NCBI GenBank assembly: GCA_030280995.1
Contig: JASXTE010000017.1
Coordinates: forward strand, 14,746,498 to 14,810,497
Direction: 5' to 3'
Source: Hemileia vastatrix
Taxonomy: Eukaryota; Basidiomycota; Pucciniomycetes; Pucciniales; Zaghouaniaceae
Length of the DNA: 64,000 nt
The position numbers and the translations under genes are program-made. Below the pieces are notes generated by a model. The model worked only from the letters and a program-made list of their open reading frames with translations, did not search any database and was not told where the DNA came from. Of the stretch, positions 1-64,000 are shown one piece after another (the stretch's first letter is position 1; the number at the start of each line of letters is the position of its first letter).

Positions 1-690
1 GTTTTTATACAAATTTTGGAGCTGTTAGTCCTCCAAGACTTTAAACTGGCTACTGTTCAAGACGTTCTTTAAGGTTTTTTTATATACAAATTTTGGAGCT
101 GTTAGTCCTCCAAGACTTTAAACTGGCTAATTTTCAAGACTATCGTTAAAATTTTTTTATTGGATTTGTTAGGTCCGCCAAGACCTTAAACTGGAGTGTT
201 ATCAAATGTTAGGTCCACCAAGACCCTAAACTGGACTATTATCAAGCTTTTGGGTCCACCATGACCTTAAACTGGATTTCTTATTGATTAAATGTTTGGT
301 CCACCATGACTTTAAACTGGTAGTTCATTCATTGTTTAGTCCACTATGACTTTAAACTGGAAAATTAATATCTGCAGGATAATTCAACATTCATTGGTCC
401 ACTATGACCTTATACTGGATTACTTGTCAATCAAATGTTTGGTCCACTATGACATTAAACTGGATTATCAAATTTATTCAATCTTTGGTCAAGCCTAGGC
501 GTTACTTAGGAATTTATCAAGTTATTTATGCACCTAAACGATCTTTGGTCCACCAAGACCATAAACTGGCAATCGATTATATGTTTGGTCTACCAAGACT
601 TTAAATTGGAATGTCAATCTTGTTTGAATAACTCAATTCAATCTTTTAATTTATCACTGTCCACTAAGACTCTAAACTGGTTATTCAATT
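1..690. repeat. Tandem array of a GGTCCACCAAGACC-type motif
   Basis: About a dozen imperfect copies of a ~25-bp core (GGTCCACCAAGACCTTAAAC followed by TGG) recur every 40-75 bp. Spacers are AT-rich and unrelated. The reverse complement of the same core recurs at 61590-62010, where it again lies beside a zinc-cluster gene. I read it as an internal or regulatory array of a retroelement. Short ORFs across it are by-products of the repeat. Confidence 0.85.
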
Positions 691-1266
691 ATTTCTGGAA
701 TTGGGTGCTGATAAGCTTTAGGAGGTTAAAATTTTAGGTGGTGATGATGCTAAGGAAAGCATAATGGTTAATTAGGTGAAATTTGTGGCGCTTTAACATG
801 GTCTAAAGTTGAAATTATTATTGGAAGCCTGGCAAAAGTATTTTATGGGTTTGCTGTATAGCAAAGTTTGAAAATTGTGATGAAGGAATCAGAAGTTAGG
901 ATGGTAGTTGGATCTTAGGGAATGATTTTTTTTAGTGCCTCAGTGTTAGGCCATTTTTTGTGTGAAGCTTGGAGGACCTTATGGCGAGATTGGAATCATA
1001 GAATTCGGCTCAGTGGGGGGCCCTATGAGGTTGGAATCAGGAGTATTCGGCTCATAGGAAGATCCACTCTCTCAATCCTGTGACAAGAAGGAAGACTGGT
1101 ATATGGGAGTCTGAAGGGATTCAAACCTTGCTCTCAGTAGTGGAATCATCACAAGATTTATATTATTTTATTTTATGTTATATCAAGCCAGAGAAGAAAG
1201 AAAACATCATTTATGTTGAAAGTTAAAGAAGACCAAGCAAAAACAAAATTTTATCAAGTTATACTG
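691..1266. other. Gene-free stretch between array and zinc-cluster gene
   Basis: No convincing coding region. The only structure seen is a short direct duplication near 975-1060, where a segment containing 'ttggaatca' and 'attcggctca' occurs twice about 50 bp apart. Confidence 0.5.
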
Positions 1267-1958
1267 TTAGAAAAGATAATTTCTTTGAAATTGTTCAACA
1301 TCATTATCAAAGCTTTGCATTAAAATTCTTCTTTTCATGAGGTCTTCATGGTTATTAGCTGGAGTTTCTTGAAAATAGGCCAGCATTTTTCGTTTCAACT
1401 CATTAGTAAAGTCAAGAAAAAGATAGCAATGAAAATTTGGATAATGATTGATATAGTCTGTCTTCACTCTACCAACATCATCAGTGTTGGTTATTTCAAC
1501 AGCTAGAAGTTCAAATATGTTATTAAGTCATAGGTTTAGTCAATTTTGATTAAAAGTTTTTTTAGTAAGATAAATAGGGTCTTACATTTAGAGCCAGGAA
1601 ACATAGTCTCAGCAAAGTTAGTTGGGGGCACTGGCGTAATATGATTAGGATCTTGTGAAGGCAAAATTAGGCCTGGATCAACTGATGAAGATTGAACTTT
1701 TGAAGCTGTTTTTGATCTTATTCGTTTTAAGAAGACAGGAATTTTGGATCGCTTTTTAGAAGTTGAGGGATCAGGGAGAGCTGCTGGTCCTAAATATACG
1801 TTTGTTTTAGAAGGAACTATTGGCCAGTTACATTTGACTTTTTTCACACGGCATAAGTCACAAGCTGTCCTGCCAGGAAGATTAGGGTTGGACATTAAAC
1901 AAGGTACCTGGTATTGAGCGCAGAGTTCACATGGAGCGACAAGTTCTTTGGAAGACAT
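1267..1958 (-). CDS. Zinc-cluster protein of a retroelement, two exons, antisense to the element
   Basis: Exon 1 is 1586-1958 and exon 2 is 1267-1502. The intron (1503-1585) begins GTAAGA and ends CTAG. The joined exons make 203 codons including stop, with no frameshift, so the gene looks intact (202 aa). The N-terminus has two Cys groups: CELCAQYQVPC, then CDLCRVKKVKC in a basic stretch, resembling a zinc cluster or knuckle. A basic Ser/Pro-rich middle follows. The C-terminus (DLMKRRILMQSF) matches the end of the relict at 60901-61505 (DLEKRKSLIHQF), which defines a family. A TATA-like TTTGCATAA lies about 70 bp upstream on the minus strand. Function is unknown: gag-like nucleic-acid binding or a transcription regulator are both possible. 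It runs antisense to the polypurine tract and LTR at 2061-3168. Confidence 0.7.
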
Positions 1959-2060
1959 ATTGATGAAGATGAATTTTATAGTTGATTAAAGAAGATGGTG
2001 GTTGAAGTTTAAAGATGAATATTGTGTTCGACCACTTATGCAAAGTTTTAAGAATGGGGA

Positions 2061-2081
2061 CATTCTCGATTGGAGGGAGGA
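2061..2081 (+). other. Polypurine tract of a Gypsy-type element
   Basis: The purine run TGGAGGGAGGA directly precedes the LTR start TGTGGCAGCC. The same context (ATTCTC.ATTGGAGGGAGGA, then TG) is found in reverse at 60823-60850 beside a different LTR. This is the expected plus-strand priming site next to a 3' LTR. Confidence 0.7.
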
Positions 2082-3168
2082 TGTGGCAGCCTAAAGTTTA
2101 GTATGGCACCTAAGTACGTAAATGGAGTTATTACGGCGTGCAAGATTGGCGTTATTATTTTTTTATAAAATGGTTTTATTTAATTTATTGGAGTTTAAAA
2201 TATGAAGAAGTTGGTCACGAGCAAATGCCTACACAAATACAATTTATTTTATGGAGAAAACTTATTTTTACGGTCTAAAAAATTTATAAGTATCAAGTCA
2301 AGTTACTCAAGAACCTTGGGAAATTTTCCCAGAATTGTTACTATTTTTCTTATATTTTTAAATGAATTTTAAAGTTTTATAGAAATATTTACGTTTTCAA
2401 AAATTACTTAACTTTGATGAATTTTCACGGGGTAATTAGAGCTGCGCAGACTACGAAAATAAGTTTGGTATGTAAAGGGGAAGTAGCTCTATTATGTGTA
2501 ATTTTTCTAGATTTTTTATTATAGTTTTAAGGTTCTAATTGAGTCCGGAAGTCCGGACGGACTCCGTACGGACTCCGTACGGGCTCCGGATTGACTCTGG
2601 AAGAGCTCTGGAAGGGAAAACTTAGGCACGTGACTAGGAATACTTAAGCGCCTCTCAAACTCGAAATTGAAAGGGGGGACACATCATACAGCTTAATCAT
2701 TAACCACCACGGTCTCATTTTTTATTACTCAACAAATTAAATAAATTTGTAATACCCTTATAACTTTATATTTTATATATAACATTTTAGAAATACTACT
2801 CAACAATTAAAATAACACTTCATACAGGGTATCTTTAGAAAGGTCTTCATCACTGGGACTTGATTATTGCTGTCTCATAAAAACTCAAATTATTATAAAA
2901 ACATAAAAGTCAATCTTTTCAGATCTTTCACTGGTACACCTTAATTGTTGTTATCAGTATTTCTTTTCTCAACAGCCACTTATATTTAAATCTCAATAAG
3001 CATTAATTATTTTAGAGTTTCATTATTTTTATCAATCAGATCCAAGTAGATTGGTTAGCTTAGTGATTTAGAATTCCCATTTTGTTATTTTTATTGGAAG
3101 GACGGGGTTTTCAGCTAAATCCACATATCTCCTCCGGATTCTGCTTACAGCAAGGCGACTGTAAGAGT
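2082..3168 (+). mobile_element. Gypsy-type 3' LTR (about 1.1 kb)
   Basis: It begins TGTGGCAGCC immediately after a polypurine tract. It ends close to 3168, where the integrase reading frame of the minus-strand Gypsy abruptly starts, so it inserted into that older element. The exact 3' boundary and target duplication cannot be set because the other LTR is outside the window. No ORF is present. A GC-richer patch of short repeats (GGACTCCGTACGG twice) lies near 2555-2580. Confidence 0.6.
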
Positions 3169-4551
3169 TTACCTTACCATAACGGCTTCCAAATCCACTG
3201 GTAGAACAGCTTTCTGACCAAAAATTATTTCATAAGGAGAATAGACAGTTGTCCTTTTCACAGTGACCCTATCAGCAAATAACATCAAGGGTAAATAATT
3301 CCTCCACTTTTCCGGACTATCTCTACAAATCTTCACCAAAGTGTTATTGATAACTTGATGGCCTCTTTCAACCATGACTTCAGCTTCAGGATAATGAGGT
3401 TTGGCCACTCTAACTTTTGAGCCAATACTTGCTACAGCTTCTTTGAATTCAGATCCAAACTATGGCCCACCATCAACAGTCACCAACTTCATCAACCCAT
3501 ATATAAATACACATTCCTTCCTCCAAAATTCTGTTACATTTTTGGCAGGGAAACTTACCAGAGTTGCTGCCTCCACCCAACCCGACAAATCATCCCTGGC
3601 AAAAATCAAGTATTTTTACTTTCCCTCTTTAATATGGAAAGCATCCAAACTGACTCTTCCAAACACAGTTGGTTCACCAGTAGCACTGCCAACCTCTTTA
3701 GGTTTCAAGTGACTTCTTCTTTGAGATTCTTCACATGATTGAACCCAACCCTGCACAGCCAACTTCATACCTGGCCACCAAAATCTGTCTTCTACTCTTC
3801 TTTAAGTCTCCCCAAAGCCTCTATGACCAAGGTCTTCATGCAAAGACTTCAACACCAACTCTTGACCCTTCTTCTGAGTCACCACAACTTGAGGATTTGG
3901 ATTTCTCCTCCTCATCAACCTTCTTCCTGACACATAAAATCCAGGACTTTTCTTCTTGATTTCCAGCCAAGTATTATCATCACAAATATCTGGCCTATCC
4001 AAGTTCAGCAGATATTCAACTAAAATATAAGAAAAACCAGTCTGGCCCCAGGTCTCATCTTCAAAATCCAACAAAATAACATCCAAGGGTACGACCCTAT
4101 CATCAAAATTACCAGTGTGCACATGAGCAACACAACCAGCCCATCCAGGACACCAATCCCTAAAATTTGGTAATTCCCTTCCCTTCCACTGAATCTTATG
4201 AGAATTCAGTTCACTAACAAAAACACCATTTTCTAAATTTGAGCCATCCCAAACAACAGCCCCATCTACATCAACAAAAACATCCTGATCACCAAAATCA
4301 AGATAAGAACCATCCAGTTTAACCTCTTGGGGGAGGAGAGAACAATAATCTAGTTTAGCTTCATGGGGGAGGTTACAACAATCTTCCAGTTTAGCCTCAT
4401 GGGGGAGGAGAGAAAAATCTTCAGCACCCTGTGTGCTGGCCCTTACAACTGGGACATCTTTCTCAAACTCTTCAGGATCAGAATCTTCATCTGTGGGCAG
4501 TCCCCTAGATAATCCATCTGGCATCGTAAAAGTTTTACCTGGCTTGTGCAC
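3169..4551 (-). pseudogene. Gypsy RNase H end and integrase, broken
   Basis: The first ~250 residues (4551-3802) begin with HKPGKTFTMPDGLSR, the usual end of a Gypsy RNase H domain. An acidic linker and an H2C2-like start (HEDLGHRG) follow. 3408-3169 encodes the late integrase core, with WRNYLPLMLFADRV and YSPYEIIFGQKAVLP. The core between 3410 and 3800 is not open in one frame. The chain stops at the LTR junction at 3168. Integrase normally inserts the cDNA copy; this one cannot be functional. Confidence 0.75.
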
Positions 4552-4555
4552 CAGG

Positions 4556-6130
4556 TCAAAAAAAATGTTGAATAAATGCCACCCACCTTGTCATTGGAGC
4601 ATTTGGAAGACTAGGTGTGTTGATCATTTGAACCAGAGATTTAGCATCCATCTGCAGCTCAAAATGCTGCCCCCACAAAACAGTTTGTAGTTTCTTCAAG
4701 ATTTTTGCTACACCGCACAATTCCAACTTTGGCTGAGAGTACCTAGATTCAACCTCATTAAAAACAACATACTCATACCTTACCGGCCTGACCTTCCCAG
4801 CCCTATGTTCCTGAGACAAAACAGCACCAGCAGCAATATAACTTGAGTCCACTGCCAGAAAAAGTTTTCCAGCTTCCATATCATAATCCAACTTGTAAAG
4901 AATAATATCTTCACCCACCACCTTCTTCAACTTCTGGAAAGCCTCTTCACACTCTCCAGTCCATTCCCACTCTTTATCTTTCATGGTCAACCTCCTTAAA
5001 AATGATGCCAACAAAGAAAAATCTTTAATAAAAATCCTGACATACACACAAACTCCTGAAAATCCTTTGACTTCAGTAGTGTTTTTAGGCCTTGGCCATG
5101 ACTGAATTTTCTTAACCTTCTTCTTTTCCATAATTCTACCTTCTTTATATACCACATGACCAAGAATTTCCAGAGCCAGAACACAACAACAAATCTTTTA
5201 ATCAAAAATGGTCAAACCAGCCTCTTAAATTATAAAAAATACTCTCTCTAGAGTAATTGCATATTCCCAAACAAATCTCCTTATACATGGGTTTTCTTTC
5301 AGAATTTCATTTCCATAATCAGTGGAGTGTCCTTTAATTCCACCGTCATCAATAAAAATACCAGCATGAGTTGGCACCTCATACTGTAAAATCAAAGCCA
5401 TTTGTGCTTGATAAACTGCTACTGAATTAGTTGCTCCTTGAGGCAACCTAGTGAGCTGAAATCTTCCAAGAGGAGTCTCAAATGTTGTGAGTGGCTGTGA
5501 ATCAGTGTGAAGTTCCCTTTCATCATAACCACCCATAATATCACCCAAACCATAACACACCCTTCTAGCAAAAGGCTTCCACAAAGTCTTCTGCACTTGG
5601 TGGCATCCCCACATGCTTGATAGTAACACTATTCATGGCTCTAAGATCATGTACCACCCTGAGCTTTCCATTCTGCTTTTTAAAACAGAAAACTGGACTT
5701 GAGTAACTAGAAGTTGATTGTTCATACAATCCAGTCCTGAATCTTTCCCTAACAATCTCCACAAAATCATTCCAGATAGCAACAGGAATTGGAATAGGTT
5801 TGATTTGCCAAGGTTCATGACAAACCACTGGAATCAAGTAAGGTTCCCCATAAGAGTGTTTCAATACACCCCTTTCTTCTTCAAAAAATGCCACCGCCTT
5901 TTCCCTCAGCACAATAATGTGCAACAACAACTTCTTTTCCTCCTCAGAAAAATAACCATCAGGACCAAAATTAACAACCTTCAACCTTTCCATTGTCACT
6001 CTAGCAGTTTCCTCAAAATCAGGAGGATTTTTTGCCAGAGGAGTACATTATGGATCTCTTGACAACAGAGGATTCAAACCTACAGGCATAGGCTCATTGA
6101 CAGGCCTAATCTTCTGCGCCACCTACTTGT
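4556..6130 (-). pseudogene. Gypsy reverse transcriptase and RNase H, broken
   Basis: Pieces read in order on the minus strand. From about 6130 there is a pre-RT linker. 5999-5565 holds the RT start, with LRVVHDLRAMNSVTI and SSPVFCFKKQNGKLR. 5629-5225 holds RFQLTRLPQGATNS and the catalytic-type IFIDDGG (a YxDD variant). 5155-4556 holds the connection and RNase H domains, with candidate acidic residues in LAVDSSYIAAGAVLSQ, QPKLELCG and LQMDAKSL. Frame changes separate the pieces, so the product is inactive. The family copies genomic RNA into DNA. Confidence 0.85.
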
Positions 6131-6196
6131 ACTTTGCGGCTCCAGCGTCAACTTGAGGGATCTTCAGGACATCTTCTCCACCAGACCTGGAACAAA

Positions 6197-6770
6197 AACC
6201 AAGGGTTTCCCCATTTCTCAAATGTGTGGCCAAGGTAATGTTTTTGCAAGGTGTAGAAGAAACCCTAGCGGTGCACAATTGGGAGGACTTACTTTACTCC
6301 CCAATCTCACTACTCCAAATCTTTTCCGCAATCCCACAACTTCATCTTCACTTCAATCTTCCAAAACTTCAAATCTTGATTCTTCTTCTGAATCACATCT
6401 TCTAAAATTGTGCAGTTTATCTTCATGCGGGAGGCCCAAAACTAGATCTTGCTGATCTTCATTCTTCAAAAATTTGTGTAGTTAAACCTCTTGCTGGAGG
6501 CCCAAAAATTGATCTTCATGATCTTCACAAAAATATTTTTAATCTTCTTTCTTCATTATATTCAGATTTTTTTCTTGATTTTCTTGAATTATCTTGTAAT
6601 TTTTATTTTATTTTCTTGGGTTTTCTTCTTTCCTACAAAAATAACCAGGGGTTTCCCCAATTCTCACGGACGTGGCCAAGATATTGTTTTTGAAAGGTGT
6701 AGAAGAAACCCTAGCAGTACACAATTGGGAGGACTTACTTTTAGACCCCAATCTCACCACTCCACAGCTT
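6197..6770. repeat. Pair of ~115-bp direct repeats inside the Gypsy linker
   Basis: Copies at about 6197-6316 and 6650-6768 share 'gggtttcccca', 'ggtgtagaagaaaccctag' and 'acaattgggaggacttact'. They lie between the protease and RT segments and carry no recognisable domain. They may be ends of a small insertion in the linker, but no terminal inverted repeats were found. Confidence 0.65.
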
Positions 6771-7017
6771 TTCAGCATATCTTTCAATAAAGATATATAA
6801 CCTATCTTCCTTTTTAAACTTGAATTAAAATTAATTGAAAATCTTGAGAAAGAACATAGACTTTATAAAAAAGTTGAAGAATACTTGCAGAGAAGAGAAA
6901 CATTAAAAAGAGAAAGTAAAAAATCAACTTGGTATATCTCCAAGTGAGCTGAATTACTACAACCTAGGATTTCCTCATCTTGGGGAGAGGTTGTAGCACT
7001 TGGGTGATCAGCCATTA

Positions 7018-7566
7018 TTACTCTAAAAAAGACTGACTCTCACTAGAGCCTGAGCCACACTCCAAAAATCCAGAGGCGGCACCCACTTCTTTTCTTCTCC
7101 TACAACAATCCATGCATTGACACATGGACAAAAAACAAGGCCTGGTTTCCCAACAATCATCTCCAGGAGATGACAACCTCATGTGAAGCCTTCTTTTGTC
7201 TTCACCAGTCAAATCTAAACTGATTCCAATGTCAAATTGGTAACTAATTCTTGCTTGAAAATCCATCAAGAATGGCCCACCCAAAACAGCTTTAACATTA
7301 ACTTTAGCAATGTAAAAATGAGCCTTTCTGGATGCTCCACCAACATCCAACTTCACAAATTTGGAGGTTCCCATCAACTCAGTGACATAACAGCCTATAC
7401 CTCTCAAATTCCCACCAATAACAGTTTTGATGTGGAGGCCCAAATGAGTAGCCTCAAACAAGGAAATCAGCTTGATCTGGGATCCTGAATCCACCAATTC
7501 CCTAGCCTCCCTGCCATTCAGAGTGACATTGACATATCCCAGAGGATCAGAAAAATGAGTTTCCAA
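7018..7566 (-). pseudogene. Gypsy aspartic protease segment
   Basis: This 182-residue open segment has an active-site-like motif LVDSGSQIKLIS (D-S-G) around residue 25, followed by VKAVLGGPFLMDF, typical of retropepsins in Gypsy polyproteins. It sits between gag and RT as expected. The C-terminal third, rich in Cys and Arg, is not recognisable. It is now isolated from gag and RT by stops. Confidence 0.7.
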
Positions 7567-7868
7567 CCCCTCTCCAAACGTTTCAGCAGAATTCCAAATT
7601 TATTCTACCTCCCCAGAAGACACTCTTCTTCTGGTCAACAACTTTGTTTGTCTATCAGCCAACCAGGACTGATAGCATACGATTCCCCATAAGTAAGGGA
7701 AACCTGACCCTGGTTCATCCTTTCCAGAACAGAGTCCATAACATTAGATTGGCCAGAAATTACTGGCCTCTCAATGTGAACCCTTGGCTTCACTACCTTG
7801 GTCCTAGAATTTTCCTAAGGACCAGAACCACCAACAGATTTTCCATCAACAGGAATCAAACCAGATCC

Positions 7869-9394
7869 CTAACCAGAACCTCTAACTCCAGCAGGCCTTG
7901 GCAATAAATCCAAAGGAACATCCTCATCAGAGTCAGAATCCACATCCACAGGCATTGGCTCTCCATTCATGTCCAATGCACCAAAGCTAGGGGGGCCCAT
8001 CTTAGCAATCCCCTTCTGCATCTTGTACAGCTCTTCCTTTCTGTACTTCCTCCTAGCTGTGCCCAGCTTAGGATCTGCCTTAGAAGCCTTAGGCTTTGGT
8101 TGGGCCTGAGAGCTGCTCTTAAGCCTTTTCACCTTTCCTGCCTCTACATCATAGACACCAGCCAAGCATTCACCACTTGACTGTCCACCACAAGAATATA
8201 ATTCCAATCCACCAAAGGAAGTAGAAAAAGAGACTTTGTTAACCTCCTTCCCTTTTCCCTTGACATCATCATCTTCCTTAATAGAAGACTTCCCCTGATC
8301 AGAAATATCCTCAAACCTTGGTCTCCTCTTATTGAGACCAGCCCTTCTCCTGACCAAATCAACAGGAGCTTTCCCCTCACTGGGCTTCACAAATTGACCA
8401 TCAGAGAAATTAAACACCCTGTTTTAAAACTCCACCTTTCCCTCTGAAACATCTCTGTTCAAAGCCCAACAATCATTGGACTTATTTCCCCTCCTACCCC
8501 AATAAGAGCAAACCCAAGGATCACTCCTACCAGCCCGCTTGTTAAAATCTCTGGGCTGAGAAGGAGCATTATTGGCCTTCTTATCCTCCTGCACAAAAAT
8601 GTGAGCTGTTTTTTCAAGTCAGCTAACTGTTCCACTATTGGGCCATCTCCTGTTTAGGAACCTTCAACATATTCTTCTCCTCCTTCTTTACTCTGCTCTC
8701 CTCTTCATCGAAAGCCTCACTGACTTTGCTGATATACTTGGCACACCCCTCTTGATAGGTGTCCAACGCAAATAACTTCAAATGGGCCTCCAACACCTCC
8801 TTCACCTTGTCCAAGGCAGGCAACTTCTGGTCCCCATTAGAAAGAGTCTTCATCAAGTCCTTCCTTGATAGCTCCTTCAACACATCCATCCTGACATCTC
8901 TAGCCAGGGAAGACCAAAAAACATCTTTTGCAGCATTTTCATGTGCCAGCTCCTCTTCTTCCACCAAGTATTCTACCACAGGATAAAACTGTTGGAGAAA
9001 CTTCCTGTAACTATGCAAGTTACCAACACCACCAAAAGACTGCCATTCACTGAAAACCTTGTTCAGATCCACCATAGTGAACCTGAAACCCCATCTATCT
9101 ACCATCTCCCTACACAGTAGCTTCCAATCCCTCTTCTTGTAGCCTGGCATGGCCACAACCTCCTTCTCCACTGCCCTATCACCAATGAAGAAGATAATTT
9201 GCTTCACAATGTCTAGGTAAGAAGAAACATCCACACCAGCAGCAGTTTCATATTTCTACAGAAACCACTTCACTTCTTCACCATTAAACTTGGTACCATC
9301 CCAAGTTTTAATCCTTACACATTCCCTAACCATCACAGCAGGAGGCCCTCCCCCCCACTGACAGTCACCATAGGAATAGAAGAACCAGAAGCCA
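7869..9394 (-). pseudogene. Gypsy gag, broken, with degenerate zinc knuckle
   Basis: The likely original start is the ATG at 9394, 77 bp inside the PBS. A G-run frameshift near 9350 and a stop near 9260 cut the first 60 codons. 9234-8635 is an open 199-residue capsid-like segment (Trp, charged helices, KELSRKDLMKTL). 8540-8460 encodes a zinc-knuckle remnant in which the second Cys is Trp and the His is Asn (CSYW, then N, then C). 8417-7869 is a basic/acidic linker. Gag packages element RNA; this copy is dead. Confidence 0.7.
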
Positions 9395-9470
9395 TTCTTC
9401 CAGTCCAAATCACCAAAAAAAAAGGGCCAATCAAAGACAACAGAGATTCCAAAGAACTAGCAGATCCGAC

Positions 9471-9486
9471 CCAATGTTGGGTGCCA
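9471..9486 (-). other. Primer binding site
   Basis: On the minus strand TGGCACCCAACATTGG lies 4 nt inside the LTR end. It starts with the TGG expected from a tRNA 3' CCA and resembles TGGCGCCCAAC-type sites. The primer tRNA is not certain. Confidence 0.65.
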
Positions 9487-9490
9487 GAAA

Positions 9491-10580
9491 TGTAGACAAT
9501 CCTATAGTACTAGCTATAGGCCTTGACCAAAGGAGTTGGAGTAAAACCAGAGAGAAAACCCCCTGTCCCTTTAGGAGAATAAGTGAGAATTACCTGCTAC
9601 AGTAAATTGGTTCCTGTTTACCAAAAGCCCCTTTTCCAATACACTTGACTGCCTGATCAGTCAAGAAAGTAGTCTCAAGACAGACTTCAAAACCAAAGAA
9701 CTGAAATGTAGACCAATGTCCACACCAGAGAAAGCAGTAATACTTGATGTAGGTTACAAATCCACACCAGAGACAGCAGTAATACTTGATATAGCTTGCA
9801 AGACTATACCAGAGAAAACAGTTGCTAAGTTAAGTTAAATAAAGAACTCACTTTACAACAAAAACAGCCAATTGTGGCCAGAAAACAGTGAAAACTGAGT
9901 GAGGAACAAGGATATCACCTCCGGATGGTTGTATGATAATTCGAGTTGCCCCCAGCTGTCTTATTCACTATATACACACAGACTACTAACTAAGAGCCCA
10001 TGCACACCAACAATTTTGGCCTTCCTGACCACCAATTTGCATAAAACCTCCCTAGAAACACTACCCAGCCCTCTAGCACTGAGGTAGGTGGTCTGCCCAA
10101 CGTCAGGAAGCCCACCTAAAGCGGCCTGACCACCCTGAAGCCAGAAAGCCACCAAAAACTTACAAAATACTTAGAAAAATCATCTACAACTACTAAAACC
10201 CTTAAAACACATAATTACGCTATAACAACATTGGGACATGAAATGTAGAGAAAATTCAGCTCATTCCGACTTTACTAAGAACTTAAACCTAAGACTTAAG
10301 GTTATCCCATAAAATACAAAAAAAAATTCAACAAGAATCTTTTAAAATAAAAAAATGAGAAATTATCCCCCCAATACTTAGACTATGAAAAATGTCCACA
10401 AGACATAAAATATTGAGAAAAACCAGGGCTATCCAATGGCAGTACACAATTTCCTGTAGTCCCAATATTTGCTGTGTAATTCCAGAAAAACACCTAACTA
10501 TTTAAACAATGCCATTTAAGGCATACCAAAACAACACCAAATAAACCAACAAAGGGCTCTGCCAATGTTGGTAGACCACA
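9491..10580 (-). mobile_element. 5' LTR of the minus-strand Gypsy (1,090 bp)
   Basis: On the plus strand it runs from TGTAGACAAT to GTAGACCACA. It is alignable along its whole length to the LTR at 59734-60822. Internal short repeats of a ~41-bp unit ('ccacaccagaga..cagtaatacttga') lie at 9719-9830. It is diverged from the other copy, so neither insertion is very recent. Confidence 0.85.
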
Positions 10581-11334
10581 GTGTCAATTTTAAATAAGAA
10601 ATTTGAATTTTTTGTATATAGTTATTTTAATTTCAATATTAATATTTATTTCCAATATTAATATTTATTTCCAATATTAATATTTATTTTAATATTAAGT
10701 ATTGAGCACAGTGTTAGAAATAAAAATAGTAAAAATAAAAATAAAAATACAAATAAAAATAAAAATATAAAGGACATTTATTATTAAATTTAACTATTTA
10801 CTGACTTTACTTATTTGTAACTAGTTAATTTATTACAAGTAAGTTTAAAGTAAATATTATAATTAATAATTATAAGGAATAAAAAGGTGTGGCTTCATCC
10901 AGTAAATATTTAATTATTTTACTGGGTAAGTCTAGCAGCCTGGATGACAGTTTGATTGATTGATTGATTATTATTTTTTTTTATTTTCTTTCCTATTTCA
11001 ATTGTTCTTCATTTTTAGGAAAGTGAAAATATTTCATCATTTCTTGTGTATTTTATTACTCTATCCATCATCTGTTGAATAACATATCAAGAATTGTGAC
11101 ATAAATTCATTTTTTTTAATTTGGTTGGTCCTAATGGCAAAATTTGACTCTCTCTCTCTCTCTTATTTTTATTTTTATTTTTTTTGCTTCTTTGGGGTTT
11201 TCATATCAATTTTTTTTTGTTTTTTTTTGTTTTTTTTTTTGAAATTTACAACTAACTCAATTTGATAAATTTGCATTTCTTCACATGGCTAAGTTAAGTC
11301 AACCAAAATCTATTTCTGTTTTTTTTTTATTTTT
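10581..11334. other. AT-rich gene-free stretch with simple repeats
   Basis: Contains 'aatattaatatttatttcc' repeats (10635-10690), AAAATA-type runs (10720-10775), GATT repeats (10951-10970), a CT run (11150-11163) and poly-T tracts. No gene seen. Confidence 0.7.
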
Positions 11335-11830
11335 TTATTTGCATGTCTGATTTGAAAATTTTGGCAATACCCTCCCCCTGTATTTTTATTGAAGTAAGAG
11401 ATGCAAGGTACCAAACATTTAATATAATTACATCAATTTATAAATAAATAAATAAGATATGTCAAATTTACTAGTTTTAAAGTAATGACCAATCCTCAAG
11501 CCAAAATTCAGATCAAGTCTAGAAACTAAGGTTGGGACTTTCCACAGGGATAGGCTAGAGGAACCCCATGAAACAAATCAATGTTAACATGATCACCTTT
11601 TATACAATTCAAGGTCCTTGGCCCATTACTTTAGTTCAGTAAACTGGAATATCAGATTTATTTATTAAATATTTATGAAAGAATAAAAAATATTCAATGA
11701 ATTTACAAATCCCCAAACTTTTTTCATCTACCTAGAGGTTTGTAAATTTATTAATTTTTCCTTCTTTTTTTTACCTTGTTGATTTGTTGAACTAACTTTT
11801 GACTGATCTGATAAGAGAAGCAAAGATGAT
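11335..11830 (+). repeat. Dispersed ~500-bp repeat, copy 1
   Basis: Colinear and strongly similar to 48035-48520. Shared landmarks include 'atttggcaataccctcccc', 'gggactttccacag', 'ataggctagaggaacccca' and 'ttaacttttgactgatctg'. It is noncoding here. In copy 2 it abuts the end of a Tet-like pseudogene, so it may be a 3' flank of a TE-borne gene family. Confidence 0.8.
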
Positions 11831-11989
11831 TGAAGGGTTAGACATATGAAAATGGTAAGAAAAAGAAAAAAAAATACCTTGATGTAAGTGAAAAATAATA
11901 AGTAAAGAGAAAGATAGTTTGAGGATTATGAAAGGATAAATTTATGATGTGAACATTATGATAAGCTTTATGAAATAAATAAATAAAAG

Positions 11990-12019
11990 TGAAATTTGGA
12001 AAAAAAAAGGCTCAACTTT
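11990..12019 (+). repeat. Left half of a repeat split by the 24.9-kb element
   Basis: 'gtgaaatttggaaaaaaaa' followed by 'ggctcaacttt' matches 44436-44465. The match stops exactly where CACCACGC begins and resumes at 36887. The last three bases (ttt, 12017-12019) form the target duplication. Confidence 0.85.
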
Positions 12020-12067
12020 CACCACGCAATATTTGGGGGGGACTTGCTAGCAAGTCCTCAACTTGAA
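12020..12067 (+). repeat. Left terminal inverted repeat of the 24.9-kb element
   Basis: Starts CACCACGCAATAT, G run, then GACTTGCTAGCAAGTCC and 'tcaacttga'. It aligns to the reverse complement of 36839-36886 with a few small differences. Three near-identical 'aactcagactg' units follow at 12069-12105 as possible subterminal repeats. Confidence 0.9.
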
Positions 12068-12949
12068 GTCAGATGGAACTCAGACTGAACTCAGACTGAA
12101 CTCAGACTGAACTGATACTCAAATGAGACTGAAATCTGCTTGACATTATCCTGAACTCTGTGCCAATACTTAATGGATCTTCTGTGAAAGTATAATGAAT
12201 GTCTGAATAGAGAATTGCATGATATTTTGTGCTTGAAACAAGTAAAAGTTGAATGATTTTTTTTTAAAGATGATTAGTCAAAATTGAAAGCCATCCTTTT
12301 AGACTGAATTATAATGTTCGGCTTTAAAATATGGGAGACTGATAATGTAGGCTTTTTAGTATTATTTGGCTTCTCTCATTTTAAGGATATAATCATTTTT
12401 TCAAATTGATAATACATAATGAGTGGCTTGGTTATTCAAGATTATTTTTGGGATTTTCAGAAGTCTTGGGATCTCTTAAAACCTAACTTTTTTTTAATCA
12501 ACACATTTTTGTCATATATTATCTGACAAAACAAAAAATGTAAGAAAGATATCTAAAAATTTTACTCAAAGTGTAATTTCATGTGAAATTTTCACTACTC
12601 TTATAACATACATTGGTTCCTTGTAGAAAAATCATTGAACTTCATTTTAACTAAAAGAATCTGTATGTACATAATTTTTTGGACTTTTAAGAAGATACTT
12701 ATCAATATTTTGAGTTATGGTATGGGTTCAGTTAAAAACCTATTCAAGGTAACCATAAATTGACTTCAAAATTCTGACAAAAATTATTGTGTTATTATAT
12801 ACATTTTACTGATCATTTCCATGCAGTCACTGGGCTCCTGGCAAACATGATCTGCATATTCATGCAATATGTCTAAATATTGATTAATTGGATTGTGCAA
12901 CTTCTAAACCATTTATATTCATTTTTGCTCCTTCTCATATCTCCACAAA

Positions 12950-15400
12950 ATGAGTTCCTTGAAATGTCTTGGTCAATTTATGGTTTCATTTGAACCAACA
13001 CCATCATATATGATATTAAAATTATCAAAAAACCAAACGGAAAAGGCAATGCTTCAGCGAGGTAGAAAAAGAGTTCATATTCTTTCTATGTTAGACACAA
13101 AGACTCTTAAAATTATTGGAGATCTTTCGGAAAAGCAAAGTGAACAAATTGGACCGCTTCTTGGAGAAATTGGCGACTGTTCTCATCGGTTGAACTTTGA
13201 ATCTGTGATGCAGCCGCAGCATAAAGCCTATTTTCAGAGCTACATAGTCAAACAGCAAAATGAAACATTGCAGCTGTGGTGCACTTTATTTGTAATCGAA
13301 AGGCATCTTAATGAAATAAAACAAAAATTTTATCTTGCTGGAATAAGTATACTTGAAATCGATGATTACGACAGCAAAACATTTTACAATATTGCTTCTT
13401 ATTGGTCAGAAATTGACTCATTTAGGATTGGACGAAATTCGATAACTCAAAATCAAATACTAGGAATAAAAACAGCATTAAAAACGCACCAACTTCAAGC
13501 AGTCAACTTTATTATTGATAACGAAAAATTTATGAAAGATAAACTGGATAAACTTTGGGAGCATGATGATAATAAATGGCTTCACAGTGTGTACCATCCT
13601 CGAAAACGAAATTATGAAAATATTGAACAACACTTTGGTGGATATGGGTCAATACTTGCAGATGACATGGGTTTAGGAAAAACACTATCGACACTTGCTC
13701 TGATAAGTGCAACACAAGAGCAAGCAATAAAATTTCAACAAAGATTGGAGCTTTTTGGTAAAAAACTAAGTTTTGCCACACTAATTATATGCCCATTATC
13801 TGTACTCTCGAACTGGGAAAATGAAATAAATCTTCATTTCAACCCTCGATCTCTTCCATACCATGTATTTCATGGTCAGATTTGTGATAATTTACGAGAA
13901 GAAAAGCTCCAGCGAACTGCGATTGTACTTACCACTTATGAAACAGTCAGCCCTTCGACAATAACTAAGCAAATGGAAAAAAAGTTATCACTGATAAGTA
14001 ACATTATATGGTATCGAATTGTTCTGGATGAAGCACAGTAAGTTATATATGTAACTTGACACAAAAAATGATGTTAGGAGATTTAACAAGAAACAATAAT
14101 TTATTATAGCTACATCAAAAATCCTCTAGCCAAAAGGACACAGAAGATTTTTAGTTTACTTTCCAAGCATCGACTATGTTTGACAGGAACACCATTACAA
14201 AACTCACCAGAAGATCTGCAGAGTTTAATCACTTTTCTTCAATTGGATGGATGGGATGAGGAGTCTCTTTGGAGAGAACAAATTACACCGAAACTGAAAG
14301 TTGGTTCACTGCAGGCAGTCAAAACTATCAACCACCTTATGAAGGTAGTCTGCTTACGGAGAACGAAGGATGTTGTGCTAAATCTCCCTAAAAAGGTTGA
14401 AGAAGGTATATTAGTGAGATTCGGAAGACACTGGCAAAAAAGACTGGACAAACTACAGGAAGAATTTTACAAGCAATTTGGTCCAAATCGTGATCAAAAA
14501 CAAACTTGGGATAATAGTGAATTTCTACGGCAACTAAAGGTTTTACAACTATTTTGCAACCATCCAATGTATGAATTTAGAAAAGATGAACGGCCTGATA
14601 GGTATACATGGAGAGATTCGGCTAAGATATTACATCTCATTGAGCATGTGATGGAGTTTGTGCAAGGGCAAAGAGGCATAAAGGAGCCCAAAGCAGTCAT
14701 CTTTTCAGAATATGTGGACTTTTTAGAAATGTAAGTGACTAACTTAACACTTTTTGATGAAGGAAAATTAAAGGAGTGATTATTTTCAAAAGGATTTCGA
14801 AAGCCCTAAAAGAGTATAACATTGGCTTTACAATGTATGTAGGTGATTTGAGTCGGAGGGCCCGAGATGAAAGTCTAAACAGGTTTAAAAACGATATCAA
14901 TTTCTTTGTTCTTCTTGGCTCCATTAAGTCAGCAGGGATAGGTATTGATTTAAAATGTGCACAAAATGTTTACATAATGGTATTTTAGCATATAATTTTC
15001 ACTTAATACAAGAAATTCAACTGGGAACACTTATTAATTGAATGTTTTATTATTGTGAATTTGTGCAGGAGCCAAGCTGGAATCCATCAATAGAATCCCA
15101 AGCTATTGATCGGCTTTTTCGAATGGGTCAAAAAAACAAGGTCCATGTCATTAAATATTTTGTGAGAAAGAGTATTGAATTCAGTATGTACAACATTCAA
15201 AAAAAAAGGAGAAGTTAACTATGTATGTAAAATAAATTTTATATTGATGAAAAAATGAAAACTATTTATTTAAATTTTTATTTTCAAGGCTCAGTGTACC
15301 AAATAGTGGAGATGAACCATTTCAGCTTAAAAAGATGGTTCTTGATGAATATCTGAATGAGTTGAAGAAGTTGGAGCAGTCAGTTGAAGAAGATTATTGA
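12950..15400 (+). CDS. SNF2-family ATPase/helicase, five exons
   Basis: SNF2 ATPases use ATP to translocate on DNA and remodel nucleosomes or DNA-protein complexes. Proposed exons: 12950-14037, 14110-14730, 14763-14979, 15069-15222 and 15289-15400. Visible motifs: Walker A ADDMGLGKT (~residue 236), LIICPLSVLSNW (Ia), DEAHYIKNP formed across the first splice, LTGTPLQN (III), then GSIKSAGIGIDL and QAIDRLFRMGQ (V-VI). With one missing A restored in the run near 15200 the exons total exactly 731 codons. The second intron would be only 32 nt. No HIRAN or RING domain is seen, unlike Rad5/Rad16, though the core resembles that branch. It is the first gene inside the left TIR. I infer it is transposon cargo rather than a host gene. 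Confidence 0.85.
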
Positions 15401-15454
15401 TGTTTATTGGGTTGGAAATTTTCAACATTCTTTTTTCTTGATTATTGAGAGTAG

Positions 15455-16448
15455 CTAAATAATTATTATCATAGCAGTCAAGAGGTAAAGATCGAGGTAC
15501 TGATTCCTGTCGAAGCCTAGAAGGGAATGTATCCTTTGTATCGAAACAAGATCTTTTAGTGGCAATGATGATGTTTTTGATTTTTGACTCATTTCATGGG
15601 ACTTAAGATCGATATTTTGTGCTAGAATTGAAAATTCATCTGATCTCCATGATAGCAATACTTTACTTATTGACCCATCTTCATTGACTTCTGAGTCAGA
15701 GCAGCATTTGACATTAGTAAACAAATCTTTTGCTGTTGAACATATAGGAAGGGTCTTGAGAAAGTTTGTACGATGAACAGAGAGCTTCAAGAGATTATCA
15801 GCAAAGAACTCGAAAAAATATGAAAGATGTTAGACTGACTTTTTTACGTATCCTAGACCGAGACTTTTGAGCTTTTTTTTTCTCCAAATGGTCTGGAGAA
15901 TAGTGTCCAAGTCTAAGCATATTCTGTTGTCCAAGGAACCATCGATGGAGAACACCCATTTGATTAGCAAAGGAAATTGTGTTTGGATCGATAGGGTATG
16001 AAGCAAAAGCCATCATTCGGAAAGCATTGTCCCAATGTTTGATAATAAGTTGAGCAAAGCACTGATTCCAGTGAGAGTGCCATTCCAGATTCCAAGCAAA
16101 ATTACGACCTGGAAAGTTTGATGATTCAAGATCATTGAGAAATGCTTCATAATATGAATGAGGAATCGTTTCTGTCACAACACTAGAGCCTGAAGCTAAA
16201 CAAATCTGTACAGGGGATGTAATAGATTCATGTGTAATTAATGAGCATTTAAAAATCTGGTGATTTGTAGGAAAGAGTTTCCAAGATGTTGAAGTAGGAG
16301 ATATTTGCATAAGAGTTCTACAAAAACTATGGATGCAGCGACAAAAAGGAGAATTAGAAGGAGGAAGAATTTCGGAAAATATTTTATTTATTTGACGATA
16401 GTTTCTGGGAGGTTTTCCAGCAGGAAAGTAAGACCAATAATCAGGCAT
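15455..16448 (-). CDS. Uncharacterised protein of the giant element, two exons
   Basis: I do not recognise this protein. Exon 1 runs from the ATG at 16448 to about 15838. A GTCAGT donor and a TTGAAG acceptor at about 15790 join it in frame to a second exon ending at 15455, giving roughly 310 residues. It begins MPDYWSYFPAGKPP, has a Cys/His-containing stretch (PFCRCIHSFCRTL), an aromatic central block (HWDNAFRMMAFASYPID), then a basic KSRSRIRKK and LLGFDRNQYLDLYLL. No signal peptide or membrane segment is obvious. It converges tail-to-tail with the SNF2 gene, only ~55 bp apart, supporting a compact element gene set. Role unknown. Confidence 0.6.
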
Positions 16449-18315
16449 AATTTATAAAGAATTATGTATAATAAATGCTACAGTATGGAGGGGAGTCTAA
16501 TAGCGGAAATTATCTATCTTATATGATAGCTCCAACAGTGACATGAAGATATTACAAAGAGGTTGCTAAAAACAACGAATATACACTCAGGAATAAGCCA
16601 TAAAAACAATAGATCAAAAGGAATATAAATTAAAAAACTGAGTGTATTACATGAGATGAGTACTCATACATCGGAGGAAAGCATGGTTATCAAAGGAGTG
16701 TACTGAGAAAAAAAATATCGATCATTTTAATATGTAGCAGTAATGAGCATTCCCTGAAAGGGAAGTATAAAAACGAACAACATTAAGTAAATATAATTTA
16801 CAAAATGACATTTTTCTGAAATAAATAATATTCTTTGTCTAAAAAATTCCACTCATAATTAAGATAGCAATTGAACAACCGGATGATAAAGAGATATCAA
16901 ATATGCATGTACAAAACATATACTTGAAAAGAGTTAGTTGAAATTGTTTACATGAATTTTTTTAAAAAGACAAGGGCTTTATCTTTGCAAAAGGTAAGTA
17001 ATTGAAAGATGTTTATGGGAATATTTCTGAATTAATGCTTCTGAATGAACCAAAAAAACATCGGGCTATTAATTGCAATTGTCAAACCTAATGCAAGAGG
17101 TGAATTTTATCATTCACCCATAAAATAGTGCTTACGAAAGAATATTCAGAAAAAATTTAAAGGATATCTAGAGGGTAATTTCTCTATATGCTAATTCTAG
17201 GTCTGGATGGAACTAGTTCCTATGATGAAAATGATAATTCTGTTGTAGAATTAGAAGGCCATTATTTTAGTAATGGCAAAGTAAATAAAGTCATTTATGT
17301 AGCATTTGTTCAATTTTTTATTCCCACAGACCTAGAAAAAAACATAAAGTTAGTCACCTCACATGATGCCCCAAATCAATGAGGTGTACTCTATTTTTCG
17401 GCCGTAAAATAGAGTTCCCACCCAAGAATTGGAAGGAAAACTCATAAGATAAAAAAAAGTAATTATCAATGAACGTAAGTAATATCTCATAATAGAACTA
17501 TTTTATATAATTTCATCAATAATGTCAAGATTATAATGAGTTTCAAAATACATTAATTTACAGTTGTTTTAGAGGTTGAGCAAAATTTAATCACTAATAC
17601 CAACTCAAAAAACATGGGTTAACTCATATCAGCTGCTTCCTCCCAGAAATTTCATCAATATATTTTCAGTAGGTAAGATGCAAGAAAAATTGAATATATT
17701 TGAAAAAAGGAGATAAGAGTAAAATGGGTAAAGGAATAAAATATATACAATCAATTAGGAACAAAAAAGATTTGTGTTATTTTTCATATATTATTAATTT
17801 CAATATTTTATTACAAAAGGAATATAAATCCTTGAAATGATTTTTTCAATGATGATTATTATTATGTGATGGATTGATTATTCATTGAAACCTGTGCAAA
17901 ACTAAAAATGTATGATTTTGGTACCATTTTAAGATATTAATATTTCTATAAATGATAATTCAATAAATTATTATAATAAATAAAATTATCTGACCATCAT
18001 AAATTAAGATTAATAACACCAGTTATCAAATAGTTTTGTTTTCATGGTAGAGATAGATGAATCCTTTCAAGTACTTAGAGGTGAAAATTTATTTTTTGAT
18101 TAATCTCTTGATAAAAGTACATTCAAACATGGAAATAAATTGGATAGTTTACTCTAATTTTTTGCATAAAATTTGTATTCATATTAGCAAGTATGCGAAT
18201 GCAAATAATAATTATTTAGAAAATCTAGGACAAACAAATTAGTTTCAATGTTGGTTTTTGAAATTGCCCTCCCAAACTTCAAATTCATTTTCCCAATTCT
18301 GAATATCCCTCATCA
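16449..18315. other. Gene-poor interval between divergent element genes
   Basis: Likely holds promoters for the minus-strand gene ending at 15455 and for the transposase. One 64-codon ORF (17188-17382) is unrecognised and unsupported. Otherwise AT-rich, with nothing convincing. Confidence 0.5.
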
Positions 18316-21300
18316 ATGCCATTTCAGCCAAAAATTTGTGAATGTACAACATTAGGTTGTGCATTCAAGGTTCATCTAATGCCACTTGGAACCTACCGAA
18401 CAGGAGTTATATATAAAACTGCAAAGTCTTACAAGAATCATCAAACCGAATGTGCAAAGAAAATTAATACAGACTGTATTAAAGATTCTATGTTGGAGGG
18501 AAATTCTGGCAGTTCATCTCAGGTATTTTCATTTTTTAAAATTGACAAAGGTTATATGTGGAGAGAATGTTTAGAGAATAAAATCTAAAACATTTATTTT
18601 TTAGTTACCGAATTCTTTAACTCCAAAGTTAACTGGCACTATTCTTGGCCAGTGTAGCATGGTAGCTGAGGAGAAGTATAGTCGATCAGTAATGTTACAG
18701 GCAGCGAATCTTTATTCATCGAATAAACTCAGCTTAAGAGGATGTGAATCTTTCCTAAAAAACCAAATAAAAAATTTGAAAATTCTTGGTGATGATCGCT
18801 CATTGAACGTTGATGGAATCATTAAAAAAATTCCCCAGTCACTCGAAACGGTATTTCGTCGTCTTAAACTCTACCCGACACTTGTCACCAGGACATGCTG
18901 TGCTAAATGTTTTGCTCTTTATGAATTTGATCTGGATGATCATCCTTCTATTAAAACATGCACTCAAGTATTCATGTCATCATCGAAAAAATATGTGAAA
19001 CAGTTACCAGAAAAAGAAAAGTCTCCGCAGTGTAATGAAGATCTTTACACTAAATCTTACAAAGAAAAAAAAAAATCATTTACAAGCCAAAAAAAATATT
19101 TCTATATAATGTGTTTGTTGATTGGATTTCGATGAAATTGAAGCAGAAAGATTTTGATGAAGGGACTCAAAAGTGCAAATCTTTTAGAAGATCAGATTTT
19201 AATGTAATGGATGACATCTGGGAAGGGGAGATTTGGAATAATTTCCCTGAAGATTCAAATGCTTCAGAGGATGGCTATTCTGCTTTTGCTTCGACTCCTG
19301 GCAATTTGGTGTTCAGCTTATACGTGGACTGGTTCCGGCCTGGAGGTAATCGGATTGGAAGTCATCAGAAATCAGTTGGGTTGATTATGCTTATTTGTAT
19401 GAGCTTACCACCATCTGAAGGATATTGCGAAGAAAATTTATTTCTATTCTCGATAATACCAGGTCCAAATGAGACAACGAGTGAACAATTTTACCATCTT
19501 TTGAAGCCTTTAGTTGATGAATTCAAAGTACTCTGGGAAGGCATATGGGTCAGCTCCACACATTCTCATCCAGAAGGTGAAAAAATCCGAGCTGCAATCT
19601 TCCCATTAATTGCAGATATTCCTGCACTTCGGAAAGTAGCAGGCTTTGCTGGCCACTCAGCAACACGATTTTGTTCTTTCTGTTTATTATCAATTAATGA
19701 AAATGATGAGTACGATGTGAATAAATTTCCTTGTCGGACCCATGAAGAACACATGAAACATGCAAAAGAATGGAAAAATGCAACAACACATTGGGAACAA
19801 GAAAAAATTGTTTTAGAGCATGGTGTCCGCTGGAGTGCTTTGAATGAATTGAGCTACTGGAGACCGATAGAATATTGTGCTTTGGATATGATGCATTGCC
19901 ATATGCTGGGTAATCTTAAGGATCACAGCAGGATGTTTTTACGAATTGAAGATGCAGCGATCGAACTTGAAAAGAAGTTGAAGAAGGCAGAGAATTGGAA
20001 TATTAAAGATTTGGATGATTCAGTTTATCCAGAGAAAGATGTAAGAAGTTCTCGAAAGCGGCAGTATGAATCTGATCAAGAAAATAAGCTGGAATTCTTG
20101 TCATCCAGGAGTGGTAGTATGCAACCTTTAACTGAGTTAAATCTTAAAATGATAGCGAGTGAAAAGGGTGTTAATGTAAGGAAGCGTCAAAAAACCGATA
20201 GTTATTTCCTCAGATCCCAATCTCAGTCAAACTCTTCAAGCATCTTTTTTGATCACTCGAGTGGTATCCCAGTTAGTTCAAGTTATAATTTGCGGAGTGG
20301 AACTAAAGGCGAATCATCAAAAATAGCTAGTGAAGACTCTTCTGAGGGGTCGCACGTGACAGCTAAGGGAAATGAAAATGCTTTGAGTAAAGAAGTAAAA
20401 GATTCTGCAGACTTTTTAGACCCTAGATTAACGGGAGATGAATTGCTAGTGGTAAGGAAGGTTATTCAGCAGACAATAACTCCTTCTTGGTTTACACGGG
20501 TACCGAAAAAATTGGGATCAAAAACTGGAGGTTCACTAAAGGCAGCTGAGTGGCATGTACTGTATACTGTCTACTATCCACTTGCATTGATACCACTTTG
20601 GTTTCAGCAAAGTTCATCACAGGGATGCTCAACAGGCTTAGAATTACCGTCCAGAGAATCAATACTACTAAAATCATTGACGACTTTGATTTCGATTACG
20701 AACTTTCTAACCCTGAAGAAAATATCAAAAGATGAGGTGAAAGATTTAGAAAACCTTCTTTTTGAATACCGTCAATGTCTTCAGAGTGGATGGAAACATC
20801 AAAGGATAAAGCCAAACCTCCACCTAACTCAGCATTTCCCTGATGTGATAAAACGATTTGGGCCACCTGCTTATACTGCCACATGGGCAGCTGAAAGAAT
20901 AAATGGTAAACTTTCAAGTATTTCAAATAATCATCATTCTTGTATGTCAAAATAAAATTTTTCATTGAATATTTAACAATTATTAATATCATATTTTGTA
21001 TGTAAGATGAGATACCAAAAACGATTCTCAAGTATTGGCATGTCAAGACAGTTCTAATGCAGTATGAAAAAGAAGAAAACATGGAGCTAAACAAAGATGA
21101 AAAAATGACGAAAGATTTGGATAGTGTGAAAGAGTGTATTACGCTGGATGAAGCAATTTTTCAAAAATGGGCAAAAGCACGAATTGGAAAAGATAGTTTA
21201 AGACGGCATTTGTCATTATCAGAGATCAAAGTTGAAAGAGTGGTGCAAGTACTCAGAAGCTTTGTGTTAAAAGGAAAACGATTTATGACGAAATCTAAGC

Positions 21301-21638
21301 ATGAAGGTAACTCAACAATCAAATTCAAATATTGTGATGATTGGAGTTTTGGTCAGATTGATATGTTATTCACATCAAAAGAGGACAAGGGAGAGGTTTG
21401 GGCGATTGTTAGTCCTTTCAAAGAAATCCTGCCTAGCGAAACACACAAGGATCCTTATGAGAGTCATACTCTTCTAAATAGCAGAGTACTCAGGGATTCT
21501 AAGGCCGCCGCTATTGTTGTAAGTGAAAAGTCGATAATAGGACATGCAGCTATCCTGAAACATCAGCGAGGAACTTTTGGTATGAAAGAAAAGATTATCA
21601 CGGCTGTTGGGTTGAGGTCCATTGTAAGTCAAAACTAA
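18316..21638 (+). CDS. Tnp2-family (CACTA-type) transposase
   Basis: Catalyses excision and insertion of the element in the nucleus. Exons: 18316-18522, 18605-20941 and 21007-21638, about 1,055 residues. The N-terminus has a Cys/His group (CECTTLGC with a later H and C), then RTCCAKCFALYEF. The core has NLVFSLYVDWFRPGGN, LIADIPALRKVAGF, a CSFC pair, YWRPIEYCALDMMHCHMLG, and TWAAERINGKLS; the acidic residues fit a DDE/DDD triad, though I infer their roles. A basic, Ser-rich insert (~residues 580-700) precedes the C-terminal part. One A is missing in the 11-A run at 19064-19074: restoring it lets the frame continue into VFVDWISM. That may be a real mutation or a homopolymer error. It lies among genes of the same element. 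Confidence 0.85.
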
Positions 21639-22030
21639 TTACTCTGAATAGAAGCAGTTTGAGTTAATTTTGATCTTTTGGCATTTGAAAGGAGTGGTAA
21701 TGCAAGCAAAGTGATGAATGGCACAATTTTGGGTGGAGAATGGGAGAATAAAGATTTTTTTGATTGAGCAATGCCTTAACAACGTGATATAAAAAAATAG
21801 TTGCATAATTCCAAACATCACTCAGCATTATGAGATATCAAACATGAATTTGGTAGGAATTCGACAGAGATAAAAAAATTTAGAAAAAGTAATAAGTAAG
21901 GTGGGAAGTATAAATAATACTCATTTCAGTTTAGGAAGGCAATTTTCAAGCCCAATTCCAAAACTCTTTATAAATTTTTCTCTGATTAATTAACAACACT
22001 TTTAAAAAAATTATTGTAAAGGATTAAAAT

Positions 22031-23749
22031 ATGGACAAAGATTTTGATATGAGTAAGACATTGTTATCTACTAAATCATTCTGCCAAGTTAATAATTTGA
22101 TATTTCTAATTTGACTTCAATTTCACAAAAAATAGGTCAATTGTTAAATTCTATTATTGATAATGGAACTATGGATATGGATGTGGAATACGAGAATTCA
22201 GAAGATAATGATGGTAACAGTAACCCCCACTCTGGTCCTTCTACATCTACATCTAACGACCAAAGGCAGAAAAATACTCCGCATCAAAATCGAGAGGAAC
22301 AGACGAATCAAAATGGGGCTGCTAAGAATGCTGAATTTGTTGCCCGGTTACTGAATGATTTCCTGCCCAAGAATACTGAACAAAATCCAGATGAACCTGA
22401 ATTTTCTAGTTGAGTACTTGAAATTATTTTGATAAATGCAAATGTACTTTTAATGACTGATTTAATTTTTTTCCCTGTTTTGTAGGCACTTTTGATCCAA
22501 AGCTACGAAATAATATTAAGGAGCAAAAAAGGAAAGCGGCTGAGAGAAGAACAGCAGAGGGTCGTCAAGAAAAAGTCATAAAATCCATCTCGAAAGCAAG
22601 AAATGCACCCAGAAGTTCTGAAACAATCAGCCGAAATATTCATCACTTCTTAAGAGTGTGCCTGGGTGGCCCGACACAACTGAATCACTATCCAGAAAGC
22701 CCAACTGAAGAGGAGGTTAAAAATTGGCTTAATTGGACTCAGAACAAAAAGAATCTACTTCGACAGGCAATTGAAAAGGTTTTCTCAATTCATCAGCCAA
22801 AAACTGCTGCTGATAAAGACTATTTAGCTAGAACTGCAGCTGCTCACATTGGAGCGAAAATTGGTTTGCCTGCTTTTCAGCCTACGAGTGATTTATTGAA
22901 CATTCCTGGTGGTCCTCCTGTCCCGATGACATTGAAGAAAAATCTTGAGCGGGCTTTACAAGAAAAAGGATTCCCGAGACTTACTTTTGAATGGTAATGC
23001 AAATCATTTTCAGGATCAGTCTGGAATCAAGTAGTATCGGCAATTTTGGCAGAATTTGCACTGACTTGGCTTAAGACGGTGAATTGGGTGGACGCAGAGA
23101 AATTCAAATTTATTTCCATTGTCATTGAACAGTGGGTTTTAAATAAAGGTAAAGAGTTGAGGAAGTATAAAGGAAGAAAAGATACTTCTCTTGCGGATAT
23201 CAAGAAGATAAACCATTCCAAGGCACAAGTGCAAAGACACTGAAAAAAAGTGAGAATTTCCCCTAATCTTTCAAAATAAAAGCTACTTACAAGATATGAT
23301 TTTATTTAACATTTTAGATAGCTGAAACATGTTGGACTATATCGGGTAAATACTGCCATGGAAATGAAGATTTTATCGCCCTCTTTTTGACAACTGAATG
23401 CACATCAGATATCGAGGAAGAAAAAGAGTCTACAAAGCGGCCCATACGTGTAATACCTGCATGGAGAAGCCAACGACTCACTGAGTGTATCCATTTACTT
23501 GATAAAGTAGCATTTTCTTTAGCAACAAATCAAAGGGCTCTTCTCCAGTATAAAAAGACATATGAGCGCTCTTCTGAGAAAAAATCTTCAAAAAATGGTA
23601 TAATTGGTGTTCCCCGAAATTTACCAAAAAATTTTTACTCAAGTGATTTTTTAAATAGTCTAAATAAGATTGAAAGTGATATTCTTGCAGCTAAAAATGA
23701 AGTTGATTTAGAAAAGATTTATTCAAGCTTGAATAATTTATGTATATAG
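22031..23749 (+). CDS. Companion protein of Tnp2 elements, function unknown, possibly broken
   Basis: The ATG at 22031 with a short exon (22031-22052) splices in frame to 22136. A further intron (~22410-22485) leads into a basic region (DPKLRNNIKEQKRKAAERR) and HHFLRVCLGGPTQLNHYP. The frame continues to 23243 across one in-frame TAA at 22995. After an intron ending ~23320 it resumes with DFIALFLTTECTSDIEEE, IPAWRSQRL and PRNLPKNFYSSDFLNSL. From memory, genes of this kind (acidic stretch, 'WR', 'LP..FY') commonly neighbour Tnp2 transposases in basidiomycetes; function is not known. The TAA and an unclear fourth junction suggest decay. Confidence 0.6.
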
Positions 23750-25050
23750 TTATACTTATAAGAAGCTCTTTCATATATCATATAAGAAATATATTGTTTA
23801 CTGTAGATATTACATAGTTGTTCTTACAGGGGATTAATGCGAAAATTGTATTTACTAGCGGACCAGCTTTTTTCCTAATCTAATTATAAATAGTAAGAAA
23901 AAAAGTGTTTTATTTGTAAATATATCTTTAAATGTAAATGAGCCAAAAGTGCAGTGAAATGTTTTAAGTTTTAATCATCGGATTCTTATGATAGAACAAT
24001 TAAGTGTGTGTAGGTTTGATTGAGACATACAGGTGCGTACCTGTGATATGTGCCGTGTTGGCACAAATGCATTGGATAATCAAAGTGATCAAAGATATGC
24101 AATAGTGGAATAAAAAAGTCTAAGGATAATTTTACATTTAAGTACATGAATACTAGACAACCCAAGGTAGGTCAACCGGCATTAGGAAGTGAAAATTTGA
24201 AAGTGTATTCTTTCACTAAAAGCTAAGTTTCATTCCAATTTGAATCAATATGTTTAACGAATGTTCAATGTAATCTTGAATAACTGTTTTGATTTGGATT
24301 GAATATTTATATTAGCCATTGTATAATTTTTAAGGTGATTATGATGTGGAAAATTTTTTTTCCTAACAAAATTTTGAAGTATATCACTTAAAAAATGTTT
24401 AAGTTCCTTGTAAACTTGTGCCAAACTCATGCTGAACTCTGGTTGAACACCGGTGGGAGCTTGTTGTGGGGCGAAGTTTGGTACATATTCAAACTTAGTC
24501 TGGTGAATTTTCCATAATTGTTTTTTTAATAGTTCAAGTGTATGGTGCAAATGCCTAAGGCCATTTTAGTGATGTTCAATTCATTTTAAACGTTCTGCTT
24601 GAGGAATGTTAGAAAGTTTAATGTATGGAAAATCCTTTAATTTGAATTTTGCTCAACCAGCTGAAGTATAGTTATTAAAGGACTTAGTGCTTAGGTGGAT
24701 AATTATTTACAATGCATGTTTAGTTTGAAATTTATTTCACCTGTCTTTCCTTGAAAGGTATTCCCTAACAACCAAACAATGGGGGTTGCATATGCAATCA
24801 CAATTTTCAAATTGCACAATAGTTTGCTCAAGGAAAAACATTACCGTAACTTAAGAATGAAGGCTTCAATAATTATATAAGGGAGTCTGATTTCAAAGTT
24901 TTTTCACATCATCCCACATTACTCTAAATAAAACGAAACATTATCGATTTCAAATATTTTCTCCATTTGCTAGATTAGTTAAATTTAAATAATTCATCTA
25001 TTAATAAAGATTATTGTCCTCTTCATTCTAATTTTTTTTAATCTTATAGC
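23750..25050. other. Gene-poor interval
   Basis: AT-rich. The only longer ORF is 24254-24550 on the minus strand (98 codons, no recognisable domain), left uncalled. Presumed terminator of the upstream and promoter of the downstream gene. Confidence 0.5.
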
Positions 25051-27432
25051 ATGTCAGACTCAAGTTCCGAGCTATCATCAGTCCCGTCTTCAGGTTGTAA
25101 GAAAAATGCAACACCATCACCCGGTTAGTAATAAGTCAGTGATAAAAAACTATTTATGTGAAAGCTTACTTTTCATTTTGTATGTAGATGCTCAAGCAAT
25201 AAAAGAAAATTTCAATGAGACTGCCACTTTCAAAAAATTTTCACTCCAATCAAGCAATCCATTACAATCAACATCTAGGGAGCCAGCACTTCAGTCAGAA
25301 ATTATTGAGATTACGGCTGAAGAATACTATGAAAAACTCAATATGATGGAGGAACGAGCAGCATCTTTTGTTCGGGAGTTGGAAGAAATGAGAGTTCACA
25401 AGGCATATGTGGACTCAGCATCATCGTTTCTTAACTTTGTTAAACATCAAAAAAAATGTGAGTAATTTCATACTTTAATTGTTATTGAATCTAAAACATT
25501 ATTATTTATAATTATTAGCATATCTGGATACTAAGAAAGTTCCCGAAGATTCTCATATTAAGGTCAAGGAGGCACAAGAGTCAGAATCGGGTAGTGCTTC
25601 AAGAAATGTAAACAAGAGGTTGGATCATACTCATCGGACAAAAAGAGCACGTACCTCATTAAGCTCCTCATTGGTTCCAGAATATTCTTCATCTCCTACT
25701 CCTGATGGAGAAGAAGAATCTGAAAGACAAGAAGACCCAATGTTATCAAGTAATTCGTAAGTATAATTTTAATCATACAACTTTCATGAGATATACTGAT
25801 ATCCCTTCTCATAAACTATTGTCGTGCAATTTAACTTTAGGAAAAACGATCAAGGTGAATCTGCAGCAGGTAAAAGATGAATATAATATCATAGCTGATA
25901 ATTTAAAATTTATTTTGTGAAACTGACACATTTCTTTTTATAATATTTACAGACATAGATGCAGAAAATTCACAAAAGAAAAAAGAAACACCAATCATTG
26001 CCAGTGACGATCACAACAGAGAGATATCATCTGCGGCTGAAGAAACAACTGCAAGGGATGATGCGGTACCACATTCTCAAACGGAACCGTTAAGTATGTG
26101 TATTTAATATTTTTATTCAAAAAAAAATGTGGCTAAATGTTTAACATTTCTGTAGTATCTTCTGCATCAAAAGAGCCGTCCTTGTTGAAAGATATGGATT
26201 TAAAATCAGATATCAAAGAACTTTATTATTTTTTTGAAGGAAAAATCAGCTGGCAAAAGGTGAACAAGGCATGGAATGCAATCACATTCTTTCTGTATTT
26301 TCGAGGAACGGAGAAGATTTTAACACCGTCGTTTGATGCGTTCTCGTTTCATTTCACCCAAGGCACTCATGCAGAATGGGTTAAAGTCATCAATGAATTG
26401 GGTAATTTCTTCACTATTGAAAATATAATTTTTGTATTTATTAACTTTATGACTCTTATTGTAGGCCCTCAATTTTTGGATTTAAATGAATCTACGCAAC
26501 CATGGTACTCGACCGATCAAATTGACTTTTCAAAACTTGCCGAGTTCAATGCAAAATCATTGAATGAAACTTATGGGGACTTGTGCAAAAAGAAGACATC
26601 AAATCCAGAAACCCACCTGTTTCGTTTGCTTAGTCGATGTCAATTTGTCAGCCCACATTCTCAACAGTACTGGTCGACACTGATTGCCTCGTCTCTAGAG
26701 TTAATGGCAAACGAAACACATCAGGCACCTCCACCCGAAATGATTGAGAATGATGATCCGGTAACACGAAGTCTTCTATTAATCGATCATATTGACAAAC
26801 TTATGAACAAGACTCCACCAATTTCGAGTTCAGCAAGTGAGATGAAGAAGTACAAAGCCATGACCAACTCAATGACGCCGCTTTTACAATTTCAAAATGT
26901 CATATCCAACTGTTTGAAGTCATACTTGTCATTGTATGCAAGATCACAGGCGAAACCCAAAACAGCTTCAGAAAAGCGGAAAAGAAAAGAAAAAGACGGT
27001 GGACAATTGATTCAGTCTGGATCCAACAATGCAGAAGAAAGGTCACTGATTCAGATTGAACAAAGCACAGCAAATCATAACTTTCAACCTTTTATTATGT
27101 ATTTGATAGATGGGGTAAGGGGTTTATTTATATGTTCGCATGATTATAGATTTGCAAGTATCAGTGATTGTTTAGCATTTATAAGTCAGGTTGATTGTAT
27201 TCGCAAAAAAAGTAATTGCACATTTAATTCAGAAGAACGTATATGGAAGAATCTCAATAGCTACATCATAGGTCTTTTTTACAAAATTATCAAAAATCCA
27301 GCAAACACGAAAGACTTCTGTATGCCATCACACTTGGAAATAGCTCGTGCAATAACTGCTGATTTTTTGGATCATTGGAAAATAGTCCAACCTGATACAT
27401 ATTTTTTTCAAACTCCAAGTATTAAAGAGTAA
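25051..27432 (+). CDS. Second uncharacterised companion protein, multi-exon
   Basis: Starts at the ATG at 25051 (MSDSSSELSSVPSSG). I can follow in-frame joins at GT-AG introns ~25097-25186, 25456-25519, 25757-25838, 25869-25952, 26094-26155 and ~26402-26464, then an open frame to 27432; about 650-700 residues. The N-terminal third is Ser/Glu-rich, has a likely coiled coil (EEYYEKLNMMEERAASFVRE) and a basic patch (HRTKRARTS). The C-terminal half is a folded-looking domain (WQKVNKAWNAITFFLYFRG, ETHLFRLLSRCQFVSPHS, basic SEKRKRKEK). No family recognised. Clean splice phases argue for selection on the coding sequence. It is the third consecutive plus-strand gene after the transposase. Confidence 0.6.
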
Positions 27433-28067
27433 ATATTGATTATATTTATATAAATAGATGCTATACTTGATATAATATTGATGTAAATAGCTACAATAAT
27501 ATGAATATTTCAAAATAATAATAAAAAAATTAAAAATTAAAAAAATTTGGAAATAAGAAATATGCAAGAATTATGTAAAATGTGCAATAATTATAATACA
27601 TGGATTAAAAATAAATGTGAATAATAATAAATATGAGGTATGCAAATGAAGTGTGGAAAGATGGAAAAATAAGAATTATAAACAACTTTAAAAAATAAGA
27701 TGACAGTTATAAATGTATTTAATGAGTATAAAGTGTTAGAAAAGAAGAATAGGTAATTGAAAAAACATCAACAATTAAATATGAAGTACAGAATCATAAA
27801 AAATGTAAAAACTCATAAGTCGAATGATTAAATGATATATTCATTCATAGAAAGAAAGCAGCAGTGTTATTCCTGATAATAATAGAAGTATACAAAGGCA
27901 AGGAATAATGAATATAATATACTCATCAAAAATATAATTAGATGAAGAAAAGAGAAAGAATAATGTGAACACATTCAAATTAAAAAATGTGTACTCTAAC
28001 CTATAATGGTAGTTAAGGGTAATCCAAATTGATATTCCAAAACAGATTGAAATAGAAGCAAAAAAAC
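27433..28067. other. AT-rich spacer before the palindromic array
   Basis: Very AT-rich, rich in ATAA and TATA runs. No gene or domain seen. Confidence 0.6.
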
Positions 28068-29962
28068 ACAAGTGTACCCTGATCTTCGCGCGAAGACCAG
28101 GGTACACTTCTCAAAATCTCTGATACAAATTTTATCAAGGCCAATATACAATGGTGGACTCTGATGTTCGGCCGAAGATGAAGGTCCACCTCTTCAAATA
28201 TCACTGAACACATGGTTGCAGGCAAAAATACCATGGTGTACCCTGATCTTCGGCCGAAGATCAGGGTTCAAGTCTTCAAATTTCAAGAAATATTTGAATA
28301 GGAGAAAAAACATATGTACCCTGATCTTTGTGTGCAAATCAGGGTACACATCTTCAATTTTCACACACAATGTGTAGAAAGGCAAAAATACAATGGATGC
28401 CTCTGATGAAGGTGTTAGAACAAGGGTCATTTATTTTCAAATTCATGAACAATTTGAATACAGGGAAAAATGAAAGGTGAACCCTGATCTTCGCGCGAAG
28501 GTCAGGGTACACATCATCAATTTTCATGTAGTTTTTGAATAACGGCAAAAAAACACATGTGTACCCTGACCTTCGTGCGAAGATCAGGGTTCACTTGTCT
28601 AAATCTCACATACAATTTAGTCCAGGTAAAAAATACAAAGGTGGACTCTGATCTTTGCCTGAAGATCAGGGTACACATCATTAATTTTCATGTACTTTTT
28701 GAATAACAGCAAAGAAACACAAGTGTATCCCTGATCTTCGCGCGAAGATCAGTGTACACTTCTCAAAATCTATGATACAATTTTGATCAAGGCCAATATA
28801 CAATGGTTGACTCTGATCTTCCGCTTGTGAAGAAGGTCTACCTCTCTGAACACATAGTTGCAGGCAAAAATGCCATAGTGGACCCTGATCTTCAGGGAAA
28901 AATCCGTGTACACCTCTAAATTTTTTTCATATAATTTAAAATAATGCAAAAATACAATGAAGGAATCTGATGTTCCCCTGCAGGTAAGATTTTCCTTGAA
29001 AGATTATTAAGTGAAGTTAAAATATACTTTCGAAAACCACATGTAAATCTTGACCTGTGCAGATTAATCATGGTTGGTTTGTTATAATTTATACATGAAC
29101 AAAATTACTTCAAATTCTAACAATCAAAGACTATATATCATATTATTTTATATTAACTAAAATAACAGTGTTCATCTTTGAATTTGGAATAGTTGACCTT
29201 TATTGTTTGCTTTAGATGGATGCCCACCTGTGATTTTTACTCCTACTCATATGTTGTTGAAATTTGAAGAGGTGTACCCTGATCTTCGCGCGAAGATCAG
29301 GGATACACTTGTGTTTCTTTGCTGTTATCAAAAAGTACATGAAAATTAATGATGTGTACCCTGATCTTCAGGCAAAGATCAGAGTCCACCTTTGTATTTT
29401 TTACCTGGACTAAATTGTATGTGAGATTTAGACAAGTGAACCCTGATCTTCGCACGAAGGTCAGGGTACACATGTGTTTTTTTGCCGTTATTCAAAAACT
29501 ACATGAATATTGATGATGTGTACCCTGATCTTCGCGCGAAGATCAGGGTTCACCTTTCGTTTTTCCCTGTATTCAAATTGTTCATGAATTTGAAAATAAA
29601 TGACCCTTGTTCTAACACCTTCATCAGATGCATCCATTGTATTTTTGCCTTTCTACACATTGTGTGTGAAAATTGAAGATGTGTACCCTGATTTGCACAC
29701 AAAGATCAGGGTACATATGTTTTTTCTCCTATTCAAATATTTCTTGAAATTTGAAGACGTGAACCCTGATCTTCGGCCGAAGATCAGGGTACACCATGGT
29801 ATTTTTGCCTGCAACCATGTGTTCAGTGATATTTGAAGTGGTGGACCTTCATCTTCGGCCGAACATCAGAGTCCACCATTGTATATTGGCCTTGATAAAA
29901 AGTGTATCAGAGATTTTGAGAAGTGTACCCTCATCTTTGCACGAAGATCAGGGTACACATGA
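28068..29962. repeat. Inverted duplication of an ~81-bp palindromic satellite
   Basis: Units every ~80-83 bp contain a 36-40-bp palindrome of the type GTACCCTGATCTTC, then GCGC or GGCC, then GAAGATCAGGGTAC. Left arm ~28068-28762 and right arm ~29268-29962 are reverse complements about the centre 29015, with no net indels over at least 28194-28548. The ~505-bp spacer has three degenerate units. Two more lie at ~30018 and ~30100. ORFs read as repeated 'DVYPDL..KIRVH' peptides on both strands, which the period (close to 27 codons) explains. Likely a structural or regulatory array, or a foldback element; not coding. Confidence 0.9.
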
Positions 29963-30129
29963 GTGGGTTTACCACTATATTGTTTGCTTTTAACACATTG
30001 TTATTAAAAATTGAAAAGGTGCACCTTGATCTTAAAGCAAAGATCAGCGTAAACATGTGTATTTTTGCTTCAATTCAAAATGTTTATGAAATTTGTAGAA
30101 GTGTGCCTTGACCAGCAGCCGTTAATCAG

Positions 30130-30763
30130 TGTCTGTCCTGTTATTTTTACCTACTGAAATGGTCCTATCCTTTAATCACATCATTAATAATATTTTCTTA
30201 ATAATCACATCTATATTAATATTTACCATCCTTCAACCTCCTTGAAAATTTATTCATCATTTATAATTCCTTGATAATATTTTCTTTGTATCTCCTTATT
30301 TGATCATCTTCATATTTATTTTACCATGTACTTTAACATCTACATAAGATTCTATTATATTCTCTAGTTTTATGTTACTGTGCTTGTGCTATCTATGTCA
30401 TTTTAATGACTTCACTATCAACTACATATCTCTCCTTCAGTCTCAATACATCAATATACATTGTTAACAAAACCCTTTTACATATGATTACTCCCTTTTT
30501 GTAAACTTCACTATCTCTCTCTATACTGCTTTTCTTAATTTAGTGGAACCTCATTATTCAATTTCTTTCTGGTGCTCTCACATAGATCCTTATATACACA
30601 TACCTCCATAACCTTTTTTTATAACATTCTTTACCCTCATTTTGTTACTTCAACCCACAGCCATCACTTTACTCTACCTTTTCACACTACTTTTTCAAAG
30701 TTTCAGAACCTACATATGATATACTCAGTATTTTCATCTTTTAAAAAATGCTTAATATTATTT
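30130..30763. other. Pyrimidine-rich gene-free stretch
   Basis: T/C-rich on the plus strand with no domain-bearing ORF. Probably the 3' flank of the minus-strand oxygenase gene. Confidence 0.5.
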
Positions 30764-32022
30764 TTATTTAATATTGTTCTTACCATCTCTTTTCTTCTTA
30801 AGAGAATTATCAACACTTTTCTGATAAGTTATGAGTTTTTCATGATCCTTATCTGCCAGATTTTTGTTTTGTAGTGTCGTTCTAATTTTTTCTTTTAATA
30901 ATTTTAGCTTTGTTGTTTTGTCTTTTGTTGCAATGTACTGTGGAACGTCTATTCCTAGAAGAGAAAAAATTTCAAGTCCATTGAATAGCTTCTTGGAAAC
31001 TTGAATTGATGATCCCAGACGTGTGAACCCTTCTTCCTCATTACATTTTGACGTGTAATGCAGTACTTCATTCGCTGGCCAAAGTATCAACCATAGTCCA
31101 TCACAGTTGTTGAAGCTTATTTTCGTCTCCAACTCTGGGAAAATAAACTCTCCTCCTTCTTGTCGTGGTTTATTCTTATTGTATGGGCGCTCATCGAGTT
31201 CATTTTTATACGTATTTTTGGGGTACCGAATCCCAAATGCATATCGACTCCCATCCCTATCGCAGTGCGGAGTGTTAATGTATCCATTACCATTAATCCC
31301 TGTGGTCCATGTCAGATTTCCAAAAAAAGAGTCCTCTTCCTCTTCCCAACCCGGTATATTTAACTCTTTTGACAATACCCGTGCTTCCTCATATAACTTC
31401 TTGGACAACAACTGAAAGAAAAATCTATAAAAAATTGATAATCGTTTTTTTGCTTGATCTCTTTCAGCTTTTGTAATATTTTTGTTCACATATTGCCCTA
31501 ATACAGTCTATTAATGTTTAAATAATTGGAAAACATGAAAAAATGCTTACTTAAATTGAGAGGAATCGAGCATCCCATCAAAATTCCTTCAGCAAACATT
31601 ACTCCACTTTCTTGTGGTCCGTTACATGAGACCACATGCTCCAAAAGTTGAAGATCTCTCATGGCCTGTCTCGTATTGTCAAGTTTATTGAGCATTTTTA
31701 ACTGCTCCAACGAAATCGATGATATAATTATTGGTCGTACACCTCTTTTTCTGGGCTGGATGAAGTATGTTCCCTCATTCAGCTGCTTGAAATCTTGTGG
31801 GTTTAATGCTCCATATTGTGTCTTGTGTATCGGTTTTACTTTCAATTGTCTACCAAACATCAGATTTCCTTCTATTACACTAATTCCCCCCTCTTCTGCT
31901 TCTTTACTTGCCATAATATTTCTTTTTCCATTTTTGTTTGGATGTTTTTTCTTCCCTGCCCTTCTCCCTCGATTTTTTCCTTTACCATCCTTTCTCACAA
32001 AGTCTTCTTCTGAATCACACAT
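30764..32022 (-). CDS. Tet-like 2OG-Fe(II) oxygenase, two exons
   Basis: Exon 1 is 31551-32022 and exon 2 is 30764-31497; the intron is 31498-31550 (GTAAGC...TTAG), phase kept. About 400 residues. The TET/JBP superfamily oxidises 5-methylpyrimidines in DNA using Fe(II) and 2-oxoglutarate. Visible core: FGNLTWTTGINGNGYINT, the HxD iron ligands in NTPHCDRDG, then FIFPELETKISF, a distal His in NEVLHYTSK, and GSSIQVSKK, whose basic residue could bind 2-oxoglutarate. The N-terminus is strongly basic (KGKNRGRRAGKKKHPNKNG), fitting DNA binding or nuclear entry. A TAA lies just upstream in frame, supporting this ATG. It has no frameshift. It lies inside the 24.9-kb transposon. Assignment to 'Tet-like' rests on motif order recalled from rust proteins; substrate is unproven. 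Confidence 0.8.
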
Positions 32023-32119
32023 GGGTTACTCTACTAAAACTTCGATTCAGATATAAATTCATGGTCATTATATGACTTCTCAATCATTTAAATTACATAA
32101 ATTAAATGTTTGAGTTGAA

Positions 32120-33260
32120 ATAACATGATTCAGAGTCTAAGAGGGGCAATAATGCTCTAACAACATGCTCGCTGCATTAAAACTCAATCATGTTATTTCA
32201 TACTAATCAAACACTAGACAATTTTTTGTTATAAAATGAAGATACTTTGACATACATTAATTTATTTTAATCCAAAAATTTTCAACCTCCTATTTTGTAA
32301 CCAAAAAAAAACAAGAACGAAACGTTAATTAAAACTCAAATGAAATTTATTACTTTTAAGTTATCATTGCATGAATGAGTGACTAAGAGGGGCAATAATG
32401 CTCTAACAGCACGCATGCTGCATTAGTCATAAATCACATAAAATTTACTATTCCCATAACTTCAAGAGAACAATTAACAAAAAAAATCCACATACTTTCG
32501 TTAATATTCCAGTTGTTGTTGTGTACAGAAGAAAATCTGTAATACAAAAATAAAAATAAAATAAAAAGTATTAGTACAAATAATTACTATATCTAAACAA
32601 TCTCTTGTCTAAATATTTTTTGATTGAAGTACTATGAGCAACAATATTAAATTCACAACACTATCGCTGCATCAGTCATCAATCATGTAATATATTACCC
32701 CAAATTACAAAATTAAATGTGAAGAAAACCTAAGATTACTTACATACTTTTTTTAAAACGTCTATTTGCCCTAACTATAACTGAACCTACATTAAACAAA
32801 TGCCATCGAAAATTCATAATGTTAGTAAATATATCCATTATTTTATGAAAATCTGTCTGGTAAAAATTATATGATTGAGGGTACTAAGAGGGGCAATAAT
32901 GCTCTAACAACATGCTCGCTGCATTAGCCCTCAATCATGTAATATTTTCCCATTATGACAATTATAAAGTAATATTTTTAAAAATTATAACCATTTACAT
33001 ACATTTTATACCGTGCAGCTTCTGTTCCCAAATAAGAGCATGTAAAAGAAAATTAAAAAAAAATTAGCAAAATCTTTTATTTATTTAAAACATTTTTTTG
33101 TATATATTACTTGATTGAGTTACTAAGAGGGGCAATAATGCTCTAACAACATGCTCGCTGCATTAGAACTCAATCATGTAATAATACAAAAAATTTTAAA
33201 GAATTTTCTTTGATGGAAAAACAATAATTTTACATACCTTTATTTACGCAATGATATAAT
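32120..33260 (-). repeat. Five ~245-bp spaced hairpin/intron-like units upstream of the oxygenase gene
   Basis: A core (AAGAGGGGCAATAATGCTCT, then AACAACATGCTCGCTGCATT) occurs near 32140, 32385, 32635 (diverged), 32888 and 33127. It is flanked by inverted arms. Arms co-vary: GATTGAGGG with CCCTCAATC in the fourth, GATTGAGTT with AACTCAATC in the fifth. On the minus strand each core is preceded ~80 nt by GTATGT (complement ACATAC at ~32252, 32491, 32741, 33000, 33232), a 5' splice site. Other spacer sequence is not conserved. I read these as introns or structured elements of the 5' leader of the gene starting at 32022. Confidence 0.75.
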
Positions 33261-33900
33261 TTTGAATCAATAAATATTATTAAATAGATATGAGTGAAAC
33301 AGAACCTGAAGAAAAAAATCCAAGTCAATATCAGAACCACTCATACTACGTTTAACAATGTAAAATCAATTCATTCATTCACTAAAATTATTTGTAATAT
33401 TTACGTACTTCATCATGCCATATATCAAAAAATATATTTGCCTGAATAACATGCTCAAACCTTTCAATAGTAGTTTGTTTTTATTCACCAAATATCTTCA
33501 AGCAATCCAGGTAGATATTTTCTGGATGGCTGGCGGAAAAAAGAAGATGGGGTGCTATAAAATTGCACTCAGCTTGCAATTTCACAAGAAAAAATAGTAT
33601 CTGAAGTTGCAAAGGCAAAAATTCCCCACAAGTATCTCCAAAAATCATACTTGTTTCATGAATGAGCTAGGATAGACATATTTATCACACAAAAAGGTAC
33701 AAATTTAATGTTAAGCTGTGTGGAAGGTCAAATTCAAATTCTTGTAGACCACTTGCTGCTAATCGATACAATCCATGAACACATCTAGTCTTATATTTAC
33801 TAGATTGAATGTCGAAAAATGTGATAGATATATATCACTTGCTTCCTAGCAATTAACTCACTCTTTGTTGGATGGAAACCAATCATCACATTATTATTTG
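33261..33900. other. Spacer between hairpin units and the subterminal repeats
   Basis: AT-rich, no domain. On the minus strand an ATG at ~33344 opens a short frame ending in TTCTTCAG; it could be a distant 5' exon, but this is not supported further. Confidence 0.35.
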
Positions 33901-33934
33901 CAGGGGGATACATCCTGCTATCAAATTCCTGCCA

Positions 33935-35000
33935 GCAATCTTGAATGATATTCTTGCTGGAAGGTTACAATGTTAATCAATTATTTTGACCACTTTCCAG
34001 CCATCGATTCAATATTTAGATGGCTGGCAAGCCAAAAATAGGTGCAAGTACCTGCCAGCCAGCAAATCGCTTGTAAGCTGACTGGCAGGTTGGGTGAATC
34101 AATGATTTGTTTAGCCCCTAATTTCATGCCAGCTAGAAACAAACCAATTCGGTTTCTGGCTGGCAGGGTAGCAGATTGAGTGGTTGGGGAAATGCATCAA
34201 TTTCTACTTCCTTTCGGCAGGAAATATGATGCTTAGCTTGCTGGAAGGAATGAAGCGAATCTATGCTTTTGTGGAAACCTGAAAATGCCTGCCAGCCAGC
34301 TGAAAAGCATATCGCTTGCTAGCTGGCAAGTTGTGATTTCAATTGATCATATTTGATCAATTTGCTTGAGCAACTCGCTTGCTTCATGTCAGCAAGTTTA
34401 AAAAATATTGAGGGGAAGGAGATAAAAATTCATATTTGAGAAGATTATTTGCCTGCCAGCCAGCAGAAAATGATTAACTTGCTGGCTGGAATGTTGATGT
34501 AGCATGCAGTGGTAATCAATTGATCGATTGATCAATCAATCGATTGATCGATCGATCGATTGATCGATCAATTGATTGATCGATCAATCGATTGATCAAT
34601 TGATTGATTGATTGATCGACTTGACAGCTGCCTGTCAGCCATCCATACAGATTTTTTTTGGCTGTCAGGCAGCCGTCAAGTTGATCGATCGATCGACTTG
34701 AACGCTACATCACCCTACCAGCCAGCTGCGATGTGACTTTGTCGCTGGCTGGCAGGGATGTACAATTGATTTGCTGTCTACATGCCAGACAGCTAGGCAG
34801 CAACTTGCTGTCTGGCATACAGCAAGCAATTGATTTTTGGGGGTGATGCTTGCCAGAAAAGGGTGGCAAGTGCCTTGCAAACTTGCACATGCCTGCCAGC
34901 CAGCTTAAAAGTAATTGGTATGCTGGCTGGCAGGGTCAGGATAAGAATTTTTTTAAGATGCCAGCCAGACAGCGATTAAAATGACAGCTGTCTGGCAGGC
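33935..35000. repeat. Subterminal hairpin-rich region (TGCCAGCCAGC motif)
   Basis: At least ten copies of TGCCAGCCAGC or its complement GCTGGCTGGCA, mostly as inverted pairs 15-25 nt apart (e.g. 34060-34100, 34288-34330, 34452-34495, 34715-34755, 34888-34935). A self-complementary GATC/GATT run occupies ~34510-34620, and a further pair (GACAGCTGCCTGTCAGCC and complement) flanks 34650. CACTA elements typically bear subterminal repeats bound by their own proteins; this region, 2-3 kb from the right end, fits that role. Confidence 0.75.
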
Positions 35001-36838
35001 ACTAAGTGAGACAGGAGTTAAACAAACTAAATATAAGAATAGAAACGAAATAAAAAACAAAAAGAGGCAGGAAATGAAAATGAAAGAGAAATACAGGCCA
35101 AAAAATGAGAATGAGAGAGTGAAATGATATAAAAATAATTAAAGAGAGAAAAAAAGAGAGAAACAGTCATTGATGAGCCACCCAAAAAAAAAACTTACTA
35201 ATTAATTATTGACAGGTTCTGTAGGAAGTGATCAGAAGCAAGTCAAGGGGTCAAAGAGTTTGTTGGAGGAAGCGTAGGTAGTCCGTTTTTGATGAATAAT
35301 GACAATTTAAGAATATCAAATTAAGACTCAGTCATAGAAATAAGTGAGGGCAAGCAAATAAAATGAGCAAACTTCAGAGATGGATAATATGCAAATTTCA
35401 ACGTCAAAAAAAATTTGGCATGTAAATAAGAGTGATGTTCTGTCAAACAAAAATCCATGCATAATATTTAAATCTTTAAATTCAAAAAAAATATTTAATA
35501 TTTCTTAATTCAATTATAATCACCTACATTTCAATTTCTAACTATAGTTAGTTGAATATTTCTGATTTTGTAGAATAGAATGTACACTACCAACTCAAAA
35601 ATGTTTGAAAAATGACAAAAAAAAATTCAAAAAAATGATTTTGTGTAGAATTTATGATAACCATTGGTAAGTCAATGATTAACTTCAATTATTTATTTAA
35701 ATTCTTCCTATATCGGACATATCTTCTTTCAATTTCATACAATTTCAACCAGAATTGGTTATGAATTATATGGAGAAGTTAATTGTAAATACATGATGAC
35801 AGTGGCATTTTAACATAACAAGAAGCAAAAAAAAGAAGGAAAACTGCAGCATCAAAGATTATTGCATGAGAGGAACAATATTTGAAAATCTACCAGATTG
35901 AAAAAACAAATACCCCAACTAATGGGGCAGTGGGAGAGTGACAGATAAGACTTATAGTGTCAATGGGATCTTTAAGCTGTTGTGCTACTTTCAAAAGGGC
36001 ACAGAATTGTTTTTGGTGAGCAGGAAAGGGGAGGATGACACATTCTTGATTATTTTTGGTCCATAAGGGGCTTATGAGGCAGTTTGGAGAAGGTGAAGCA
36101 TTGAATTGGTTAAGGTACCTTTACAGGAGAATGGCCTGATAAAAATTGAATAAATTCCATAGCATGAGATTAGGATAACCTTGTCAAAAATTTATACATA
36201 CTGGCTGGGTCACAATTTCCCCTTAATTTTCAGAGTGGATTAGAATATGGGGGGTTAGGGGCGAGGAGATAAAAATATTTTCAAGTATTATAAACATATT
36301 TTCACTTTTTTCCTGGTTGTTTAAATGTTTGTACAGATTATGTCTCCTCTTAATTATTATTCATTCACCAAAATTTATTCATATTATTTATAATTTTTCC
36401 TGTCTATCACTAATCATTTTTGTATATTAGCTATTATAAAGTTCTCCTGCTTATTTAATATTGAGAAAAATGATATATTACAAGAATATTCTGAATGAGA
36501 AGATATTATAAGTAAAACTCTTCTTTTATACCTTTATAATAATAATTTTTTTTTAGGGCATCATTGGCTTATTTTCTTTTTTTTTTGGTAAACAACATTT
36601 ATATAACAATAATCTGAAAAGTTGAAAACCCCAACTTGGATATTTTATTGGACTGTCTAAAATGAAACTTTGTTTCAATTATTGAGAATGTGATTTCAAC
36701 ATGTTCTCAACAGATAATCATTTACTCATCAGTGAGTGTTCACATGAGCTTCAAGGTGTGTTCAAAGTAAATTCAATACTTCTTCATGATGGTTTCATCA
36801 CTTCCTCAATGTGTGCTCAAAAAGATATGAATTAGGGT
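35001..36838. other. Gene-free right end of the 24.9-kb element
   Basis: AT-rich, no ORF with a recognisable domain on either strand. Confidence 0.6.
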
Positions 36839-36886
36839 TCAAGGTTGCGGACTTGCTAGCAAGTCCGCCCCCCATATTGCGTGGTG
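36839..36886 (-). repeat. Right terminal inverted repeat of the 24.9-kb element
   Basis: Read on the minus strand it starts CACCACGCAATAT, G run, then C and GGACTTGCTAGCAAGTCC. It pairs with 12020-12067. The following TTT (36887-36889) completes the 3-bp target duplication. Confidence 0.9.
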
Positions 36887-37080
36887 TTTAAAGGTAAATA
36901 TCTCAGCAACCACTGAACTAAAATTCAAATTGGTTTGCTGGACATGAAAGATAGGCTTCATAAGTATCTTCAGCTTAAAGACAGTTAGGTTAAATAAAAC
37001 TAACCCTAATTCTGACTCTGCTTTTCAAAATTGCACAAAAACTTGAAAAGTGATGATGAAAATACCAAAAAGAGGGAGAT
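36887..37080 (+). repeat. Right half of the repeat split by the 24.9-kb element
   Basis: 'tttaaaggtaaatatctcag' and 'caaccactgaac' continue the repeat left off at 12019. It matches 44640-44825 through to 'aaaaagtgatgatgaaaat'. Confidence 0.85.
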
Positions 37081-38592
37081 AAAAGCCTAGATAATAATCA
37101 GATAACACTACTTGCAAAGCTGTGGGGTTTCCATGTGCTGCAACACCTAGTGCCTTACCAACTGATGCATTTTCCCTTGCAATGTTGCATGAAATTTGGC
37201 CCATTATTCAATACTGTGAAAAAGGTTTTTTTGCAGCATACATTCTTCATTTTTAACATATCTCCTTCAATCAATTTTTTCACTTCTTAATCCATCATTT
37301 ATCGAAAAATGAAGCTCTGCACTTTCTCAAAGTGCATCAAGTTCACTATTATCAATAAAAATGGTCAATAAATTAAGGGAAAATATGTATCTGTACATAC
37401 TCTACACAAAAACCATTGCTCAGATATGAAATATCTTCCTCCATCTCAACCTGAAAAGTCATCAAATGAAGATCATGTTACTGATTCTTCCTCTTCTCTG
37501 TCACACGCCACGTGACACTTGAGGAAAAAGAAGCTCATTAAATCAATAAAACAGAGGTCTAAATCCATACTCAAAGTGCAGAAAGTGTTTCTACCTTGCC
37601 AGGGCGACTTCACTTTGTGCACTCACTATTTAACTGCGCTAATCTAAAACTTTAAATCTAAATTAGTCAATTCTCAAAAGTGTGTTTAGGCTTTTCTTTG
37701 ATAAGCCACGCACAGAGAAATAGTCAATGCAATATTCCGCTAAAAGGTTCTATTAAATATCTGTGGGTTATTAAAAAAAAGGGGTAGTGAGCATGGATGA
37801 AAATGAGTAGCGGAGGATTAAGGGGTTAACGGATGTTAGTGAGGAGGGTCCAGGTGTAACGGGTGTAATTTTGGTGGTCTGTGGTGTGCAGAATGATGGA
37901 TGGGTATGAGGTCAATGCGAGGAGAAGTAATAGATATAAAAGGGGTTGGATTTTGGTTTGATGTTTCTTTAGAATTAAATTATAGAACGTATTTATAGTT
38001 AATAGTGGTAAAACTGCAAGTTAAATCATTGTTATTGTACATTTCCCTTTTTCCTCAATAATCATCTCTAAGTTTTAATCTTTGATTGTTGAGTGTTACA
38101 ACCCTTTGTGAGATTCTAAGAATATTAGTATTACCTTAAAATATATTAAGATTCTTCTCAAATATAACTCAAAGCATTAGCTCTTCCTTCGAGTCATCTT
38201 CAAATCACTTCCTTGAACAATTCCTCTGTTCTTCGAAGAAGTCTCTAAACTTTATCCCCTCATCTCACTTTCAGGAACACCCTCGACCTTGTGCATAGGC
38301 TGTCCAGTGAAATTCTCCTTCCTCTCCTTCCTCACTCTCTTCATCCTCTTCTGATACTCTAGACTCTGTTAAAAAACTATTTCCCTCTCCTGAAGGTAAG
38401 TACTTCTTTTTATCTCATAAAAGAAAATATAAATGACATTTGATTAAAATTTTGTAGCTTTTAGTTCCATTCTTGAATTTCTTGCCTGGCTTAATGTATC
38501 ATGTGGACTTAGCATTAAAATTTGTTAAATTGCACAGCAACTCCTCCTTCAAATATTTAAGAACACATCCTACACCAATATAAATCTAATCA
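37081..38592. other. Gene-free stretch left of a Tnp2 relict
   Basis: No domain-bearing ORF. May include the end of the older Tnp2 element; no terminal repeat was identified. Confidence 0.4.
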
Positions 38593-41500
38593 ATGATCAT
38601 ACTATTGCAAAAGATATCCAAACAATGCTTAATAAATTGTCAATTCAACCTTCACTTAAAAATTATACTTGTTGTACAACTTATTTTTCCCTTTACAAAG
38701 AGTCCGATGTGCCAAAAAAGTGCACTTACCAAGTTACTCAGAAATCAAAACCATGTCCTACTCAAATTTTTGCTCCAAGAAACAATTTTCATATACAATA
38801 TGATTTGAGTTCATCTTCAAGTGAATCTGATACTTCAATTGTTGAAAAAAGTGTCTCTTCTTCAACTTCATGCTCAATTTTTGTGATGAAATCCCTATAT
38901 TCTTGGCTTTCCTGGTTCCTAAATAGACCTGAGATAGAAGATCAAATCAATAAAGATTCAACAGCACCTTTTAATGACAGAAAAATTATTGAAGACCCTG
39001 TGTCTTTTAATTTATTAATTATAATCCGACTGTTAGTAATATCTCCACGCTGCTAGAATATTTATCAATCACCTTTTAATTTATGAATTATAATCCGACT
39101 GTTAGTAATATCTCAACGCTACTAGAATATTTATCAATCACCTGTCCCCAGTGATTGATGAATGGGCAGCGATATTAACTTAAGACGAATAACAATTTAA
39201 TGAATTAAAAATAGGGAGAGAAAAATGAGTTGGTATGATCAATCAGTTTTCAGTGAAAAGAAAAGAAATACAAGATTGGATTGCTTTAACACAAAAACAG
39301 AAAATAATCTATAAAAAATTATATAACTTTTAATATATTAATTATAATACAACTTTTAGTAATATCTCCACACTTCTAGAATATTTATCAATCACCTAAA
39401 TCATACCATGATTAGTTATCAGTGAAAACAAATATAGTACAACAATAATACCTGTCCCCAGTGATTGATGAATGGGAAGCAATATTAACATAAGAAGAAT
39501 AAAAATTTAATGAATTAAAAATAGGGAGAGAAAAATGATTCGGTATGATCAATCAGTTTTCAGTGAAAATAAAAGAAATAAGAGATTGGATAGGGAGCAA
39601 GTACAAGCTCTATCAACTATATATAATCTCATATTATCACTATTCACACTTTCTAACAGATCACAAAATAAATCTATACTTGTTATAAATCTAGAATCGT
39701 GTTGAGCATGTGTAGAAGATTTAGGAACTTGACCACCTATCCAGGTGCATTCTTCAAATCTAGTATTGTGTTGAGAATGTGTAGAAGATGTAGGAGCTTG
39801 AAAACCTATACAGGTGCATTCTTCAATACAAATTTGTGATATTCAAAAATTGCAAGCATGGAAAAGTATAGACTGGACTCCGTAAAGTGACAACCCTTCA
39901 CCACTTAACTTAGTTTTCTCTCTTTTTATTGACTGGTTCACCCACTTGGAAAAAATTTGGCTGGAAAACAGAAATCACTTGGCCTTATTGTTTTTACTTG
40001 CTTAAATTTTCCTGAAGGCTTACAAAAGAGAATGTCAAATATCTATATTGCTGGAATTGGTCCAGGGCCAAACTCACCTAATTACGATACAATCTCTTAT
40101 TTTCTAAAGCCAATTGTTGATGATTTACTCCTATTTGAAGATGGTGTTAAAATTCCAACATTCAAGTATCCTGCTGGACAGAAAGTACGATTGAAGATAC
40201 TTCCTCTTCTTGGCAATGTTGTTGGTACTCAAAAAGTGGCAGGTTTTGCCTCTAATTCTGCCACCAACTTTTGTGGTTGGTGTGATATCAAATCTTCAAA
40301 AATTGATGACATGAAAATAGGTGCACAGTGCACTAAGGAAGATACTATTTCAGCTTCCAAGAGATGGAAAGAAGCAAAAACTATGACTCAAAGGGAAAAA
40401 ATTCTCAGAGAGTCTGGTGCTCAATGGTCAGAGTTGCATAACTTTGCTTACTGGAATCCAGTTGAGCATGTGACACTTGGCATCATGCATAACTGGTATG
40501 AAGGTGTTTTAAAAACACATTTTTGTTTTTGGTGGGGATTTGATTTTGAAACTGAAAAGTTTTGGAGTATTAATCAAAAGAAAAAAAAGCAGGTCCAAAA
40601 AAGAGTCATTTGTAATATTTTAGAGTTAGAGGATGAAGATGATGGATATCAAGATGTATCACAAATGTTTCTAAAGAAAAAGAGAGGACTAAATAGTGAT
40701 GGAAATTACTCATCAAAAAAGAGGATTCTTATCAAATCTGAGGTTAATAATGATGATGCTAATTCTGATTGTGAAAAATGATTTCTTGGAGATGGAATGT
40801 CCAAAAATGACAAAATGATTCAATTTAATAAGATGCAGGCAACAATAGTTCTACCTGAAGGTTTGGAAAGGTTGCCCAAAATTCTGGGTGAGCGCAAGCA
40901 TGGAAAACTTAAGGCTTCCCAATGGTGAACTCTGTTCTTGTATATTATTCCTCTTATTTGTGTTGAGCTTTTTGTTCCAGATATTAACTTCAATGAGAAA
41001 GATGCATGTGAAGTAACAATATTAGAAAATGTGGAATCAATTGTTCTGTGCACTTGCCTTTTGAATAAGTGGCAAACCACTGAAAATGATTGTACTCTGT
41101 CTCAAAAATCATATGATTGATATATCTCATCATCAAGATTGATATTCAAAGCTGATACATTTACTCCCAATGATCACTACTCCCTTCATATTCCTGAACA
41201 GATGCAATTTTGGGGTCCCATGATGGGAGTAGCTGAATTTCATGGGGAGCATTTAATTGGGATATTGAAAAATTTCAATACTAACATTAAATAAGTAAGT
41301 AGTTAATTATAAATTCATTATAAATAGTTTATTAATATATTTTTATTTATTTTAATTTAAATGCAAGATGAAATGGACTGCTCCATTATGCGTAAAATTT
41401 GTCAACTTCAATGGATAAAAGAAGTTGATGAGGAGGAAACCAGTGATGATGAGGAAGGTTTAAGTACAAGAAAAAAATCAATTTTTCTAAAGGAACTCAT

Positions 41501-41995
41501 AAATGAAGACTACAAATTAATTCTCAATAATATTCAAAAAAAACCCCTAATGTATGAAACTCTAATCAGATTCCACATCCTTATGTTGCAATCATTTTCA
41601 GTCAAATTGGCCAACATTTACCATCCTTCACTATTCAAAAGTCTCCAAAATTCAACATAAAACCAAAAAAGCCTCATAATGTCAGATTCTACCAAGAAAT
41701 GACCCAAATAAAATATGCAAATGTCCATCAAATATACAATATTAATCACCCAACTGATGGGCCACAGGTTATTTTTATTGCTCATTCAATTATAGATTGT
41801 TTCCCTTTTGCTCCAAATTTTTCCAGCTCTTTATTTAGAAAATTACTCTCACTATTAAAAACTGCTGTTGGAAATATTGATTACAAAAAAAAATACTCAT
41901 TGATCCAGACAAGATTTCTGGAACTTGTGCTTATTGTTATCTCAAACCCAAAACTTTTGGAATACCAAATGATGGAATTTCCTTATGTCCAGTAG
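38593..41995 (+). pseudogene. Relict Tnp2-family transposase
   Basis: The N-terminal part at 38625-39056 has YTCCTTYFSLY, CTYQVTQ and FLNRPEIEDQIN. The core at ~39905-40781 has FSLFIDWF (in another frame), KSLGLIVFTCLNFPEG, KVAGFASNSATNFCGWCD and YWNPVEHVTLGIMHNWYEG. Later pieces (40790-41310, 41361-41660, 41699-41995) keep MMGVAEFHGEHLIGIL. Frameshifts, stops and a duplication at 39.0-39.6 kb separate them. It is only distantly related to the transposase at 18316. In the third acidic motif a Gly replaces the expected Asp (LGIMHNW). Confidence 0.8.
38990..39605 (+). repeat. ~310-bp direct duplication inside the Tnp2 relict
   Basis: 'cctgtccccagtgattgatg' starts matching blocks at ~39142 and ~39451, each running through 'aaatagggagagaaaaatga' and 'cagttttcagtgaaaa'. 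A smaller ~60-bp unit with 'gttagtaatatctcca' occurs at ~39000, 39065 and 39350. Confidence 0.75.
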
Positions 41996-42374
41996 ATAAA
42001 AGATATCACATTTAGTTTGATAGTATTTAATTGCTATTCAAAAATTATTTTTTCCTATTTTTCAAAATTTAATACCATTTCTATGTTTTTTTTTGTATAT
42101 ATTTTAATACTAAGGTGTGAAACTGAATTTCTAAATATTTAGTTTTCTATTTTTCTAAAAAATATTTTTATGATTTTTTGAGTAAGATAACAAAGCCTAT
42201 TTTTTTTAACATTTTATAAGTGCAAAATTTATTTTCTATCACTCTTTCATTTTTGGGATAAAAATATTTGATAAACACTTCAAACATAAGTTGACTAACA
42301 ATAAGTTGAGCTAGTTAAAAATAATAACTTCTTATCTCTTTCCACATAATTTTTCTATTATCTTTGACTAATCA

Positions 42375-44110
42375 TATAGTTTACCAAACTCACCTTCATC
42401 CTCCTTACCCTCATCATCACTTTCTTCCCCATCAGATGCATCTAAATCCATGTCATTTCTGCTGCCACCATCTTTAGACTGACCATACTCTTCTTCAATA
42501 TCAGAGTTTCTCAATTCATACAGATCAATCAAATCATTGTAAAACTTATTATTTAATTTCTCATCTTCAACTCATTCAGGAAGAATAAAAAGATAAGCAT
42601 CCAGGAGAAACGCAACATTAAAAAGGTCAGGAATCAAGTGTCTTTGTCCAGGTTGAAGAGATTTCAACTAATCAAGACAATAAAAATTGATCGGAAAATC
42701 AGATGGTGGCTTGTTGAACATTGATGGAACGGGGTTTTGTGATAATTTTCTAACTTGTCTTGGTCCAGCTTTCCCATTCATTTGAAGTTCTTTTAGCATC
42801 TAAAGATTGATTCTTCTGAAGAACTTGGAGGAATTCTTTGATCAATAAGGTAAGGTTTTGACTATATAGACATTTTTTTCAATGCTAAACTCATCATCAC
42901 TATGTGACAATGTGTCCTCCAAAACTTTCAAATATTGTTTAGGGAATTTATGATTTACAGCAAATGCATAATGTGAATCTTGAAGCTAAAAAACAAGTTT
43001 ATATGAGTAATAATTTTCTAGTGGCTAAGATTATAAGAACATACCTGTTCTATATTTTTCTGGTTAGTCTTTTTTTGCTAATCCTTACTATAACTTCCTG
43101 ATACTTTCATTTCTTTTTTAAATTTTTCTAGCATGACATAATGAATGTAATGATTATATGCCTGGATCAAAAAAGTTGGTGGGTTCAAGTACGTTAGGTT
43201 TATATTCAGAAAAGTGTAAGCTCCAATTGAAGTAAGTTGATGGAATGAGTTCAAGGAAGTGATTTGACAGGCAGAGTTTAAGATTGAATTGATGGCTTCA
43301 TTCAAGTTGGGACCCCAAACACTGATTCCAAAATTTGCAAGTAATCCATGAATGTACAAGATATGAATCTCATCAAGATGAAAGACTCCTTTTCCAATTT
43401 TTTCTTGACCTGATTGATAGTTTCTAAGTGTCATAATATTGTCAACAGCAATAATATCTGGGGAGTTGGTGTTTGAGCAAGCTACTTCTACCTGCTTCTT
43501 GGTGCTGAAATGAGAATAATAATCTTTTAAGATATGTTTGTCCACAGGGCATGGCACAAAATGTTGCTTGACTAGACCCCACATCATTCTGATATGAAGA
43601 AATAAAGCATCCTATAAGACAAAAACTGTAAGTAAATTTTCAATTGAACCTTTCATAAGGAAGACTTACTTTGACACTTGTGAATTCTTTGGGGAACTCA
43701 TGTGTTTGAAATTGTTTTGGATTGTGCTTTTGACGTGGAGATTCTTTGCTGGTTTCTTCAAGATTAGTCTCTTTTGGCTTCACTCCTTTTTGTTTTGATG
43801 GTGCTGGACTCATGGATGCACTTTAATGTGGGGACAATTTTGCTCTTTCCACTTTGGGAGATGTTGACAATTTTTGTTTTTTCAGCAATTTATTTATTTT
43901 GGTTTCAGACAATATATTAAATTTTTCCAGCATTGTTGAAAGCAATAGCTCATATGTTGCTGCTTGTGCCTCTAATGCCCTTTGAATCATTTGATCAACA
44001 TCACTTATTGTAAGACTAGTTCAAAGAAAGTGAGTCTTTAGCTGTTGAGCAGAATTCATAGTAAGGTCTTTATTGGCATCATCTTGATCGTAACTATCTG
44101 ATGGACCCAT
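42375..44110 (-). pseudogene. Relict companion gene of the older Tnp2 element
   Basis: Reading right to left, 44110-43690 encodes a Gln/Lys-rich start (MGPSDSYDQDDANKD) with stops. 43587-43078 is an open 169-residue block (MMWGLVKQHFVPCP, ISVWGPNLNEAINSILNSAC, YLNPPTFLIQAYNHYIHYVM). 43050-42380 is coding-like with stops (GPRQVRKLSQNPVPSMF) and ends in an acidic tail. It lies convergent with the Tnp2 relict, the usual arrangement of such pairs. I recall similar blocks next to rust Tnp2 genes; function unknown. Confidence 0.6.
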
Positions 44111-44435
44111 AGCAGTTTGAAAAAGTTAAAGGAAAAGAAATTTGATCAATAAGAAACAAAGAAGGAAAGAATAGTTGATAAATTTTAACTAAGGATAGTA
44201 CTTACCACAAGAGCAGAAGCATACTTGAGTGATTGAGGTACCACCCCCTGTAGAATATTTTGGAATGTCTCAGCACATTGACCCATGGGGCTGCACACAT
44301 GGCTGTCGCAGAAACAAAAAAATAATGTTCTGCATCTGTGTGTCTCAGCACATGAAACCTCCACAGATCTACATGTAGTGTAAAAGTTTCAGAATCTTCA
44401 TACTCTAATTATGCAATATAAAAATGTGACATAAG

Positions 44436-44825
44436 CTAAGTGAAATTTGGAAAAAAAGGCTCAACTTCAAAGGTCAAAGTCTCAGAAACACTGAACCTAA
44501 TTCAAACCTGTTTGTTGGAAGTAAAAGTTAGGCTTTAGAAGAATCTTCAGCTAAAGGACATGTTTTTTAAATAAACCTAACCCTAATTTGTTGTATAAAA
44601 AATGAAAGAAAAAAAAGTCAAATTGAGAAAAAAGGCTCAACTTTAAAAGTCAATATCTCAGCAACCACTGAACCTAATTCAAATCTGTTTGTGGGAAATA
44701 AAAGATAGCCTTCAGAAGAATCTTTAGCTAAAAGGAAACTAGATTCAAAGAAACCTAACCCTAATTCCTGGTCTGATTTTCAAAATTTTACAAAAACTTA
44801 AAAAGTGATAATAAAAATGACAACA
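44436..44825 (+). repeat. Two uninterrupted copies of the target repeat
   Basis: Copies at ~44436-44590 and ~44618-44825 share 'ggctcaactt', 'ctcag.aac.actgaaccta' and 'aaacctaaccctaatt'. They show the sequence that the 24.9-kb element interrupts, so they act as natural empty sites. Confidence 0.85.
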
Positions 44826-45099
44826 TGAGGATTTGAATGAGTCCACTTTCATCCAGATATGAATCCTACATATATTTAAGTATTAAATTTTTATAGAAAA
44901 AAAGAGATCTTATATATACATGAAAAAAAGGAGATGAAACTTAATTTGATTGAAAGGTAGGAAATATAAAGTGAGAAAGAGTGAAGTTGGAATTTGGGGG
45001 AAATTGTATATGGAGCAAGTTAAATGCTTAAAGAATGTGAAATGTATGTGTTTCAATGAAATGGAACCAAAAAAAAGTGAAATAGGGGAAAGGGGGGAT

Positions 45100-45710
45100 A
45101 ATGACTAAGTCAAGGAGGGATGAAGATTAGGATGATGGAGCTATAAAAAGAAAGAAAAGAGTGAGAGAAGGAAAAAGGTTAATTTTACCTTAAAAATCAA
45201 AAAATAAACACTTACTAAAAAATTTAGATACAAAAAACAAAAAAAAATTAATTAGCAAATATATAAGTAAAAATGAAAAAATGAATTACCTGGAGAGATA
45301 AGTTGAGAAAACAATTGACTTCAAATTAGTTGAGGGATGAAATAGGAGAGGAGGAAATGGATATAAGTGATGAAATTAAAAAAGAATGACTGAAATATTA
45401 TGCAATTGCAGAAAGTATTAAATTTCATGTTGAAATGATGAAGGAAAACAAAGAGACTTGAAAAAAAGAGACTATAACAAGAAATTCAAAATCAAAGTCA
45501 ATATGAAAATAAGAATAGCCATTCTTAAGAAAAATTCATGAGAAGTCCTGAAAAACAGTCTAAAACTGGGTACAGATAGGTAAAGAAGTGTTTTGATGGT
45601 GTACTTGGGGTATGAAGTATTTGTGGCTTTCTTGGAAGAATGTAACATTGTAGAAAGACTCTTAAAGTTGCCTTGCTGTAAGTAGAATCCAAGAGATGTG
45701 TATAAAACAA
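45100..45710 (-). pseudogene. Harbinger transposase fragment and flank
   Basis: 45710-45525 on the minus strand encodes FLQCYILPRKPQILHTP, matching YLLPRKPQVVHTP in the transposase at 51981-53192. The adjoining noncoding 45100-45530 matches 51540-51950. A truncated relative of the element at 46298-53520. Confidence 0.7.
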
Positions 45711-46665
45711 AGAAAACCCTGTCCCTTTAAGTAAATAAAGAGTTCAAAATTAACTAAGCTATAATCTCTACATGATAAGAAATGACCAATAAACTATTTG
45801 TTATTAAAGGTGTTGAGATTTAGAATCAGTGTTTTTAATAATAAGGTTGAAAAACACAACAGTGAAGCAGTATTCAGAAAAGTTATTTAAATGATTGAAA
45901 AATATATTTTTATGAAGCTTTTACTTTTACATGATTTTGTGGTTAAAATCAAGTCCCTGGTTATGAGACCTTTATTATGGTACCCTATGTGTTATTATTT
46001 ATGATGATGAGTGATATTACTATACTGTCATGTGAAAGTTTTTTTTATCAGGGTATTAAAATTTAATAATTTGTTATGAAATAATAAATGATTGTTGTAA
46101 TATGTGTTTCTGTGCTTGTTGTTAAGTTACTATGTGTCTATCTGATGATGTCTAATTTTGAGTCTACAGGATTTATATGCATAGTATGTCACTTGCCCTA
46201 CTTTCCCTAACTGGAGCACTTTGGAGCTCATCCCGAGATCACCAGAGTTTGTATAGAGCTCATCCAGACTTCCAGACTCAATTAGAACCTTTACAATAGG
46301 GGGTGTCAGTTCTGGCAAATCCGCACTTAACTTAAGTGCGGATTTTAAACCAAATCAGCACTTAAATTTTGCAAAAAAGTCACTTATTTCAAAAAAGGGT
46401 GTCAGTTATGACCTCAAATCAGCACTTTTTTCCTGTTTTTTTTCACAACCACATGTTGGCCACAACATCCCTTCCATTCTTACCCCATCCCTGTCACATG
46501 TGACACACTGACCTTCCTCACTCCCTACTCATCAATCCTCGGCACACACCCCTTCCTAAAATTTTCAACATTTTATTAAAACATTTTGACCAGGCATGTT
46601 TACATTCTTTTTTTTCTTATTTCTCTACCTCTTAATCTCTTTTCTTGTTATGTACCAGTTCTATA

Positions 46666-47793
46666 ATGCCTCCCAGACATTCCAAATCTCAAAGGGTAAC
46701 TCAAAAATCTGCATTGTCACAAAAGTCTCCTCATAAAGCAAGCCCCACACCTGAAAAATCAAAGTCAGGTCAGCTAAAAAAGGATGATTATCTCATCATA
46801 GTCAACTTCCTTAAAATAAAATCAAATTATGATGCATGTTTTGGATGTGAAAAGTCCACTCGTATTGGACGTCCACCTTCTTCAAAGGTTAATGGCTACT
46901 TATTGATGGCCAATAAAGGAAGAAAACAAGGGGGAGAATTGATATCAATCCTAAAAAAATGAAGGAGAGATTTAAGAGTTATCAATCAAAATATAAAAAG
47001 GCTTATCATGCTGCAAATGAAACTGGCTTTGGTATTGACGATGATTATCTGGAGATTGGAGTTACTACTGTTTCCAAAAAGCTCAATGTCATATGTCCTT
47101 TCTATGAGGAAATGGATAATTTTTTTGGCTCCCGAGTTGATGTAAACCCTTGGTTTCTACACAATACTACTAAGGATATACCCTCTGGATCTCAAACATC
47201 AACTAATCCTCCTGAAATACCTGTACATCAACAGGATCAATCCCCTCTACCTTCTAACCATAGTTCTTTACTTTTTCTTTTTTCTTCAATTCTTCTCTAA
47301 ATTTCTCTTTCTTTCTAGTCTCCTCCTACTCAAACTCAAGCTCCGTTAAATAATCTCGATTTGGGAAATGTAAATCCCGCTTTAGAAGGTGCTTTAGATG
47401 AACTTCCTGAAGCCTCTTGTTCAAACTCCAAACTAAAGAGACAACCCTCAACTTCAATGAACTTGAACCATCTTTTAAACTGTGGTAAAACTTCAACAAG
47501 CTCGATTGGCTCCCTTGATGATTATTTTTAAAAAAAAGATATAAGTAAGATTTTTTTACTATATATCTTATTCATTAACTTTTTTATTTGTTTATCTCTA
47601 TTTAATTTTCTCAGCAAAATCAACTATTGCAAAAAATACCCTTGACTTTGAGAAGATGAACTTTGTTCATATGCTAAGGAAAGATCAGCAAACCTTAGAT
47701 TTGGAAGAAAAAAAATTTGAGGCAGAGCAGATGGAAAGAGTAAATGACCGTCAATTTCAAAGAGAAATGGCTACTTGTGAATTGAAAAAATAA
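46666..47793 (+). pseudogene. Harbinger ORF1, SANT/Myb-like DNA-binding protein, frameshifted
   Basis: In PIF/Harbinger elements a Myb/SANT-like protein partners the transposase and helps nuclear import and end binding. The ATG at 46666 opens MPPRHSKSQRVTQKS. The conserved block follows: DYLIIVNFLKIKSNYDACFG, GRPPSSKVNGYLLM, then after a frame slip at the A run ~46950, KMKERFKSYQSKYKKAY, ANETGFGIDDD. Later exon-like segments (~47320-47530, ~47617-47793) end in a charged coil (QMERVNDRQFQREMA). At least two frame breaks make it non-functional. Confidence 0.65.
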
Positions 47794-48034
47794 GAAAGTT
47801 TTTAAAAAAAAGATTTCATTATGTAATGTGTAAAAAATGGCCAATCTTATGAGGACATTAAAAAATTGCTTGAACTTTTAAATTGATAAATTTTTTTTCT
47901 AGTTAATTTAATTTTTTTTGATTTCTAAGTCATTAAAATTCTATATCTCTTTTGAAAATTTGGCAATAACTCCCCTTGAATTTTATTGAAACAAGGGGTG
48001 GGTACCACCAAATTTTTCTAAGTCATCAATTTCA

Positions 48035-48520
48035 CATGTCAGATTTAAAAATTTGGCAATACCCTCCCCTGAATTTTATTGAAGTAAAGGGTGAAAGTCA
48101 CCAAAATTTAATATAATTACATGAATTAATTAATATATAAATAAGATATGTCAAATCTACTACTTTTAAAGTAATGACAATTCCTCTAGCCAAAATGCAT
48201 ATCAAATTGGGAAACAAAAGTTTGGGACTTTCCACAGTTATAGGCTAGAGGAACCCCATGAAACAAATTAATGTTGTCATGATTAACATTTATACAACCC
48301 AAGGTCATTGGCTCATTACTTTAATTTAGTAAAGTGACATATCAAATTTATTTATTAAAAATTTATGGAAGAATATTAAATATTTGGTGACTCTACGATT
48401 CCCCATACTTTTTAGATCTAGCTAAAGAATTTTTAAATTTATTACCTTTTTCTTCTTTTTTTAACTTGTTTATTCGTTAGATTAACTTTTGACTGATCTG
48501 GAAAGAGGAACCAAAATGCA
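48035..48520 (+). repeat. Dispersed ~500-bp repeat, copy 2
   Basis: Copy of 11335-11830. It directly precedes (on the plus strand) the tail end of the Tet-like pseudogene. Confidence 0.8.
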
Positions 48521-48540
48521 TGAAGTCTTGACAAGATTCC

Positions 48541-49570
48541 AAACCTGGAGGAGCCTTTGTGGTTTGGTGATTATTGTAAGAAGAATTCTAAACTGTTTCA
48601 ATGAATCCATTTCCTAATCCAAAATTGATTATACATCTATGATATGGGAAATATAATCCATGTCCTTCAATTTTAGCAGGTGATGGAATAGGTTGTCTGG
48701 TTATAGGATTAATATATGAGGAAATTCCATAAGTAAGGTAATTGGAATCATTTGAGTCAGTGTGAATTTGGTTATGAAATACAGAATGAGTGATTATAAC
48801 ACTTGAAAAAATTTGATAATCACTTCTAATATCTTACCATTCAGAGTTGCACCAATTTGGTATTCCAAGTCTCATAGCAAGTTCATGATTTTTTCAAAAG
48901 CTTTATTGAAGAGCTTTTTAAGTCAAAGAGCAAGAAAAGAATTAAATGAAGGTAATGTATTCCATTTTCAAAAATCATTATCTAATTCAGCTTTAGATAA
49001 AGATCTGAGTAAAGAATATATGCCTATATAATTAAATTCAGTAATATGATATTAAAAAATCCAGAAAAAGTTTTAAACATACCAAGAGAAAAACCTTTAT
49101 CAAATCCAGGTCTGCATCCAATACCAATCATAATACCACCCAAAAAATTGTTATTCCTTATAGGTAAGTGAAAAAAAGCCATTTGATAGAGTGTTATGAT
49201 GAGATCACAGAGTTGATTAAATGAATCATCTTTTAAACCATTAAAAGAATGTTTTTTGTAAATAAATTGAGGTTTGAAAGTATTATTAGTAACAGCTTTA
49301 ACTTAATCACCTCCAGTTTCAGTTAAATAATGTATATTTTCAGGTAACACTTTTGGAAAATTGTTTTTTTTTCAACTTTAGTTTTATAGTACTTGATTTT
49401 TGAAATATGGCCAAATATTTGAACCAAGTGAATTTTTTTTTAAATATCTTTTTGTTCAATACTCTTCATTTTTTGTCAATGTTTTAGATGATGATTGAAA
49501 AGAAGTTGAATTTGAAGATGATAATGAAGTTAAAGAAGATGAGAGTGAGTTAAGTGGTGAATCTGAAGTT
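48541..49570 (-). pseudogene. Second Tet-like 2OG-Fe(II) oxygenase, broken
   Basis: Minus-strand frames give, in order: a Ser-rich start (~49570), FIYKKHSFNGLKDDSF, IGIGCRPGFDKGFSLG, SKAELDNDF, then SVFHNQIHTDSNDSNYLTYG with the HxD iron pair (HTD), INPITRQPIPSPAK, GHGLYFPYHRCIINFG, and NHQTTKAPP with a distal His. This is the motif order I recall for rust Tet-like oxygenases and differs clearly from the copy at 30764-32022. Many stops and frame shifts show decay. It is nested in the Harbinger element and followed by the dispersed repeat. Confidence 0.65.
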
Positions 49571-49584
49571 AAAGACATGTATTT

Positions 49585-49920
49585 TTCTACATAAAAATTT
49601 GTTACTTTTCAAATACCCAAAATTATTCATTAAAAAAAACTCACTTAATTTAAATTGAAAAAAAATTCCTCAAAAGACAAATAAGAATTTTTTTTATTTC
49701 ACTTGAACTTGATGAATATTTTTTTTTAAATTTCTGAAAAAAACAAACAAAAAAATTCTACATAAAAGTTTGTTACTTTTCAAATACCCCAAATTATACA
49801 TTAAAAAAAACTCACTTAATTTAAATTTTAAAAAAATTTCCTCAAAAGACAAATAAGAATTTTTTTTATTTCACTTGAACTTGACAAATATTTTTTTTTA
49901 AATTTCTGAAAAAAAAAAAC
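49585..49920 (+). repeat. ~165-bp tandem duplication
   Basis: Two head-to-tail copies (about 49587-49750 and 49753-49915) beginning 'ttctacataaaa.tttgtta' and including 'cctcaaaagacaaataagaa'. AT-rich, noncoding. A C-rich patch follows (49960-50065). Confidence 0.8.
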
Positions 49921-50227
49921 AAAAAAAAATTAAAAAAAACTGTGAAATTTTTTTTATCCCTTCCCCATTCCCCTCAATTCCCCCCTCCAAACCCCCATCC
50001 CACCTCCCCAAAACCCTTGTTCAAACCCCCTCCAAACTCCTCCAATCCCCCCTCAGATCCTCCCCCAATATGCCCGTTGTTGGTTGAATGATCATCAGCA
50101 CCAATGTAGCCAGATCTGATTTTTGAGCAGCAGCACTACATATATCAAACAAATAATGTAACTAACATAAGCACATCATTCTTTATAACAAATATTAATC
50201 TTAACAATTTGAAAAAGTGTACGATTT

Positions 50228-51430
50228 TTAAATTTTGGGTTTATGATGACTATAGCCACTGCCACTAGCATTAGTGCTAGTGCTAGTCGCAGGCAGAGGT
50301 AAAGATGGCGTAGAATGAGATTTTGAAGGTGAGGAATTGATAGGCTTGTTATAGGATAGACACTCTTTCTTAGGTGAACATTTTGAAAGAGATGTCTTAC
50401 CACCTTGTTTCTTTTTCAATGCCACCACTGGGGGAGTTTCTGATCCATAAGGCAGATAAGGCGGTAACAATTGAGGAGGAGGCACAGGAAGAAAATCAGA
50501 ATCGGGGGATGATATTGATGGTGATGATTGGTGTTGGGTTGTGGCTGCTGAGGAGAATGATGAAGATGATCTGACTGCTGATGGTGACACTGGTGAGGTT
50601 GTTTTTCCAATTCTTGTTGCTGATGTGGGAGACGCTTTTGGGGCTGATGATGATGTTGATCTTGATGAGGATGAGGATGAGAAGGAAAAGGTTTGGCGGA
50701 TGAGGAGTAATTAGAATCACCCTCTTCATAAGGAATGACCAAAGAAGGCAGGAAATGTGAATGCTGGCAACTGGATGGAATCGTTGAATTGCTGATGTGG
50801 GAGACCCTTTTGGGGCTTATGATGATGATGATGATGATGATGATGTTGATGTTGATGTTGCTGAGAAGGAGGAGGTTAGGTGGATGAGGAGTAAATGAAA
50901 TCACCCTCTTCATAAGGAACGACAGAAGCAGGCAGTAAATGTGAAAGCTGGTGACTCAATGGAATTGTTGAATCATCTTCATCCTCATCATCACTCACAT
51001 TCCAACTTGCCACACTGCCATCATGCACTACTACATTTTGATTTCTGTTTGTTTGCTCCTCCTCCTCCTCCTCCTCCTCCTCCTCCTCCTCCTCCTCCTC
51101 CTCTTCCTCTTCTTCATTATCGCCTTCCACATCTCCTCCATTTTCCATTTGCACATCTTCTTCATCTGCCTTGTCATCCTCATTTTCCTCTCCTGCATCA
51201 TTATCTGTAGACTCTAACTGGTCTTCCCCCTCATCTGGATGGATATGATGCCTGGGAGTGTTGCTACTGTTTGCGCCAAATTGACCGCTCAGATGATGAC
51301 CACTCCTAAGATCGAGCTCCAATTGAGGATGATGATGGTGATGAGAAAGTGTGACATTATAATCACCACAATGAGGATCATGAGAGAGATTCTGAGCTGG
51401 AGGCCCCTCCAAAGTGGATGGAGCATTCAA
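50228..51430 (-). CDS. Low-complexity acidic/Ser-Pro-rich ORFs, uncertain gene
   Basis: 51430-50876 encodes 184 residues starting MNAPSTLEGPPAQNL, with an acidic centre and a ~20-residue Glu run from a GAG repeat (51057-51115). A unit of type VPYEEGDF.YSSS recurs at ~50890 and ~50720, showing internal duplication. 50590-50228 is another open segment (MSPSAVRSSSSFSSAA) ending in a His/Lys tail. The frames between are shifted. No domain seen. May be one decayed multi-exon gene or repeat-derived ORFs. Confidence 0.35.
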
Positions 51431-51539
51431 TTGTTATGTAGGAAGAGGGGCGGTAGGGGGGATTGGCGGTAATTTGAGGGAAAAAAGAGGGATATATCCA
51501 TTCCAAGGAGAGGGTAAAGGTGGGAAAAAGCCCAGGCCA

Positions 51540-51950
51540 AGGGGGGATGAAGAATAGGATTAATGAGAGAAAAGAAGGAAGGGAGAGAGAGAAAAAAGTT
51601 AATTTTACCTATAAATTAAAAAAATGCACTTACAATAAAAAAAACAAAAAAAAAAAAAACCCAAAAAACAAATTAGCAAAAAATTAAGTAAAAATGAAAA
51701 AATGACTTACCTGGAGAGATGAGTTGAGAAAAAAGAAATAGAATTGAAATTGTTTGAGTGATGTAAGAAGAGAGGAGGAAACGGATATAAGTGAAGAAAA
51801 AAAAGAGAGTGACTGAAAAAATATGCAATTTCATGTTGAGTTGATGAAAGAAAACACAGAGAGATAAAAAAAATAAGACTTTAACAGAAAATTCAAAAAC
51901 AAAATAAATATGCAAAAAAAATACCATTCTCAGTGAATAAAACATGTGAA
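51540..51950. repeat. Repeat shared with 45100-45530
   Basis: Colinear match including 'acctggagagat.agttgag' and 'aatttcatgttga'. It is the 3' flank of the Harbinger transposase gene in both places. Confidence 0.75.
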
Positions 51951-51980
51951 ATGATCATTTGAATAGTATGAAAAAAAAAA

Positions 51981-53192
51981 TTAAAATTGCGTTGAAAAAT
52001 TTTGGAGTGTTATTGGAAGAATTTTTGCCCTTATACTAGTTGATTGAGAAATTATAGTCAGAGGTGAATTAACTTGTTCATCCTCATACAGATCTAACCA
52101 TTGATCTTTGAGATCAGCAAGTAGGTTATGAATTATAGTGCAACACAGAATCCAGTTGATCACTGCCTCCATTTCAGATTTATTTCTAAGAGGACTTTTT
52201 AATTCCCTTAAACTAGAAAAACGGCCTTTCAAGATTCAAATAGAATTTTCAATACAGACTCTTGACTTTGCCAAATGATTTTTGAACTTCACATTTTGAC
52301 TGTCTTCTGAAGCCGCTCCCCAAAAAGCAGGAAGTACATACTCTCTATTCACATAAGCAGAATCTGCAAGAAGATACTGATCTTCATCAAAGAATTTTTC
52401 AGGTTCATTTGAAATTTGCATTCTTTGGAAGACGTAGGAGTCATGACATGAGCCAGGATAGCCAGAAAAGAATGATATAAATTTTTTGTTAACGTCACAT
52501 ATAAGCTGAATGGAAATTGAATATCTATAAAGAAGATACAGTTTTTTGTGTTAGTTTAAAAGAGAATGAAAGGAGTTGAAAATAATCTACCTCTTTTTAC
52601 GGTCAAAGTAATTGTTTCAACCTTGAGAAGGTTTCTGGCTCAAAGGAATAGTAGTACCGTCAACAAAACCAATACATCCTGGGAAGCCCTCTGCTTGCAT
52701 AACCTGAGATGATTCAAGTCGCTCTTCTTTTGTTGGCCAGGTGAGAAGTTGAGATTCCAAGGAGTTGATGGTAGTGATGCATCATTTGGTATAAGTGTTA
52801 ACTGAACCATACCCTAAACCAAAGACATTTTCTAAACGTTTCAAAGCGGCTCCATTACCATTGGAACCCAAACGACATAGTGTGATGGCCAATTGAATTG
52901 AAGGATGTTGTTGTTCTTTTTAAGAATTATTGTGAAATATGGGATGATCCTGAATAAGCTCAAGCAATTTAAGGAAAAATTCCAGAGAAGTGCTGAAAAA
53001 CTGTCTAAAACTGGGTGTAGATAGGTTAAGAAGTGTTTGGATGGTGTACTTGGGGGTATGAACTACTTGAGGCTTTCTGGGAAGAAGGTAAAATTTTGTG
53101 GCCATTTTTGATAAAAAGACAAAATCTTCTTCTAGATCAGAATCAAAATTGCAATCAGAGTCCAAGAGCATTTCAAGAGCCATGAAAGTCAT
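51981..53192 (-). pseudogene. PIF/Harbinger DDE transposase, near-complete with stops
   Basis: Harbinger transposases cut and paste the element at TWA-type targets. The ATG at 53192 opens MTFMALEMLLDSD. Motifs in order: YLLPRKPQVVHTP, GFVDGTTIPLSQKP (first Asp), YFDRKKR, then a 66-nt intron (52525-52590), SISIQLICDV, YGPGSC-type region, LLADSAYVN (second Asp) and SRVCIENSI (Glu). Three in-frame stops (near 52920, ~52780 and ~52615) and one near 52235 interrupt it, but the acidic triad is kept. ~400 residues, close to the usual length. It converges with ORF1 inside the same inverted repeats. Confidence 0.8.
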
Positions 53193-53529
53193 TGCTTTAT
53201 GTATTTTATCACAATTTGAAAGTGAGGAAGGAATGACTCTTATATGATATGATATGAAAATGTAAATGATGTACAATGTTTTGAGTGATGAAGTGTTATG
53301 CTGCGGAGTGCTTTGTATGATTGGGATGATGCTGAAAAATAAGTGAAATGGGACTTGATGGTGAAATCAGCACTATTAATTGAGAAAGTGCAGATTTGAG
53401 TGAAATAAGTGACTTATTTAATTTTGAAATCCACCCATATTGGGGCTAGTGTGTTTTGGAAATACGCACTTAGATAAGTGCGGATTTGTAAGTGCGGATT
53501 TTCCAGAACTGACACCACCCTATTATAAT

Positions 53530-54119
53530 AATTATACTTCTTTCAAGACATATAATCAAATAATTTCTCAATTTTTCATGCTTCTTAAGAAGAAGCTTTG
53601 AAAGTAATTTGTTGAGTCAGAAATAAGTAAAAAACATTGGTATCTTTCATTTATTTAGTTGTGTGTTTTTTTACTGTATTCTAAAGTATGAAAATTAAAA
53701 AGTTTCATGGTTCAACATTTTTTGTAGATAACTAAATTGAGGAGAACATAATTATATTGCACAATACAAAAATATAAAAATACATGAAAAAATTGGATCA
53801 TGCATTAAATTTATGAAGTAAAGCTTCAAATTCTGGGTTAAAAAAGGAGTTTTCAATAAAAAGAGCCAGTATTTAAATTATATATGTTATTCAAATAAAT
53901 TAATTAAATCATTTTACACGTTAAAAATGATACATTTCAAATAAATAAATAAAATTTCAGTTTTTTTACTAATCACTAAAATTTAAAATGAGCATGAAGT
54001 TGTGTTTTATGAAAAGATATTGTGGTTTTATTAAACTCTTAAGCTCCCCTTTTTTGTATTTCTATTAATGTTTCATCAAACTGTCACAAGTATTTCAGCA
54101 CAGAATCATCCATCTTTCA
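53530..54119. other. AT-rich gene-free stretch
   Basis: No ORF with a recognisable domain, no clear repeat. Confidence 0.6.
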
Positions 54120-54240
54120 TTAAGAGCTCAGGATGAGTTAAAAGTTGAGATTAGTATTAGCTCATTATAAGTTCAGTCTTAGTTCCATCTGACTTCATGT
54201 TGAGGAATTTCTAGAAAGTCCTACCAAATATTTCCTCGTG
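54120..54240 (-). repeat. Degenerate terminus related to the left end of the 24.9-kb element
   Basis: 'ttccatctgacttcatgttg' then 'aggaatttctagaaagtcct' aligns to the reverse complement of 12045-12085, including a decayed form of the GGACTTGCTAGCAAGTCC palindrome. 'aaatatttcctcgtga' stands where the TIR end should be. The RNase H frame starts immediately after. Confidence 0.5.
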
Positions 54241-56110
54241 AATGCTCTGATTTTGCACTAGTTTCAGTATTATCCCAATATAATGCTGAAAATGTCTTAT
54301 ACCCAGTAGTGTATTTGTCAAAAACACTTTTGGGTACCAAATTAAATTATGAAATATATGATAAAGAGTAATTTGAGCTTGTAGAAGTGTTACACACCTG
54401 GAGCCACTATTTAGAAGGAGGGACTCACCAGTTACAAGTTATTATTTACTTGGATCATAAAAACTTGGAAAACTTTCTGATCACTAAAAAGTTTACTGGC
54501 CAGAAGGTGCCCTTGGAGAAACTGATAAGCATCATTGATTTTTTTGTTACATTCAGACTAGGGAAGAAAAGTGAAAAAGCTGATTCACTATCACAATGTC
54601 CTGACTTGAGCCCAGAACCGGGCCAGCTACATACTGTTGGAGCAACATCATTGAAGGGGGACCTTTAAAAGGGGGTAATAATAGAGGAGGTGGAATTGGC
54701 AGATGAGAATTTTAGGGAATGAGTAAGAAGGGGGCAGGAAAAGGATGAAGGATGAAGGAGTTGGGGAAGGTGCTGTTATCAAAGGAGGTATTGGTAAGGA
54801 AAGAATCGGAGGAGTATCACCTGGAAGGGGGAGCACTGTATTGGTATGGGAGGATAGTGGTGCCAAATTATGAGGAGCTCAGGAGGCAAGTGGTCAAATC
54901 AAGGGATGATTCCCAAATGAAAGGACACCCAGGACTGCTGAAGAATATCATTCTGGTGAATTTTAAATTTTACTGGAAGTCCATGAAGGCGTATGTCCAG
55001 CACTATGTAGCAGCATGTGAATCTTGCCAGAGGAACAAGGCTATTCCAACAACAACACCAATGGTTCCACTAAAAATTGCCAATCAGCCATGGAAAGATC
55101 TCTCCTATGATCTTTAAGTGGAATTACCCATGTCTCAAGGAAAGAATGCTATCCTCACAGTAGTTTACTGCTGAACCAAGATGGCACACTCTATCCCCTC
55201 CACTACCAAGGTTACACCAGAGGGTTTTGCACACTTAATGGTGGCACATGTCAAGAAATTACATTGATTGCCTGAAAATATAGTATCAGATAGTGGAAGT
55301 ACTTTTAACTATAAGCTTTTAAAAGCAATGTATGAGAAGCTGAACATTAGGTCAATCTTGTCAACAGCATTTCATCCACAGACTTACAGGCAATCTGAGA
55401 TAGTGAATAAGGAAATTGAACAATATATTTGCCATTTAATTAAATATCGGCAAGATTATTGGGTGAATACATTACCACTAGCTGAATTCTCATTCAAAAA
55501 CTGGACACATGCTAAAACAGGCATGTCACCTTTTTACACCAACTATGGATATCACCCAAAATTCTCAATAGGTACACCATACATTTTAAAAGTCCTAGAA
55601 GCAGAAGAGTGGATTCAAAGAATATTTATTATATGTCAAGAACTATAAGAAGCTCTCAAATTATCTCAGCAGTCAATGAAGCATCATCATGATTAAGGTA
55701 ATACCCAGAGTCAAACACTACAGGTAGGTGACAAGGTTTGGCTAAGCTCACTTTTCCCTTCAACATTGTGTCCCAGAATTAATTTAGATCACAAGAAAGT
55801 GGGGCCATTCAAAGTCAACCACAAGGTATCTGACTCAGCTTATGAACTGGAGCTAACAATCTCAATGAGTTAAGTACATTCAGTTTTTAAAATTTCATTT
55901 CTCACAAAGCATAAAGATAATACAATACCAGGACATCCAGAAGAGCCACAAGCACCAATCCAGGTGGGAAATGAAGAGGAGTTTGAGGTGGAAAAGGTTT
56001 TTTCTAAGAGGGGGTACAAGGGGAAGGTTCGGTACTTGGTGCATTGGAAAGGATATGGGTTTGGAGAAAGGTCTTGGGAACAAGTGGAAAATTTGGTGAA
56101 TTCTAAGTAA
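54235..56110 (+). pseudogene. Chromovirus-type Gypsy relict: RNase H, integrase, chromodomain
   Basis: RNase H from ~54235: SDFALVSVLSQYNAE, TWSHYLEGGTHQL, YLDHKNLENFL, LGKKSEKADSLSQ. Integrase zinc region at 54880-55117: GHPGLLKNIILVNFKFYW, CESCQRNKA. Integrase core: VVYC-like segment (~55160), then LPENIVSDSGSTF, STAFHPQTYRQSEIVNKE, NWTHAKTGMSPFYTNYGYHP. Chromodomain at ~55985-56110: EVEKVFSKRGYKGKVRYL, VHWKGYG, SWEQVENL. Stops and frame shifts throughout. The RT half is absent, so the element is 5'-truncated. It is of a different Gypsy branch from 3169-10580. Confidence 0.8.
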
Positions 56111-56490
56111 ACGTTGAAGTATTTTGAGAAGGAGTGCAGGGGACAGGAGGGACAAAGAGAAGGTAACTTTAGGATTTGGTTGAGAGGTGAGGAGGAGGAG
56201 CGCTATGGGTGCTATCATGCATTGTGAGAGGTGGAAGAGGGGATATTACTTAAGGGGGTTATATGGGGCAAGCACTATGGAGTGCTCCTCATTGGACAAC
56301 TTATCTAGTAATCAAGTTACACTCTAGTCTCACTGCTGAATTGGAATAGTCATCCCCGTCTTCCCTCACTGCTGGTAGCCCCAACATAGTCAGTCTTAGT
56401 TAGTCTCACTGCTGTATCCAGCATATTCAGTCCTATCTCAGACTAGTGTAAGCACTATTAGTAGTCTGCCTCTTTATCTCTTAACATCAA
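56111..56490 (+). other. Probable 3' end/LTR remnant of the chromovirus relict
   Basis: A purine-rich stretch (gaggtggaagagggga, ~56226) follows the chromodomain, as a polypurine tract would. Beyond it 'agtctcactgctg' recurs at ~56323 and ~56405. LTR ends could not be fixed because there is no partner copy. Confidence 0.4.
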
Positions 56491-56675
56491 TCATGGATGT
56501 GATGAGTTTGGGATCAGGAATTAGGAATAGAAATTGAAGTATAATAAGTGGTATAATGTATTATTGTGGATTCCTTATCCACTAGCCCAAGGACTAGTGG
56601 ATAAGAATCTTCCACAATTAATAATTTTGGATCCAGGAAAGAAAAATTCCTGATCCCTTAAAATTGATACCCCCT
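56491..56675 (-). mobile_element. Harbinger-type element end, reverse orientation
   Basis: Its complement starts AGGGGGTATCAATTTTAAGG and matches the first ~185 bp of the element at 58625, including the 'ctagtccttgggctag' hairpin. Truncated on its left. Confidence 0.7.
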
Positions 56676-56693
56676 AATAATAATAATAATAAT

Positions 56694-57121
56694 AGGGGGT
56701 ATCAATGTTCAGGGATCCGCAATCAGGGATCAGGAATTTTTTTCCCAGGATCAGACATTATTAATAGTGGAATATTCTTATCCACGATAATGAATTATCC
56801 CGCTTATTATACCCCAATTTCCATTCCTAATTCCTGATCCCAAACTCATCACATCCATGATTGATTTGTATGCAAGTCACATGACATATAATTGAAGATG
56901 TTATGAATGAAAATAGGCCAAGATGCGGTTATGACAGAAAGTTGTCCAGTATGTGGTTATGAAAAATTGAGTAGAAAAATTTTGGATAAGAGGTGAACAT
57001 TGACACATAAAGTGTCTAATGGCCCAATTATTAGCAAAAATAATTGTTGAAGATAATTGGGTTATAAGGGTTTTTATCTGCAATTAATTTAATTGCAGAT
57101 CCCTGAACATTGATACCCCCT
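56694..57121 (+). mobile_element. MITE of the AGGGGGTATCAATGTTCAGG family (428 bp)
   Basis: Starts AGGGGGTATCAATGTTCAGG and ends with its complement. The left half matches the starts, and the right half (56880-57121) the end, of the longer element at 57131-58578, so it is an internal-deletion derivative. Noncoding. Confidence 0.85.
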
Positions 57122-57130
57122 AATAATAGT

Positions 57131-58578
57131 AGGGGGTATAAATGTTCAGGGATCCACAATTAGGGATCAGACATTATTGATTGTGGATAAGAAATGCACA
57201 ATCATGTATTAATATCCCTCTTATACCCCAATTTCCACAACTAATTTCTGATACCAAACTCATCACATCCATGATTTATTTTTTAGAAAGTCGCATGACA
57301 TATAATTGTGGATGCCCTCCTTATGTCACTCTTCACTCTAGGCCACTTAATTTTAGTGTTGAAAACTTAACATTTTTTTCTATCTACACACCCCCTACTC
57401 ATTTGGTGTCAAACTTCCCAATTCTCTTATCACCTAATCCTTATATCAACAACAATGAAGCACCTCTCTACTAGGAAGAAACTTAAGTCAACTATTAATT
57501 ACAGTGCTTTAGCTTTAATTGCTGACTCTGATTCTGACTCTGATTTGGAAAACACTTTAGCTTATATGTCTATACTGTCCAAAAATAGTTACATCAACCA
57601 AAGGGGGGCAAATCATATTCACAATCCCAGATACATTCTTCACTCAATTCTTGAAATTCCCCCTTTAAAATTCACACAACTATTTCAAACTTTTCCAAAT
57701 TCCTTCATCAAAATTTATAAGCTCATCTCTGATCACACTATCTTTCCTAACAATTTTTGTAATAAATAGAGTGATCATGCCATTAAACTTTCTGTTGCAC
57801 TATGTTGCTTTGGATCATATTGAAATGGTGCTGCTTCAACACATTTTGAAAATATCTTTACCATAGGATATGGTACTGTTGTACTATACACAAAGCAATC
57901 CCCACTTAAAACATCAACAGACATCTTCCAACAATAATTTTTGTTAGTGGGGGGGGCTAGAACTAATAAACCCCACTTGAAAACCCATACAGACCTGAAG
58001 GAAGTGCATATGTTCTATTAATTTAAGTAGTAAAGAGCTTACATTATTGAATCTAGAAAATTCAGAAAATTAAAATTAGTTGAATTTTCAGTACCAAAAA
58101 CAAACTTCATAATTAGCTTTAGTTTTTGGCCAGTTGATAATTATGAGGTGATCATCTTTTTTTTGTTTAATGGTTTTTACTTTCTTAGCTTAGAGGGGGA
58201 AAGAGAGAGTAGTTGGATTTGAAGAGGAAGTGGGAGAGGGCTGCTTTTTAGAAGATATAATATGGCAAGCCAAGTTAGGATGTTTGATGATGAAAAGGAA
58301 CAGAAATGAGCTGATGAAATGGGGAGCATCTGAATGGATAGAAGAAATAGACAGGATGGAATGAGGGTGGGAGTGCACAGGAAGGTAAGGAGCCTGGGAT
58401 ATCAAGAAAGTTGTTCAAGATGTGGTTATGAAAAATTGATGATAAAAATTTCAGATAGAGGTGAACATTGACATGTAAAATGTCTAACAACCCAATTATA
58501 ATTGTGGAAGATAATTGGGGTATAAGGATTTTTATCCAAAATTAATTCAATTGCAGATCTGCTATCATTGATACCCTC
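57131..58578 (+). mobile_element. Harbinger-type element with transposase fragment (1.45 kb)
   Basis: Same terminal sequence as the MITE; the right end is slightly diverged. Contains a transposase N-terminal fragment (57455-57900): MKHLSTRKKLKSTINYS, DSDSDSDLENTLAYMSILSK, HNPRYILHSIL, then NGAASTHFENIFTIGYG. The catalytic part is missing. Confidence 0.75.
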
Positions 58579-58624
58579 AAATAATAATAATATTAATAAT
58601 AATAATAATATTAATAATAATAAT

Positions 58625-59733
58625 AGGGGGTATCAAAGTTGAGGAGTCCGCAATTAGGGATCAGGAATTTTTTTTTCCAGGATCAGACATTATTAATTGT
58701 GGTATATTCTTATCCACTAGCCCTTGGGCTAGTGGATAAGGAATCCACAATAATACATTATGCCACCTCTTATATCCCAATTTCCATTCCTAATTCCTGA
58801 TCCCAAACTCATCACATCCACAATTGATTTTTAAGAAAGTCACATGACTTAAAATTGCTAATGCCATCCTTAAGTTTTCCTAACTCTATGCTACTTAATT
58901 TTGGTGGTGAAAACTTAATTTTTTTTTTCTATCTACACACCCTAACTGCACATTTGGCAGTGAATTCCCACTTCCCTCATCACATAAGCCTTCCACCAAC
59001 AACTATGAGACACCTCTCTACTTTGCAGCTACTTCACTCAACTATGAATGCAATTACTTTAATTCTAGTTCTTTACTATAAATCAGACTCTTATTTTTAA
59101 GATGATTTAGCCTATATGTCTTTTCTTTCCAAAAAGTGTTACATAAACCCAAGGGGGCCAAATCTTCATCATGATCCCAAATGTGATCTCCACTCCATTC
59201 TCAACATACCTCAACTAACCTTCACTCAACTATTTTGAACTTCTCATGATTCTTTCTTAAAACTTTAACAACTCATTTCCAAACATCATATCTTTCATAA
59301 AAATTCTCAAAATAAACAGCATGGTCCTGATATTCAACTTGATGTTGCACTATGTCACTTTGGCTCAAATGTAAATGGTGCTGCTGCAAGACATTTGGAT
59401 AATCTCTATAACATAGGATATGGTATGGTGATATTATACATCAATCTCTGTATGATTCCTATCCTTTCCCTCAAGTATCAAACACTTTCTTGGCCAACTC
59501 CACAACAGGAACTTGAATCCTCTCAAGTAATGCAAGCTGAAGGTTTCCTTGGATTTGTAGGTTTGGTTGATGGCACAAATATACCTTTGAGTCAAAAGCC
59601 TGCTCATAATGGAAACAATTATTTTGATTGCAAAAAAAGGTTTCTTCAAAATGTTCTCCAGTTTCACATCTTTCATAAACCAACTTTTTATTTTTTTTAG
59701 ATACTCTATTGCCGTTCAACTTGTCTGTGACAT
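58625..59733 (+). mobile_element. Harbinger-type element cut by an LTR insertion
   Basis: Starts AGGGGGTATCAAAGTTGAGG. Transposase coding runs from the ATG at 59005 with stops: LDVALCHFGSNVNGAAARH, MQAEGFLGFVGLVDGTNIPL (first catalytic Asp), YFDCKKR, an intron (GTTTCTTC...TTTTTTTAG, ~59640-59699), then YSIAVQLVCDI. It ends abruptly where the LTR TGTAGAA begins at 59734. Confidence 0.8.
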
Positions 59734-60822
59734 TGTAGAAAATCATCTAGTACTAGCTATAGGCCTTGAACAGGGGAGTTGGAGTAAAACTGGAGAGAAA
59801 AACCCCTGTCCCTTTGAGAAAATACCAGGTGAGATTTATTTTCTACAGAAAATTAGAGACTGTTAAAGTACCCCTTCCAAAACACTTCTTGACTGCTTAA
59901 CAAGTCAAGACAGTAGCCTAGATAGACCACAGACCAAAGAGAACCTGAAATGCAGAAAAATCCACACCAGAAAACAAAACACTGTGCACTTGTTGCACAG
60001 AAAACAGCAATAATACTTGACACAGGTTGCAAAGCTACACCAGAGAAACCAGTTTCCAAAGTTGAGTTAAATGAAGAACTAACCTTGCAACAAACAAAGA
60101 CAATTGTGGCCAAAAAACAGTGAAAACTGAGTGAGGAACAATTATATCACCTCTGGATGGTTGTATGATAAATAAAGTTCCCCAAACTGTCTTATTCACT
60201 ATGTACACACAGACCACTATGTAAAAGCCCATGCACACCAAGGAATTGGGCGCTCTCGACTGCCAAATTGCATAAAAACCCTTGAGAAACGCTTCCAAGC
60301 CTTCTAGCACCAAGGCGGGCAGTCCGCCCAACGTCGGGAGGCCCGCCTGAGGCAGCCAGACCACCCTGAAGTCAGAAAACCACCAAAAACCTTCAAAAAT
60401 ACCCAAAATACTTAGAAAAATCTACCACAACTTCTAAAACCCTTAAAAAACAAAATTAGGCTACAATAACATTGAGACAACAAATATATAGCAAAATTGG
60501 CTCTATCTAATGGTACTAAGAACTTAACCCTAAGACTTAAGGTTAGCCCGTAAAACACAAAAAATAAAATTAAACAGGTATCTTTTTAAATGAAAAATGA
60601 GGAAATGACCCCTTAATACTTAGAATATGAAAAATTTCAAAATAACATAAAATATAGTGAAAAACCTGGGCTATCCAATGGTAGTACCCACATACCTGTA
60701 GTCCCAATATTTGCTGAATAAAACCAAAAAAATACCCAATTATTTAAACAATGCCATTTAATACTTACCAAAACAATGCCAAACTGACCAACAAAAGGCT
60801 CCACCAATGTTGGAAGACAACA
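59734..60822 (-). mobile_element. Gypsy LTR, second copy of the 9491-10580 family
   Basis: Runs TGTAGAAAAT to GGAAGACAACA, 1,089 bp, alignable to 9491-10580. The polypurine complement at 60823-60833 shows it is the 3' LTR of a minus-strand element whose body lies to the right. It interrupts a Harbinger transposase gene at 59733. Confidence 0.85.
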
Positions 60823-60850
60823 TCCTCCCTCCAATTGAGAATTTCCACAT
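60823..60850 (-). other. Polypurine tract
   Basis: The complement reads TTGGAGGGAGGA just before the LTR start TGTTGTCTTC, preceded by 'gtggaaattctcaa'. It mirrors 2061-2081. Confidence 0.7.
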
Positions 60851-60900
60851 TCTCCTTCATCACAAATACCATTTTAAGCTTTCTTTCAAAATCTGATTCT

Positions 60901-61505
60901 TACAAGGGCCCTTTCCAATACCGCATTGACAACAATCTAATCTGCACCATCACACCTCCAGCTCATCCATACAGAACATCCTGTGATGTCTGCCAATCCA
61001 GAAAGAAGACTTTTTTCAGATGTGGTCCATTGTTGTCTTCAACAGCTTCTCCTCTGCCTCAACCTGGTCCATCTTCTACCAGCACCTAAATATCCAGGCC
61101 ATCTATCCTGATCCCCAGATTAGTCAACAAAATACACCCTTCAAAGAAGAGTGTCAACAACACTACAACCACTAGCTCTACCATACCTGATCCTTCTGAT
61201 GGTAAAACCAATACTTCTCCATACTGAAATTTAAGCTGATGAATTTCCGGTTCATTCACATCCAGAAAGTGATGATGACAATGTGGGAACCATTGAAGCA
61301 CCACCACCCAATCAATTTCCCAAAATCAAAGAAAAATTCCAACAACAATCTTCTCAACAAAAAAATCTCATTCTAAACAACTTCCAATCCCTCCTGCCAT
61401 GAATCCACAGGACCTTGAGAAAAGGAAGAGTCTCATTCACCAGTTCAAAGCCAATGCTGAACACTTTGTTACATCTCTTGATTCTCTTCTGCCACTTGAC
61501 TCTTG
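60901..61505 (+). pseudogene. Zinc-cluster gene relict, antisense to its retroelement
   Basis: Encodes CTITPPAHPYRTSCDVC and RKKTFFRC, the second half of the Cys cluster seen at 1267-1958 and 62170-63479. After Ser/Pro-rich sequence with stops and frame changes it ends in DLEKRKSLIHQFKANAEHF, matching the C-terminus of the left gene. Degraded. Confidence 0.65.
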
Positions 61506-61589
61506 ATTAAACTTTTTGACTTAGAAATGAAAAAATTCTTGAAACCCTCCAGACTTCCTGAATGTAGCCAATAATAAAAGAAATTCCTC

Positions 61590-62010
61590 AGTTTACAGTC
61601 TTGGGGGACTAATCCTCAGTTTTTAGTCTTGGTGGACTTACAGCCCTTATTTTATAGTCTTGGGGGACCCAAAACCCTCAGTTTATAGTCTTAGGGGACT
61701 CAAAATCTAAATCATAAAGACAGAACCAGAGATCAAAACATTAAAGACCAAAAAAACAAACTAAAATTCTGGGGTAACTGTTCTACAGAGCAGCCAGCTC
61801 ATCAGTTACCCCCACACTTTCCTTAACTAAATTCAGAGACTCCCCCTTTGAATGCCCTCTGCAAAAATCACACCAAAAACACATTATCAGTTTATAGTCC
61901 TGAAGGACTCAACCATCAAACCATACTCAGTTTATAATCTTGGGGGACTATACCATTTTTCAGTTTAAAGTCTTGATGGACTGACCACAGTGTTTAGTTT
62001 GAAGTCTTGA
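61590..62010. repeat. Tandem array of CAGTTTATAGTCTTGGGGGACT units
   Basis: Eight or nine copies of the ~22-bp core (complement of the 1-690 motif) at ~40-60-bp spacing, with a gap at ~61710-61890. It ends just before a TATA-like site and the zinc-cluster gene at 62170. Confidence 0.85.
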
Positions 62011-62024
62011 CGGACTTCCCACAC

Positions 62025-62040
62025 TTTGCATAAAAAGGGC
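62025..62040 (+). promoter_or_regulatory. TATA-like promoter element
   Basis: CTTTGCATAAAAAGGGC lies ~130 bp before the ATG at 62170. A related CTTTGCATAA precedes the left zinc-cluster gene on the minus strand (~2033-2042), at a similar distance. Confidence 0.45.
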
Positions 62041-62169
62041 GGAGCCAACTCCATGCACAATGCTCCGCAGCCAACCTACTGAACCTCAACTATCTCTTCA
62101 TCATCTAACCATCACCGATAAAATTGTTCTTTTATCTCTTTTCTCTTCATTGTTGTCCCATCACAGATC

Positions 62170-63479
62170 ATGGCTGGATCTACAGATTTTGACACATCTG
62201 ACCTTCCTTGTTTCACTGCTCCCAAAGACAATGCTTGCAAACAGTGTATCCACATGTGCAGACCTTGCACTTTCACTCTTCCAACTCCTCAAGCCAAATT
62301 CTATAACAGGGCCTGTTATTCTTGCAACTCCAAAAAGAAAAAGTGTGACAGAGATCCTAATTATCCTATACCCCCACCTTCACCTTCACACAAATATATC
62401 TTTAGATCTCCTACCAGGTCACCAGAACTTGGTCCTGCTTCCTCTTCTTTATCTTCCGCTCTTTCCAGAAGATCATGCTGTTCAATCCCCAAAACACTCT
62501 CTAAAAGACCTGCTTTATCATCCCAAGAAACTGACTTTATAGCAGAAAAATCAGCTCCCAGGCTGCTACACCGCGTCCAGGCAGCCCATTTGCCTTGCTA
62601 GAAAGTGAAAATTAGGCTCAAAACTCCCAAATTCAGCCAGAAAACAGCTGAAATCCACCAGTAAACACCACTAACTCTACAAAACAACCTCCTAGTTCTC
62701 CAAGAGCAATGCAAACAACCATAATTTCCTCATCAGACAACACCAAAAATTCCAAAATCTCCAGAAGGCCTGCCAGAGGACCTCTAGAAAACACCAAAGC
62801 GCCAAACACTGCTCCCAAACAAAAATCTCCTGCTCAATCAAGAAGAACTAACTATACCTCTCCTCTGGCAGCCATATACTCCTCTGATAGTTCCATCTCT
62901 TCCAGATCTTCATCCAGCAGATCACAATAAGCTTCCAGGTCACCTTCTCCTGGTCCTTCCTACAATCAACCTGGCACTCCTCCACCAGTATCTAACCCAC
63001 CTGTGCCAAGCAATAATATTAAATACAACAACAACAGCAGCCCTTCTGCTCCAGCCAGGCCACAGGAATGCTCTTCTTCTACTTCATTTTCTCAACACAT
63101 TTTAATGGATGATCATGAAAACCCATACCTCCATCTAGTGGACCCTCGTTCAACATCCATTCAACACTCTTCAACTGTCCAGATTCTGGCTGCATACAAA
63201 TTTGATGAACTCCCAATCTGTAAGTACCAAAATAATAAATCCAATTTCTTTAACAGAGAAAAATTACTGATCCAATTCTTCTGTTTAGTTGGATCCCTGC
63301 CTCCTGAAGACACAATTGGGATTAACCAACGTTTAGAAACTACCTTGATGCTGGATTATGCTGACATGAAACAACACCTAAGCATGATGTGTTCAAACAT
63401 GCTCAAGGCCTTTGCCCTCCATGTTCAGTTGAATGATTTTCAAAAGAATCTGAGGAAACAGCTCCTTGATGACCACTGA
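62170..63479 (+). pseudogene. Zinc-cluster retroelement protein, frameshifted
   Basis: 62170-62601 opens MAGSTDFDTSDLPCF with CKQCIHMCRPC and CYSCNSKKKKC, a two-part Cys cluster with a basic tail, then Ser/Pro-rich sequence. 62709-62930 and 63003-63479 continue in another frame: basic KISRRPARGP, later HILMDDHENPYLHLVDPRS, FDELPICKYQNNKSNFFNRE and FALHVQLNDFQKNLRKQLL. At least one frameshift near 62600 breaks it. It belongs to the same family as 1267-1958 but is longer. Possible gag-like or regulatory role; not established. Confidence 0.6.
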
Positions 63480-63774
63480 AAGATGTCTAGAATAATCAAG
63501 CACACCTTCCAGAACTCTATTCCTGCTTCTTCCACTTCTTCCCAATTTTTACTGTCTAATCCGGTGTCTGACCATTATAATCCATGTACTCTTTCCAGCT
63601 TCCTACACCACAAAGAACACAGTTCTACCTTCAATCCTAACAAAAAGCAAAAACACTAACACAATCTGGACCAACTGCCGGGGGCTTCTTCATCCCGTCA
63701 TTAAAAAAAAAGAAAATAATAATTCACTAAATAGAGAGAATAATAATAACTAGCAGATATATATATAAAAATAT

Positions 63775-63915
63775 TTGTTTTATTTTTATTTTATTTTATT
63801 TTTATTTTTATTTTTATTTTTATTTTTATTTTTATTTTTATTTTTATTTTTATTTTTATTTTTGTTTTTATTTTTATTTTTCTTTTTTATTTTTATTTTT
63901 ATTTTTATTTTTAAC
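63775..63915 (+). repeat. (TTTTTA)n simple repeat
   Basis: About 140 bp of TTTTTA-type hexamers with occasional TTTTA and TTTTTG variants. Confidence 0.95.
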
Positions 63916-64000
63916 TACTAAACTTCTAACATACTAAAAAAAACTTGAAAATAATTAAACAATATTAAATGAAATGAATAATAATAAGATGAAATAAAAA

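Follow-up and report, generated by a model that had tools for sequence, protein, structure and literature searches.

A 24.9-kb insertion in Hemileia vastatrix with CACTA-like transposon ends and predicted Tnp2 transposase, SNF2 and TET-like genes

We describe an insertion of 24,867 bp (12020-36886) in a 64-kb window, the whole stretch of Hemileia vastatrix DNA that was analysed. It lies between matching inverted ends and is almost certainly a fungal EnSpm (CACTA-like) transposon with a Tnp2 transposase, an SNF2 gene and a TET-like gene. EnSpm elements of rusts that carry TET genes have been described before (Kojima 2025, PMC12730594); measured against the main text of that paper, the pairing with SNF2 is the new part. 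In the explanation that accounts best for the locus, and that we consider reasonably probable, a single large cut-and-paste EnSpm transposon entered an older repeat at a TTT, and its TET and SNF2 genes aid its expression. The features of the element and of its target are collected in Table 1.

Table 1. Features of the insertion and of its target repeat (positions in the 64-kb window; a dot marks features given without strand)
Feature	Position	Strand	Details
Target site duplication TTT, left copy	12017..12019	.	Flanks the left end
Left terminal inverted repeat, starts CACCACGCAATAT	12020..12067	+	Holds 18-bp perfect palindrome at 12040-12057
Subterminal tandem repeat, 11-bp unit TGAACTCAGAC, 6.4 copies	12064..12133	+	Core TGAAC also twice at right end, mirrored
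SNF2-family ATPase gene (predicted)	12950..15400	+	5 predicted exons, 699 aa; Pfam, gene model, splice sites
Predicted gene, family without a name	15455..16451	-	ORF of 217 aa; 2-exon model barely over script threshold; no Pfam match
Tnp2-type DDE transposase gene	18316..21767	+	PF02992, alignment, fold of ORF 19054-20955
Probable gene, open frames only	22096..23749	+	22096-22413, 22461-22997, 22998-23243, 23318-23749; script gave no model
Predicted gene, family without a name	25051..27432	+	6 exons, 673 aa; no Pfam match
Array of ~82-bp units with palindromes	28034..30152	.	Two inverted arms, 28052-28702 / 29328-29978, 97% complementary
Tet-like 2OG-Fe(II) oxygenase gene (predicted)	30764..32022	-	2 exons, intron 31498-31550, 401 aa
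Five ~85-bp hairpin units, ~248 bp apart	32108..33190	.	Upstream of TET-like gene
Short inverted repeats, CTGCCAGCCAGC type, in series	33920..35010	.	Inverted-repeat scan
Right terminal inverted repeat	36838..36886	-	End alignment
Target site duplication TTT, right copy	36887..36889	.	Flanks the right end
Paralogous empty site 1	44438..44588	+	TTC at junction
Paralogous empty site 2	44600..44830	+	Single TTT at junction

Extent of the insertion and its CpG contrast

Aligned end against end, the two termini are identical in 44 of 49 columns (score 37.5). The 13-bp end CACCACGCAATAT occurs a single time in the window, as does its reverse complement (36874-36886), and each end holds one copy of the 18-bp perfect palindrome GGACTTGCTAGCAAGTCC (12040 and 36849), which has no further copy in the window. 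The element reads CACCA..TGGTG at its termini, in keeping with the CAC..GTG rule, and the TTT on either side follows the rule of a 3-bp target site duplication (TSD). As a control for the end score, 100-bp pieces were drawn at random from the window and aligned as 2000 pairs; their top five scores were 17.5, 18.5, 18.5, 21.0 and 39.5, so one pair scores higher than the ends. That pair may trace to a repeat within the window itself, and the case for one insertion does not depend on the end score alone.

By itself, the left flank has short homology (E 4e-7 over 32 columns, 2e-5 over 48 columns). When the two flanks were joined by script with one TTT, the joined sequence aligned without a break to empty site 2 (80%, E 6e-53) and also to empty site 1 (81%, E 2e-33). 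The junctions of these tandem paralogues read GGCTCAACTTCAAA in one and GGCTCAACTTTAAA in the other. The two paralogues at 44438-44830 represent the target repeat as it naturally stands without the insertion, and because such empty sites exist, the 24,867 bp represent one insertion event, or one with later insertions inside it. The sequence-only reading had claimed matching inverted ends, TTT on both flanks and flanks that rejoin into an uninterrupted repeat, and each of these holds. Its broader claim of a CACTA-like transposon with a 3-bp duplication stands for the ends, the TSD and the empty sites, while the terminus is CACCA and not CACTA. Only this one full copy was seen in the 64-kb window, and for a decayed end at 54242 ungapped scans of the window found no left partner besides the element's own left end.

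Base composition sets the element apart from its surroundings. Within the element the CpG observed/expected ratio is 0.50, against 0.19 in the DNA on its left and 0.16 in that on its right; the element's right-hand non-coding part has 0.40, and 0.09 was measured at 3.8-9.3 kb, a stretch that is probably a Gypsy-type retroelement, judging by its RNase H domain. A fit with two borders returned one CpG-rich stretch at 13.0-34.75 kb (support 12.80-13.14 and 34.71-35.53 kb), with a log-likelihood gain of 77.8 against a maximum of 50.2 in 200 shuffles of 1-kb blocks, for which the scanning grid was coarser than for the real data. The fitted borders fall inside the transposon ends, not on them, and the outermost ~1 kb at the left and ~2 kb at the right of the element resemble the flanks in being poor in CpG. 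This contrast supports, independently of the ends, the element as one unit. Either the element is younger than the DNA around it, or it is shielded from the CpG loss that methylation drives, two readings that are inseparable with one copy; youth alone can explain the CpG retention. In A. psidii, transposons are CpG hypermethylated, most of all in younger families, and CpG is lost with age (PMC12774611), a pattern that fits the contrast between the element and its flanks.

Predicted genes and repeats of the element

Five gene models came from an exon-joining script for which nine long frames of the element served as the training set, and open frames alone suggest a sixth gene. At least five genes besides the transposase had been proposed, and this count is reproduced by four more models and one set of open frames, three of these five being without a recognised domain. 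The Tnp2-type transposase that had also been named is borne out by its PF02992 match and by the predicted model of ORF 19054-20955, which matches RAG1 and Transib. Alignment assigns D294, D390, C409-x2-C412, H792-x3-H796 and E816 as candidate catalytic or motif residues; C2C and H3H motifs are present beside the candidate D, D and E. The transposase has named relatives in rust fungi, which together with the published TET-carrying EnSpm would suggest a rust as the host. Its reading frame changes once near 19.1 kb, and this copy may therefore be non-autonomous or dead. A tRNA-Phe call at 19097-19193 was rejected, as it falls within the transposase frame and is without Rfam support.

The predicted SNF2 protein matches PF00176 (3.8e-59) and PF00271 (2.5e-16), so that both helicase halves are present and the ATPase is apparently complete; the final two exons are the least certain of the model. 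Its nearest relatives among 84 PDB matches are 1z63, the Snf2/Rad54 protein of Sulfolobus (3.6e-47), and RAD5 (2.8e-44). The Tet-like protein matches PF20515 (5.2e-23, and 6.7e-23 for the ORF of the second exon by itself), with the HxD (HCD), the distal H and the R in place, as assigned by us from the roles that these residues have in the family. As in TET-carrying EnSpm elements, the gene sits between the element's ends. A search that needs shared 5-residue words, in which absence is not proof, returned no homologue of this protein at E <= 0.001 among 2767 candidates; a PDB search gave 0 matches at E <= 1, and the catalytic exon gave a poor single-sequence model (pLDDT 50.2). With no homologue at that threshold and a poor exon model, any substrate named for this protein is a candidate assignment. 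Neither the TET-like oxygenase nor the SNF2 cargo had been recognised in the sequence-only reading.

The frames at 22096-23749 have only sub-threshold Pfam matches, among them one of ORF 22461-22997 to Phage_int_SAM_4 (17.3 bits, cut-off 27). Starships are marked by a tyrosine-recombinase captain at one end, and the Pfam search of the element found no tyrosine-recombinase domain over the cut-off. For the 673-aa protein, the same kind of word-based search, with the same caution on absence, found no homologue at E <= 0.001 among 2727 candidates. In viral contigs searched for relatives, 40 stretches fit the pattern and 0 were confirmed.

In the 300-bp subterminal stretches the core TGAAC is found four times at the left and two times at the right, mirrored, with 0 in the other orientation, where chance would give 0.40 per strand. 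It ranks first among all the 5- and 6-mers that were scanned; its longer forms, TGAACTC and GAACT, are confined to the left side. Of the window's 18 perfect palindromes of at least 14 bp, 16 (a raw count) lie within the element, which makes up 39% of the window; 11 of the 16 fall in two repeat arrays. These subterminal repeats and palindromes would fit putative binding sites for transposon proteins. The units at 32108-33190 are a hairpin repeat, with 81% pairing against 22-41% when the units are slid. Among the four of five units that were folded, z is -3.5 to -6.6 for three and -0.9 for 32360-32440, and covariation was not beyond shuffles (35 to 113 of 500 shuffles reach the five measures). 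A self-cleaving ribozyme was rejected for these units: 0 Rfam families reach the gathering score in the window, and on 32000-33400 the five matches with E <= 10 are every one far under the cut-off.

Relation to known transposons

Because its ends read CACCA, the element is placed with the fungal EnSpm elements, the CMCT clade in the usage of Kojima 2025, that have only CAC..GTG in common. It lacks the terminal CACTA core that defines CACTA elements in the strict sense (PMC1636069). It also differs from Plavaka, which ends in TGT..ACA or CATCA..TGATG, and its 3-bp TSD differs from the 7-8 bp of KDZ transposons (Dileera, Kyakuja, Zisupton), whose TET-carrying members have another transposase and share the TET cargo (Kojima 2025, PMC12730594). 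The closest likeness is to the rust TET-carrying EnSpm of the same paper, three families of which are from P. striiformis: common features are CAC..GTG ends, a 3-bp TSD, an on-board Tet-like gene and an EnSpm transposase resembling that of Plavaka. Compared with those families, the element adds SNF2, three genes without a named family and a length of 24.9 kb, SNF2 being absent from the main text of PMC12730594. More widely, word searches of a mostly open-access literature turned up no title or abstract opening that describes SNF2 in a CACTA/EnSpm or TET-carrying transposon. Going by its title, an AcademH paper reportedly deals with helicase-encoding Academ transposons of animals and fungi, and KDZ transposons with TET genes are said to appear in Iyer 2014.

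Plant CACTA/EnSpm elements have a 3-bp TSD, as does the element. Further shared traits are the capture of genes, a transposase of Tnp2 type and repeats in subterminal position (PMC8978399), whereas the element ends in CACCA, not CACTA, and its cargo has apparently complete chromatin enzymes. The size had been put well above that of typical CACTA elements; the element is indeed large, but it has precedents in En/Spm families of 16-20 kb with 4-5 ORFs in Chondrus (a review) and in a CACTA-like element of 16.5 kb in quinoa (a published paper). VANDAL elements with VANC (PMC10398659) likewise encode their own anti-silencing; VANC is a sequence-specific binding protein that targets non-coding tandem repeats, and the available text does not describe a TET or SNF2 gene as part of VANDAL. 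In JBP2 of kinetoplastids, a TET/JBP-superfamily oxygenase is coupled to a SWI2/SNF2 domain (PMC11065753), but JBP2 is one host protein acting on thymine, whereas here there are two transposon genes.

Possible role of the TET-like and SNF2 genes

Kojima 2025 (PMC12730594) proposes that TET counters silencing and states that the role of TET genes in fungal DNA transposons is still without an experimental test. For the element described here, the cargo of which is known from one copy, we infer that anti-silencing is a fairly probable role of TET plus SNF2. The transposase would bind the subterminal repeats and inverted ends, then excise the element and reinsert it with a 3-bp stagger. The Tet-like enzyme would oxidise methylated cytosine (5mC) on the element, and the SNF2 motor would open or slide nucleosomes, letting in both the oxygenase and the transcription apparatus. 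Through their joint action the element would stay expressed, and its CpGs would escape the decay that methylation drives. A tentative extension sees in the pair a two-part chromatin-opening kit, in which the SNF2 remodeller would expose silenced DNA for the Tet-like oxygenase to strip of methylation, as a selfish split-gene counterpart of JBP2, with the CpG-rich block as its footprint.

The transposon could also be real in its outline and carry SNF2, and perhaps other genes, as passive cargo, either host genomic DNA that was captured or DNA brought in by a nested element. The gene models bear introns, nested insertions could lie behind the repeat arrays at 28-30 and 32-35 kb, CACTA elements of plants are described as capturing genes (PMC8978399), and only one copy is in hand. 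Yet the SNF2 gene is more than a fragment, with both helicase halves retained, a single stretch fits the CpG-rich block, and nested ends around SNF2 were not seen among 25 of 95 inverted pairs and self-matches of at least 80 bp, a survey that short ends would escape; passive cargo is possible, and we rate it the less likely course. It is rather unlikely that the Tet-like enzyme, instead of demethylating, produces a different modified base, such as a hypermodified pyrimidine, by which the element would be marked or shielded. The searches that returned neither a homologue nor a PDB relative leave room for such a product, which Kojima 2025 (PMC12730594) also keeps as an option for the PU and PE type TETs; against it, PF20515 is a Tet-like family, the HxD...H...R residues are present, and the Pfam matches at E <= 0.1, for proteins of the element and for pieces of them, include no glycosyltransferase. 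That ends from different insertions match by chance or were joined by the assembler into a chimera is very improbable: one in 2000 random pairs did score as high as the ends, but the ends match, TTT is on both sides, the empty sites match over the joined flanks, and the CpG-rich block lies within the same borders.

As a single large EnSpm transposon with TET and SNF2 genes on board, the element is a testable system for transposon-encoded demethylation, offering both the gene pair and a CpG contrast at the scale of a single insertion. It also suggests that CACTA-like elements are able to move 25 kb with several seemingly intact genes.

CpG content and repeats of the flanks

The interior of the CACTA-like element is rich in CpG, and its subterminal parts are poor in it (observed/expected ratios of 0.09, 0.24 and 0.16). 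In these subterminal parts silencing may have spread from the flanks, or the sequence may have been free of CpG from the start. One lone kilobase of the flank is CpG-rich (0.94), the rest being CpG-poor. Very low CpG (0.09) is also found in what are probably pieces of a Gypsy-type retroelement, within which an RNase H match lies above the cut-off and an aspartyl protease match below it. Two direct repeats of 1.1 kb share 78% identity.

Positions in the window of the features discussed
Feature	Position
CpG-rich kilobase	2001-3000
Retroelement pieces	3802-9255
RNase H match	4556-5197
Aspartyl protease match	7018-7599
Direct repeats	9491-10580; 59734-60822
CpG-poor subterminal parts	12001-13000; 35001-37000
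tRNA-Phe call	19097-19193
Array of 82-bp units	28034-30152
Five hairpins	32108-33190
Remnant transposase	39898-40781
Decayed end	54153-54242

Repeat arrays inside the element

Upstream of the Tet-like oxygenase gene are five hairpins of ~85 bp each, spaced about 248 bp apart, for which no Rfam family was found; their inner sequence is conserved, and one copy has diverged. Another array, of palindrome-containing units arranged in two arms that are 97% complementary, is possibly a foldback element nested in the transposon. The tRNA-Phe called by ARAGORN within the transposase frame is without Rfam support and was taken as false.

Related remnants outside the element

A decayed end of a related element, for which no partner was seen within the window, matches the left end of the CACTA-like element at 81% over 91 bp in opposite orientation. 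In its 18-bp palindrome, one change has a complementary counterpart on the opposite arm and another has none. The second Tnp2/Plavaka-type transposase is a remnant, with both Pfam matches below the cut-off, and shares 36% identity over 196 residues with the transposase of the element.
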